Below are positions 1 through 64,000 of a DNA stretch of 64,000 nt, piece by piece. The translations under genes were made by a program, and so were the position numbers. Each line of letters starts with the position of its first letter. Position 1 is the first letter of the stretch. The notes under the pieces are model-generated. The model ran no database searches, was not told where the DNA came from, and saw only the letters and a list, made by a program, of their open reading frames with translations. Source of the stretch: Diaporthe sp. PMI_573 (Eukaryota; Ascomycota; Sordariomycetes; Diaporthales; Diaporthaceae); contig JAJTUP010000027.1 of assembly GCA_021399435.1 (NCBI GenBank), forward strand, positions 620,001 to 684,000, read 5' to 3'.

Positions 1-1344
1 CATCGGCGGTCCACCACTTCATTCCGCAGGAAATAGTTGACGTCCCGTCTGTACAGCTCGCAGCTGCCGCCCTCGCACTGGTGGTGAGCAGCGTCATGAT
101 GTTGTCCTTGACGCTGGGTACCAGCACCGCAGTTTTCCCCATCCACCTTGACAGGCTGCTCTTGAAGCTCGTCTGGTCCAAGTCGCACTCCGATGTGACT
201 TCACATTTCTGTTCATACATGACGCCCGTGGCGTTATTTGTCGGTGGGGAGAAGAAGGTCGCATTTGCCGCGGCCACCAGTCCAGCCACTCGCGATCCCC
301 AGATAACCTGCTGCTCCGGGAACCCCAGAGCTCCGTTGTATGCATACATGTTGGCAGCACCCATCATCTGCAGCATTCGGAATCAGCTATCAAAGGACCA
401 AGGGAGTAGTTTCGTACAAATCAGGGGAGAGAATAGATCACAATGTGGCCGTGGCCTGTTTCAGAGCCAGCAGTGTGACAAGTTCTTTGAGCCATATGCC
501 ACAGAGGGGAGAAGTTTCTTCTGGAGGGGGTTAAGATTGTATCCAGAAAGCTGCTTACATATGTGGCAACATTATAGCTCCACTGGTCCGCGGACATGCC
601 GGTGCAGTTGTCGGTACCCTCATCAGACGCGCCATCGAAGACATTGAACTGTGGCCCGACGAGCCCGACCGCGGCAGACCAGTCCCAGATCTTCGCGGCC
701 CACTCAGCGTAGGTCACATTGCCCGTATACCTGGCCAGCCTGGCCGAGGTTTGCAAGAACCCCCCGTTGGTCACAGCGTTCTTATAGAAGTAGCCGTTCG
801 CGGTCTTGGTGTACTGCCACTTCAGACCTCCACCGCATGTCGGGCTGTCAGCCTCCCACCTCCGGGCGAAGGCGTTGAAGGCATTCTCGGCGATGTTCAC
901 CCACGATGGAGCACCATCGACGGCTGTGAAATTGTACTCCATCGCAGTAAGCGCATTGTACACCCAGTACATCTGGTCGTCGTTGGCCTCCCAGCCTTGC
1001 TGCTCCGCTGGGGCGAAGTCGAAGTTTGAGCCGAGATTCTCGGATATGGCGGCCAGGAGAGCCGTCTGATACTGCGTGTCCTTGGTGTACACGGTGTAGT
1101 CCAACAGGCCGTTCCAGCCCGAGCCCGAGAGCCACCAGTACCAAGGCTGCGGTTGGTTAAAGTCCCCGGCTGTAGATGCGTTATTGTAATAATTTTTGAA
1201 CAGGCCCGAGGCGACCGTTGACGCGGCCGCGGAGATGGAGGCCGTGTCGGCGGTGTCAAGCTCGACCGCGAATGTCGAGCCCGCGAGCAACAGCGACATG
1301 GCAACTGCTGACGGGGAAGAAAAGAATGAAAGCCTCCGGCCCAT
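1..1344 (-). CDS. GH76 alpha-1,6-mannanase, DFG5/DCW1-like (3' end outside window)
   Basis: Secreted glycoside hydrolase family 76 protein. The family cleaves or transfers alpha-1,6-mannan, and Dfg5/Dcw1 members act in cell-wall assembly. Exon 1 is 1344..559 (262 codons) and exon 2 runs from 367 to beyond base 1; the 191-nt phase-0 intron 558..368 is introner copy A. The N terminus is hydrophobic (residues about 11-27), consistent with a signal peptide. The family catalytic Asp pair is seen as ANDDQMYW (D122, D123), with GGGLKWQ and DQWSYNVATY further on. Across the intron the reading continues SYNVATY-MMGAANMYAYN, then a run typical of GH76 (WGSRVAGL, KCEVTSECDLDQTSFKSSLSRW). Without splicing the frame would run into intron sequence and stop after 307 codons. 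A TATATA lies about 145 nt upstream. Any GPI signal would lie outside the window. Confidence 0.9.
368..558 (-). repeat. Introner-like element, copy A (intron in GH76 gene)
   Basis: A 191-nt phase-0 intron starting GTAAGCAGCTTTC and ending AATGCTGCAG. It is homologous end to end to the introns at 52600-52782, 56034-56220 and 5457-5645. Host exons flanking it read ...GCCACATAT and ATGATGGGT.... The branch site is a weakened CTGAT where the other copies have CTGAC. Exon reading on both sides fits GH76 without gap. Confidence 0.85.
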
Positions 1345-2578
1345 TTTGCGGAGTATGGTTCAAAGAATGAAAGAGTGAGTGAACGAATAAACGACAGTTA
1401 GGACACACAGGCAGCACACGCGAGGAAGAGAAGGGTGGAACCTCACCAACCTGCCCTCCTCACCAATGCGCAGCCTGCTGGCCAGCTATATACATGCAGC
1501 ACTGCCCATCCTGTGCATATTTCCCCGCTGATTTCCCACGCCTTGTTTCCAGGAACCAAGAAGCTAAAACAAAGATTGCCCCCCAAATGCTACCCTCCGC
1601 CCCGCGCGCGGGCGATCGACCACGGAGGTAAATTACTCGGTGTGGTGCCCAAAGTAGAAGCTGGAGACCGTCAGGGGCTCCGGGATTGGCCAATGGGGAG
1701 AATGCCCCAATCTAAATTAGGTTCTCGGTATGCTTAATACTAGTGCATACACAGTAGAAGTCTTCGCCTTGTTGGGGCCAGAGGCATGTGGTGACTACGC
1801 CGGAAGTGCTGTCTTATCTCGCATCATTATTAGCCGACAATGCTGTCGATTCTATGCTTTCACCGCCAAAGTCGATGACCTCTCGTCGCCGAGAGTGCGT
1901 GGCAGTTGTTTCCTGCAACGTGATTGCGCTGGTTAGCACCGGAATGACGGGGGCCAATGCGCAGAGCAAGCACCGTCCCCGGACTTCAGGGGTAAAAAAG
2001 TCATGGGATGGCACTCGTTGCTTGGCGACAGGCGACTCCTAGGCCAAGCTGGTTGTTTGAAACGTGCCCAAGAGAGCCTTTGAATCGTATATATGATTAT
2101 ACAAGAAACCAATTGGAAGGCATTTAGCAATGAAAATAGGAGTCGTTTGAGGCTGAGTTGATGTCTCTCCATTCATTGTTCGGTCGACATCAGCAGCCAC
2201 AGGAGAGACACCGTGGCACGGGACCTGCGATTCGAGGTCGGGAATCGTGAGGTCCATACTTGTGCTGGGGTGGCGCATGAAAGAACGAACATATAATGTT
2301 TGCGTATCATTTGGCGCGAACTCATGGATCTCGAGTTCGAAGCAGTCTGTTTGCCCATCGCACTGCAGGCACCGAGACGTGGTTGGGTGGACCCCAGGGT
2401 TATACCCTGAGTCTGGTCTGGCCTGGCTCGTGCGCTCCTACCAAACTCGGACGCGGAAGCAGTAAATTTCAGTGCTTCCCTTGGCTTTGAAAAGCGTCGT
2501 CACGCCCGCCCGCCGCCAACCTCATCACCGACTGCTGCCCTTTTGTGCATCGAATAGTATCTCCGGGGGCAGGAAAAC
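1345..2578. promoter_or_regulatory. Divergent intergenic region between GH76 and IPI3
   Basis: Shared upstream region of two divergent genes. TATATA at 1487-1492 is placed about 145 nt upstream of the minus-strand GH76 start and is the only clear core-promoter motif. No convincing coding sequence is seen; the short ORFs lack conserved features. Confidence 0.4.
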
Positions 2579-3963
2579 ATGTTGGCCGAGGAGTTCTTCT
2601 CGTCCATCAGTGGGCCGCCGTTGTCCAGCAACACGGCCATTGCTAAGGACGTTGGGATTTATACGCACTCTTTGTGGCCAACCTTCGCTGCAAAGTCGGC
2701 ATTCAAGAAGAGCTCAACTCCGCCAAACTGTCTTGCCGCAAACAAGACACACGTGTTTGCCGCCCAGCACGAGAAGGCTTATGTCCATGTCTACTCACGC
2801 CTTCGTGGCAATCAGGAGGCTTTTGTGGCTCTCCCCGAGAGGATAAGATGCTTGACGCTGGCCGGCGACGTTCTCATTCTGGGGACCGTCGAGGGCAGGA
2901 TCATGCTGTGGGAGGTAGGTTCTCTACGGTACAGCATTTACACAACAGCTTTGATCCACTTTGCTGACATTATCTGCAGACATGTACAGGTAGATTGGTG
3001 TCTCTGCCTCCCTGTCACGTCCAGGCCGTGTCCTGCGTGGTAGCTACGCCGTACCATCTCCTGACCGCCTCCGACGACTCCAACATCCATGTGTGGAGCC
3101 TCGCCCAGCTTCTGGAGCTTGACAGCAACGAGGAGCGTGAGCCTGTCGTCAGCTTCTCCAACCACAGAGGTGCCATAACCGCCATCGCAGCATCATCTGG
3201 CGACAGCGAAGAGACAAGCCTCTGCGTGTCCGCAAGCAAGGACAAGACGTGCATTGTCTGGAACTATCGGACTGGTGCAGTCCTCCGCACACTGTTGTTC
3301 CCTGCTTCGCCCCTGTGTGTTGCACTTGACCCCTACTCGAAAGGGGTTTTCGTGTCTGCAGATAATGGCTCCATTTTCTCTGTTGAGTTTTTCGGTCCAA
3401 AGCCGCTGCTGGGACTCAAGAGTGAGGAATCGTCTACTGTCGTGCAGGTCACATCGCCTTTTTGTGTTGCGCCATCAGAATCCGGGCCTGCGTCTTGTCT
3501 AGGATTAACCTACGATGGCACGGTTCTTCTGTCTGGGCATCCCAAGGGACAGATCCATGCGTGGAGCATAACCGACAAACAGGCAAGCAGTGGCGCAAAG
3601 GAGCTTACGAACTTGAACGCTGCCGTCACAAACATAATCTTGGACCCGCCGCTGTCGCGCGGCAGCAGGCCCACCAAAGCGTGGAATATTGTCAAACCGT
3701 CTCAAGTCCAGCGTGCGTACACAATTACCGCCCAGTTTGAGGCTGACCTCAGATCTGAGACGCGATTCCACGCAATGCTCAAAACGCCAGGTTTCTCGGA
3801 CGAGACTCTCGAAAGTGCCACATCTGCTTTTCTGCAGCCGGCAGACGAGAATCTCAGCGACCAAGTGTCGCGCGCCATGGACGAAGACTTGGAGATCTTC
3901 AGACAGCAAGATTCGTCGAGCAAAGATATGGTTTTTCGTTTGCCCTTTGCCAAGACCACGTAG
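2579..3963 (+). CDS. IPI3: WD40 pre-rRNA processing protein Ipi3 (Rix1 complex)
   Basis: Two exons, 2579..2914 and 2980..3963, joined in phase 0 across a 65-nt intron (GTAGGT...CTGCAG, branch GCTGAC); 439 aa. Ipi3 forms the Rix1 complex with Rix1 and Ipi1 in the nucleus, acting in 60S ribosome maturation and ITS2 processing. WD40 signatures are visible as SDDSNIHVWS, SKDKTCIVWN and GHPKGQIHAWSI, with the family-typical LWE-TCTGRL...HVQAVSC at the splice junction and a charged C-terminal tail (DEDLEIFRQQ). It is slightly shorter than the yeast protein, as is usual in filamentous fungi. The start is the first in-frame ATG after a purine-rich leader. Other WD40 proteins are possible, but the C-terminal region fits Ipi3 best. 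Confidence 0.88.
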
Positions 3964-4709
3964 GGCTCAAGATCTCAGCGGATTACCGGGATGCACCTCC
4001 GTTTCAGGTACGCGTTTGGGGCTTCTCTAGCCCTCCCGCTCCAGGGGTCCCGAGCTCCCGAGCTCCGTGTCGAACCCCACCCGCTCCCGGCACTCGGTGC
4101 CTCGAAATGGCTGCCCATTGGAAAGCTACCAAGGCAACCACCCAGGCCCTGGCCCGAACTTGGACATACAACTGGTCGATAACGGCTCGTGATTGCGCAT
4201 AAACCGGCCCACGCGGCAGAAACAGGACCTGTCCGTGCCCCAGTCACTCGCTGTCGTTGAATACAGACCTAGGCAGGCAGTCTGCAACGTGGGTGTGCCG
4301 GAAATGTTTGATGTACTCGACCCGGACGTCGACACAGCTGTGGCTGATGGCCTCATCCCGTCGATCATTGATCACATGTAAGCTTCCTTGGGAAGCTTGA
4401 CGAGTGGATCATCTGAATATTGGTTTCCAGGTGCGAGATGGCTCGACACGGGCCCCAGATTGCTGTAAACCAGGGATGTCGGGCGTCGTCTACCTTGTAG
4501 TTACGAGATTCGACACCGGTTCATAGTCGGAGAAGGGTCTAACATGGCTCGTGGAATACGGTTTCAGTCGTGGGCCGACCAGAGAGCCCCTGGACGGGGC
4601 ATCTCAGAACTGAGATGGGCCGACAGCAATATGAACCAAGATTCCCAAGAGCCTGCCAAACTTGCCCTCTCCTCCTCTTCTGGACTTTGGACGACCTGGT
4701 GTGGCCAAG
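3964..4709. other. IPI3-sedolisin intergenic region
   Basis: No supported gene. It holds a perfect 8-bp inverted repeat with a 3-nt loop (AAGCTTCC-TTG-GGAAGCTT, 4380-4398) and short GC-rich repeats (CCGAGCTC twice near 4050-4065). It presumably includes the IPI3 3' UTR and the sedolisin promoter. Confidence 0.4.
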
Positions 4710-6950
4710 ATGCGGTTCAGCGTCCTCACGAGCATACTGTCTGCCCTGGCGGCAGCAGTCGACGCGACCCCGCTGCGGCCGAGGACAATTAATCATGTTG
4801 TGCACGAGGAGAGATTGGCAGCGCGAAGCAGCTGGTCGAAGGCGCACCGCCTCCACGCCGCCGCGAACCTCCCAGTCCGGATAGGTCTTACACAGCAGAA
4901 CCTTCATCGAGCTGAGGATCTCGTATACGATGTATCCCACCCAGAGTCTCCCAACTACGGCAAGCACTGGTCGCCCGAGAAGATTATTTTCATGTTCAAG
5001 CCGAAACAGGAGGCCGTTGACTCGGTGTTGGAATGGCTACAGATGGAAGGAATCCATCCGAGTAGGATAAAGATGTCGGCATCCAAGAGCTGGATCACTT
5101 TCAACGCGACGGTACGAGAGATGGAACAGATGCTGAGGGCAGAGTACCACGTCTACAAGCACTCGACCGTGGCGAACACTCACCACATAGCTTGTGACAA
5201 GTATCACATACCCGAGCATCTGGTGGAGCATGTCGATTTCATAACGCCTACGGTACATTTTGATCAGCGCGTGGGACAGGGTCGGAAGAACAGACATGAG
5301 GACCTCCCGGAGAATGCCATTTCGGAGCTCAAGAAAAGGTCTGCAGAACTGCAAAAACGGCAGCGACCCGAGAAGGGCATTGTCGGCAAGCCCGACGACA
5401 GCAGCAACCCGAAGCAGGGTGCCTTCGTCGACAATGCCTTGATGGACCTGTCACAAGTAAGCAGCTTCTCGATACAATTTTAGCCCCTTCAAGAAGCAAG
5501 TTCTGCCAAATGTGGCCAGTGCCTCAAAGAACTTATCACACTACTGGTTTTGAGACAGGCTATGGCCACCTTGTGGCTCAGTCCTTAACTTATTGGCATG
5601 AAGCTACTTCTTTGTTTCGTTGACAGCTGACTCTGAATGCTGTAGTGCGATTCCATGATCACACCAGCCTGCCTGCGAGCTCTCTACGCAACGCCACCGG
5701 GCAGCCTGTCGGCCAGCAATAACACCCTTGGCATCGTTGAGTACACCCCACAGGCTTTTCTTCAGTCGGATTTAGATATGTACTTCAAAGAGTTCGAGCC
5801 TCAATTGAATGGGAAGTCGCCAATCGTGACGCTGCTCGACAACGGCGTCGTCCAAAACACGAATCAGAGCTTCCAATTCAACGGCGAGTCGGCGCTGGAT
5901 CTGGAATTCGCCATGGCCCTGATCTATCCGCAGCAGGCCACCTTGTACCAGGTCGGCGATCTCGTCCAGAGCGCAAGCTTCAACAACTTCCTGGACGGCA
6001 TCGACGGCAGCTACTGTCAGTTCGAGGGCGGGGACTCCAAGGATCCCAACATTGACGGCCAATATCCAGACCAAGTCAATTGCGGCACGACCAAACCCAC
6101 CAATGTATTATCCACTAGCTACGGCTTTAACGAGGCTGATCTGGGTATCAAATACGAGAAACGCCAATGTGATGAGTACATGAAGTTGGCACTGCAGGGT
6201 GTGACCGTTATTTACTCATCGGGCGACTCCGGAGTGGCAGGCAACGGAGACCAGTGCATTGATCCAGCCACCGGAGCATACAATAATGGGTCTAGCGGAA
6301 TGTTCAACCCATCCTTCCCCGGGGGCTGCCCGTGGGTGACGTCTGTCGGCGCAACTCAGATCCTGAACGGGTCGACTGTGAGGACCCCCGAGAGTGCTTG
6401 TGAGCGGGTTATCTTCTCTGGCGGGGGGTTCTCAAACGTCTTCGCGATGCCATCGTCCAGGAGAAGGCAATCGGCACCTACTTTGCCGAACACGCGCCGC
6501 CGTACGGCGCAGACCGTTTCAACAACTCGAAGGTGGTGAGGGGCTTCCCAGACGTCAGTGCGAACGGCGCCAACTATGTCACGGCTGTGAACGGTCGTTT
6601 CTCGCTGTCCTTTGGTACATCAGGTTAGTCCCATGTCTCCTGCCCTCCCTGTGACTGGTGATTAAAATCCTGGACTCACGCGAAAAAAAAAAAAAATAGC
6701 TTCCGCCCCCGTTTTTGCGTCAATAATCACCATGGTGAATGAGAAGCGCATCCAGGCCGGCAAGGGCCCTGTCGGATTCGTAAACCCAGCGCTGTACGCC
6801 AATCCGCAAGTCCTTAACGACGTGACTAACGGCAAAAACCCGGGCTGCGGGACGGACGGTTTCTCGGCTGTCCAGGGATGGGATCCGTTGACGGGGCTCG
6901 GGACGCCGAATTACCCACAGCTGGAGGCTTTATTCATGACTCTTCCCTGA
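4710..6950 (+). CDS. Secreted sedolisin / tripeptidyl peptidase (S53), with internal frame break
   Basis: Serine-carboxyl peptidase acting at acidic pH outside the cell. Exons: 4710..5456, 5646..6623 and 6700..6950. Start chosen at 4710 (MRFSVLTSILSALAAA, signal peptide) rather than an in-frame ATG 48 nt upstream. Residues about 30-180 are the pro-domain. Catalytic Glu and Asp lie in GESALDLEF (about E330 and D334), the oxyanion Asp in SSGDSGVAG (about D443), and the nucleophile in SFGTSASAP, rebuilt exactly across intron 2. Intron 1 (189 nt) is introner copy D. Intron 2 (76 nt) ends in a run of 14 A before TAG. Near 6447-6449 the frame shifts: FSNVFAM is followed, two bases out of frame, by AIVQEKAIGTYF and then the normal family sequence. 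No intron fits there. The locus is either inactivated by a small indel or carries a sequencing error. Confidence 0.85.
5457..5645 (+). repeat. Introner-like element, copy D (intron in sedolisin gene)
   Basis: A 189-nt phase-0 intron, GTAAGCAGCTTCT... to AATGCTGTAG, the most diverged of the four homologous introns but alignable along its whole length. It keeps the CTGACTCTGAATGCTG 3' block and the central TGTGGCC...TCAAAG / TTTGAG...GGCCAC inverted repeat. Exons join as LMDLSQ-CDSMITPACLRALY, the usual sedolisin sequence. Confidence 0.85.
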
Positions 6951-8112
6951 GAGCCAGGGTACTTTGATGTACGATAAACGTGAGCGGTTGCTTTAGTGGT
7001 AGACAGGCACAGACACATTGGGCTGGAGGGAGGCGGGTTTAATGTATAGATGCTCGGGCACCGGGGCATTAGAAGGAGCGAAGTTTCCAAGGAGTATACA
7101 TAGGTGTTTCTGGGGAATTCATTCAATCATTCCGTTTTATGTTGGACTTTTTGATCCTCAAGGTGCTGGGTCACGTTCCACCCCGCCTCGGATCCTTAAT
7201 CCTACCATGTCTGCGGACCTACCTGTTAGTATTTTTGTGACCTGTGATCATACCTTGTTACCCGATCGCGCACGTGGACTTGGGATTCCCGGCAATTGGA
7301 ACCAACTTATCATGGTGCACGCCCAATTGCTCTTTTCTCAAAGGCTTCGGGGTGTGCCCTGCGAGGGCTCCATGAATAGGGCCCAGGGGCGAGACTCCAA
7401 AGCCCCATGCAGCCCCAGTCTACCTCATAAGGCACCTGAATTAATATGATGACCTTGATGGACCAGACCTGATGTGGACGGTCTCCAGTTGCAGGAGTCA
7501 CAGCAGCAGTCGACCTGATGTTATTAGCAACAGTCTTCCGAGATCGAGGATCATGCAAAATGTGTGGAATGATCCCTTCACCCAAGGTGTTCGAGGCTTT
7601 ACGTGTTTGGGCCTTTTCGGGGGCCACAGAGGCGACATTGCGTGTCTCGTCTAGGTATGTATGCAACCGTCTGGCCAACTGGCTTGTGCGGCCATGTAAG
7701 CTGATGACAGGCGGCCAATGTTCGCGACCACCATTGTCTGCACCAATTGTTTACATCCTGACTGAATGTGATACAATCGGGCCTGGTCCAAGGTCCGAAC
7801 GGCCACATTCCTCCGACTCTGATGTCCCGCGAGCTTCGTTACACAATCTGGCTGAGGCCACTCCTGCGCAGCCCACGATAGAGACGGCCACCTCGGGGGG
7901 CCACGCAATATCTCAAACTGCTTTTATATCAATCGTTTGTACCCTATCATCTATTCGGAAAGAAAGCATACTTTTTGAACTTGATAATCAACATCACTCT
8001 CGTATCTGGACCCAGCATTCATCACAGTGGTGCCCTAGCATCCTCGCTATTCTATTCAACTAATCCGAATGCATTGTGGTCTAATTTGACACGCAAGGAT
8101 CTCTCAGCAGAA
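6951..8112. other. Intergenic region, nothing recognised
   Basis: About 1.2 kb between the sedolisin and the membrane-protein gene. Short ORFs on both strands show no conserved motif, signal or plausible splice-supported gene. Confidence 0.4.
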
Positions 8113-9099
8113 ATGGCCACTCCGAGCAACGAAGTGAAGAGCCCGAGCATGGTTCTCCAAAGTTAGTGTCCTCTGATTTGACGTGCAAGTATTTTCAGTG
8201 TCGCGTTTATAATACTTACTGTTTCTACAGCAAATGCCGCCGAGTGAGTGGCCATTCTCATCCCAGTAATCAACACATACTGACAAAGTTCTGTGATTTC
8301 TGAAGACTTTTCAAAAGACATAACCCAGCAGAAGCAGTCGTCGCTGGGAAGGCGAGAAAGAAGAAGGGGGCCATCACCGGTGTATTTGTGTTGTGGCCTC
8401 TGTCAGCATTGGTTTGTGCCTGTCTTCTCGTCCTATTCCCGCTCCCGGGAGCCGCTTCGCTGATATCCATGTGCCGACTCCAGCCCGGCAGGACCAAAGG
8501 CAGCCAGGAGCCACCGTTTGACCAGGTCGAGATTAACAATATCGGAAAATTATTCGAGCAGATCCGAAGACAGCCAAAAGACCTGGAGCCATTCAATTTC
8601 ATGGGCGAGAGTTATCGGCCGAAGGAAGAACAATGCGTGTCTCAAGAACCTCACATGCGCGGTGCAGTCTGCTTCAGCGGTTTGAAGTACAACGCGGAAG
8701 TAAGTCGACGTCTTATAACTGCCAAGCTTCTAATTTTCCTCGGCCCGCAGTATTCTTGTCCTCTTTGCATGTCTTTGTGAACCTATGCGATGAGATTCAG
8801 CCTCCTGTTGCCTCTGATTACTGGCAGCAGCCTCACGCCAATCGATTCTCGACAACTTCGCTCAGCACTTCTCCCTACTTGCTTGGTCCGTTTCACAGAT
8901 ATCACCAGAATCTGAAGCTGACATAGCTGTATAGACCAAGAAATGGAGGCAGGCGGTTTATGCGCTGATGACAGCCGACGGCTATGTTATCGTAGTGAAG
9001 ACCAAATCATTCAACGCGACGCGGGCGGCGGTAGAAGGCGGCAAAGTTCTGGCCCACAACGTACAGAATGCTGCAGTTAGGTATGCCGCAGGCCGCTAG
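8113..9099 (+). CDS. Hypothetical single-pass membrane protein, four exons
   Basis: Not recognised. Four exons, 8113..8161, 8231..8243, 8306..8699 and 8935..9099, keep one open frame of 206 aa. Exon 2 is only 13 nt. Introns begin GTTAGT, GTGAGT and GTAAGT and end CAG, AAG and TAG; the last (235 nt) has a branch-like GCTGACAT near its end. The protein has a short polar N terminus, a basic stretch (KARKKK, about residues 36-41) and one strong membrane segment (about 44-65, AITGVFVLWPLSALVCACLL). A soluble C-terminal half follows, containing DQVEINNIGKLFEQIRR, two separated cysteines and a final TADGYVIVVKTKSFNATRAA. The basic flank suggests that the N terminus is cytosolic. Gene structure is inferred from frame and splice signals only. 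Confidence 0.55.
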
Positions 9100-9535
9100 T
9101 GAGAAGATTAGTATCCGACTTGTTCGTTTTGGGGCGCATCTCTGAGTTTTAGCATGTGAGCCCGGACCATTAGGGGCTGGCATTGTGAGAATGCAGCAAC
9201 GCAAGTTCAAAGACCAGCTTGGAAGTGGCTGTGGGAAAATTCCATCATCCAATGTAGCCGCGAGACCGACAGCCCTGCAAACAAGGGACAGCAATGAATC
9301 CCAGTGAAGAGAACAGGTTGGAGCATTTGTGCGGGTTGATGCGACTCGCTGTCTTACACTGCAGGTGAATCCTCCGGATGGAGCCGGGGCTTACGGCCGC
9401 GGCGGACCGGGACTCCTCCCAGCTCCGCGCAAGCTTCCCATTTGTTCCACCAAGCCTGCCTAACGCCCGACCTCAAGCTGTGGTCCCCTCTCTCAAATCA
9501 GGGCAAAGACCACATCACAGAATCAACCGCACACC
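9100..9535. promoter_or_regulatory. Upstream region of the Zn2Cys6 gene
   Basis: Noncoding stretch between the membrane protein and the regulator. Pyrimidine-rich sequence (9430-9500) precedes the start codon, as is common in fungal leaders. No TATA box or other defined motif is evident. Confidence 0.35.
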
Positions 9536-11859
9536 ATGGCCGACACCGCGCAGCCATCCAGCCCGTCCTCTGCGACAAAGCCCCGGATCCCTTATGCCTG
9601 TGAGGCTTGCCGTGCCGCCAAGGTGAAGTGCGTCCCCAGCAACACAGCAGACATCTGCAGGCGGTAAGGGGACTCCGACTTCCTCAGTCATCATCTTGTA
9701 AGCTGCTGACCAACATATGCCTCCACCAGGTGCTCTGTCTCAAAACGCGAATGCATCTTCAAGACAGGCCCGCGGAAGAGGAGGAGGCGCGACAAGCTGT
9801 GAGTTGAGACCCAATTCCGTGTGACACGTTGATCGGATGGTTGACCCGTGTCGGCCCCCCCCCCCGACCAGTCGCCCCATCGCTAGCAGGAAGACACCGC
9901 CGCTTTCAGCCCCGTCCAGGACCTTTACTATAGATGTCCCACTGTCGGGCGGGAATGACAGTGACATGGAGCCCTCGGAGGGCTTTGACGCACTTCGGGA
10001 TGCTCATGATGCTTTCCTTGATGATCTTGTCCCCGAGGACGATCAAGGCGGAGATGCTCATACCAGCCTCTCTGGACAGGCATCCTCATCCATCAGTAGT
10101 GCAGGCAGTGGTGCAGGCACCTTCTCAGCGTCGACACCATCGGTCAGCTCCCGCTCCGTCCACGGACTCGGCAGTATTCAGCCTCAGTTCAACCTCGAAT
10201 CCGCCACGTCCCTCTTAGACTCGTTTCGGAACGGCATGCTGCACTACTTTCCCGTGATCAACCTTCCGGCCGACGCGACTGTCCAATCATTGGCCAAAGA
10301 CAAACCGTTCGTACTTCTTGCTATACTGGCGGCCGCCAGTGGGGGCAGAAGCATGCAGGGGCATAGCCTCTATGATGAGGAGTTTCGCAAAGTATTGGGC
10401 TTGAAGTTCGTCAGCGGTGGTGAGAGGACCCTCGAGTTGCTGACTGGGCTGCAAATCTATTGCGCGTGGTGAGTGCTTTGAGCTGAGTCTGCGGCTCTCA
10501 AATGATCAACGGACCCGTGAGCATCACTCTCTGAGATATCCTAGGTATCCCTTCCATTTGAGGCCTAAACAGAAGCAAGCCTCCCAGTATATTCGCATGG
10601 CAGCCGACATGGTTTTTGATCTCGAGCTTGATCAAGCGCCCGACAACTTCGACGATGCTGATTTCGAAATGGACGACAAGTTCCTAGATGGGATACGAGC
10701 CTACATAGGTTGTTACTATCTTTGTGCTAGTATTCAATCTATATGGACCAAGAAAAGTTCCCTGCCATTTGAACAGTGGACCTCGACCTGTTGTAACATC
10801 CTCGAGAGGCCGGGAAGCGGTCAAGCCTCGAAAGCTGACCAAAGCCTGGCCTGGCTCGCTCGGCTCGGTAACATTGCCGAACAGACTGCGTTATTGACCA
10901 GGCGGAATGGACAGGTGCAACATGAGCCCCAGCATGTATTGCTAATGGTCAAAGGCATGGAGGCCCAGCTGCAAGAGTGGCAGGGGCGTATGCCCGCTGA
11001 TGTATCCTCAAAGCGTAAGTAAAAGGCCAAGCCCACAGCCAAAGGCGCAGATGGAAGTGCAAAATTGACATCACATCTAGCTGTCGTCCATATTGCAAAC
11101 CTCTTCACCGAAATATTTCTCCACGGCTACACACTTCTGAGATTCCCATATTATAACACGCCAAAACAGGCCCAGCCATCGCAGGAGGCCCTCGTCGAGC
11201 CAAGTCGGCTATGGAGTTGTGCTAAAGCTTTACGCACCTGGTACGATTACCTTTTGTCTATCCCGACCTCGCAGTTCACCAATTTTTCGGCGATAGACTG
11301 GGGCCACTTCGTCGGGATGATCGTCCTCGGACTCCGGTTATCGTTCGCTCTACCAAGGGAGTGCCCCTCCTGGGACCACGCCGCGGCGCGTGAGGTAGTC
11401 AGCTTTGGGTCGTTCCTGGAGAAATTCACCCATGATGACTGCGATACTGCGATCCTGACGCCAGCTTCGAGCAAGTCAAACTCCGGCACAGACGTGCTGT
11501 CAGCAAGTAAGGTCGTGCTAGGTGTAGTCAAGCGCAAGTACGAGAAGCGTCTTGCAGCCCTGGAGAAAGCTGCTCTTATGCAGCCGCCTCACCCAGTGCC
11601 CACCGATGTTGATGCTGGGCTACGCAAGTGCCCGATGTTTGACGGGAGTCTTGATCCGTTCATAGAGACGTGGGACGATACCTTTCTGGACCCTTCGAGC
11701 CTTTTGAATGCCTCGCTCATGGGCCCTGGGCTGACTGGCGTACCCGGGGCTGGGTCGTCTTCCGATCCACAACCCATGATTTATCACGATCTCTGGGCTA
11801 CAATGACTATGGGTTGGAGCCAGGATAACTTGGAAAATATGGAATCCGATGGTCTGTAG
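9536..11859 (+). CDS. Zn2Cys6 fungal transcription factor
   Basis: Nuclear DNA-binding regulator of 680 aa. Five exons: 9536..9663, 9730..9798, 9872..10468, 10545..11014 and 11081..11859, with introns of 66, 73, 76, 66 nt all GT-AG and frame-consistent. The zinc cluster is split by intron 1: C22-x2-C25-x6-C32-x8-C41-x2-C44-x6-C51. It is followed by a basic run (PRKRRRRDK) typical of the linker. An acidic, Ser-rich segment (EDDQGGDAHTSLSGQ...) precedes the middle regulatory domain, which starts around LLDSFRNGMLHYFPVINLP and resembles the fungal-specific transcription factor domain. Intron 2 holds a run of about ten C. Target genes cannot be inferred; the nearest enzyme is the carboxylesterase 2.1 kb downstream. 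Confidence 0.92.
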
Positions 11860-12477
11860 AACTAGAATGAATCCTCCAAGGCTCAAGCCCAGGTGGATAC
11901 TGGTATGGACTGTGTTGTATTCTTTGAGTTCCTCTACTAAGCTGGAACGGCAATGAGTGTCCTATAAGGACAAGGAACAATGTGTCTTATCGACGATAAC
12001 AGTGAGATTCGCTATGCAAGGCTTTAAATAGTGACTTTCTAATCTTCTGTAAAACCAGTGTTCTGTTAGATGCTAATAGTCTATTCGTGCCGGCGCTGTT
12101 GACAAGCTCTCAACCCGTTCAGGTCGAAGCTATCGCGAGACACGAGCTAGTCTGATGCCGTTAAGCACCGTCAAAGTGCCTTCGCCATGTGACTCAGGCC
12201 TTCAAATTGCCCGAAATGGACTATAAAAGCCGCCCTGTCCTAGACTGAGGATCTGGATTGGTTTAAACGCACAACATCTACGACACTGAGGAGCATAGAC
12301 TTGTCCCTCAAGGCCATTCGAAAGCAATTGTTCGGCCTGTCGTGATTGCGAAACTGACATCACTATAATACAAGTCGACCTAGTATATACGTCTGAGACC
12401 CTGGTAAGTCAACCACGCGCCACTGCTTCAAACAAACAGCTGTGGATGCATAGTCTGACAGCCTTGCAGCCCCAGAA
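11860..12477. promoter_or_regulatory. Promoter-like region with TATA box and leader intron
   Basis: A strong TATAAAAG at 12222-12229 is followed about 180 nt later by a well-formed intron (12404-12469: GTAAGT, branch CTGAC, TTGCAG) that ends 8 nt before an ATG at 12478. This looks like the promoter and spliced 5' UTR of the small gene that follows. Confidence 0.45.
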
Positions 12478-12985
12478 ATGGACTTTGACTTCAACGGGCG
12501 AGTCTATCCCGAAGCAAGGGTAGTGCTTGCGGCTGAGTACCCTAGCGAAAGCCTATTATCAACCAAGCAGATCAACGCGCTTATAATCATACTTGAAAAG
12601 CATGAGATCTATTCTCAACAGATCGAGGAGCTCATGGCTATCAAATCAAAGATGAAGTGGATACCGGTATAATTCCGGCTCAAGCTACGGCATTGTGTGA
12701 TGGCCGGGGCAGGGTGGGACGTTCGGCTTGGTCAAAACACTAGGGCTTGATGCAGAAGTGAACAAGAAATTGCAAGATCGAGGCATTCCTGGGATGCATA
12801 CCCGCAGGAGGTTGACCGGCTGCAAATCAAGAAACAGGGCTCTTCAGGCTGGGCGCCGCGGCACTCTCATGAGCCATCCCATAATAGGTAATCTTTTGGA
12901 CACCTCTTGTCTCCCTTGCTGCCGTCTGAACTATGTTAAAGTGTTGTCCCTGCGACTTCCGGCCCTCACGTCGCTTCAGTTTTAA
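12478..12985 (+). CDS. Possible small hypothetical gene, perhaps degraded
   Basis: Not recognised. The unspliced ORF is 64 codons (12478..12672; MDFDFNGRVYPEARVVLAAE...). A possible 46-nt intron 12667..12712 (GTATAA...GGGCAG) would join KMKWIP to GGTFGLVKTLGLDAEV in frame and extend it to 12985. Beyond about 12790 another frame (WDAYPQEVDRLQIKKQ) looks more protein-like, which suggests a frame break. Support comes mainly from the upstream TATA box and leader intron. Confidence 0.3.
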
Positions 12986-13979
12986 AAAGCTCGGCCCGTA
13001 CCGATACCGGCCGTGAGCTTCAAAGGGCCTTGAGTTCAATTCAGGAAGGTTTCGATTTGAATATACAAATCACCGATGGACAGCCGGGGCCTTAGCAACA
13101 GTGTGCGGCCTTCCAGAGGCTATTTTCTTTTTGTCAGGTGCTGGTAGAATGCTCGCGAAGTACAAGTTGAGCCAAGATCTGTTGTTTGGTCAAACGAGAT
13201 GCCGACACAAAACTCCGCAACGGCTGGGCTAGTGGATATCAAGCTGGGACGAAGGTTGGACGACGAGACAAGGACACATGGCTTTTCTCACCACGGAATA
13301 ATCGAGATCTTCAGATGAGCCTGTTCCCCGCAGCAACCTCTCAGCTACCCTGGTATACGAACGGGAAGTGGGTGTCACTGCCAACGGCAAGCACGTTGCT
13401 ACGGTGTCGTTACTCTCAAGATATGCTGGATATGGGCAAGCCATGCGAGCTTCTTCCCCGCCGACACTTCGGCACTGTCATTGTGTGGTCGCCATGGTAC
13501 TCGGCCGAGGCCCTGTCATTATTTGCAGATCTTACTTGGCGTCGCTTGTTCTTAGTAGTAAGCGCCCAGGATTGCCTCGACCAAGTGGGTTGATTGGAGG
13601 TGCAATTGAGCTAATCAGGACGAAGATGAAGGGGAGGCCTTGCACAAACCAATTTAATCCAGAAAGCAAGGCTCGGAGAGTTGCCCCGTCTTCGGCTTGA
13701 GAATCCATGGGGCTTCACCGCGTGACGACATGTGCAGTGGCATCTAGCCGTATTCGTTTTGTAAACGGCTTGATTGGTCTTGCCCGTGGTGACAGCTTCA
13801 TCACTCAATATACGATAATGGAACAGCAAGGCATGTATATACTTGAGCTGCTCTGCTATGCGCCTGCAGAAGCCCCATGCACTTTTATCAGAGGCAGCAC
13901 CTCTATCTGGTCAAACATCTTTAGATTACCTCGTCAACGCTCACATCCTCCTGTCGACATTGGCTAACCATCCTGCACA
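12986..13979. other. Intergenic region with possible gene remnants
   Basis: Short ORFs in all frames and no conserved motif. Several protein-like fragments suggest decayed coding sequence, but none can be assigned. The last part is the esterase promoter. Confidence 0.3.
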
Positions 13980-16032
13980 ATGCTGAGACTTGAGCTTATC
14001 GTTTTGTTTCATCTCTTGATAGCGACGCAAGTGTCCTCGTTGCAGAAGCGCGATATCAGGGCAACGCTTGCAGACGGGACGACTGTGATTGGGTATGAGG
14101 CAGAAGGTCTGGACACCTTTCAGGGAATTCCTTACGCTCAACCTCCGGTTGGAAACCTCCGACTCAGGCCACCGCAGCCTCTTACTACCCCTCTGGGGAC
14201 AGTAGATGCCACTCAGACTGCCAAGGCCTGTCCGCAGCTGGTCGTGAACGTCAACTCCTCGAGCCTATTGGAGAGCGTCGCAGGGAGCCTTATCAACACA
14301 CCATTTGGACAGAACACTCTCCTCGGTGCCTCGGAGGACTGCCTGACCCTCAATGTTATTAAACCTCCCAATGCGGCTCCAGGCGACAACCTGCCGGTGA
14401 TATACTGGATCTTCGGGGGCGGCTTCGAGCTCGGGTGGAGCTCTCTGTTTAACGGCTCCAGCTTCGTCGCCGACTCTATCGCGATGGGGAAACCGGTCGT
14501 CTGGGTCGCCGTCAACTACCGCGTGGGTGGGTTTGGCCTGATGCCGGGAAAAGAGCTCCTGGCCGAGGGCTCAACGAATCTTGCCCTGAGGGACCAGCGA
14601 TTAGGTACGCTACTTGGACCCCGTCACGCATGGCCTGCAGATAGATAGCTGACGGTGCCAAAGGCCTGCAGTGGACTGCTCATAATATTGCCGAGTTTGG
14701 CGGTGACGTACTTTTAGCAAACCCAAAAGCTCAGTGTTATTCTGAACCCACCCTAACTTATCTCTCACAGCCTGACAAGGTTACGATCTTCGGCGAGAGT
14801 GCCGGATCTATATCCGTCCACCTTCAGATGATGTACAATAGCGGGGACAACACCTACAGGGGCAAACCTCTCTTCCGTGGTGCCATCATGGACAGTGGAA
14901 GCGTGATCCCGTACGCTCGTGTCGATGCTCCGCAAGCTCAACAGGTCTACAACTCGGTCGTTCGTAGCGCGGGCTGCGAGGGTTCCGGAGACACTCTGGC
15001 GTGTCTTCGCTCCCTTAGTTATCAGGACTACCTGAACGCCGCTACCAGTGTTCCGGCTCTCTTCGATTACAACGGCGGCCAACTATCCTAGTGCGTGCTT
15101 TGAAGTTGCTTCCGTGTTCCTTTTTCTTTTCCTGTGGTGATCTCCTGGATGTGAAGGGTTACTGACTGGCAGCCAAAGTTCTCCCCGACCTGACGGTGAT
15201 ATTCTCCAGGACACAGTTGACGTGCTATCTGCTTCCGGGAGATATGCTCGCGTCCCGTTTATAATTGGAGACCAGGAAGACGAGGGCACGCTTTTCTCTC
15301 TAACGCAGACCAATCTGTCAACAACAGATGACCTAGTTACTTACCTGAACGACTTTTACTTCCCCCAGACTGATCGCTCTGTCGTAGAAGGCTACGTCAA
15401 CAATTATCCAGATAATAATTTTGCGGGCTCGCCTTTCGGGACTGGCCCATTCAACGATGTCTATCCCCAGTTCAAGCGGCTAGCTGCCTTGTTAGGCGAT
15501 CAGTTGTTCACCCTCCAGCGTCGCCGAGTCCTTCAACTCAATGCGCAGCTCGGGGGTCCCCCAGCATGCAAGTAACTACTTTTTCCGATGTTTCCTACCA
15601 TGCAAATTTGGGGGCGGCAACTTATGTCTACGGCCTTCGATGAGCAAAGACTAAGAAATCAACTAGAATTTCTTCCTCAAAGACGATTTACCGCAGCTGA
15701 CAATGGACGATATAGGGACGTACCTAGCCAAGTACTTCTACGGTACACCGATACTTGGCACCTTTCACGCTACCGACATACTCCATGGCTTCGATTACAT
15801 TGGGGAAACAGATGCGAAGAAAACGATGCATGCCTACTACCTCAGCTTCGTCAACACGCTTGACCCAAATAACGGCACCGATAGCGAGTTTACAGAATGG
15901 CCGCAGTGGACCGAACAAGGGAGGGAGATCCTGGAGTTGGACAACTCGGTGGAAAACGAGGTTGGGACTGATGACTTTCGGGAGGATGCGTATCAATACC
16001 TGTTGGCAAATATTGGCAACCTGCATACGTAA
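13980..16032 (+). CDS. Secreted type-B carboxylesterase/lipase
   Basis: Alpha/beta hydrolase of the carboxylesterase type B family, hydrolysing carboxylic esters outside the cell; 564 aa. Exons: 13980..14604, 14664..14707, 14771..15090, 15179..15567 and 15716..16032. Signal peptide MLRLELIVLFHLLIATQ. Oxyanion loop FGGGF (about 145-149), nucleophile FGESAGS (S233), acid DQEDEGT (E365), base GTFHATD (H477). The first two joins rebuild LGLQW and FGGDPDKV, the third rebuilds SYSPRPDG. The fourth intron uses a GC donor (GCAAGT): splicing T to GG makes a Trp codon and reads PAWTYLAKYFYGTPILG, the expected family sequence, whereas the unspliced frame stops at once. Intron sizes are 59, 63, 88 and 148 nt. 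Confidence 0.93.
15568..15715 (+). other. GC-AG intron of the esterase gene
   Basis: 148-nt intron beginning GCAAGTAACT and ending GATATAG, with branch CTGAC about 20 nt before the acceptor. GCAAGT is the usual consensus of GC-AG introns. No GT donor nearby gives the conserved reading across the join. Confidence 0.8.
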
Positions 16033-16615
16033 GCATGTGATGGCTGAGGATCATTGTCATGTGGATGCATCACGTTACGGGCTCTCTGTAGGGCAACCGG
16101 CATGTTTGTATATATATTCTGCTGGCAGGTTGGCACTTGCTATCCTTGTTGAAAACAACACGGACAGGCTCTTATTTGATCTGATTGAAACCAGAGACAA
16201 AAACACACTTCTCAAGGTCGCCATGATGGAATCAAGGAGCCTCACTGTTGCCTGTTCCCAAACCTCTTGGAAAGACTGTAACCAACCCCCGTTGACCTCG
16301 GACCCGGAGTCGGTCTCAAGCGAGAGAGTAAGCCCTATTGCCTATCCAAACTTGGCGCTTACACAGGGGGTGGACGAGCCAGGATGCCATGACTTTCATC
16401 ATGGTGTGCGGCGCAGAATACCACAAACTCATTGTTGGACAACAGATCATATATGCATATATGCCGGGCTCTAAATTTTGGTGTCATCTGCCAACGGCAT
16501 CAACGTGCAGGGAGCTTATAATACCGGTTGCTCCGGAGAGTGGGCTCAAGTGGATCTGAGCGCGAACAAAATTCCGGAAGCAGCTTCATTGAACTCCTCA
16601 GCCCATCTGAAAAAC
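16033..16615. other. Intergenic region, nothing recognised
   Basis: Noncoding by appearance. The ORF that leads into the next gene begins without ATG at 16478, so its first 46 codons are not counted as coding. Confidence 0.35.
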
Positions 16616-17534
16616 ATGTCTGTCGATTTCAAGCCCGGCGAAGAAAACCTCAAAGACGAAGTAGATCGCGCTATCTTTCAGATCATTGGCAACAGCCTCC
16701 GTAGCTCTGTCGACAGCGAGACGAAGGCTGCCAAGATCGCGGACGACATTGGCGGCCTGTGCTACTCGCTGGGCGCCACAGAAAGCCGTCAAGAGTCCTT
16801 TGGGTATTCTTCGTCGTCCTGACATGGATGGTAGAGGACATGCCACCGGATTTATCCCTGGCAAGATGTCCTGGTCGAGGCGGTGGGTCTCCTCCGAAAA
16901 CTCCCTGGAGACGTTGGAGGATGTCGGGTTGATACAAAGACTTGCCAGGTCTCCAGCTGTTGCTCCTGGATATACGGGCAGGTAATATTCTTTCCTGACG
17001 TCTCGCTATTGAAACAGCTGATTGTAGTCGACGAAACAGATCCTACCAATTTGGGGCGGGTACAATTACTACGATTATGAGGTGGTTGACTGGAAGAGAC
17101 GGAACTCGTTTGTTGCTCGCCTTAACAGCGCTGCCTTCATGCCCTGGCCGAATTTCCCTGCTATGACGATGTACTGCACGTTTGAAGACCACCATCCAGA
17201 GGACAAGACGGCTATGGACTGCCCAGTGTGGGTTGCTACAGTGTGGCTTCTACGCGCTGGAACCTGTTTCTGGGATGTAATCTGCGGGACGAAGCAAGAA
17301 AATACCGAAACGGGAGGGAAGACAAAAGTGTATAAGTTGCTTCTGTATCTCGCCGGGCCCCTCTGTGATGGTGTCCCTGAGCAAGGTGTCCCAAGGTGGG
17401 ATTTCTGGAAGAGCAGGCTACTCGAATTCGCCGAAAATTGGGATCACTTCTTCAGCGAGGGCGCCGATACGACTCGTGAGAGGATAATGAAGACTGTGCA
17501 ACATATGGATTCTGTAAAGCAGATTTGCTGGTAG
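16616..17534 (+). pseudogene. DUF3632-like fungal gene with frame breaks
   Basis: Resembles the fungal DUF3632 family of unknown function. The N-terminal part (DEVDRAIFQIIG...KIADDI) is in one frame up to about 16797. The next family-like stretch WVFFVVLTWMVEDMPPD is in a second frame (16801-16851), and QDVLVEAVGLLRKLPG returns to the first frame at 16862. The last part, LPIWGGYNYYDYEVVDWKRRNSFVARL...TVWLLRAG...WDFWKSRL, is in the third frame and may be reached through an intron (donor GTAATATTC at 16982, acceptor near 17040). Two single-base indels about 60 nt apart thus break and restore the frame, with a TGA between them. Either this is a young pseudogene or the sequence has errors. The family call rests on the order of blocks, not on a search. 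Confidence 0.45.
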
Positions 17535-18325
17535 AAAGTATGGTTTTGAGTTCGTCTTTCTTGAGTATCGAGAGTTTCTGTAAGAACAATTTGCAGTAAC
17601 GTTTGGTCCGGATAAGGCTGTACCTCGGGAGAGGTCCAAACGATCTGAGATGGTCTGTCCAAGTCACTAGAAATCTTGTGGTCATGTTGCGTCCTCTGAA
17701 AAAGCGTTAGTAGCCTGGACAACCGGTAATGCTCCTATGTACTCAAGCATTTGGTTATTCCTGAGCATCTACTTCTGTTCCGTCACAGAAACAACCCTGG
17801 GGGTGATGACCTTGACTGGTCTGCTTACTTAATAGGAAGCTGGTGTTCTCGCAGCCAACCCAATCGTAACCATCAGTCTTTTCGTTGGTTGACTATCAGT
17901 TGACTGCTTCTGAGCATTGACTGAAAACTGATTCGGCCGCCCGCTCTGCTTTCCAGTTGTTCTTCCCTTCCCCCCTTCCGCCGCTACTTAAACGCAAAGT
18001 TGTCGTTGAGCTGTAGAGAGACGCCATCTTATCTCAGCCCGTCTCGGCTTCAAGTGAATCAGAACGACAAGCTTCGGGACAACGTAACGCGTGTGTACGG
18101 CGGAACCACGTGTCAGTCTTTCCAAACTCGTCATTTCTCTACTGCCGGTGAATTTGTCATTTATTCACAGAATTTTAGTAAACTAGGCCATGGTAAAAGC
18201 AACCGGCGGCCTAATGCTCCTGAACGGGGTGCGAAAGCCCGGAACATTTTTGAGCCAGGCTTTGGCTCGCCACAGTGGCACCGTTCAACAACATTTGCAC
18301 CTGTGGAGTCGTTCAATCGTGAGCA
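17535..18325. other. Intergenic region, nothing recognised
   Basis: No conserved ORF, RNA motif or repeat seen. Confidence 0.35.
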
Positions 18326-18799
18326 ATGAGCAAGCTGTGCCGAGACATGCCTCAAGTTTCAATCACGCCCACAGACAGAAGTGACCACCACAGCTCTGGA
18401 CGTAACGCAGATGGTAGCGCTTCCGCTGATCCGGACTCATTACCACCACAAGTGAAGATTTGGCTAGAAGATCCAAAACGCTGTATTTCAATATCCTTCA
18501 TTCAATGTTTCTATGGGTGTGTGAGCCAGACTTCAGCATTGGGTGTCTGACTTGTTCCGCTCCGATGTATCTCAGACCTGGACGGAAACCAGATCTATAG
18601 AGGCAACAAGTGCCCCGGCGCAGGGTATATTGAAGCGAGGTACCGGGCATTGAAGCTAGGCTACATGCACCAGTTCCCTTGGTGTTTCACAATCAGCTAT
18701 GACAGCAATTGTGTTAGCGATGACGAGGACCGTTGGATCGAGGTCAAGACCGCCTGCGATTTCGCAAAGGCGTTTACAGGAGGGAGAGCCGTTAGTTAA
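18326..18799 (+). CDS. Unrecognised two-exon ORF, possibly part of a decayed gene
   Basis: Exons 18326..18518 and 18576..18799 give 138 aa across a 57-nt intron (GTGTGAG, branch CTGAC, CTCAG). Splicing yields ISFIQCFYG-YLDGNQIYRGNKCPGAGY. The sequence has a polar N terminus and four cysteines in the second exon, with no known motif. Past the stop, the +1 frame keeps reading protein-like sequence (HHPNHTYLWDVKG, then after a possible intron GLDGEKPRWDLRPIEYIH near 18890-18945). Further fragments lie at 19100-19160 (DYNAFNSTQFHFDLTRPEE) and 19234-19424 (YGTDNSLNEGYHGYKQVL). The locus may therefore be a longer gene broken by frameshifts. Confidence 0.35.
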
Positions 18800-20839
18800 C
18801 CTGCCATCCGATCCTACTACCCAGCATCATCCTAATCACACCTACCTGTGGGATGTCAAAGGGGTACGTTTCTGACTACCAGCTCATATAGGGTCTGGAT
18901 GGCGAGAAGCCTCGATGGGATCTGAGACCGATTGAGTACATCCATATACAGTACGTACGGATGTTCTTTTCCTTTCTATCCTTTATGTGAAGCATGATGG
19001 CTTCGATCACAACTTGAAGAGGATGAAACCACCTGGCCAACAAACGTACAGCAAAGATGCGTGGTGTTGTCAAGTCGAACGAGAGAGTCTTTGCTGAATA
19101 GATTACAACGCCTTCAATAGCACCCAGTTCCATTTCGACCTCACACGCCCAGAGGAGCCCTGAAACTTTGCCTATACAATCGGCAATCGGAACCTGTGAA
19201 CCGACGGTGTCAACCTTCTCCAAGGTCCCCACGTTTATGGTACGGACAACAGCCTCAATGAAGGTTATCACGGCTACAAGCAAGTCCTAAAAAGCGGGGA
19301 AAGGCGTCTCATGGAATTCGTCCCCAGCACCGGTGACACGCAATTTGGAAGGCCAACAGTCAAGGTTTCTCCCGAGGACTACCAGAGCCGTAACGCTAGG
19401 GCCGCCATGAAGAGGGGCCGATGAAAGCCGTCTCTCTGCCTGAGGGAATTGGCAGGAAAGATACACGGTCGAGTTTGTTGGCTTGCGGCACACCCTAAGT
19501 GAGGATGAGCCGGACACTGGGAGCTTTTCTGACGTTCGGCAGCTCCAAGTAGGGAGAGGCTAAGATTATAACTGGGCCAACTATAAAAAGCAATTTTGGA
19601 GTCATCGCTGGGAGACATGTGTATTCAGCAGTGATTGAGAAAGGAGGACTCGGAATCCCAAGCACAAAACTCTCGAGAGCAGACACCCTGAGCACCAAAG
19701 GCAACATAATACATTCTCATAGTCGCCGTTACATTTGCGGATCGATCACAGTATTCACTTAAGCTTGCATACTCAACAGTCCCCACACTTGTGAAAGAAT
19801 TATTTTCCAATAATGGCTTCATAATACCCAGAGGGAGGGGATCAAGTTTTATAAACACCTAAACCGGGCGAGCAAGTGTATAGGAAGTCCGAATGTGAAT
19901 AATTACAATTGGTCTGGTGTTTTGGACGTGGAAAGAAGAACATCGATCACGTCAAATATGAACATGGATGCCGTGCTATGGTATTGGACGGCGATCAGAT
20001 ATGCCCACGGCCATAACTCATGAGGTCAATCTAAAAGCCGGTTTGATCACCCAGGCCCAATTCTGATCAAGGCAGTATCTACAGAGCTCTCACATTTAGC
20101 ACCTTGGGCCACTGAACGGAGCTGGATGGATTATTAGAATGAGCCATTCCCTCGTTCTTGGATAAAACCCTTGTGTTTCTTGTGCAAGCCCATCAAAGAC
20201 CATGACATCGTTATCATGGGGCAAATTCTTTTCAGCATTCTACCTGTGCCAACGTGAACCGCCCCGCTTCCAATAAACAGTTTGACCGCTTGTTTTGCAA
20301 CGAAACCCCGGGGTCTCGCAGCCACGCCCTTCCTTCCACCCAGCGAATGACGATGAAGCTATCATCAGAAACCGAAATGTTCACCTCCCCCCGTTCCTGT
20401 CGCCAAGCGTCCATAAACATGAAAAGTGCTCCCAACCCATGGAACCTATCAAAACAAGACCACTCGCGTTGCTTGGAGTGAGTGTAAAGAACGCTGCTCT
20501 ATCCTGGGTACCAAGCGCTATGAGGGTATCAATTATCAAATAGTCATGCTGGCTTGAGAATAGAAGTGCCAGCCAAGCGCCATCCAACGGGCTATGGGTA
20601 CGGCTGACCGACGAGTTGTGAAATGACGTCTGGGGTCGTACAAAAAGTCTGCTGGCCGAGGAGCGAACCGCCTCTTCACATCGTATCTCGAGGATCGTGT
20701 GACGCCATGGCGACGAATTTGCGTGACGTTCGCAGATAATCATCCTATCCGGCGAAGGCCGGTCGTCTGACGATGCTGTCGGCGGACAGTGGATAGATGA
20801 ATGAAAGACTTATTGAGGGTTCAGTAGCAGAGACGAGTC
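18800..20839. other. Intergenic region with coding-like fragments at its start
   Basis: Up to about 19430 there are disconnected coding-like fragments that may belong to the preceding locus. From there to 20839 nothing is recognised; it should contain the 3' UTR of the minus-strand gene that follows. Confidence 0.3.
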
Positions 20840-23046
20840 TCAGAATCCAAAGCCGCCCGCCTCGACGGCCGGTGAACACCGGCCCTCCCTGCGTCTTCTC
20901 TCGCCGTGGGCTTTCATCGCCTTTGCGACCGCGTGGCTCTCTCGTCCAGCATCTGGGCTTGGCACTGACATTGGCCTGTCCCGAGGGCTGACACGACCCC
21001 GAGCCGAAAGGTACCCATCAGCGCCCTCCAAAGCCAGAGGTGTCACCGGTCCGGGGCTGCCCAGCGGCTGCAGCCTTGGCGATATGGGCCCTCGAGGCGA
21101 GCCGGCCTTCGGCAACCTCGCACCATGGTGGCCCGCCGCGCCTAGACTTGTGGATGAACCTCCATCCTCTAGCCGTTGTTTGGCAAGCTGGGCTTGTGTG
21201 ATCATGTCGCGCTGATATTGTAGTAATCGCATCTTGGCCTCCGAATCGGGACGTCCGCGCGGATCTGTCTTATTGATCTGCGGCACAACAGTATCGGACT
21301 TGACGGACGAAGGGCCGACGGCAGTGGACGGTCGCGTACCGCTTCTTGACGAGTGATGGCTCTGCTTTTGTCGTTGCTCGTAGTTCGAGGGGTAGTATTT
21401 GCCGACAGGCAAGGGTATGTCGTGTAGGCCGCTTGGCACGTATGAGGTAACAGGAATGTGGGTTCGCGACGAAGGCATTTTTGCAGCTTGCAGCATTGGG
21501 AAATGCCCAGGTGGTGCGGAGATCGGAGTCGGTCCAGGGGAAGCAGAACGGCCTGTGGCGGACAGAGGAGAAGCACCCTGAAGGCTTTCAATGCTTCGGG
21601 CGATGCTCTCAACGTCGCAGTCTTGTCGCGCCTCTTTTGCAGCGGTGTGAAATGGATGGGGTCTGTAGAGGGGGTCGTCGAAATCTTCGTGGAATGGAAA
21701 GTAGCCGCTGCATGTTACAAGTGATCGTCAGTGTCAACCCCTCACTGCCGTCCCGTGCCGCTTGCCCACGCCTCCTCTACGACTCGTGGAGCCGCAGGCG
21801 GGGGGAGGGTGCTGAGTGGAGAACGTACCCTGATATGTCACCTCGAGCAGAGAGCGGCGGGACTGGTGTGTAGGTATCGCTGGTCGAGGATCTTCTTGGT
21901 ACAGACGATGGTAGTTCGATCACGATAGGTTTGGTGTGGGATGTGGTGGAATATGTTGATTCAGAGGAGAATTGCGAAGAATGTGTGTTGTGAGGATGCG
22001 AGGATTTGTCTGCATAAAAAAGAAAAGGGCGTGTCAGCCAGTTGTTATCGTATGCAGGTGCATGAAGTGCTTGGTGTAAATTGAGGAAATGCATGAAGGA
22101 TTTTGGTCATCCGATGGCGTGAATGTGGGCATTGCTGGGCGGACTTTGTTCTGATGACGTCCTGCAGGACGCTTGCCGGTTGGACCGCATGGGCCGCAAT
22201 GCATTGGCCGTTGTTGCTGACGCCCTTGCCGCAAAAGTCCACGATCCCCTGTCCTGCCACGGGAGCAGTGCGGGACCAGCCTCCCGCGACACCCCCCGGC
22301 GGGAATGGCGCTCCTCGAGGTGGCCCGAAATCGCCTGTGGAGCTCACGAGGGCACTACCCTGAATCGCCGTTGTATTGTGACGAAGACGTGGCCGCATAT
22401 ATCCAGGACCCCGACTGGATTGGTGTGGTGATGATCTTCATGTGATGCCGGTGGCACGCGTGCGACCACATCTTGGAAGTGTGAAACTCGCCAGAGCCTG
22501 CCCGGTGCCAGACCCGCCGTGCAGCTGCCACGCTCCATGAAGATGGTTGGACGAAGTCCCACCCTTTGACAGTTGTACGAAGGAGCCAGTATAGACCAAT
22601 GATTTTCGGTGCTGCCACTCAGAAGCCATCATGGTGACGGCGCTTGTAATTGCGGTCGCGGCACTGCTGCCGAGAAGCGCGCCAAAACAAGATTGTCTGG
22701 TCCATTTACCTGGGCTTTAAACAGGACGTTCGGGTCATGATGATCCTGACGAGGCTTACAAGAAGATGGGGTTGCACTCACTGTGTGTTCGGGTATGATG
22801 TCGGCTGGAAAATTCCTGATGCGAGAAAAAGGGCTCCTTTTCAGAGGGGGGAGTCTGGTGTGGTGAGAAGACGAACTGGTCGTGGCTTTCGGTGCTAGCG
22901 GCCGATGACGCGGAAGATGCTGATGAATTCGAGCCGGCTCGTCGGCGTGGTCTCTGTTCTTGGGCCGCGTGGGACGTGTAGGAAAACGGTTTCATGGCCG
23001 ATCGGCGGCCAGCCTGTTCTATGTCCGACATTTCTAAGTCCGACAT
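20840..23046 (-). CDS. Ser/Pro-rich conserved fungal protein of unknown function
   Basis: 437 aa from three exons: 23046..22782, 22009..21829 and 21707..20840; the joins are frame-consistent (phase 1 and phase 2). Intron 1 is 772 nt, very long for this genome; intron 2 is 121 nt. The protein is largely low-complexity: Ser-rich N terminus (SNSSASSASSAASTES), SSSTSDTY-type stretches, and a Ser/Pro/Gly-rich tail. More ordered pieces are GGYFPFHEDFDDPLYRPHPF, VTSYVPSGLHDIPLPVGKYY-PSNYEQRQ and DSEAKMRLLQYQRDMITQAQ. I recall similar segments in uncharacterised Pezizomycotina proteins, but no function. No signal peptide or membrane segment is visible. A missed exon in intron 1 is possible, though not needed for frame. 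Confidence 0.7.
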
Positions 23047-24921
23047 TGTGGCAGAGTACGATTATATCTGCCGGAACCTCGAAAGAAGCCCGTCGAAATG
23101 GTTTCCTTGGCCTCGTCCAAACGCGGCAGACGGGCTGCTCCGTTCTCCCGACAGAACACTGAGCGCTGCAGGTTGAATCGAGTTAGCCTATCTCGATCTG
23201 TTTGAACTTTGATCTTGGTCCGATTGCAGGGCGATGTGATCAATGGGCCGGAAGGGCAAGGCCAGGGAAGGGACACGGAATAGAGTTTGTTCAAGAGTCT
23301 GGGGATCCTGTAGTGTTGCAGCGGCTGCACGTGCCGACCTGCCACTATCCCACGGTAGCAGAGGGTGACAGTGCTCGCGCTGTGGAGCTCAATTAAGCTT
23401 CAGCCGCTGTCAACGTCGGCGATATCCCGAAAGCCGCTGCGGCAATCGACGATTGGTCCGGCCGGGGTCACAGATGACCGTCTGTGGACGAGCGAGCACG
23501 AACGCCGGCGTCGTTGAGATTGCAAGCTTGTTGACCGAAAGACGGGTCTGACGATCTCCCTCGCTTTTGTGGGTTGCTTCGCCACCACAGCATAGACACG
23601 TTGCGGACGAGAACAACGGGGGCTCGAGTGTTGAAAAGAGACAGGCAGGACAGGCTGCTTACCACGCAGAAAGAAGCCAAACTGCAGCAACCGAAACTCT
23701 GCAATCTGGGACAGGCGTCACAGTTCGGCCGAGACTTCGGAGCTGATCCAGGGCGCACGCCGACGAAGTCAGCGTCTTGTGCAGATGCGCAAGGTTGACA
23801 GGCGACGGATATTCATTCCAAACAAGGCAGGGTTGGATCAGGCGAACCGCGAGTCGGGGAGTGATCGCCAACTACACAGTAGGCCCAGCTTGATAGAGGA
23901 GAGAGATATGCTGAGAAAGGCAAGGTATTGTGGGCAGCTGGGGCGCGGTGTGACAAGTCGAGGTGCGTTGCGGCAGTCCTGTTCTCCTTTGTGGTCTTCT
24001 ATATCTCTAGACTTTCAGCCTTCACGGGCACGAAAGGCAGGCGCCGGTGGTTTCGAAAGGCGATCTTCGATTCGGCCCGCTGTGACCCAGGCCCATTTAT
24101 TATCCGCAAAGGTTCCGTGAGTATGGGTCGTATCTCGGAAGATTCTTAATCTATTGTGGATATCTCCTCTCCCGTGTGGTGCTGGTAGCCGCTGGTTTTC
24201 GTCGTGGCCGTGGGTTTTGATTCGCGTTGGGCCGGCGAGAGGAAAGTGCTGCCTTGGACTGGATCAGTACTTGTACCAACACGGCGCTGCCTTGGTGGGT
24301 ACTGCTACCGGGAGGGAAGCTGGGCAGGACGATGAAAAGAGAAGTCACCTTCCAATCAATACAGAGGGAAGGTACGTACCGGCCGCCGTTTGTACCCTCC
24401 TTTCCATCACATCCGTGGTTCGTCCTTCCACACCAAATTCCCAATTATTGAGGCACCGCCCTGCACTCCCTAGTGCCCGTCTGCTCGAGCACCTGCCAGG
24501 TGGTTACACCTGCAGTGCTCCCAGGTCCGCCAGAATCGAAGTTACGGTGACTGATCTTCAGAGCGAAACAGCCGAGTTGGATCCACAGACGCAAACGAAG
24601 GGTGAGGGATGTAGATGCCTTTGTGCCTGACTAAGACGACGAGGAGAGCTTCAAAACACATCTGACCATGTTATGAGAACAGTGGGGACTTCTCCGAGCT
24701 TAGAATTGAACATTCAGACAAGAGACAACGTCTGGCATCATCATCCGCACGAGACGTGGCCCTCAACTGTTCAACAACATGGCCTCTGCTCAAGGCTTCA
24801 CGCGCACCAGAGGCCATCATTATCAGCGGCAAAAACGGGCAGATACAACAACATTCAATGGTCAACCCCCTCTTCAACTCAAGACGGAGGAGACGGGGAG
24901 ATCATAATGCTACCGCGGACC

Positions 24922-24939
24922 GCAGATGCAGATGCAGAT
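24922..24939. repeat. GCAGAT tandem repeat (3 units)
   Basis: Three exact copies of a 6-bp unit in noncoding sequence. Confidence 0.8.
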
Positions 24940-26057
24940 GCAGGCGCACCCTTTGGGCCACCCTACCCGCACTTCGACGTACGGCAACGCAACCCGAGAC
25001 ACGATTGCTGCAGATAACCACCTGCGAGCTCCCCGATGAGGAAAAGTCTGAAGCAGTCTGGCAGTCGCCGGGGCGGAATGCTGCGCTGCTTGTGGTTGTC
25101 ATCAGGCTCAGTCGTCGGCTCGCCTTGGGGGGAGGATCTTTCCACTTGCAGAAGCAATTGTTGGAGGCTCTGCCAATCTGGCCGATGTACCTCTAGGGCG
25201 TGGACGTCTCTTGCGCTAACGGCCCAAGCGAATCTTTACCAGAACGGTAAAATGAGCGACGACGTGCTCCCAAGAGAGAGATCGACGCGTCACATTTCCA
25301 TCATCGCTAGTGATCCGCCCTAGCATCCGTCGGAAGTTGAAACAACCAGACCTCGCCTACCCAACGACCGCCGCCCTTCCTCCCTGACGACACGAAGAAC
25401 CCTTCTAGAAAGCCAGTTGGCTGGCCAGCAGCGTCAACAAACCCTCGGCCCTTGCGGTCAACCCAGAGGACAAACCCAGACTACTGTGGTATCCTTTGGC
25501 CGTGGAGGTCCCTAAGGGTTGGAATGACAGCAACCTTCCTGGCGCTTACAAGGATTTTCTTGGCACCGGAGCCGAACCAAGACGCATAGGCGCCACTAAC
25601 AGGGGCTGTAGTGCGATGGAGCACGTACAGTACCCCAAAGGGCCAGGAGGACCCTGGAGGGTCAAGGGATGGCATGATTGTTGATACTACTGTGGTAGCG
25701 GGACGCCCAGCAGGTCGATCCCTCACCATCTCCTATTCGGCTCCACAGGGTGCTCTGGTGGGGAACGGTCGCCTTGTGGCTCGGGCGTCACCAACCAAAA
25801 ACCCACACCAAGCCACCGCAACCTACCACCAATGACATTCCCGCCTTCTGCCCGCCCAAGTAGCCAAACTTGCCACTGAACCTGTGAACGTGCGGTCTAT
25901 TGGGCAGGGGACAGGTCGTGTTGAAGAACCCGGGAGAGGATCCAAGACACGGTATGATCACCAGTGACGAACCTGCCGGAATGAGGACGGCAACCAAGCA
26001 AAAGCCACTGCCAACGAGGCCTCTGATGGGAAAAGCAAGGAGCCTGGGACACCGGCT

Positions 26058-26077
26058 GACCGACCGACCGACCGACC
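26058..26077. repeat. GACC microsatellite (5 units)
   Basis: Five exact GACC units in noncoding sequence. Confidence 0.85.
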
Positions 26078-27881
26078 GGTTATCCGGGATATCACCACGG
26101 CAGCACGGGTGGGGATAGAAGGGCCGCCTGCCGCGGGCCAACCAGCCGCCCGTCGGCGGAATGTCGCTGCTGCACCAGAACGACAAAAACCGAGCCTTTC
26201 AGGCCCAATATTATCCCCGGCCGCGCCATCGGTGGAACTATATTTGTGGCCAGGTAAGGCTGCCAGTTTGTTTCAGCGCAGATCGCGGGTATCCTGCCTT
26301 CTGGAGATGGCTTGCATAGGTGTGAGATGGCCTTGTCGCCGTGGTGTGAGCATCACACAGTAGTATCTCCAGTCTCTGGTGGGTACCAATTTTTCTCTTT
26401 GCCTTCACGCTGCCTTTGTCCACGCGACAGGAATTTCTGTCTCGGATCGCTATTTCTGCCCAACCAAATTGTGAAAGATGACGACCGCTTTCGGGTTGTC
26501 CCAGCCATGTCCCAGCCGTGTCTGGCGACTTGGACGTCGTGCCAGCAAACGAAGGCGTGTCAAGTGCCGACAATTTATTCCACAGAAGACACAAACAAAA
26601 AATGTGAGAAGTGACAGCGCATACAACCAATAACCATGGGGTCGTCACAAGCGTGTGGGGGCTTGCCCCATTCTCCCCAGGTGTTTGTAAAATCCTTTGC
26701 CAGTTGGGCGCACAGGAAGAGGAGCCTGTGCAAGCTTGGGGCGGCGTTGAACGGGACGGCCTGTACGGTGACGTCATGCGATGTGCCGAGCTAGCAAGGC
26801 TCCTTGACAGTTGCCCGCAATATGAGGCAGTTCTGGTCCAGTGGAATATCTGGTCAAAAGTTGCAGATTTGCCTGTTGTCTGAGTGAGTAAAGATCGTCT
26901 ATTATCGTCCGGCAGAGGGTGGGACACGTAGATGGCCTTACACCCTGCTCACCCACACGGAGAACTTGCTTGCCCGGGGATTCGACGGGGAGCTGCGTCT
27001 CTGTCGAAAGATCGTGTCGATCAATAGACTAATCTGGCGAAGAAAAGACTTTGCACGATGATCTCTTCACAAGCTTCGATCTGACGGACGGCCAAGAGGA
27101 GGCGGTTGTCATACCTGGTGCAAGGGAATCATTGCCCACTCGGGCGGGATTCTGGCTGCGAATCAGAACATCGCATTCGCCAGCATCCCATTAAGGACCG
27201 TTAGACCTGCACTTTGCCAAGACGACGAGGGAAGCCACCTTTTCTCTAATGAATTGACCACTGATTCGCTGCAGCCTCTTCTATCGACTACCTAACCCCA
27301 ACCCTAATATCGGTGTTGGGCTGCAGCTCATCAGAAGCTGTTGAATTGGAGAAACGGTGGGTTCCCCTGTCGTCTTGGCAAAGTGCAGGTCTAACGGTCC
27401 TCAAAAGGATGCTTTCACCAACGGAGGACCGCACCAACGCCACATCCCGCAATCACAGGCAGCTTGGGGGATCCTTGGTATTGAAGAGAAACTCAAGTAT
27501 TAGTACGTTTGGTGGTATCCGGATATCTTTGCAGAGAGAAGAAATCAAACGCTCATCCCCCAGACCGAGGGCGTGGTATCAATCGTCAAGCAGCATCGCT
27601 ATGGTGTCCCAATGGCCGACTAGCACCCGAAATTCAAAACGCACTTGTCCAAAAGCTGAACCGAGAACCGTTCAACCTTTCAGGCACGCTTGTTTCACAC
27701 CGTCCATCCTCATCTCTCTTTCCGACTCGGCGGCCCTCTTGCGGTGGCGAATGGTATCCTTCCAGGTCTTAGCCTGCCCGGGCAGCGGCGTACCGAACGG
27801 GCTCGACTGGACGTTATGATTGTGCTCGTCGGGGTTGCAGACAGACCAGCGCGAACCACCAGAAAAGACAATCAGTGTCCC

Positions 27882-28346
27882 CTAGACCCTAGCGCGGCCG
27901 GTAAAGCGGCTGTGCCTCTCACGGTGGGTGAACCAGTAGGCGGCGGCGCCGACAAAGGTAAGGAACCACAGGATGGCGTTGGCGAGGTCGACCCAGACCG
28001 CATTCTTCATGCGCTGCACCCCGCTGTCGCCTTCAGCGTCCTCGTTGATGAACATCTTGCCAAAGACTCCAAACAGCGCAATCCACAGGATGAACAGGAC
28101 AAGGTTCCATGCCCACACAAGCCAAAAGCGCAGGATGAATGGCACCAGATACAGCAGGGCCGTGACGGCAGACAGGGCGCCGACAACCTCGGCGTAGACC
28201 CATTTGCTGTCGATGTACGCGCCCTGCTTTCTCGCCCGGCTCAGGTCGACTCCATACAGGGCGCAGACGGTGATAGCGAGTGCGAACTGAACGATATGGA
28301 TGGCGGAGAAGACGAGGTAGGAGAGACCTGCCGAGATCAGACCCAT
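27882..28346 (-). CDS. MARVEL-domain membrane protein
   Basis: Single exon, 154 aa. Four membrane segments are evident: about 2-30 (LISAGLSYLVFSAIHIVQFA), 50-70 (EVVGALSAVTALLYLVPFIL), 72-98 (FWLVWAWNLVLFILWIALFG) and 117-140 (VDLANAILWFLTFVGAAAYW). Length, topology and aromatic-rich second half fit the MARVEL family (PF01284), small tetraspan proteins of membrane apposition and trafficking. The loop between segments 3 and 4 is acidic (NEDAEGDSG), and the tail is short and basic (HRERHSRFTGRARV). It is isolated in a gene-poor stretch. The specific role is unknown. Confidence 0.82.
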   Translation of the reverse strand: MGLISAGLSYLVFSAIHIVQFALAITVCALYGVDLSRARKQGAYIDSKWVYAEVVGALSAVTALLYLVPFILRFWLVWAWNLVLFILWIALFGVFGKMFINEDAEGDSGVQRMKNAVWVDLANAILWFLTFVGAAAYWFTHRERHSRFTGRARV

Positions 28347-28825
28347 CTTGACGATTGACTGTCGAGTATTCCTTGAGTGTAGTTGTTGTGTTGCGTTACA
28401 TTGGGGCTCTTGGTGCGCCGCGTCGGTGTCACTTCACGAAGTATCAGTTCGTACTGTACGTGATAAGATGGAAGCCCCGGCGAGTCTGTGATGTCGGGAG
28501 GTTGGACTGTCGTAGGTCGGGTCCGACTTGTACGTCAGAGCCTTGGCAGCCTCTTGATTGTTGGGGAGTGTCGCCTATTTGAAGTAATGGGCCGAGACGG
28601 TGACTCGTTCAGGTGTATGACTGCTTGTCGCGTGTGACTGACTGTGAGAGGGTCACTGGAGGTTGGCGAATGACAAAAAGAAAGAGAGGTCCTGGAATGA
28701 TGAACATGGTGATCAAAGACTTGGCTCAAAGCAGCAAGTAGCTTAAGAAGATAGATGCCGGCCGTACCTTGGTCTCAGGCACGCGATGGACAGCAATGAC
28801 GTGGGGGCTTGCGCCAGAAAGGAAA

Positions 28826-28856
28826 GGCCGCCTGGCCCACCTGGCCGCCTGGCCCA
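28826..28856. repeat. Duplicated GGCCGCCTGGCCCA
   Basis: Two exact copies of a 14-mer separated by 3 bases, about 480-510 bp upstream of the MARVEL start. Confidence 0.8.
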
Positions 28857-28890
28857 TTCCAGGGAGGCTTGGCCCCAGGCGTCACTGATT

Positions 28891-28906
28891 GGATACCTAG
28901 GTATCC
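28891..28906. repeat. Perfect 16-bp palindrome around CCTAGG
   Basis: GGATACCTAGGTATCC equals its own reverse complement, and a further CCTAGGTA follows directly (28907-28914). Similar CCTAGGTA motifs recur in intergenic DNA of related fungi. Confidence 0.8.
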
Positions 28907-31613
28907 CCTAGGTAAGGCTCCTCCCAGTCTGGGAAGTTGGCCGGGCGCTAGAGGGATTGGATGAACCGGCGCCTCCTCCCAGATGAACTGCCGCTCGGCC
29001 AAGTCGACCCTCTTCTCCACAACTGCGACGCCGCCTCGATATCCAATCTCCCACCTCCAAGCGCCGTCTGTTTTGTTCCGGCCGTGGCCACGTTCGCGCG
29101 CGGCAGCTCGCTATAGTTCCCACACGCCATTAATGGAAGACGGGGCTTCAACCATGGCGCCATACGCAACGTGCAGCCAGGCATGGGCGTGCGGAACAGG
29201 CCACGCTCTGCCTGGACTTCATTCAACGCCAGCTCAATCGACCATGGGCACTGGGCCACTGATTCCATCATATTGTTTCTGCCTGTCTGTGTCTTTACGA
29301 GCACTTTTAGCTGCTACCTTTGAAAGATGCCCCCGAGTCCCATCATCCAATGCAACTCATGTCAGGAGGGCCCCGCTGTTGCCTGCTGCAAGGACGGGGA
29401 CTGGACGCAGTCAAGAACAGAGCCTTTCGAGCTGATTGAATACTGCCTGGTAACAAGCCCTAGCTGGCCTCAAGCTCTGTCTTCTGAGTTCTGCCTTTCC
29501 AAAACTGCGTTCATCCCAAGCGGGCTGCTGGACACGCATTGGATGTATCTGCTCCAGTCTTCCGGGCTGCACTCGTGGGGCACTCGAAGAAGGGACATTC
29601 GCGAGTCCAGCGGCTCACGATGTTGCCTCCGGGAGGGAGGCTGCAGAATATACAAAAATATAGCGACAAGTCCGGGGTTTTCTTTTCATTCTCTCTCACA
29701 TCTCGGTGGCCCAGACTGCTCTGCCCTCTTTTCGTCCCCCCTTACTCTGTCGTCTGCCATGCTGCTTGGCAGCATCTTTTCACAGTCAAGCGAGACCTCA
29801 CTCACATGCTTGGTCGCGGCACGAGCTGCATGCGGCAAGAAGTTTTGGTACAACCAGAAGTCCTTTTTGGGCCAGTCCCGCCCCAACCGTTGTAGGAGTC
29901 CACATTTGGACTGGCTGCTCTTGTTCAGGTCCAAAAGCTGCCGAGGTCGACCTGGGTCGGCCAGCCCAGTAAGGCTGGAGCTGAACCAGCTGAGGAGCCG
30001 AGGAGCTGACCCAGATGCTGCAGCTCATGTCTTTGGGGGCCATCTGCGCTTGGAGCGCAAACCTCCAGGCAGACTCTTCTCACTATCAAGCTCTTATAAT
30101 TAGGCACATGCCGCATCCAGATGGGGCGAGTTTCATCATTCGAGGGATGACACGTCGCGGAGCAGTGTTGTGTGTTATATTTTTGTAATACACCTTACTT
30201 CCGCTCGACTTCGGGAGTGAGAAAGTCAGCGGCCGAAGGCTCAATCAAGCAGAGGTCTTTCAAGAGCGACTGCTTCCGAGTTCACTCGAAGGTGAAGGGC
30301 CAACACCGGTCAGAGTGCTCCAAGGTTGGCTGAGGACACTAAGTGGCTAGACTAGGCCGTTGGGACGGCCATCAATTGCCGGCGTTTGCTCGTATCAACG
30401 GTGGCGGCACATGGGGGTGGCACAACACACAACCTTGACACTGCCGAGGCGGACTTCAAAATCACCTTATCAGCACTTCACCCGGCAGGATTCAAGAGCT
30501 TTTCTTGCCACGGACCTCGGCAGACCATATTCGAGGCCTAGGCCGCTCACTATTCACACCCAGATACAGCCTTCGTCGACGGTAGCGTGAAAGGCTTCCA
30601 CCAAGCACAGCACGAAGATCCATGTTGTGGGTTGGCAATAGCGCCCCATGGATGACGACGGCCGTCAGGCATCCTGTGCTCCCATCGCAGCATCAACTAG
30701 TGTGCTCCACAGCGGCGACAGAGAAGAGGTTGCCAGGCAGAGACGAGCGTGACATGTGCCGTGGTTTCTCGGTCTCGACTTCAAGACTGGTATGCCAATG
30801 GTAGTGAGGGTAGGGCTGTTCCAGTGGGTTCGTCAGCAGCTGCAATCCTACGGCTTCACGGCTCTGGTTTGCTCCGTCGGTCCCGTCCTCACCTACCAAG
30901 ACACCGGCACAGCCAGGCATTTCGGTGTGAACAAGGATGAATAATCGCCATTTCTTCTCTCTTTCCTCCTTCCCAAGGTTGTGGGGGCTGAGCTTAGTTA
31001 ATCCCATCCCCTCCCATCCAAACAACGGCCGCCCCCAAGACTCACAGCACACCATTGTCGATCTGATCAGGAGGCACTATTCTACGCCCTTGCGGGCTAT
31101 TTCTCTTTGCTTCAGGCATCTATATTTTGTCTTCTCGACAAACTTGAGTGGATCTCGCGGTGGCTTTGTCAATTCCTTGTGGTGGGCCTGGCAGAGAGGG
31201 TGGCAGGGAAGACACGGAAGGATCGACGATGCCGGTACTTGGCCCTTCTAGAAACATTTCTGGGTACAACCAACTTACCTCTACAATGACGGTGCCGACC
31301 TGGTATACTCTTGGGACTTTCTCAGGACGACATTGCTGACTCCCCCACCTCGAGATATGCTCGCTCGATGTTGATGCCTTGGTACCGTTGACCGGTGTGC
31401 TACTTGTTTGACAGCGGCCTTGTGCTTGAGGAAAGACATCTCAAAGGGTGGGGGTGAAGGGGCTTGGGGATGGATTCCCTTAGACAGAGACCACACCCTG
31501 TCACACTGGCAAAGGCGAGCAAAGGGGCGATGTAGTCCTTGGTGGTATGCCTTGGATTGTCTAGGCTGTCTCGTTGCTGAGTCCGCATATGATACTGACC
31601 TCCTTCTTCAGAG

Positions 31614-31620
31614 TATAAAG
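31614..31620 (+). promoter_or_regulatory. TATA box of the 31.75-kb zinc-ribbon gene
   Basis: TATAAAG, 131 nt before the start codon, followed by a pyrimidine-rich leader. Confidence 0.45.
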
Positions 31621-31750
31621 GGTTCTACTGTTCTTCTCGGTTCTTGGTAATGATGGACTCAATACCATACCCAACATTGCCTACTTCACCTATTCAACTA
31701 CCATCTTCCAAAGCTTCAACGCTCCAACGACTCTCACATACTTGAGCACC

Positions 31751-31992
31751 ATGCCTTCTTCGTCCAGCCATCGCCGCCCTGCAAGGAGCACTGTGACAGT
31801 TTGGAACTGTGTAAGTGAGACCTTTATAGGTGACAGATGCGATTTCCAGATCGGTACTAAGTGGAAAATGAATTGCAGTGCGGCTGTGGAATGGGAGCAA
31901 TGCTGTGCGCTACAACTCCGGCGTGCACAAATTGTGGTCGCCAACGGTGTGGCTATTGTCATGTTTACACTCAGAGCGTCACCGGCCGGTAA
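31751..31992 (+). CDS. Tiny Cys-rich zinc-ribbon protein 1
   Basis: 57 aa from exons 31751..31810 and 31879..31992, split by a 68-nt intron (GTAAGT...TTGCAG) directly after the first metal-binding Cys. It has a Ser/His/Arg-rich N terminus (MPSSSSHRRPARS), then W-x-C and the pattern C20-x2-C23-x12-C36-x2-C39-x4-C44-x2-C47. The first four Cys with preceding Trp recall RanBP2-type zinc fingers. Alignment with the protein at 33.3 kb is clear: VTxWxCC-C...AC--CG-QRCG-C--Y. Function unknown; the RanBP2-like fold is inferred. The TAA at 31990 could instead be skipped by splicing (donor GTAATCC at 31989, acceptor CTAG near 32068), which would lengthen the C terminus. Confidence 0.65.
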
Positions 31993-33322
31993 TCCATCCT
32001 AAGGTATACGGATTTGTGCTGGAGTTGGATGTCACAATGAAACTTGCTGACTCTTGTGAAATGGCTAGATGCCCGAGTTCGATGCATTGGGGGAGTTATA
32101 AGGCGGGTGAAGGGTCAATCATTTTGTGTGCAGGTTGTTGGTTGGTTTCTTTTCTTCTTTTTAGAGACTCCTTTAGATTCCTTATTGTCAGCGGGTCACC
32201 CTGCGAGATTTCCTTGGATCATACCCTCGTTCATCACCAGCATAGATTTCATTTGTACTATTCATCTATCTTCAACCTTGTTCAATGCGGGATGCCCGGT
32301 GGTCAGCATTGCCCTGCTTGTTCACTCATGCTTTCCTTGTCGCAGCGTGAATCTTCTCCTCTTTGGCATGCCTGGTAGTGAAGAGTGCCAAAACGGCTCA
32401 TGCCTTTCTTTCCATAATCGTGGGCGTTGTATAAATCTGGGCAGGTTTCGGGCCGAACTTGTCTCTCACTGCCACCGAGCCCAGCCACCGCTACGTCAGC
32501 ATTCACTTCTGTCCCCAGACGTTCTGGAAACTGCACTTTTGATGCAGGCAGACTGTCACACGCACGCACGTGCGCTCTGATGCAAGGCGAATATGCAATG
32601 TGAACTTGAGCCTCCTTTCCTAAATTGCGCCTCACGCTCGTGATCACTTCGGGCAATATCGGCGGTGTTTGAGTTCAAAATCTGATTGCTACCATCCAAT
32701 CCTGCAATTCAGTCTGAACGCCTTGGACTTTCTCATACCAGATTGTTGTTTTCTAATTTCTTTTTGAGGCGTCAGAGCAAATGGCTAGCATGGTTGTTTG
32801 ACGTGAGATCGCAGGGTGGAGTGGTAAGGAAAGGGGCAATGCCCTTGTTTTCCCTCTTTGAACCCTTTACTCATTCCAGGGTACTCTGGCCCAGGAAGCC
32901 TCTCTATCTGACTCGGCCGTTTACGGGCTGTGCTTGGTATTGTTGGCCCGGAAATGAATGATTGGCTAGGTGATGTTTCATGGGCGTCCTTCAAATGTCG
33001 GCCGAGTGAGTTGTTCGTCCTTCCCCAGGCGTTCACCGGTGATAATAGGGCGAACAGGCCAGGCCAGGGCCTTCATAGTATTCGTCGTCCTTTTACACCG
33101 CCGATCAGGCATTCAGGGGGGCTGTGATACTTGGAAGGGCCTGTGACTGAAGCAGTGACTACTTTGTTATTGCCGTCCGAAATGATATTAAAGCTGCTAT
33201 GCCCATTGCAATCTTTCATGATCTTTCAAGGACACCTACATCAGTAACATACAGCACCACACCTCATACATCTCCCTACTATCTACGAAGAAAGCCCTAA
33301 ATAAACTCACAAGTCAGTCAAT
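31993..33322. other. Intergenic region between zinc-ribbon genes 1 and 2
   Basis: ORFs on both strands lack recognisable features. A pyrimidine-rich stretch near 32140-32350 is notable only for composition. Nothing else is seen. Confidence 0.35.
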
Positions 33323-33617
33323 ATGCCGCACGAACATCATCATAGCAAACACCATGGTTCCAAGCATCGGTCCTCCAAGGGAGCTGGAAAAGGCGGCCGC
33401 TCCCAGCCCCGAGCTGAAGTTGTGACACTTTGGACATGTGTTCGTAACTTTCCAACGCTTCACGAGAGATACATTCCTGATTGCTCTTAAATAGTGTTAC
33501 TGTAACAATTCCGGCAATTCCCTCAACAATGTGGCCTGTTACAGCTGCGGGGTCCAACGCTGCGGCAACTGCGTTGCCTACCATACTACTGTGTACCCTG
33601 ACCATGTCGAGAGATAA
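33323..33617 (+). CDS. Tiny Cys-rich zinc-ribbon protein 2
   Basis: 79 aa from exons 33323..33439 and 33495..33617. The 55-nt intron sits at exactly the same place as in the 31.75-kb gene, directly after W-x-C; its donor GTTCGT is atypical, with branch-like CTGAT and acceptor AAATAG. Without splicing the frame soon stops. The His/Ser/Lys/Gly-rich N terminus (MPHEHHHSKHHGSKH) is followed by C39-x2-C42-x11-C54-x2-C57-x4-C62-x2-C65. Paralogy with protein 1 rests on matching cysteines, matching intron and residues such as CGxQRCGxC. No signal peptide. Function unknown. Confidence 0.65.
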
Positions 33618-36600
33618 TCACAAGGTCAGTCTTGGCCTAAGATGCAATCAATGCGCTCCAATATGCTGACTTCATACTTGTAGGGTGCTAGTGCGGATAC
33701 GAGAATGCTATATTGTTTTACATCAGAGTCTTGCCGTCGCCCGCTTTTGTGCTCTAGATTCAAGTTGCTCACGCACAGATCTTTTCCAATCTATTCTTCT
33801 CTTTCCTTTTTTTCTTATTCCGGCTTTCCTATTCTTATAGTTGTCTACGCTCTTTCGCTCTATCTTCTCTCGCACTGTTTCACTGAATCTTGGTCTCCTT
33901 TTTCTTTCCCCGGGGGCACGGCGAACACTGCTGTTCTGATCGCCGAATACCTAGAACATGTCTAGCAACATTTATTTTATTTGTTTGTATCAATAAAAAG
34001 TGTTATCGCCCAAATATTAACTCAAACTTTGACATGCTCTTCGCTACAGCTGAAAGTACGACGTATACAAGTCAATGCTCCCAATAATTTATTCGTGACA
34101 GCTGGATGGGATCGTCAGCTGCAAACACAAATGAACGCTCATCAAGGCGCGGTGTTACTTCGTCCTCGCGGAGCCGCCTCAGACTTCTGTGTATAAAGAC
34201 CGCTCAGAGTTAAGACGTCTAAGCCTTCGCCATGAGATGAGCTGGGACAAATCACTCCCTATTACTACACTTCCAAGCTTGTTCTAGACGCGCTGATAGG
34301 CGGATGCCACACCAACCAAGTCGTGGCAAGGCAACTGCAGGGCTAAATGGCATCGAAGATGGGTTTGTTCCGACGCTGTCATATGGATTGAACCACTCAA
34401 TGGCAGCGATTTTCAGGGCACTGACTCATCATTTGTGGACAAAGCCCTGCCGGAAAGGCACAAGTGGCACTGAATAGAGGCTTTGCGCCATGTTCATGGT
34501 CAGCTCACCCGCGAGCAGCTACAAGTCCGAATCCCCATCATGTCAGATGCCTGTGGGAAAGAAAACATCTGAAGGGTTCATGCATTTCATAGCTCTGGTG
34601 AAAGGCTTCTATATCCAAGCCCTGGGAGGTTCCGAAGTGGCCTGATGTTCTGACGCCTTACGTGCGCTGGAGCTGACGTGGGCCGCGGCCAACCTCTGTA
34701 ACACCTTGTGCACATCAGTGTATCTCCGGTATTGAGGTTTCATGCAGAGGCAAGCGGCTGGCTGCATGAGCATCTCTACTATGGTGGAACTGGGGACGGG
34801 CTTACTCCCATCTAGAAATGAGAATAGAGAGCTGAAATTGGGTGGCTTCGGGGAGAAGGAGAGTGGGTGGATTGATGAGGGAGTTGACTGGGCTGGCAAG
34901 TCGAGAGGGAAATTGGTCTGTCAGACACAGCGGAACCTTCAACTGGCTGCCACCTTAGACTATCCTGCCCCGATCCTTGGGGCCAGCCATGAGCCTTTGC
35001 TCCGGAATGGTTTGGAACCCTGACCACTCTGCCTTGTGGCTTGGTGTCACTATGGTAATAGATCGGTTAGCTTTGAAGAAGGTTCTCACGACGTCAGCTG
35101 GTTCCATATCCATCTCTCACTCTTGCCCACGCGTGGCGCAGTCGCGGATTGTTGACAGATGTGATTGCTTCCCATGCTTTGGTGTGTGTGTGTGTGTGTG
35201 TGACCACTCGAGTCGGTTCCTATCTTTAGGTCTGGCAGCCTGGTCATGCACAGCAACTCGTGCGGTGCTGATGCTATCATTCCGATGGTAGTGCTCGGTG
35301 ACCATTCCCTTGTTTCAAGGCATTGGAACAAGCTGAACAACCCCCATGGCATCGTCCGAAGGACAAAGGGACACATACCGGAACATTTTGCATTTCTCAG
35401 GTTGACCTACATGATTGCCATACGCCGGCCAGTGTCTCATACTGAACAATTACTTTCTGGGACAAAGACCAGATCTTGCATGATTATCAATGATGTGACA
35501 CCAGGATACGTGATAGACAAAGTGCCTGCGACCGAGATTGATCACACCAGTTGTCAGATGCTGTGTCTCCACCGTCTGAGCGGCTGCGTGTCCCATGAAA
35601 CGTACTGTAAGCCCTTCCCCTATGTTGTAAGGGCCCAGAACAGCGTTACAGTCTTGATCTTTTTGAAGGGACTGCGAAGCCGCGCCATTGCACTGGCGAC
35701 GCGCTTTAGAGTGAAGGGGCCTAGAGAGAGGTCGGAGGGGAGTATGGAGAAGAGAAAAATGAACAAGGAATCCCAAACCGTCATCTTTTCGGCGAGGGTA
35801 TGAGCGACCGTTGTGACGTGTAGTCCTGATCACTTCCAACGGCTGCCTACACTTGAAGTTGTCAGAGAGGCAAAGGCTGGATTCCAATTTTGTTAGGAGG
35901 CTGAGCGTGGCTGCAAAGGTATGCTGACAATGTTTTGCTTATTTCTATACCTGTCGAACGCCTGTGGTCATCTCCACTGTGCATCTGAGTGAGTGGCTCC
36001 AGCCGGAGCTCAGGTTCAGCTGCCAGTGTAACAAGTGACAGTTACGCAAGATCTTCAGCGCCTGAGGTGTGCGACGTGGCTAGTCCAAATTTATCGATGC
36101 GGGCGGGTGTTGCAAATGATTGTTGGTATGCCTTAAATCATCTCCTGGTCAACTGTACTGGGGAAAATATTGTGCGAGCGAGGATGGAGGCGACGATGGA
36201 CTTGAAGCGAGAAGAGAATGAAGGACAGTGCGGCTTGCCGTTCAGATTGCGGCTCTGCGACTTCAGGTATGACCAGCAGCGATTGGACGGAAATTAGATT
36301 GATTTGGCCGAATGAAGAATTCGACGTGTCAAACGTTGGAATCATTGATTGGGAAAAGTCGGATTGACACAATGAATGTGGTTACACAATAACGGGGGTC
36401 AGCCAAGCAATGACAACAACGTAAACGCGGAGGGATGGACGGGTTTAGCTGCCGTCTACTAGCTTCAGTGCTGACCATTGTCAGACGTGAGGCTGTTCTT
36501 CTAGGAGTTGACGACGCAGCATGCTGACCTTTCTTGTGCCTCGGTGAATTAATCTGTACCAACTTCACCGGCTTGTAAACAGAAGTTGCTTGTGCACAAG

Positions 36601-39600
36601 CCGGTTCGCCATCTGTACCGAGGGGCAAGGGCGAGCGAGGCCTTGGATTGCGGCTCTGCTATATTCCGGGCCCGACCTGTTCTGCGACCTGTTCCATTTA
36701 CAAACATACCAAAGGCGCCATCTGCAGAACTGAGAAGATGCATTGCCCGGCGGCCAATGACGCGGCGATCGGAGTTGGGCCACTCAGGGACTGTTCCATC
36801 GTCCGCCATTGTGAGGAGAAACTCAATGCATCCGGTGTGCGGGTCAAATTTAGGTGTGGTCAGCTGGCTGAGTCGACGCGAAGGGAACACAAATTGCTGG
36901 AGTAAGCCAATGCAAGCCCGGGCTAGTAGGCTTCGTATCCGATCCACTGACGTCTCCTATCATCTGGACGCATACTTCGGTAAGGCGCGGGGTTGCATCG
37001 CGCTGATCTGGGATCAATCGATGATTTCCGTCTTTGAAGGTCGAGGTTTCCGCGGTGCAGGGTGACGATAGGCAACCAACCCAATATCTTAGCTTTGCAG
37101 CAAAGAGCCAGGGCCGCATTCGGCTCCGCCGAACCACGCAAATCCAGGTCCTGCGCTGATTTTTTTTCTTCGCCAGGCAGCCAGAAGGCAAGCCCTGTGC
37201 TCACTAGTGATCTGTGCTTGGGAAGCTCCAGCGCAGCCTGGACGGTTGTCACTTGTTGCGCTCTCCTGAAGACGTGCAGGGCACACGCGATGCGCCTGGG
37301 AGCCTCGCGGACGGAAGGTCATGACGCGGCAGCCAGCAATCGATCTCAGGAATCATTGGGCACCACGACATACGGCAACGCCGCGACCCTGGCAATGCCT
37401 CGTTGGTGTGCATGTGCAGTGGTGATCGCTGGGCGATGTTTAGAAGGGCGTGGGGCGGCCACGGGTATGCGACCCAACGAGCCAGCGATTCGCAGGGCGA
37501 GGGGCCGCCGATGAGTGTCTGGCCTCCTCTCGCCTGCAACCCAGGTCTGACACCGAGCGGACATGGGCTCTGCATGTGCGGCCACTGCCAACCCCGGGCG
37601 CCGTCCAGCCCTTTCGACTTTCAACGTCCTCAAAGTGGCCTGAGCTCACAGAGCCTGGCTTGATAAGGCAGGTCACACAGCCTTCTGAAATGCTGGGTCA
37701 GATTTGGACCATGTCGAGCGCAAGTGCACATGGTTTGCTCGGTAGGTATCACATGCCATAGAAAACGCGTCATCTGTGTAGATGAGTGGGACGAGAATTG
37801 GCTGGATAGCATTTGCGACGAGCCACAACTTCAAGCGAAAGAATGCGCTCGATGTGCGACGCTGAGGCTGTTCGTTGGGCTGAAGTCGACCACAAAATTG
37901 GGAACCAGCCGCTGTAGCGCCGATATTTAGCCGCGGCTGCGAAAAAAAGAGGGGAATTTGAACCCAACACGCCTGCCTCCATCACCAACGTTCTGAACAA
38001 CCCGGGGCGTCAACAACTTGTGGATATCCCACCAAACACTGCTCGCCCCTCATACGACACCGAGACCAAGATGCTTGAACCAGCCATGATTGTAGTCCTC
38101 CATGGGAACGCAGAGGGTGGTGACGTACGAGCTGAAGCAACGGCACGCACCACGGCCACGCACCCAGTCTCTCCGATGACCCAGACAGCCTCGATCTCGA
38201 CAGCAGCCGGACGGAATCCCCCTCCCCCCCAGTCCTCGAGGGAGCGTCTTTTCTGAGTTTTCACGTGACTCGCGACGCTTGTCTCCAGGTTTCTGAACCG
38301 AAGTTCGTTACGCTCCGGGCCGCATCCACCCTCAAAACCGTGGACAATGTGGTGTAACGGCTGGCTGGTGGTTCACCTCGACCAAGCCTCATCTGCTGAT
38401 GGAACACTCGACCTCAAGTGGTGTCGAGGGGCTCAGCATTGGCGCGGCATCTGGAGTCGATGTGGCAGGTCGGCTGGCGACTCACGAGACTGCCACAAGA
38501 TGCGAGTGCTCTGTTCGCCTGGGCCGGGGCAGGCCCAAGTGAGCCCTGGCTGCAGCGCGGATGTTGCGGAAATGAGTGTCGTGCAGCCTCGCCTGCAGCA
38601 GTGTCCATGGCATCAGAATCAATGTCAGAGACAGTTCTGTTGCGCTGCCGCGCCTCCCGGTGTGACCGCCCTGAAATTTTATGAGGAAAGGGGTCAGTCA
38701 GGTTGGACTGGAAGGGTGGGCGCAGGGTCGAGCATTGCGCGAATTGGCACATATCAAGCTGCGCAGCACTTTGGCCGTTCTAGTGCGGCCAAGTCTGAAT
38801 GTGCGCGATGGAGCGAGTGGCTAAGAATTTTCCAATTGCAGAATTTGGAAGAGCATTTTCCTTGAAAATTTCATTTGGGCCTCGTGCAAGCAGCTGGTTG
38901 CCTACTCACCCAGGTACCTAGTGGTTCGCGCGCCGCCGTCACAGAAGTCACCATTCCGTCACCCGATGGGGCCGATTCCAGGACAGGGCCGGCAAGCATC
39001 AATCCAGCCGTTATTTCATCTTGTTTTCTCTGGTGCTAAAGCGTCGTTAGCCTGGGTGTTGTCCCAGCCTGTCGATACTCTTTGCACCGGGTCAGCTGAT
39101 GTGACCCGGCCCAGCGTGCTTACGGGGCTGAAACCAACCGTCCTTTTTCCATTTCCCTTCCGGAAAGACCCTCTTTTCTCTCTTCTCTGCTGCCTTTATT
39201 TCCTGGTTCCTGCCGACCGACCAAACCAGATTTGCTCAACTGACTCACATGCCTAATAGTGCACTCCACCCACCTCACCTCAAGGCAGCAGGTGGTGAGG
39301 TGGCGAATATCAAACTTGCCCAAGCCGACGCGATCACGGGGGACAATACAACGCTTGGAACCCAATGCCTCAGTCACCCTAGTCGGACCGGTGCCGTGGA
39401 CTTGGGCAGAGCACGCCGCGCCCTTCTCGCCCAATGCCAAGACGACTGCCGTCCTTCGAGAGGACGAGGGAGAGCACCCTTCTGGCTCCGAGGGACACGA
39501 GCACCCTTCACGCCAATGTGGCCCACCGTCAGCGCGCCCCCGTCACTCCGACCGACATCTGACCGACCGGCCACGGCAATCGGTGACTTGACTGCTATGT

Positions 39601-40382
39601 CCTGGGGACCTCCATTCCTAGTGGCTCTCCCTCCTCTGCCAATGTCATAGATGGCGAACGTTGTCTGTACCTGCATTAGTGGACCTTCCTTCCCCACGAA
39701 TCTCTGCCAACGACTACATACTGGCTCGAATTGCCTTCCCGCCTCGGCCCTTGCCGTCGCCAATTACCATTCAATGTCTGCGAGGCAGATGGTCATGAGT
39801 GCTACCCAGCCCTCACTCGGGTGCCCTGAGGCGGGCGGCGGGCTTAGACTCGTCCTGGCAACGAACTGATGTGCCTCCCCACCGCGTCCCATCGCGCTAG
39901 TCCCGAGTCCCAGCTACCTGCTGTATTCATACAGAGCTGTCTGAGTTTCAGAAAAGACTACCTTGCCAGTGGCGAGGTCGCGACGCGTGGGCCAGACCTT
40001 AGGGTGCCCTTGCCAGAACACGGAGACCACTTACATTGCAGCCCTGGGTCTACTCTACATCCATGAGTGCCTTGTTTTCGTCTTTGCTGAGCCATGCCCT
40101 GGGCTCCCCGTCGGCACCGGCTCGCCCTGTTGACCCTGTTGACTCAACAGGGCTTTCTCAACAACGAAAGATTGCGATCGCATACGCTTCCGCGTAGACA
40201 TGGAAGACTTAAAATTCCAACGGAAGCCCGTCCTTGATTTTAAGGTTGGTCGAGCACACCTTTGACAGCACTCACACACTGCACAGATCTTCGAGAATCC
40301 AGCTTCTAAAAAGTTGTCGAACGGCATATTGCTTTTACCACTGAAGGGTTTCTGAGGCCAGATCTGATCGCGATCTCTCATC
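33618..40382. other. 6.8-kb gene-poor region
   Basis: No gene supported. ORFs of up to 185 codons (such as 35246-35803 and 36586-37065) have no domain, signal or conserved block. A (GT)10 microsatellite lies at 35182-35202, an AT-rich patch at 33960-34040, and a 10-bp inverted repeat with 14-nt spacer at 39270-39303 (CCACCTCACC / GGTGAGGTGG). Decayed coding sequence or noncoding transcripts cannot be excluded. Confidence 0.4.
35182..35202. repeat. (GT)10 microsatellite
   Basis: Uninterrupted GT dinucleotide run in noncoding sequence. Confidence 0.9.
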
Positions 40383-40646
40383 ATGCCTTCCCACTCGTCT
40401 TCCTCGTCTCGTCACCACTCTCACGGCGGCAGCTCCCACAAGAACGATGTCTATCTCGGTGGCGACGGCAACGGTTCGAGCTCATCCCGCCGGTCCAAAT
40501 ACGTACGGGAGAAGATATGGTATTGTGCGTGGTGCAACTTTGGGCCATTGGACTGGACTTATGACACCGCCTGCGTCGAGTGTGGGCGGCCGCGTGACCA
40601 ATATGCCCGCATCGACTACAAAACACGCAAGGTCCGGTTGACTTAA
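40383..40646 (+). CDS. Tiny Cys4 zinc-ribbon protein 3
   Basis: 87 aa, single exon. It opens like proteins 1 and 2 with a Ser/His/Gly-rich segment (MPSHSSSSSRHHSHGGSSHK). The core is W46-Y-C48-x2-C51-x12-C64-x2-C67-G-x2-R, the same arrangement as the first four cysteines of the two genes at 31.75 and 33.32 kb. It lacks their third C-x2-C pair and their intron, and ends in a basic tail (DYKTRKVRLT). The pattern resembles a RanBP2-type zinc finger. Partner (RNA or protein) unknown. It lies 6.8 kb from the nearest relative. Confidence 0.65.
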   Translation: MPSHSSSSSRHHSHGGSSHKNDVYLGGDGNGSSSSRRSKYVREKIWYCAWCNFGPLDWTYDTACVECGRPRDQYARIDYKTRKVRLT

Positions 40647-43235
40647 TTGTGAGGTCCGATCACCTGCTACGGCGCAACAAAAGGTCGAACTACCTGCCTC
40701 TTTCGAATCAACATCTCTGGTTTTTACTCCTTGGTTTTCGTTTTGCCCATCACCACACGATAGCTGGTGTATTATCGTTTACGACATGGATGTCCAACAG
40801 GAGGCTCCTTTTGACAGACATGATTGTGTGTCTAGGATGGTGAGCCTCTCCCATCCTTCGAAAAGGAGCCGTGCGGATTGAAACTGACGTGGACCTCAGG
40901 CTGTTGAAAGTTCTCTCTTCATGAGCAATCAACTCCTCCCTGGCACGACATCCCCCCCCCCCCGACCTCCGATTCTCCTCTCCTCACCTCCGCGGCGTCG
41001 TCTGCAACCGGTTCCCTGCCAAACGGAAAAGAAGAACATGGCGTTCGGGGTTGGACACAAATTGATACCACTTTGCATTTAATACTGGCGCATGCGATAA
41101 AGGGAGTTAGTTGTAGTCTTGGGCTTGTATGGTAGTCTGAATAAACTTATGCACCAACACTCTTCGGGCCCATGGTTGTGACCGGTCCGTTGTTTGACCT
41201 TGGTGGGCAAAAAACACGCAGTTTCATTTGGGCCTTGGTTTCACCCTGGCGAATCATCCCCTGGTGTTTCACGGTCTTGCATGCGGCTGCATCACAGAAA
41301 ATGAACAACCTGTTGTCACCAGGCTTGTCACATGCAGCTGTGGTTGCCCCTCTGCTACCCTCCATCACCGCGCACCATCATGCATGTCTTTCAACCTGCA
41401 GGTTCTACACACCCACAACCCATGAAATCTGAGATTGAGTGTGACAGCAAAGTTCCACATGAAATCACAAAGTTCCGTGCAGTATTGTTGTTTATAATAG
41501 AGTCCTCTGTTCCTGTCCCTTCTATGCCAGAGATCTCGTTCTCCCACCAATACTACTGCTTACTCTTCTAGCACAGCTGTACCTACCCCGCGCGCAACCC
41601 AGAACCCTGCGAGAGGCGGCAGCTGACCTGAACTGCTGTCGTCATTGTCCACGACATTACCACCACGGCAGTTGGTGTTGCGGCTCCGTACGTGGGCCAG
41701 GAGAAAGAAGCTGACGGGCGCCGTCCTTTGAGAGGCCTCCCTACCCTGCGATCGCAGTCCCGCCCACAGAAGACTCCACGGGGTCCATACTGGCCTGATT
41801 CAACCAAGCTGTGCTCGATCAAAGGTGTCGCGGGCAGACAGGACGCACGAGCGGTGAGGGCCAGTGCCTGTGTTCCCCGGAGCCCCAACAACGACACGAG
41901 GCAGTTTTTCCGGCCCCGAGGCGTAGCGGGCCCAGGTTGGGTCAGGGGCGGAGTGGCAAAGCACGGAGTGACGGAGTGGCGACTTTGCTACGCCTAGTCT
42001 TGCGCTGTTTCGTTTCGCCCTGTGCTGCCAGGCAGCCTGGCTGAGAGGGGATGGAGGAAGGAGCTGGCTGCCTTGGGATGGGGGCCGCACAACGCACAAA
42101 CGAGGCAACAAGACGCTAAGGCCTGGGAAATACAACTATACACCCAACAGAACGAGAGAGGGCCAATCGGCCTGGCAATGTGCCTTTCAGCCTTCTGAAG
42201 AGCCCGAGGCGCGGCAAGCTGTGGAGCAATGAAGTCAGCCGTACCTCTTGTACACGAGCATTGGGATGAGAAGGAACCTCGGGGCGTAACGGCGATCTGC
42301 ACTACAACAGCCCGAGCCTGTGGTATGGAAAAGCAAAAGGCTTGCAGAAAAGTCAGGCCCCTGCATGAACATGCTCGGAGAGAGCGAGAGGCACAATGAT
42401 TGGTTTGAGTCCGCCGTGTTGCCCGCCCACAGCTGTTTTCTGTGGGCTGCTGCAGCTGTCAGACAGGGAGGAGAGCGAAAAAGAAGAAAGAAAAAGCAAA
42501 GCTGGGATGCCGGCCCCTGCCACAGCTGCAAGCAATCTGGGAGGGGGGAGGGGGTTGTCCGGGTGGTGATTGGACCAGCGGAGAGGGTGTGTAAGTGTCT
42601 GCAGGCCGGCTGCTTCTTCCGTCTTCCACGGCCGAGAGCATGCTGATTGTTTCTGAACATGCGCTTTCTGAGCATGCGCAAAGTGACCAACCATGTGGTT
42701 TGGATTGCCACACAGCCAATGGACGAGTCTTGATCGCACCACTGCACCGCCCAATACCGTTCTGCAACAATTAAACCGCTTTTATCAATTCTCTCACAAC
42801 ATCTTGAATTCCTGTTCATCGACGTTGTTGTGATTCGCATTTGAAGGGCGATCTGGTCTCGCCCAGACGAATCAAATGAGCGATGCTGAAGTTTTATTCA
42901 AAACAGGCCAATGTCGAACAGCCGGACAGCCGGGCTTGGAATATACGTCTCACTCACGGGCCGGTCGCGACTGTCGGAGCTGAGCGTCGGGCCCGGCCTA
43001 TCATCGGGGGTAAGGGGCTGGCAGCCCTGAAAGAGGCCGGGGCGACCCCGGGTGACCACGCCGGGGTTGTACAGGGCTTCCACAACTGCAGCTGGCTCCT
43101 TCCCGTCAACAGCCACTTTTGCCCCACTGTGCCAGTCCGCCCAAGACACACCTCCCCAGCCCATGAAATCCTTGGGACGTCGGAACTTGACCAATCCACA
43201 AAAGACAGCCCAGCCCCAGCTCGCCGAGGAAGAAA
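40647..43235. other. 2.6-kb noncoding region upstream of the phosphatase gene
   Basis: A 201-codon minus-strand ORF (42235-42840) is low-complexity and without motif, so it is not called. A C-rich homopolymer lies near 40955. The rest shows no recognisable feature. Confidence 0.35.
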
Positions 43236-44416
43236 ATGGCCGCAACCACCACGCCACTCCCAACGCCTCCGTTCGTGGACGTGCCAGGCCTCCCTAACTT
43301 GCGCGACTGCGGCGGCTACCCAGTCACAAACAGCAGCTGCGAGAATGGTGACAGCGAGCCGCAGAAGATGATTCGCCGAGGCATCCTCTTCCGCTCCAGC
43401 GAGCCCTCGAAGCTGACGGACGACGGGATCGCCATCCTGCGCGACACCCTGCGCATCACGCACGTCTTCGACCTGCGGTCCCTCCCCGAGATAGAGCGCG
43501 ACGCCAGCCTCGACGGCAGGCAGCCGAGGGAGTGGGCCGGCTCTCAAAGGGTGTTTGTGCCTGTCTTTTTGGACGAGGACTACAGCCCTGAGGCTGTTGC
43601 GAGGCGGTATGCGCATTTCTCGAGCGCGGAGGGCGAGGTGAGTTGGCATGGGTCTTCCTTGCATTTTTGCTTGCGCCTGCTATGAACATACAGCACTGTC
43701 TGAACGGCCCTGCCCTGGCCTTCCGAGCCCGATCGGAATTAGCCCAAGCCTCACCTCTCCTCTACAGCACTTTCGCGCCTCATTCTCGTTTTCTACACAT
43801 CGGAAGCTTCCTCTGTGGCTTCACTCCTCAGCCCTGACTCCCAAGCTAAGCCATGCCTCCCCGCCTCACCAGCATGACCGCCCCAGGCCCGCCACAATAC
43901 CGAAACTAGGCTGACAGGAAAGGAAAGGGCTTCGTACACGTCTACGACCACATCCTCAAGAGCGGAACCGACCCCAAAGGCGCACAGCCCTTCGCCGCTG
44001 TTCTGCGGCACCTGTCCTCGCCAACGCAGGCCCCTACCCCGATCCTGACGCACTGCACCGCCGGCAAGGACAGAACGGGCGTCCTGTGCGCGCTCGTGCT
44101 ATCTCTGTGCGGCGTACCCGACGACGCCGTTGCCCATGAGTACGCGCTGACCGACCTGGGCTTGGGCCACCGCCGCGCCGAGTTCGTCGGGAACCTGACG
44201 CAGTCGGGCCCGCTCAAGGGCAACCGAGCTGCCGCCGAGCGGATGGTTGGCTCGCGGCCCGAGGCTATGCTGGCTACGCTGGCGCTGATCCGCCGGGAGT
44301 ACGGGAACGTCGAGGGCTTCGTCAAGGGACGGTGCGGATTGTCTGACGAGGAGATTGAGCGGATCAGGAGCAATCTCGTCGTCGAGGTTGGTGGGGACCA
44401 CCGGCCTATTGACTAA
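43236..44416 (+). CDS. Tyrosine/serine protein phosphatase family protein (PF13350 type)
   Basis: 296 aa from exons 43236..43637 and 43928..44416; the 290-nt intron starts GTGAGT and is taken to end at AAAG before GGC (an alternative acceptor, CTAG, would add six codons). The CX5R phosphatase loop is HCTAGKDRTG (C177, R183), and the N-terminal GLPNLRDCGGYP and RRGILFRSSEPSKLTDDG are the family hallmark. The enzyme class removes phosphate from phosphotyrosine, or in related members from phosphoinositides; substrate unknown, probably cytosolic (no signal or membrane segment). It is convergent with the Bot1/MRPS35 gene, whose stop lies 214 nt away. Confidence 0.9.
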
Positions 44417-44630
44417 GAAGGGCATCAGAGGCTGCTTATTGTAGCGTGATGTGTGGGCAGAGGGGGACATGATGAGTTCAGAAGACAAGACTGTCTGCAT
44501 TTTGGGAGTTTTATTTTCTCAGGCATAGAGCCCGCATTGCGACGGAGTTCTGACGCGTTATAGACAGTCCACAGTATACACAATCATGCCATCGCCTGTC
44601 TTCCAATGGGGTTGCTCCCGCCAAATATAT

Positions 44631-45912
44631 CTAGTCGATCTTGGTTGGGATCTTGACTTGGTTCTTCTTCCGGTCCTCAAACGGAATGCCGTACCTCCAG
44701 CCAACACCTGCTCTGGAGCGGCCATCCTTGCCGACGTCATCAGCACTGATGGGCTTGATTCGGAAGTCGAATCGGCCTGTTGTGACCGTCGTGGTGTTCT
44801 TCCTCTCCTTCTCCGCCACTGCGAAGATCTTGAGTTCCCTGTCGTCCTCGGACTTCTTGGCCTCCTTCTTGAACTGGTCCCAGCTCTCCTTCTGCTTCAT
44901 GCCATCCTTCACCCTCTTTTCCATTTCCACCAGCTCACGATGTGGCACACGCTCGTCGGGTGACAACATGGTGTGGTGGAATGCCTTCGCCGCATCCTCA
45001 CGGGTGAAGTGCCGCGATTCCGACGTCGGCACGAAGAGCTGCTGCATCGTGTAACCGTGCACGTGAATCTCGTTGATCGGCTCAAGGGCCTGTATTGGCT
45101 TGTGTTGAGGGTAGCTGTGTGTGGGCACCATATCGAGGACGGCCTTGGAGTAGACTTTTGCCAGTTTTTGGCCCTGTAGTCGAGCGAAATGACGTTAGCC
45201 ATTGCGTCAAGCAGCTCGTTATGGACGAAGAAAAATGAGTTTTGTGTGTTTCTATCAGAGAGGCTCGCAAAGCTTTTTTGTAACCATGTGTTTTATGAGC
45301 TGTCTTCAAGACTAATCGAATTTTTTGTGTATCATCAGGGAAACGAGGGCAGATGAGCAAGTAGTGCAAGTGGAAAACCAGTGTGCTCCGACTTACATTT
45401 GCCTCCCAATCCTTTTCCACCTCTTTCATCCTCACCACGGCGGCGACCCTCCTTTGGTCAACGCCCAGCTCGGCTGAGACGGCTTTGACACTCTCCCACT
45501 TAACCATGACCTTGTTCCAGATCAGTTCGCGCGCCTCCTCGCACAGCACTGGCTGGCTGATGAACGCGGAGTTGGAGGGAAATGGCCGTGACGGGCTGCC
45601 GGAGTTGTTGCTTGAAAGGTAGTTTGGCTGGCCAGGTGTGTGGGTCTTGAGATCCTTGCCATGCTTCTTGAACCACTCTTGCATTCGCTGCTTCAAGACC
45701 GGCGCATTCCGTCTTTGGTGACTCGTGCTGGATGAGAAGGACCTGGATGATGAGGGAAGGGACAGCAATTGGGAGGAGAGGAGTGCGCGCTCTAGTGGCG
45801 ATGCCGAGGCGGCCACCATCGTGCCGCAGGAGCTGCGGCTGGAGAAGCTGGAGAAGCTTGAAAGCTCTGCGCAGCAGGTCTCCAGCGATTGGGACGGTAA
45901 CCGAGGAGGCAT
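44631..45912 (-). CDS. bot1: Mitochondrial small-subunit ribosomal protein mS45 (Bot1/MRPS35 family)
   Basis: 352 aa from exons 45912..45397 and 45173..44631; phase-0 intron of 223 nt (GTAAGT...CTACAG). The N terminus is rich in Ser and Arg with few acidic residues, as expected of a mitochondrial presequence. The core FPSNSAFISQPVLCEEAREL, WNKVMVKWESVKAVSAELGV and DQRRVAAVVRMKEVEKDW, continued after the intron by GQKLAKVYSKAVLDMVPTHS, matches the Bot1p family (PF12298), a component of the fungal mitoribosomal small subunit. The C-terminal part is charged (EKERKNTTTV...GRFDFRIKPIS). Three copies of a 21-bp repeat lie about 140-200 nt upstream. Confidence 0.85.
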
Positions 45913-46512
45913 TGTGGGAGGAATGTGGGAGAAGAGAAAGGAAATGTTATTGTTGAGATGGTATCAATTGTCGTGCCGCTCTCATTATGGTTGTACAGGT
46001 GAGGTCTGTTTGCGTTGTGTTGGGGCGCGCCGAGCGACCACGAAGCATAGAAGCTTCGGTAAAAGCAGAAGAAGCTTCGGTAAAAAGCAGAGAAGCTTCG
46101 GTAAAAGCAGAGACGGGCGGAGCTTGCAAATTTTCAAACGGTCGGCAGTGGTTTCTCCGTGGCCGGACGCGGCGGGATTGAGCTCGGGGTTGGGGTTGCT
46201 GCGGTACCCTCCCCCCCCTTTGCTTGGTGATGCCGCTGGACGGCGCGTGGAGTCCTGCCAAAAGGTGATGGTCGGAGCCGGATGCGCTTGATGCGCTTGC
46301 GGGTGCACACGTGCGCAGCCAGAACTTGATCACAGTCGATATCCGTGGTCAAATATTGGAGCACCTACTTAGGCTAAGTTTACTCCTGGTTTTAATCGCG
46401 GCGCACTGGTCCTAGGTCCTCCCTCATTTTGTACCCTTTGATCCTCTCATCGCCCTCTTCCAGCAGCAGGAGGTGGCTTGTGTTCCTCTGTTGCGTCGCA
46501 CATAGCCCACAA
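45913..46512. promoter_or_regulatory. Promoter region of the Bot1/MRPS35 gene
   Basis: Upstream region of the minus-strand Bot1/MRPS35 gene and 3' flank of the minus-strand gene at 46.5 kb. It contains the 21-bp tandem repeat at 46049-46110 and a C-rich run near 46210. Confidence 0.4.
46049..46110. repeat. Tandem 20-21 bp repeat, three copies
   Basis: Three head-to-tail copies of AGAAGCTTCGGTAAAAGCAG, at 46049-46068, 46070-46090 and 46091-46110. The middle copy has one extra A. Each unit contains the palindrome GAAGCTTC. Confidence 0.9.
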
Positions 46513-46962
46513 TCAGATCGCATCCTGTTCACTTTTCGTGCCGCTCCCTTCTCGCGGCCGTTCAATGCTCGCGCCCACAGGTTCCTCGCCCCAGGTCCAC
46601 AATTGAAGCTTGTCGGACTTGTCCTGAACATAGGCCCAGTCCTTCTCGTCCCACGAGCCCTGCATGTAGGCCGTCGCCATGCCCCCTACAGTCACACCCA
46701 GCACCAGGCAGTGATGGTTGGCACCGCTCGACACTGCTTTCCCATCTGGACTTGGGCCACTCGCTCCTGTACCGTGTCGCTGGCGCATCACCGAGAAGAT
46801 ACGACACACGCTGTTCGCCGCTGTGGTGCTTCCCAGAGCCATCTGGGCCGTCCATTTCAGTTTTGTCGGGATTCCGTCGTTGGGATAGTGTGTGCGCTCG
46901 TAACGCTCGTATGCCGGCACGCCGAAGACCAAAAGCGCAAAGACGGCATATGGCAGGTTCAT
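46513..46962 (-). CDS. Hypothetical small protein with two hydrophobic segments
   Basis: Single-exon ORF of 149 aa. The N terminus (MNLPYAVFALLVFGVPAYER) looks like a membrane anchor or signal. It is followed by HYPNDGIPTKLKW and a second hydrophobic stretch around residues 85-103 (CLVLGVTVGGMATAYM). The tail is acidic to polar (SWDEKDWAYVQDKSDKLQLW). Not recognised. The internal phrase HYPNDGIPTKL has a near match (HYHDGIPTNL) in a minus-strand ORF at 56.75-57.10 kb. Confidence 0.5.
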   Translation of the reverse strand: MNLPYAVFALLVFGVPAYERYERTHYPNDGIPTKLKWTAQMALGSTTAANSVCRIFSVMRQRHGTGASGPSPDGKAVSSGANHHCLVLGVTVGGMATAYMQGSWDEKDWAYVQDKSDKLQLWTWGEEPVGASIERPREGSGTKSEQDAI

Positions 46963-48695
46963 GATGTCTGTAATGTGTCGTCTGCCTTAGAAAGCGGGGC
47001 GGCCTCAGCTGCTCGTTGGGTTCCGTGACGGCTCTGTCGTCTGCGGCCTTTGCACGTCCAGGTGAACAAAGTTGAGCTGGCACAACTTGAACAGTCTGTT
47101 GTTGTGCTTGTATCGAACGAACACGACACGAGGATCTTCATCAAGACCCCTTGCCTGTGTCTGTTGCAACCTCAGTGTTTCAGGTTCCGAGCGCACTGGC
47201 GCACCACCACCACCATCGACCGCACGCAGTCGCACCTTGGCGGGTCTCTTGGCGATACCTCGCCAAACATGCGAGGTGCCAGGTTTCGCTCGCTATTCAT
47301 ACACGAAGCTCGAACCGGGTCGTAGGGCAAGACAAAATCGGGTGCGATTCCATTGACACGTCGCACAGAATGGCGACGCTCCCCGTTGGTGGGCTCGCAT
47401 GCCACATCTGCTGGCCGTGCAAGATCGGCATCTCACGTCAACGCACGACCCAAACAACAAATCGGTCTCAGCCCGTCAGGCCCGGCTCGTGAGATACAAG
47501 CAAGCTCTTGTGGGGCCAATATGACCAGAGCTCATTCACCACACGTTACACTACATGAATTGTTTGCAGGGCCTGCGATTCGGGATGAACCGAGTGCTGC
47601 AGGTGTCCGCCAAGAAGAAGATTTCGGCATACCGTCCTGCTGGGTCCCGGTCCACGCAGGGTCTCGCCGGGAGCCGGCCTTGCCACTTCCTCCCTGGACC
47701 TGCTCGTCCCGACCTGCTGGGTTGAATCGCAGATCTGCTACTGGGCCTCTCAGTTGTTATCGGCTTCAGCGATGTACAACGATGTACAGGTGTGTATGTG
47801 TAAGACTACTTACACACCGGCACATCATCGGGCAAATGGTAATCATGCGCCGGATTAGACCAAGGTTGTTCCACCAGGCTTCTGGAACGTCCTATCCCTA
47901 TCTTGAACACGGCCGTCGCCTGTCACAATTAAACGGGCGCTGAGGCAACACGGCGGTGGCCGACCAGTAGCCAGGCATGCTAAATCCAAGGTGATCAAAC
48001 CAAGCCATGCGTGCTGGGACTAGGTCCTGGGCGTTGTTGGATATGGAGGGGTTGGAGGGTTGATAATGCAACTGAGCAGCGGCCGCTATGGACGCACGGC
48101 ATCTATGTGGCCACTTATCGTCGCCAGCGCCACGGAAGGATCCAGGCCCCCAGCGGTCCGGAAAACTCTAGTCCTGGCAGCACCCACTTCGCCAAGCCAG
48201 ATAAGAGGTCGCTAATCCCCTCTGAGGAGCAAAGCCCTTTAACGCTCTTTACTAAATAAGCGTGTCAATCCCCCAGACAGGCATCGATACGCTGGACAAG
48301 GGAGATAAGGTCGGATATGGCGTTGATTGCCAAGCTCGAGGCTCATTGGAGCAGGCACTGATTGGGAAGCTGACCGTCAACCAAAATGCTGCACCTCGGC
48401 AAAATACAAAATCTCGAGGGGTGCCACTGTGACCCTTTGTCTTGCTGAGAGAGCATGCTTCAGGTTGCTCGGTACGATTCATACCGGCCTCCTTCTGTTT
48501 ACTGACCAGCAGTGTCGTCCCGTCGGAAGGAACAGTCGACAAAAAATCGTGCACCTTGGCGGTTCGTTCGACACGCCACTCACTCCACAGGAGCCGCCAC
48601 TGTCCCACAGACCGCGACCGGCGACGTGAAGAATTTGCCAGGACCTGCTCGCGTGAGCACTTCATCCGGTCCAGAGTCAACACTGAACGGCCAAA
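46963..48695. other. 1.7-kb region upstream of azgA
   Basis: No convincing gene; ORFs on both strands (for example 47353-47943) are compositionally random. It should contain promoters for the two flanking divergent genes. No specific motif recognised. Confidence 0.35.
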
Positions 48696-50596
48696 ATGGC
48701 TGAGGCACATGGCATCATGGAGAAAGTCAGGCACTGGCTTCGGCTCATTGGCCAAAGACTCTTCTTTACGCCCTGGCTGGTGAACTTCTCGCCACATATC
48801 ATCAACGATAGAGTCGCCAAGAGCGCTGTTGGGCGCTGGTTTCGACTCGATGGCAGCGGCCACAAGAAGACTCGGCGCGGATCCCGCTTCTTGACAGAGA
48901 TCCGCGCCGGGTTGGCGACCTTCTTCGCCATGGCTTATATCATCGCTGTCAACGCTAGTATCGTGGCGGATACCGGGGGCACATGCGTCTGCAACGGTGG
49001 CGCCGATGACCCAATATGTGAGAACAACACGGAGTACGCCTTGTGCTCAAACGAGATCAAGCGCGACCTGATCACCGCGACGGCTGCAATCGCTTCGTTA
49101 TCTTCCTTCTGTATGGGGTTGTTCGCCAACTTGTCAGTCATCTGCCATTGAAATACGCATATTCATAGTTACTAACGTGAAGCAGGCCCGTTGGTCTTGC
49201 TCCCGGGATGGGTCTCAATGCTTACTTCGCTTATACCGTTGTAGGCTACCATGGCACTGGAACCGTGCCATATTCGGTTGCTGTCACGGCCATCTTCGTC
49301 GAAGGCTGGATTTTCTTTGCTCTCGCACTTTTTGGCATGCGCCAGTGGCTTGCGAGAGCCATCCCCCGTTCCATCAAACTCGCCACATCTGTCGGTATCG
49401 GCCTCTTTCTTACCATTATCGGCCTGACGTACTCCGAGGGTATCGGTCTCATTGTCGGCGCAACGTCTACTCCAACTGAGCTCGCTGGCTGTATCGACAG
49501 CGCTCGTGATCCGACAACCGGACTGTGTCCTGGAAGCGCGAAAATGAGATCGCCCATGATGTGGATCGGTATCTTCTGCGGCGGTATCCTGACGAGTCTG
49601 CTGTTGATTTACCGTGTGAAGGGTGCGATTTTGTACGGCATCGTCCTGGTGTCAATCATCTCCTGGCCGCGTACCACTCCGGTCACATATTTCCCTTACA
49701 CAGAGATTGGTAACGACAACTTCGACTTTTTCAAGAAGGTCGTGGACTTCCACGAGATCTCCAGGGTTTTGAACGTGCAAGAGTGGAGCATCGGACAATA
49801 TGGTGGGCAGTTCGGCCTGGCCCTCATCACATTCCTCTACGTCGATATCCTCGACTGCACCGGTACCTTGTACTCCATGGCGCAATATGCCGACTTGATC
49901 GATCCCGTCACACAGGACTTTGAGGGCTCCACCATTGCTTACATGGTCGACTCGGTCGCCATTTCGATCGGCGCACTTCTCGGCACCCCTCCAGTGACTG
50001 CCTTCGTCGAATCTGGTGCTGGAATCGGAGAAGGTGGTAAGACAGGACTGACGGCCATGATGACCGGAATCTGCTTCTTCATCTCCGTCTTCTTCGCGCC
50101 CATCTTTGCATCCATCCCTCCGTGGGCCACAGGCTGCGTCCTGATCCTTGTCGGCTCGATGATGGCGCAGTCCGTCACGGAGATCAACTGGCGCTACCCT
50201 GGCGACAGCATCCCCGCTTTCGTCACCATTGCCCTGATGCCATTCACCTACTCCATCGCCGACGGCCTCATCGCTGGTGTGTGCACGTACATCGTGCTCA
50301 ACACCACGGTCTGGGTGGTAAAGAAGGTCAGTCGCGGGCGCATCGTCCCCCCGAACGAGGATGAGAAGGAGCCGTGGACGTATCGGATCCCCGGTGGCTT
50401 CCTGCCGCCCTGGATGAGGCGCTTGGCAAAAGGGGAGAAGAAGTTCTGGGTTGAGGATGATAGAGATGAGGTCGTTGGCCACGGCCAGGATAGCCAGCGC
50501 ACGAGCGGCAGCCTCGGCGAGCCCGAAGAGAAGACCGTCGGTGCTACGGCTGCGTCGAAGCCAATCAAAGAGGGTGGAGAGGAAAAGCTTCATTGA
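48696..50596 (+). CDS. azgA: AzgA-type purine (adenine/hypoxanthine/guanine) permease
   Basis: Plasma-membrane H+/purine symporter of the AzgA-like family, importing adenine, hypoxanthine and guanine. 615 aa from exons 48696..49132 and 49186..50596, joined in phase 2 across a 53-nt intron (GTCAGT, branch CTAAC, AAGCAG) so that the junction reads LFANLPVGLAPGMGLNAYFA. Further family blocks: TEIRAGLATFFAMAYIIAVN (first membrane segment), PRSIKLATSVGIGLFLTIIG, LYVDILDCTGTLYSMAQYAD, GALLGTPPVTAFVESGAGIG-EGGKTGLTA and INWRYPGDSIPAFVTIALMP. There are some 12 or more hydrophobic segments and a long hydrophilic C-terminal tail. An in-frame ATG 21 nt downstream is an alternative start. Confidence 0.93.
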
Positions 50597-51355
50597 AGGG
50601 CGATGTTGTCTTTAGCTTGTCTGGAAGGGCTGCATTTCCAGGAAGCTAGGTAATAGCCCCTCAAACTTTGCAACTGTTAGCCGCCATGAGAGGTCTATCG
50701 CTTCAGCTAGACCATTGGCGGAGGGAAATTGGATACACAATAATATGGAGATCAAAAGTCTCATGCATACAAATCAATGTGGTCCTGCAAGCACAAGGCA
50801 ACAGATGTTTCCAGTATTGTAGTGCACACCCATCAGGCCCCCCCCCCAAACTTCTCTTCTTCTCCCCAAGGCTTGTGACGGGCTTTTGATTCTCGGCGTT
50901 CTTCGGATCGGCTAAATCCTGAAGTACCGGCCAGCGTCGGAACTTAAACTCTGCTGTCAAGGGAAAATGGATGCACCCACGCCTCTGTAGCATGGTTGGG
51001 CCCTTTATATGATGCCTGACTGGATTTAATAGATAAACCAGGGACAGACTGCTTTGTTTTGATTCTTCCTAATGGTGTGACTTACCCCCAGTCTTGTGAT
51101 GCTAATGCCACAAATTTCTTTGTGTCTAGGTAGATCATGATCACATTGTGGGACTTTGAAATGAAGTGCGAGTCTTGAAGATATACCCACGCCTTGTCTA
51201 GAAGTGAGATGGAGCACTGGAATGCTTCCTGTAATTTGCGCAGTGAAGATATTTGACTGTCCAACGAACTCGAATCTAATGATTTGCAACCTGAAGACGA
51301 AACCATAATAAACAATATAACACAGTCTGGAAATAACAGTTGAAATAACAAATCT
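50597..51355. other. Convergent intergenic region
   Basis: 3' flanks of azgA and of the minus-strand gene at 51.36-53.19 kb. A C-rich run lies near 50839-50847. No gene seen. Confidence 0.4.
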
Positions 51356-53188
51356 TTATCCTCTCCCGAAAATACCAAGGAATTTTCCTCCATTTTTTTC
51401 TTTCTTCTGGTTGTCAGAAAACTTGTCCCTGTTTATTGTTTTTGCAGAGACTGAACTCGGAACCTGGTAGCTCGAGGGACCGGGATACGCATGGTAGTTG
51501 TTGCCATCATGCATGCCTAGGTGCTCTGGGACACTTCTCTGATAGTTCCTTCCTCCGTCGGTGTATTGCCTTGCGCTGTATAGTCCAGTTCTCTCGCTGA
51601 CAGTAGTGGTTTGGGGAACCTGACGTGGCCTTCCCGCCCCACTGGTCACATTGCGATTTTGTGTGTTGACGGCTGTTGCCCCTGAGTCTCCGTACCTGGT
51701 GGCCAAATTTGAACTTGGTTGTTTTCTTATCCTTCTTCCAGGACTCTTGGTCTCATCACGGCCGGGGAGAGTAATGTAGGTGTGGATGACAGTTGAGTTA
51801 GCGGCGTTGGAATGATTCGAGCTTGCTGTTGTGTATATGCTTGCGCCAGAACCTGGGTCATGGCGCATGCTCCGGTCATCAGGAATGAAACGACCGCTGG
51901 CTTGCTGCTGTCTGGTTCGGGATTCATCTTCGGAATGCGTCTTCTTTTTCGCACTTGTGATCGCTGGATTCCTCTCATATCCACCTGGAGTTTGCGTGTA
52001 GCTCCTTGCCGGTGAAATGTTGGTATTGATGTATCGATTTCCCAAGGCAGTTGGATGCTGACTGTTCTTTCCCCTCCTCTCGATGCTGGAATTATTGGAT
52101 TTTGCATTTTCGTCCACGCGTCGGTGATATGCTTGGGCATAACTGGGGAAAACATCCGGCCGTATTTTCTCCAAATTACCAGACGTTTCACCAGTACTGT
52201 GTCGGTACGAAAACAAAAGGAAACCAAGCAAAGCTCGCCGAAATTTCCGATTATCGGTGACCTCGGTAACGTACGCATAGGAAACGCTGTCATTCAGTCC
52301 TACGCCTCGGCATGGCGGAAGAACCAGAAGAACAAGCGCGTTCCAGTCGGACAGGGCAATAAAACGAGTCTTAAACTTACTGTGGTAATGTACTGCTTGC
52401 TGCAGCAAGGCACGAGTGTCTTCCGCACCCCGGACATTTCTCATGAACCTGTGCTCTGCATTGGACATCCATGCGGCGAACATTTTGGGGTCTTTAGGAA
52501 CTCCCCGATCAAAGTCTCCCCGTGCGCAGCGTTTCGAGACTGCCCCAAGCTTCTTGTATTCCAGGATAGCATATGCTCGACCGTTGTGGAAGTAGCCCAC
52601 TGCAGCATTCACAGTCAGCTATCAGAGAACCAAGGGGGTGGTTTTATACAAATAGGGGAAATGAAGGGCCACAGTGTGGTCATAGCCTATCTCAAACCAC
52701 CTGCGTAACAAGTCCTTTGAGGCCAGGCCACAGACGGGAGAGATTCCTTCTTGAAGGAAGATTGTATGTAAAAGCTGCTTACTATCAGCGCGTGAGGTTG
52801 TCCCCAGTGTAACCTCACTCCTTATATCACAGGCCCTGGAGTGATTTTGAGCCGCGTGTAAAGCAATGTGAACCGGGTTGTTGAGATAGATGGATGATCC
52901 GTATACGACGTCACCTTCGGAATCCATCCTCATATTTGGCTCCCAAGGCGCCAGGCGTATATTCTTTTGGTTAAGCTTCGATTTGTGTTTGTCGAGTGCA
53001 GCATCTGCGATGGCCAACCATTTGGATTCTGGTGTTTTGAGAAGAAAATTTGGGGGTTCGTATGCTTTCGTAGCGTTGGACGGAACGGAGACATGGACGT
53101 TTCCGTCTGGACCCCCCGTGACTTTCCGTCCGGACCCTACGTGATCTGGGTCCACCGCCTCTCGGAAAGATTCGTAGATAGTTGGCAT
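51356..53188 (-). CDS. Conserved fungal protein of unknown function carrying an introner
   Basis: 549 aa from exons 53188..52783 and 52599..51356; the 183-nt phase-1 intron is introner copy B. The junction reads TSRAD-M-GYFHNGRAYAILEYKK. The N-terminal half looks globular: EPPNFLLKTPESKWLAIADA, then AILEYKKLGAVSKR, KMFAAWMSNAEHRFM, LLQQAVHYHSKFKTRFIALS and RRALLGFLLFSYRHS. The pattern recalls uncharacterised fungal proteins in which a query of local data ('ILEYK...FIALSDW') precedes a disordered tail. The C-terminal 260 residues are disordered-looking, rich in Ser, Thr, Arg, Asn and Tyr, and end KEKNGGKFLGIFGRG. No catalytic motif, signal peptide or membrane segment is recognised. Without splicing, the exon-1 frame would read into the repeat. 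Confidence 0.72.
52600..52782 (-). repeat. Introner-like element, copy B
   Basis: A 183-nt phase-1 intron, GTAAGCAGCTTTTAC... to GAATGCTGCAG. By eye it differs from copy C by roughly two dozen substitutions and one 4-base gap. The central TGTGGCCTGG...CTCAAAGG / GGTTTGAG...GACCACA inverted repeat is present, and the branch is CTGAC. Confidence 0.87.
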
Positions 53189-54674
53189 GTTCCTTTGAGT
53201 TCAGAATACCCTGACTGAGTCTCGCAGAGATGCTGAAGTCGAGCAAATATCACAAAACAGGAACGGATTTTGGTCAGCACAGATCTGTCTGGAGTCTAGG
53301 ACGACCACAGCTAGAAAGCCCGGGGCGCCAAAGCGCTTATTTCAGCCTCTTCCAAGATGGTGTTGAGGGACGAAGTGACCGCGAAACAGCCCGCATAGCG
53401 CCAACAGACATACAGCCACAGATCAAAATAGAAACCCGCGCACCGGCCTGAGCGTGTGTCGTCCAACAAGTGTCAAGAACGGCCTCTGCAATTATTGAAA
53501 CCTAGGTGACCCAGCAGGCCGTCTCAGTTGATACTAGCGTAGTGGCCTGGTGGCCAATTGTACAAAACATTGCTCCTCCGGAAGTCGGGCTACCAGATAG
53601 AGATGGATCACAACCACAGCCCATTGATGGGGACACGGGATGTGGTGAGTATTCTACCTATGTAAATGGAGAGTATTCAAGTCGGTCAACGCATCATTCT
53701 GCCTCCGACATCAAGGTGTCAGACTTCAGGAAGCATGCACCCAAAGCAGGACCGAGTATCCTAAAATTGACTCGCATTCGACCCGTAGATGGGCAGATCT
53801 AGTCCGGAGGGAGGCCGGGGCCGGATGAGTGGCCGAGACCACCCACACAGGCGAAACTTTTAATGCGGTCAGCTTACGCCGAGAAAAGTCTTGGTTTGGG
53901 GCTGTTCAACGTCTGTGCTGTTAAACAAGAAGATCGCCAAGGCTGCTCCTAAAATGGGCAAGGTCACGGACAACGGTTCATTGTGAACATGCTACAATTT
54001 CTGGGCCACCACGTCGCAATGCAATTCGCTTCACCACCATGTGTGCTCAATCTCTTCTTAGTGCCACATGCAGGCATTCTGTTTCACATCATAGCGTTAG
54101 CGCTGTTGATGGGGCTGAAAACAGTTCCAACACTCCGGTTGTAATGCAGGCCATGCGGCTGAAGCCCGGGGGCGTAGTGCTACCACCTGTTTTAGACGAT
54201 TCGAGGCTGACAACTTCAGCTGCCATACTTCTAGTTGATCACTCGGGCCAGCAACACCTCATGGCCGCTCACACTCGGCATAACCGTGGGCTCACACCGC
54301 AAATTTCACAAGGACAGACTTCCGGTAGCATACGCGAGGACTCAAAGCCGTGCGACCTCAAACCGTTGCTGCCTTGCGCGCTTCACGCACAAGTCGCCAT
54401 GAAGCGACGTACGGTCCAGGCAGGGGGATACCTGTGTGTTGAGAATGACGAGTACTTCAAGACTGGGAACCTCAAGAGCTTAGATCCGATGACGCAAGAA
54501 AAGGAGTGGTTACTTGACCTGCCGGCGCTATTCGAAGATTACGCCCGACCAGGTGACGCACTCGACGCCAGCAGATTCTGGAATCAGGGTTGCAACCGAA
54601 GCAGGAAGCGGGGAGGAAAAGAGTTTTCAATGCGACTAAACGTATGCATCTATGTACTCTGTCACACTGTGTAG
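53189..54674 (+). pseudogene. Decayed coding sequence, unrecognised
   Basis: Three protein-like segments in succession: 53230-53448 (ending RIAPTDIQPQIKIETRAPA), 53506-53802 without ATG (GDTGCGEYSTYVNGEY..., DIKVSDFRKHAPKAGPSILK) and 54039-54674 (MRLKPGGVVLPPVLDDSRLT..., ILLVDHSGQQHLMAAHTRHN). The amino-acid texture is that of real protein, but stops interrupt them and no introns join them convincingly. The family is not identified, and a broken gene is the simplest reading. Confidence 0.25.
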
Positions 54675-55197
54675 ACTTGGCAAGCCAACCCGAATTCTAG
54701 CTCAGGGGTGTACTTGACTTTTTGAATCTTGTCACATTGACGTCAAGATGAAACCACCTCTACCATTCAAGTGCTACTGTGTAGAACATAACCATGATAA
54801 CCTGACTAGAATAAACCAAAATTACGAAACCATATCAATACAAGTAGGTATCTCAGAGTCGTGGCTGGTGACAGTTCCCAAAAGAGGATCGTATCCTACC
54901 AGGATAACACGCTGCCAAAGAAGCTCAGAGTAAATTCGACAATCAATAGCCAAGGGATGAGTGATAGATAATTAGAAACAGATCAATGACACCCGGACGG
55001 CATGATGCAACGGAGCAGTTTCGAGATTTGATAATCTGGAGAGGCGGAGATCGGCTGCGGCAGCATCGTTTGCCCGGTACGTAGTGATGGTTCGTGGTAA
55101 TACAGGAAGCAACGGAGTAGGTAGTGCGTGATAGAATCACGGGATTTGAGAGACGTTTGAACTTATGTGCATTTGTTCCAGATATAGCTACATGTAT
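54675..55197. other. Intergenic region, nothing recognised
   Basis: 3' flank of the sulfotransferase-like gene. No conserved ORF or repeat. Confidence 0.4.
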
Positions 55198-56350
55198 CTA
55201 TGATACCGCTGATTTCACGAACCCGAGGTCCTGGTTACTCAGAAACCGTGCTGCAGTGTGAGCCCCAACTGCTGTTGCTCCGATGATTCCCACCCACACC
55301 AATAGGCACCTTGCAAAAATCCCCTTGGCGACTTTCTCAGCTTCCTCGGAGTCATTCAGTCGTGGGAAAGGCTCCCTAGGTAATGGTCTATCCAAGAACT
55401 TGCAAAGCGGCTGCCATCCTTCGATAAGGTCCATGACCAGAAGCCGCTCGGGCGGCACAACTCGTTTGACCATTTCATTATGTACTTCAATCAGATCTGT
55501 TTGAATTATCATGTAGTTAGTTCAAATGGTACAAAAAAAGAAATTCGTTTGAGTAGTGAGCGAGACAAACCTAGACTCAGGGGCGTCCCCGGCCCACGGG
55601 CCTTGCCCATCTCCACTTTCGCAATCCTCTGCCAGTGAGCAGCGATGCTAGGAAACCACCGAAGCCCAGGCATCGGGGCTGTAAGGATCAGCAAGTACCA
55701 TGGGAATGCATACTTCAGGTTGCCACCGATGCTTGTCCACCACCTGTCCGGGTCCCGGGTGACGAGTACCACCTTCGCCTCCGGGTACAACTCGACGAGC
55801 TCGGGGATAAAGTCGAAGTTGGGCGTGTCGGTCAAGCCGACGAAGCCCGTGGTCAGTTCCCGCAGCAGCTTCATCGTTTTCTCCTTGTCACCGGCCTCCC
55901 GTGCTTCGTACGCGCGGACCCATTTCTTTGCAAATGCTGCACCCCGTCAGCCTCTCTTCTGCTACTTAAGTACCTAGCCATCGAATCGCGATGCACTCAC
56001 CATCCTCGCGCCATAGAATATGAGTTCCACCATCTGCAGCATTCAGAGTCAGTTATCAGAGGACCAAGGGAGTAGTGTCATATAAATAGGGGAAATAAAG
56101 GGCCATAGTGTGGCCATAGCCCATCTCAAACCACCTGCGTAACAAGTCCTTTGAGACTAGGCCACAGAGGGGAGGTGTTTCTTCTGGAAGGGGTTAAGAT
56201 TGCATCCAAAAGCTGCTTACGCATTACAGGTCCATCCAGGACCTTCTCGAGCGCCAGTTGCATGGATGTCGTTCCCGTCCTCGAATAGCCGGCGCCGATG
56301 ACCTGAAGCTGAGTCTCAGCATTGCCCGGCTTGGAGGGAACACCACCCAT
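55198..56350 (-). CDS. Sulfotransferase-like P-loop protein (PF17784 type) carrying an introner
   Basis: 275 aa from exons 56350..56221, 56033..56001, 55936..55571 and 55496..55198, all joins phase 1. Start set at MGGVPSKPGN, the usual N terminus; an upstream in-frame ATG at 56593 gives an atypical extension. The nucleotide-binding loop is VIGAGYSRTGTTSM (residues 18-30). Intron 1 (187 nt) is introner copy C and splits DGPVM-H-GGTHILWRED; exon 2 is only 33 nt. Then REDAFAKKWVRAYEARE-AGDKEK, LYPEAKVVLVTRDPDRWW (second motif) and VPPERLLVMDLIEGWQPLCK-FL. The C terminus has one membrane segment (about 247-265, LLVWVGIIGATAVGAH). The family binds PAPS-like nucleotides, but most fungal members have no known substrate. 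Confidence 0.88.
56034..56220 (-). repeat. Introner-like element, copy C
   Basis: A 187-nt phase-1 intron, GTAAGCAGCTTTTGG... to CTGACTCTGAATGCTGCAG. It carries the central inverted repeat TGTGGCCTAG-TCTCAAAGG / GGTTTGAGAT-GGCTATGGCCACA. It is the closest relative of copy B. Confidence 0.88.
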
Positions 56351-58231
56351 CTTTGCCGTATCACTTGGTTCCTCTGGTTGGGTTGAAAGCTCAGGATCGT
56401 TAATTCTCAGTGGCTGTGAGGGGTACGAGGCGTGATTTCTTGATTTTTCAAAAATTGCTCTAGGAACAAACACGTGCGTTTTATTTCGCGGTACCAGAGC
56501 TCTCCAGATAATAGGGGCAACACAAATCGCGTGTTTCAGAAAGCGTGAGAAAAGTCCAGGCTGCAGAGTGGATCTCTCATGGACGTTGGTCACATTTGGG
56601 AACTAGCTCTGCAGGCTTGGAAGTCTGATAACCAGAAAGAAAATATGATAGATTTGTAGTCGGTGGGCCTCCCCGGCGGACGTCAAGTCACCGAGGCCGC
56701 CACCTTCCAGCTCGTAATCACATTGTGCAGCAATGCAGCCAGCACCTACAACAGTAGCCGCAATCCAGACACTCGGGTTTGAGTGCATACTTCACCTGTC
56801 TTCCCACCGAACACCCAACAGAGCAAGAGATGCCAGAAAGGATTCTTAGCGACCAACTCACTGCTTTCCCCAAGGAGAATGGGGCTCGGGAGGCGAAGTA
56901 TGCCGACAGCAGGAAATAAAGTGCACATGTCACCCCAAAGAAGGTTGTTAGCTGACTGCTGGTCGGGTTTCAAGGAAGGACAAGACAATTCCAGACCTGT
57001 ACTATTATGTTGGAACAGACGGCCAAACATATCAAGGATATATGCCCAGAGGTTCGTCGGTATTCCATCATGATAGTGCCTCGCTGACAAGAGCATGATT
57101 AGAATATTTGCTACCGAACAATAGTGTAAGTCCCAAGTCTGGTTATATTATACTACTAGCGATTCATAAGCTAAACAAGTTCGAATAAGGCCAAACAAGA
57201 CCAATTGGGTAGGTCCTACCAGCAAACTGCTCTCGCTGCGGTCTTGGACAAATTGATAACTACTGATAATTCCTCGTGTAGACTTCTCACACAAGATATA
57301 CCGACTCATCCTAGACAATAAATTGGCCCAGGCCCCAATATAATTGCCGGAGCACGCACTTGACAGTAAGTACAATTGGACCTCAATAAACAGTGTGAAA
57401 CTTAACTAAGTACTATGTGCAATAGTTGGAACAGGAACTGAGGCATCCGGGCTCTACAATTTAGTAGGTGTGGTTCCGCATAGGTAATTATCACATTTAA
57501 GCACCATTATCACGGCTAACCACACAATGCAGCCCAAGACAACCCAACATGCAATGTCATTAGAACAGACTTGAGTTCCATCCAACCCTTGTCTTGGATG
57601 CCAAACTGCCAATTTGTCCAAGAGAATTCTGAACTGCAGGACTGGCTGTTTGTTCGTACCATCCCTCTCCTTTTACGGATCCTCTTCTTTCATGTTTAAA
57701 CTGGAATGTTCCAGAATGTATCACTTTAGGATCCGTAGCAGCAGACTCACATGTATCAGCCCCACAAAGTCGACTATGTCCACCTATGTGGGACGATAGC
57801 ATGTTTCAACGACGTGACGGCGTTTGACGGCCTCGCGCTAGGTGCATGGATTGAGTTCCAGGATGCCTGTTTTGAGATACGTGGCGTGGAGAGCGGCAGG
57901 TTCCACGGAACAGCGATGGAGCGCTGGAGCAGACTCGTGCCCAAAGGTGCCTGAAGCAAGTTTGGAAAGAACACTGGTGGGAACAAATGGTAGGGTTAAA
58001 ACAGCGTACAGAACCAAGTGTGTCGGTATCATTCAATTCTAATGCTAGATCTATTCTAGATCAAACGTCTATGTCGTGAATCTTGATGCAGTCGCATGCA
58101 GAGACGTGTCTCAGCAGTACACCATGGATGTGCCCATCACATCGAAATAACCCCGAAAACGCCAGTAACCCAGTCTATGTGATGTTGAAAAGGAAACATG
58201 AAAACGCTGCTAGGAATGCATGGCTTGACTC
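56351..58231. other. 1.9-kb region without a supported gene
   Basis: It holds the sulfotransferase promoter and an AT-richer stretch (57100-57560). A minus-strand ORF starting at 57096 reads MLLSARHYHDGIPTNLWAYI, partly like the 46.5-kb protein, and another at 56603-56788 reads VWIAATVVGAGCIAA; both may be remnants. Otherwise nothing is recognised. Confidence 0.35.
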
Positions 58232-59772
58232 TTATTCGATCGCGACGGCGTGAGACTCCTCCGAGTGCAGGGGGTTGATGCTCTCGTCGAAGCTCATCTT
58301 GAAGTCCTCGCCGAGCTGCTTGCGCAGGGCGGTCTGGACGGCCTCGAGCACGTTGGGGAAGACGCCGAAGTTGGCGGGGTTGTTCTCGTCGTTGTCGCCA
58401 CCCTGGAAGACACCGGTGCGCACCAGGCAGGTGTTCCAGCCGTACATGTTGCCGCCGATGATGTCGGAGGCGGGGTTGTCGCCGACCATGTAGATGTTCT
58501 CGGGCAGCTTCTCCTCGCCGTGCAGCTCGTCCATCCAGCTGGCCATGACCTCGTCGGCGTACTTGTACGTCGCCAGCTCAGGCTTGCCGTAGACGACACG
58601 CTCCAGGTCGCAGTTGGTCAGGGCCTTGTACATGGCCTCGAGACCAATGCGGAAGGCACCCTGGGACATGCGGGGCGTGGGGTGCTCCGTGGGGCACAGC
58701 AGGTCGCCCTGGGAGAAGTAGATGGGGATGCGCTGGGAGACAGGGTCCTTTGCCCGGGTGTGGAGGCGGCCGTTCTCGGACTGCAGCAGGTCCATGATGA
58801 TCTGCATGTCGGTCGCGTAGTCGCGGCTGTCGCTGAAGACGAGGATGGCCTCGATGTTGACCTTGGAGAAGTCCCGGGGACGGGAGGTGGCCCGCTCGGC
58901 GTCGGTGAAGACCCGGTAGGGGGCGATGGTAGGGTCCCAGGCGACAATGTCGTTGGGCACGACAATGTCCTTGAAGCCGTACTGCTCAGCGACCTCACGG
59001 CACTTGTAGCCCTCGCCACCGACGACGATGACGGTGCTGTAGTACTCGGACAGGGCGGACATGGGAGTGTGGGACTGGATGAACTGGTCGGTGTGGACGG
59101 GCTGGCCGAGAATCTTGGTGAGCTGCTCGCAACGGGCCTTCTCAGGCTTGCCAGAGCCGTTGGTGAGGCTAATACGATGTCAGCAGCCGCGCCGGGGTGA
59201 AGGAGAGTGCCGGATGCGGAAGACGTGGGATTGAATACTTACAAGATGTGAGGGATCTTGATGCCGAGCTCGTTCTCGCCGTTGAGGATCTCTAGAGCCT
59301 TGCGGCCCTCTGGGATCAGGCGGTCACCGTGGACCAGGACACCGTCGATGTCGAAGGCAAAGGCCATGTTCTTGGCCTTCTTGACCTTCTCGGTCTCGAT
59401 GGTCTGGACCTGGGAGGCAAGCAGCGCGCGAGTGGGCTGGATCGCTGGCATGCCAGGCCGGGTAGGCCGGCCGGTGGCAGGATCACGGTCAGGGTAGTGC
59501 ACAGAGGACAGACGAGACTGGCGCGACTGCCTCCTGGGAATGGGCAGGGAGGCGCCAAAGGAGTTGCGAGATCCTCTGCGGTCCTTCATGGAGGGCACGA
59601 CGCTCAGGTTGTGCATGTACTTTGCGGCCTCAGAGACCGAGGACCGGGTGGCCGGGACCTCGATGGGGCCATCGCCGTCCTCATCAGGGATGGGGATGGG
59701 CTGCTTGGTCTCAGTCTTCTGGAGGTTTTGGGTGCCATTGGCGGCCACCTCAGAGTCTTGGACGCCAGGCAT
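58232..59772 (-). CDS. HAD-superfamily hydrolase, subfamily IIA, CECR5-like
   Basis: 488 aa from exons 59772..59243 and 59168..58232; 74-nt intron, phase 2, joining IPHI-F-LTNGSGKPE. HAD motifs: I is FAFDIDGVLVHGD (D141, D143), II is FLTNGSG, III the Lys of VYGKPELATYKYAD, IV is MVGDNPASDIIGGN. The cap-type and tail fit the CECR5 family (TIGR01456; yeast YKR070W). The family is of predicted phosphatase activity, often mitochondrial in location. The first 120 residues are a low-complexity, Arg/Ser/Pro-rich extension. A TATATAT at 59843-59849 lies about 75 nt upstream and a trinucleotide repeat beyond it. Codon use is strongly GC3-biased, producing a long antisense ORF. Confidence 0.92.
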
Positions 59773-59872
59773 GATGGAAACCGTCGAGGGAGGGAAGGGG
59801 TATCAAAAGGGAAGGATGGTTCTTGGGAGTTGGCGTCTTAGTATATATGACTTCCAGAGCTTCTGGCACAGC

Positions 59873-59909
59873 AACAACAACGACGACGACAACAACAACA
59901 AGAAGAAGC
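59873..59909. repeat. Compound trinucleotide repeat (CAA/CGA/CAA/GAA)
   Basis: CAA x3, CGA x3, CAA x3-4 and then AAG x3 in series, 101-137 nt upstream of the HAD start codon and upstream of its TATA-like motif. Confidence 0.85.
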
Positions 59910-61742
59910 AGAAATGTAAGAGGGATCAGAACAGAGTTCACACGAATATCAGCTCCCCCTCGCCCTCAGCAAGTGGGTTCCTGGAGCACTTATATGCTCT
60001 GCCAGGAGCTTGCTTCCCCCGAGGCCCAAGTCAACAGGACGGCCAACTCTGGCAGAGCTCTCTGCTCGCATTGTGGTACTGTGTGGTGTGCCCCCGAGCT
60101 TATCCGGGCAGGGGTCTTTGGTTCGCGCCTCGCGAAGGAGAGGCTGTTGAGATGATCTCATTCATGCGGGCGGCTGGACGGGACAATGTACAGTCTACCT
60201 CGCGCCGACAGCCCGGGGGCGGGACTGGACGGCGGGACAGGTGGAGGAACTTGATGTCGTCAGTACCTGCCCAAGCACATAAACTACTGTACATGTCAGC
60301 TCCACGCATGTACTGTGCCATCTCTAACAACCATGTGTCTGCTACTGGTAGTGTAGAGGACATGAAGGATGGAGACAAGTCGTCCACAGTAGTACGTAAG
60401 GGGATCGGACGAAGAAAGATGGATACCCTGACTCGAAGAGGACGTCATCGCGCCACAATTATCGCGATAAATTCCCGCGACGACAGGTATCCACAGATTA
60501 GGATAAAGCACGGCTAGCACAGGCAACAGCGCGGGTACTGTGTACTGTATGTGTGCTGTGGTGTGTTAATCTTAAGCGGCGAGCCTGAGACGGCCGAGAC
60601 AAGACAGGGAGACAAAGGAAAAGCTCGCCGTTCCGAAACGTGCTGTCTGGCTCGTGCGACGCGTGTGAGTGCGGCGAGATCAGGGAAGAAACTGTAAAGA
60701 ACCTTCCAAAGCTTATCTCAGGGTGATCGTCCGAAATTGGCGGCGCTTGGGCAGTGGCAGGTGGCAAGGCACGGAGTTGTGTGCCATGTGCAGTGCCGTC
60801 CTGTAGTTAGTTCTGTTAGTTGTCTCCAGTGTGCACCCCCCCCCCCTAAAGAGCCGTGCAGAGCCGCCAGCCGCTGGCGCAGAACACAGTAGCCCTGGTT
60901 GGCTGGTCAGGCTGCGCGTGCACTGAACCAATGAACCGAGCCAAACCGTTTGAAGCCTTGCCGAGCTAGTGTAGTGTACTGTAGTAGATTCCTCCAGGGA
61001 ACACGAACCCGGAAAAGGGCCGTGAGGTCCCACCGAGAACCCTCCGCATACCCTCCGCCTCCTTGCAGCGCTGCGGAGCCGCAGATGGACGAAATGATGT
61101 CACAAAACCGGGCCTGCAGCGAAATCTCTTCCGATCTGTTCGGGCGGGGTCCATAAAAGTTCCAGATATCTTGCAGTGAGATCCATGATCGTCGCCCCAG
61201 TTTGGCCAACCGCTGCTCAACCCCTCGGGAGACCGCGCATGGCACTGGACCCCCACCCGTCCTTGGTCCATCCTTGCGACACGTTGAACCCTTTCACATG
61301 CTCGACGTCCAAGTGACTCAGGCACGACCAACTGAAACCACCATTTCGTAAGGTTGACCCACGACAATATCCACTTGGAATCGCCGACCCGCCCTAGCAA
61401 GTCCCTGGCAGGCCCTGGAGACGGTGCGAGGCCTAGCAAAAATTAGCAGTAATTAACGGCAATAAATCAGCCGCCCGTGGCGACTGACGACTCGTACTGT
61501 GCTGCTTCGTGACCCCTCCTCCCCAGGAACGGGCAGCTGGCTTTTCTGTTGGGGCGCGATGATGCAATCACCCCTCCAGCAAGGCCTTATCAATGCTGTC
61601 TTCTCGTCAGGGTTCCGAGCAAACCTTGGTCGCTGATGCTGCGCTGGCCTGCTTCTAACTTGGACATCACATCCCGTCAACGCGCAGACCGACTTTTTGC
61701 ACTCTCGGATCGACGATCTTGCAACACTGACAGGTTATCAAG

Positions 61743-61805
61743 GTAAGCTCTCGCTGCCTCCTTGCGCATCGGCTTGTGACAGCGCATACATGCTCACCCT
61801 TTTAG
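61743..61805 (+). other. Probable 5' UTR intron of the aldo-keto reductase gene
   Basis: GTAAGC donor and TTTTAG acceptor, 63 nt, ending about 70 nt before the start codon. No ATG-initiated frame makes it coding. Inferred from splice signals only. Confidence 0.5.
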
Positions 61806-61875
61806 ACAGCAACCATTCCTATTCCGCGCGCGCCCCCCCGCCCCCCAAGGATATTGCAGAGCAAATCATAGCAGA

Positions 61876-62859
61876 ATGGCACCACAATTCGACTTCACCC
61901 TGAACAACGGCGTCAAGGTCCCCGGCCTGGGCTTCGGCACATTCGCCAGCGAGGGCTCCGAGGGCGAGAGCTACAGGGCCACCAAGAAGGCCCTCGAGGT
62001 CGGCTACCGGCACCTGGACTGCGCCTGGTTCTACCAGAACGAGGGCGAGGTCGGCCAGGCCATCCGCGACTTTCTGAAGGAGAACCACGACGTCAAGCGT
62101 GAGGACATCTTCGTCTGCACAAAGGTCTGGAACCACCTGCACAAGCCAGAGGACGTCAGGTGGTCCTTCAACGACTCCCTCAAGAAGCTGGGCCTGGACT
62201 ACGTCGACCTGTACCTCGTCCACTGGCCCATCGCCGCAGAGAGGACCGACGACTACCAACCAAAGCTCGGGCCTGACGGAAAGTACATCATCAACAAGGA
62301 GCTCACAGAGAACCCGGAGCCGACGTGGCGCGCCATGGAGGAGCTGGCAGAGTCCGGTAAGGCCCGCGCCATCGGCGTCTCCAACTGGACTATCGACGGC
62401 CTGAAGAAGCTCTTCTCGTTCGCCAAGATCAAGCCCGCCGTCAACCAGATCGAGATCCACCCCTTCCTGCCCAACGAAGAGCTCGTCAAGTTCTGCCTCG
62501 AGAACAACGTCCTGCCCGAGGCGTACTCCCCCCTGGGCTCCCAGGACCAGGTCCCCACCACTGGCGAGAAGGTGCGCACCAACAAGACGCTCAACGAGGT
62601 TGCTGAGCGCAGCAACCACACCCTGGCGCAAGTCCTGCTGGCCTGGGGCCTGAGGAGGGGCTACGCTGTTCTGCCCAAGAGCTCCACCCCACACCGCATC
62701 GAGAGCAACTTCGAGGTGCCCAAGCTGTCCGACGAAGACTTTGAGGCCGTCAACCAGGTGGCCAAGGGCCGCCACACGCGCTTCGTCAACATGAAGGACA
62801 CTTTCGGCTACAACGTCTGGCCTGAGGAGTCTCCGGAGAAGGGCACCGCCGCCGCCTGA
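61876..62859 (+). CDS. NADP-dependent aldo-keto reductase
   Basis: Cytosolic oxidoreductase of the AKR superfamily, 327 aa, single exon. The catalytic tetrad is complete: D48 and Y53 in LDCAWFYQNE, K83 in VCTKVWNH, H116 in LYLVHWPI. NADP-binding blocks are AIGVSNW (about 166-172), the NQIEIHPFLP segment, EAYSPLGS and the LPKSSTPHRIESNF signature near the C terminus. Length and motifs resemble fungal glycerol/GCY1-type and D-xylose reductases; the substrate cannot be fixed from sequence. The gene is strongly codon-biased towards C/G at third positions, suggesting high expression. The upstream leader appears to contain an intron. Confidence 0.95.
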   Translation: MAPQFDFTLNNGVKVPGLGFGTFASEGSEGESYRATKKALEVGYRHLDCAWFYQNEGEVGQAIRDFLKENHDVKREDIFVCTKVWNHLHKPEDVRWSFNDSLKKLGLDYVDLYLVHWPIAAERTDDYQPKLGPDGKYIINKELTENPEPTWRAMEELAESGKARAIGVSNWTIDGLKKLFSFAKIKPAVNQIEIHPFLPNEELVKFCLENNVLPEAYSPLGSQDQVPTTGEKVRTNKTLNEVAERSNHTLAQVLLAWGLRRGYAVLPKSSTPHRIESNFEVPKLSDEDFEAVNQVAKGRHTRFVNMKDTFGYNVWPEESPEKGTAAA

Positions 62860-63860
62860 GAAGTCCTGACCCTGATCAAATTGCACCACCGAGCCATTGG
62901 CCTGGATGCGCCTGAAGAGGCTTGGGGAGTAGAGCAACACATAAAGTGATTGGAGATACCCAACGATGAGAGCGAGCGAGGGTTTGAATTTTACGACAAA
63001 AACAAAATGTACACAGCACTGGATGAGACCCGACCGTGTTAGACTAATAGACCGGTTCGCCCTCGATACGACTTCATGCTTACATAGCCCAATACCTGCG
63101 GCCCGGCGCGCTGTCGTCCCCGCATCCGGTTGACTATGCAGATCTGTCATCCATGTGAAACGCATCCTCTTCTTCAACCCCGGATTCGCGTACGAGGCGG
63201 GGAAGACCGCCTGTACTGTGTAACGCAAATTGATCTCCCAAGCCGTCCGTCCCGGAGAGAAGTGGGGTATCCATGTTCACTGCTGTTGTCCTGCACCGTG
63301 TACATATTATCCAATGGTGCCGGCTGTAAGGAATTGAGAGCACTCTTCTAACGAGGAGACTTTCATCCGACAATTCTCGTCTTTACAGCTACGCATGATG
63401 TGGTGCTGCTTCCATCAATCCCGTACCCGAAGCACTGAGCCGATGACGCGCCCCACATCCGAGCACTAGGCTTGAATTTTGCCAGGCACACAACGTTCGG
63501 CCGCCTTGGAGTTGAGGCTAGTAACAGCACTACCGATGACCGCACGATCATGCCCAGACCGAGTGTCAGCATTGCGGCCAAGGGGAGGGGGTGGTTGCAC
63601 TGGATTAAGCAATAAGAAGTCATGCCCTTCTTTCCTATGAGGGGTAGCGAGAGCATGAGAGCGAGCATCTTTCAAGACGTCTCATTTCTTGTCTATCACC
63701 ACCTGATTGTGACCAGCCCTGACTCAGTAAATACAACCCTGAGCCGCGCCGCCGCATGCAAACCCCCTTGCAAATAAAAATCACAAGGCACATAAGAGAA
63801 TTTTATCCTCCGCACAGGCCTGCGACGATCATTATTCGGAGCAGCGAGCATCTGTTGGCG
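62860..63860. other. Intergenic region, nothing recognised
   Basis: 3' flank of the reductase and promoter of the partial hydrolase gene. No gene, repeat or RNA motif seen. Confidence 0.4.
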
Positions 63861-64000
63861 ATGACGTCGAGCACGACGTTCGTCCTGGTCCCCGGCGCGT
63901 GGCACCCCGTGTCTGCGCTGGACCCCGTTGCAAAGCAGCTCAGCGCCGCCGGGTACACCGTGAGGGGTGTTGACCTCCCGAGCTGCGGCGCGGAGCCCCC
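63861..64000 (+). CDS. Alpha/beta hydrolase, N-terminal fragment (cut by right edge)
   Basis: 46 codons from ATG 63861 to the window end: MTSSTTFVLVPGAWHPVSAL, then LSAAGYTVRGVDLPSCG. The LVPGAWH oxyanion-type start and GYTVRGVDLP strand resemble the AB_hydrolase_6 group (salicylate/pheophorbide esterase-like). The nucleophile and the rest lie outside the window. Confidence 0.65.
   Translation, partial: MTSSTTFVLVPGAWHPVSALDPVAKQLSAAGYTVRGVDLPSCGAEP

Follow-up and report, generated by a model that had tools for sequence, protein, structure and literature searches.

A 64-kb window of a Diaporthe genome (the window being the whole stretch of DNA analysed) contains four introns that resemble one another from end to end in four different host genes, which raises the question of whether the introns themselves were copied and, if so, by which route. 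A preliminary description of the window had given coordinates that proved exact, lengths of 183-191 nt and sense orientation in all four hosts, each of which was confirmed. The four copies, assigned here to a family designated F1, are as follows, with ^ marking the insertion point:

368..558, minus strand: F1 copy, 191 nt, subfamily E (targets of the ^AT class); the only intron in its host, a GH76 (alpha-1,6-mannanase-like) gene; junction ATY^MMG; site acatat^atgatg; phase 0
5457..5645, plus strand: F1 copy, 189 nt, chimeric subfamily; sedolisin gene; junction DLSQ^CDS; site tcacaa^tgcg; phase 0
52600..52782, minus strand: F1 copy, 183 nt, subfamily D-like; hypothetical gene with no family assigned; site ctgata^tggg (A^TG); phase 1
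56034..56220, minus strand: F1 copy, 187 nt, subfamily D; Sulfotransfer_4-type gene; site taatgc^atgg (^ATG); phase 1

Window introns and their host genes

All four introns begin with GTAAGCAGCTT and end with GAATGCTG(C/T)AG. Their pairwise identities over the full length range from 72.5 to 85.6% (within the window, blastn E values of 2e-23 to 1e-58), in agreement with the end-to-end alignment originally proposed, and no fifth copy was found in the window by blastn at E up to 0.1. Among the internal blocks thought to be shared, TGTGGC and ACTT correspond to invariant alignment columns, whereas GGCC is variable, reading GACC in the 52782-52600 copy.

Removal of the introns had been said to restore the reading of each protein family, and this holds for three of the genes. 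Without its intron the GH76 gene reads as a single frame of 419 aa, with a match to Pfam PF03663 (E 8e-110) and an alignment to the solved mannosidase 6ry0 that has no gap at the junction; for the sedolisin and sulfotransferase genes, comparison with family relatives shows the junction to be in frame, the sedolisin Pfam match spanning only the portion upstream of the junction. The host of the 52782-52600 copy is likewise open across its junction, but gave no match in a Pfam search. Within the same genome, nine paralogue loci span the GH76 junction and four the sedolisin junction without intron or stops (best paralogues 44% and 56%, respectively), a comparison that covers two of the four window genes. 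These distant paralogues suggest that introns were gained at both sites, and argue against old introns with chance similarity. Given the seamless frames and the intron-less paralogues, we interpret the four window introns as introner-like elements creating introns by insertion.

Copy number, distribution and genic position of the F1 family

Had no further copies existed in the genome, copying would have been called into question; instead, a search of the 83.7-Mb assembly with the 25-nt 5' end (up to 3 mismatches) identified at least 166 F1 copies, in many unrelated genes, compared to 0 for a reversed-pattern control. A pattern spanning the element end to end gave 70 genome matches and again 0 in reversed controls, and most copies measured 187-191 nt. 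The presence of four copies in 64 kb had been taken to indicate recent genome-wide gain, a reading that requires revision. The window represents a local cluster, holding 4 of the 70 end-to-end matches at about 75 times the genome mean; the spread over contigs is very uneven (9, 8 and 4 end-to-end matches on contigs C161, C138 and C146, respectively), with no bias toward contig ends (KS p 0.23 for 61 places spread over 11 contigs). Closest-copy identity among 102 copies has a median of 93%, the best pair reaching 96.8%, such that "recent" applies only in a moderate sense.

In nearly all of these 102 copies the border of similarity coincides with the splice sites, 97 beginning with GT and 99 ending with AG exactly at that position. 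Splice signals comprise a GTAAGC donor, a CTGAC branch motif and a YAG acceptor, conserved at 91-100% among 87 copies, and F1 copies are predicted to be spliced in vivo.

Flanking sequences point to a largely coding, sense context. The same best coding frame was found on both flanks of 82 of 102 distinct sites; the sense coding score exceeded the antisense score at 98 of 102; and the median open span across the joined junction was 233 codons in sense, compared to 112 in antisense (87 sites). Pfam families of many kinds were matched by 26 of 40 flanking reading frames at E <=0.001 (one of them below the family cut-off), and neighbouring F1 pairs were co-oriented in 19 of 20 cases. A positive sense coding score was absent at 16 of the 102 sites, and a minority of copies possibly lie in UTRs, pseudogenes or non-genes; since sites were always sampled around found copies, the intergenic share is not an unbiased estimate.

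Target sites, subfamilies and a natural chimera

Insertion of F1 is seamless and leaves no target duplication: at 83 sites, 2-nt matches between flanks numbered 4 against 4.8 expected, and matches of 3-9 nt were absent. Target choice is strongly biased. A^TG (39) and ^ATG (12) together account for 51 of 102 sites, against a background ATG frequency of 959/57507 (1.7%), with the other half showing neither form; an A at position -1 precedes 22 of 45 exact 5' ends genome-wide. The possibility that ATG targets simply represent Met codons was rejected. Where the frame was clear (40 ATG targets), it was Met in 26, xAT Gxx in 7 and xxA TGx in 7, compared to background frames of 450, 404 and 125; thus every frame is used, Met codons being in slight excess.

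The preferred insertion site differs between F1 subfamilies. On the element tree, copies with like targets group together, target class requiring 32 changes compared to a shuffled mean of 53.3 (0 of 200 shuffles as low), a test that is independent of the grouping into subfamilies B, C, E, F and G, which was made by hand on that tree. Subfamilies B and G share identical first 19 nt and nevertheless differ in target; for the two group G members L076 and L089, which carry another element in the donor, the -1 base is not exonic and only the +1 base is. Single element columns explaining the ^G class were also sought, and two consensus candidates failed by eye on the early branches of that class.

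The sedolisin copy at 5457-5645 is a chimera, with approximately its first 100 nt derived from subfamily C and its last 75 nt from subfamily G/B. At least three copies of this chimeric subfamily exist (the window copy and two sister loci), and their insertion sites match those of the 5'-part parent. On the strength of these three copies, it is conceivable, if rather unlikely, that the F1 target is set by a determinant within its own 5' part (~100 nt), that registers around ATG/TG have diverged, and that a recombinational swap of the 5' part would swap the target. Such target choice, if true, would in that one respect resemble the exon-binding sites of group II introns.

A second introner-like family nested in F1 donor sites

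A second introner-like family, F2, is unrelated to F1, forms hairpins, measures ~104 nt and is present in at least 205 copies. It occurs in the same genes as F1 and is co-oriented with the nearest F1 copy in all 28 listings (25 distinct). The window holds one copy:

57652..57759, plus strand: F2 copy, 108 nt, GTTCGT ... TATCAG; strong hairpin (z -3.05); flanked by the open stretches QENSELQDWLF and PHKVDYVHLCG

These two stretches appear to belong to a putative methyltransferase-like protein. At two loci, L076 and L089, F2 lies inside the donor site of an F1 copy, forming stwintron-like nests. Locus L089 has the [D1,2] stwintron form, in which the internal intron separates G1 from U2 of the external donor, and was the only nest of this type recovered by exact pattern search. 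F1 as a family does not take this form, a G standing immediately before the donor in just 21 of 102 copies. No additional repeat family of 50-400 nt was common to three or more of the sampled loci.

Near-terminal repeat and proposed mechanism of insertion

F1 carries a short near-terminal inverted repeat, GCAGC/GCTG(C/T), exemplified by the GH76 copy:

550..554, minus strand: GCAGC, 5' half, starting at donor nt 5
370..374, minus strand: GCTGC, 3' half, ending 2 nt before the terminal G

Of the 96 copies that start with GTAAG, 82 retain the full 5-bp pairing, which continues as a weaker stretch beyond a mismatch; taken alone, the 5 bp fall below the 6-nt limit used for terminal inverted repeats (TIRs). 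This stem is almost invariant, hence showing no covariation. Apart from the stem, a conserved F1 RNA structure was rejected: in an alignment of 51 copies drawn from the 102, the interior fold was not conserved (12 pairs, of which 2 showed a double change; -2.7 kcal/mol), and two folded window copies were no better than shuffles (z -1.3 and -0.6).

Taken together, F1 copies are very probably introner-like elements: intron-sized, with full splice signals, and spread by precise sense insertion into exons, for which we propose copying through RNA. Since insertion is exact at the splice-site ends and in sense, each would create a new intron and leave the protein unchanged. Copying through RNA appears to fit best, as exact intron ends, genic sense sites and lack of duplication are what it predicts. 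Excised intron RNA would serve as the intermediate and reverse-splice into another transcript or single-stranded DNA, after which reverse transcription and recombination would fix the copy at its new site. The near-terminal stem GCAGC/GCUGC may aid copying by bringing the ends together, and subfamily sequence, probably in the 5' part, may shift the target register; spliceosomal reverse splicing alone leaves the target difference between B and G unexplained.

The sharp targets and their differences between subfamilies would also be expected from different transposase or guide specificities, and the inverted repeat might likewise belong to a non-autonomous DNA element that inserts without target duplication (strand-transfer or Helitron-like, A^T), its ends coinciding with splice sites by chance and its unspliced copies being purged by selection. 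Helitron-type ends are TC...CTRR, and none were seen by eye; nor was a larger autonomous relative encountered incidentally. Introner families outside ascomycetes mostly look DNA-based (PMC9860276). Against this route, which we regard as improbable though of appreciable weight, are the absence of duplication, the ends placed exactly at the similarity border and the mostly genic, sense position of copies, even though intergenic ones would be neutral.

Explanations in which the introns themselves are old fare worse. The chimera demonstrates exchange between copies, as gene conversion overwriting older introns from one another would produce; however, the intron-less GH76 and sedolisin paralogues, similarity that ends at the splice sites in nearly all 102 copies, and exon-flank motifs that track element subfamily, unexpected under intron conversion, make this very improbable. 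Intronic repeats are common, but a repeat inserted within pre-existing introns is scarcely credible given similarity from first through last intron base; with both intron ends reached, the sites examined retain no remnant of an older intron.

Comparison with known systems

Fungal introner movement is unsettled, and the accessible accounts describe it without duplication and with sites unbiased or only GC-rich. Tiny, subfamily-specific targets offer a way into the problem of how new introns originate; along with the natural chimera and F2 nested in donor sites, they permit direct tests of where in the element target choice resides and of whether the mobile form is RNA or DNA. In the open-licence literature we found no introner paper on Diaporthales and no stwintron paper on Diaporthe; that on Sordariomycete introner-like elements and intron gain includes Hypoxylaceae, in the portions accessible.

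Introner-like elements are described from the Dothideomycetes Fulvia, Dothistroma and Passalora (PMC4457414, in its accessible portion). As in F1, almost identical introns occupy unrelated genes of an ascomycete host, sometimes several to one gene, at positions that are new in those fungi and probably so for F1; the host of F1, however, is a sordariomycete (Diaporthales), a placement that its ITS also makes probable. Algal MITE-type introners (Micromonas, Aureococcus; via PMC9860276) resemble F1 in generating introns by short-repeat insertion, but possess target-site duplications (TSDs) and TIRs, whereas F1 has no TSD.

As portrayed in the available text, NTIRE-bearing sister (stw)introns (PMC8469720, PMC9024468) and F1 are both ~185 nt, seamless and free of target duplication. 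The near-terminal repeat is placed identically (PMC12403724), from donor nt 5 to 2 nt before the terminal G, its 3' half between branch site and acceptor, and the F2 hairpin recalls the symmetrical introns of the same system (PMC8469720, PMC9024468). Conversely, F1 is a single canonical intron rather than a twin, its repeat differs in length and sequence (GCAGC/GCTGC compared to GUAUAAAAAC), and its strongly biased sites differ from the seemingly random ones reported there.

A survey of 3,325 genomes (PMC9860276), in the parts accessible, describes ascomycete introners as a group without TIRs or TSDs whose insertion bias consists of GC-rich motifs. F1, which may already be among its lists, shares the lack of TSDs and the genic bias, and differs in its short near-terminal repeat, under the survey's 6-nt limit, and its subfamily-specific ATG register. 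New here are seamless ATG-biased insertion, a subfamily-dependent target, a chimera, and a second family nested in F1 donors.

Copy number and distribution of the F1 introner-like family

The preliminary description had located four homologous introns in the window, and both their coordinates and their end-to-end alignment with one another were confirmed. They belong to one family, here termed F1:

368..558, (-) strand, F1 copy in the GH76 gene
5457..5645, (+) strand, F1 copy in the sedolisin gene
52600..52782, (-) strand, F1 copy
56034..56220, (-) strand, F1 copy

Searches of the 83.7 Mb assembly (217 contigs; the window is C138:620001-684000) recovered further copies. The ITS region of this genome (L075) resembles that of Diaporthales (Sordariomycetes). 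The GH76 copy as query returned at least 42 matches (40 of 139 candidates scored), a pattern requiring both F1 ends exactly found 70, and a pattern of the first 25 nt tolerating up to 3 mismatches found at least 166, the latter two against none in reversed controls. The figure of 166 is a lower bound because this pattern fails to catch the GH76 copy, and searches with two other subfamilies yielded additional places. End-to-end matches are unevenly spread, with 9 in 0.49 Mb of C161 and 8 in 0.89 Mb of C138, compared with just 2 in 4.1 Mb of C1. Density thus differs more than 30-fold between C161 and C1, contigs C161, C138, C101 and C35 being rich when contrasted with C1 and C112; distance to contig ends does not account for these differences.

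Several arrangements were also observed among the sampled loci (L-numbers). L048 carries two copies in the same direction (411-587 and 601-794) with 13 nt between them. Two short copies of ~129 nt (L051:3478-3605 and L074:891-1019) both lack model positions ~62-114, and possibly represent a small internal-deletion subfamily. Three locus sets (L045/L046 and L063; L020 and L059; L011 and L072) share flanks on different contigs, most simply explained by duplications postdating F1 insertion. L087 (349-540 (-) and 1501-1688 (+)) is the sole opposite-strand pair among 20 neighbouring F1 pairs, and may correspond to two genes.

F1 copies as probable introns of unrelated genes

The sample comprises 104 full-length copies, of which 102 differ in their flanks, drawn from 99 loci (one rDNA) and the window; the ~256 kb covered lie nearly all around known F1 copies and are not an unbiased view of the intergenic share. 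Splice signals, comprising a GTAAGC donor, a CTGAC motif whose A lies 16 nt from the 3' end, and YAG, are 91-100% kept (87 copies), with GT starting 97 and AG ending 99 of 102. Using a codon model trained on 63 of these regions, the tested region left out, in silico excision gave an identical best coding frame on both flanks at 82/102 sites (~34 expected by chance). Coding score was higher in sense than in antisense at 98/102 sites, and no positive sense score was obtained at 16/102. From these features we infer that F1 copies are spliced.

The four host genes of the window had been described as unrelated, and Pfam matches across the sample are likewise of many kinds. Of the open frames next to F1 copies, 62 reach 110 codons; we scanned 40 (the 42 longest minus the GH76 locus and a second L063 frame), and 26 matched a family (E ≤0.001; one under its curated cut-off), including transporters, glycosidases, dehydrogenases, a P-type ATPase, pantothenate kinase, HET, subtilase and others. 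The GH76 gene is the cleanest case: the F1 copy is its sole intron, the joined frame is complete, and the solved relative 6ry0 aligns gap-free at the junction. The sedolisin gene has a frame shift 3' of its F1 copy (window ~6400-6470 (+)), reflecting a pseudogene or sequence error. Overall, F1 is very probably an introner-like family.

Same-genome paralogues suggest that the GH76 and sedolisin introns were gained. Nine other GH76 loci (on C124, C24, C203, C163, C174, C173, C135, C46, and a short one on C138) run stop-free across residue 262 with no space for a 190-nt insert; loci on C141 and C112 also span this residue but contain stops. Sedolisin paralogues on C163, C196, C141 and C135 are likewise continuous and stop-free through residue 249. 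The earlier proposal of gained rather than old introns is thereby upheld for these two of the four window genes, which the evidence covers.

Target choice by F1 subfamily

F1 inserts seamlessly and at preferred sites. None of 83 sites shows a target duplication, and the exon bases at 102 junctions are strongly biased: position -1 is A in 50, and position +1 is T in 57 and C in just 1. With ^ marking the insertion point, A^TG accounts for 39/102 and ^ATG for 12/102, so that half of insertions fall at ATG (background in flanks, 1.7%), in a register that varies by subfamily. An A also precedes the exact 5' end at 22/45 places genome-wide, some belonging to the sample, in agreement with the sampled bias.

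On an element-only tree, whose inner branches are often weakly supported (61/99 open), four target classes required 32 changes, against a mean of 53.3 for shuffled labels (0/200 as low). Individually, A^TG required 18 (31.6 shuffled; 0/500 as low), ^G 8 (18.6; 0/500), ^AT 12 (16.0; 1/500), and the remaining class 20 (23.5; 16/500). Among groups picked by hand, B used A^TG in 10/10, E used ^AT in 7/7 and G had G at +1 in 14/15, while subfamily D was mixed; target therefore depends on subfamily. The B and G consensuses share their first 19 nt and have unlike targets, and therefore donor sequence alone cannot set the target.

The sedolisin copy is a chimera of subfamilies C and G. Their consensuses are separated at 48 columns: over the first 31 the copy matches C at 30, and over the last 17 it matches G at 13, C at 1 and neither at 3, the switch falling inside a block common to both. 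The same chimera occurs in other genes at L060 and L064 (96.3-96.8% identity to the sedolisin copy or each other), and therefore was itself copied; an exact genome search for the join found the window copy alone, L060 and L064 each being one change off the pattern. The three chimeric copies all sit at A|T, which is also usual for C (A at -1 9/13, T at +1 10/13) but not for G (T at +1 0/15); this points to the 5' part as target determinant, albeit from few copies.

A second family and its nests in F1

Repeated phrases in translations of F1 flanks revealed an unrelated introner-like family, F2, of ~104 nt, with donor GTCAGT, GTAAGC or GTTCGT, core TTYATGTTTTGGAATGTTCYAGAAYGCA and branch CTAAC. 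Its core has at least 205 genome matches (0 in controls), and its hairpin is strong (z -3.0 to -3.7; four copies folded). F2 copies occur in sampled loci L018, L022, L032, L050, L089 and others, and share the strand of the nearest F1 in 28/28 locus listings (25 distinct). The window copy and its nearest F1 are on opposite strands, in different genes:

57652..57759, (+) strand, F2 copy

In the genes that it shares with F1, F2 has a different register (n=25), preferring T at -1 (14) and showing A^TG in 2 and AT^G in 4. Separately, window 11904-12071 and L093:585-754 have ~170 nt in common (92% identity) in otherwise different loci.

Mode of spread and comparison with stwintrons

F1 thus inserts as complete introns, precisely, without duplication, and mostly in sense orientation within genes. 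We moderately favour an RNA route, in which the excised intron RNA would be the moving form. Movement as a DNA form would also have to leave no duplication, and we regard it as rather unlikely. One introner landing in another is the simplest account of two stwintron-like nests of these unrelated families: F2 splits an F1 donor into G and TAAGC in L089 (1381-1644; a [D1,2]-kind nest, with one occurrence by exact genome search), and into GT and AAGC in L076 (1501-1790; [D2,3]-kind).

A conserved interior fold of F1 was looked for and not found. A near-terminal stem can form in F1 between GCAGC, which starts at donor nt 5, and GCUG(C/U), which stops 2 nt short of the terminal G; the pairing is intact in 82/96 copies, against 15/5100 trials with random internal 5-mers. 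It is placed as is the NTIRE-10 of Xylariales sister stwintrons (PMC12403724), from which F1 differs in sequence.
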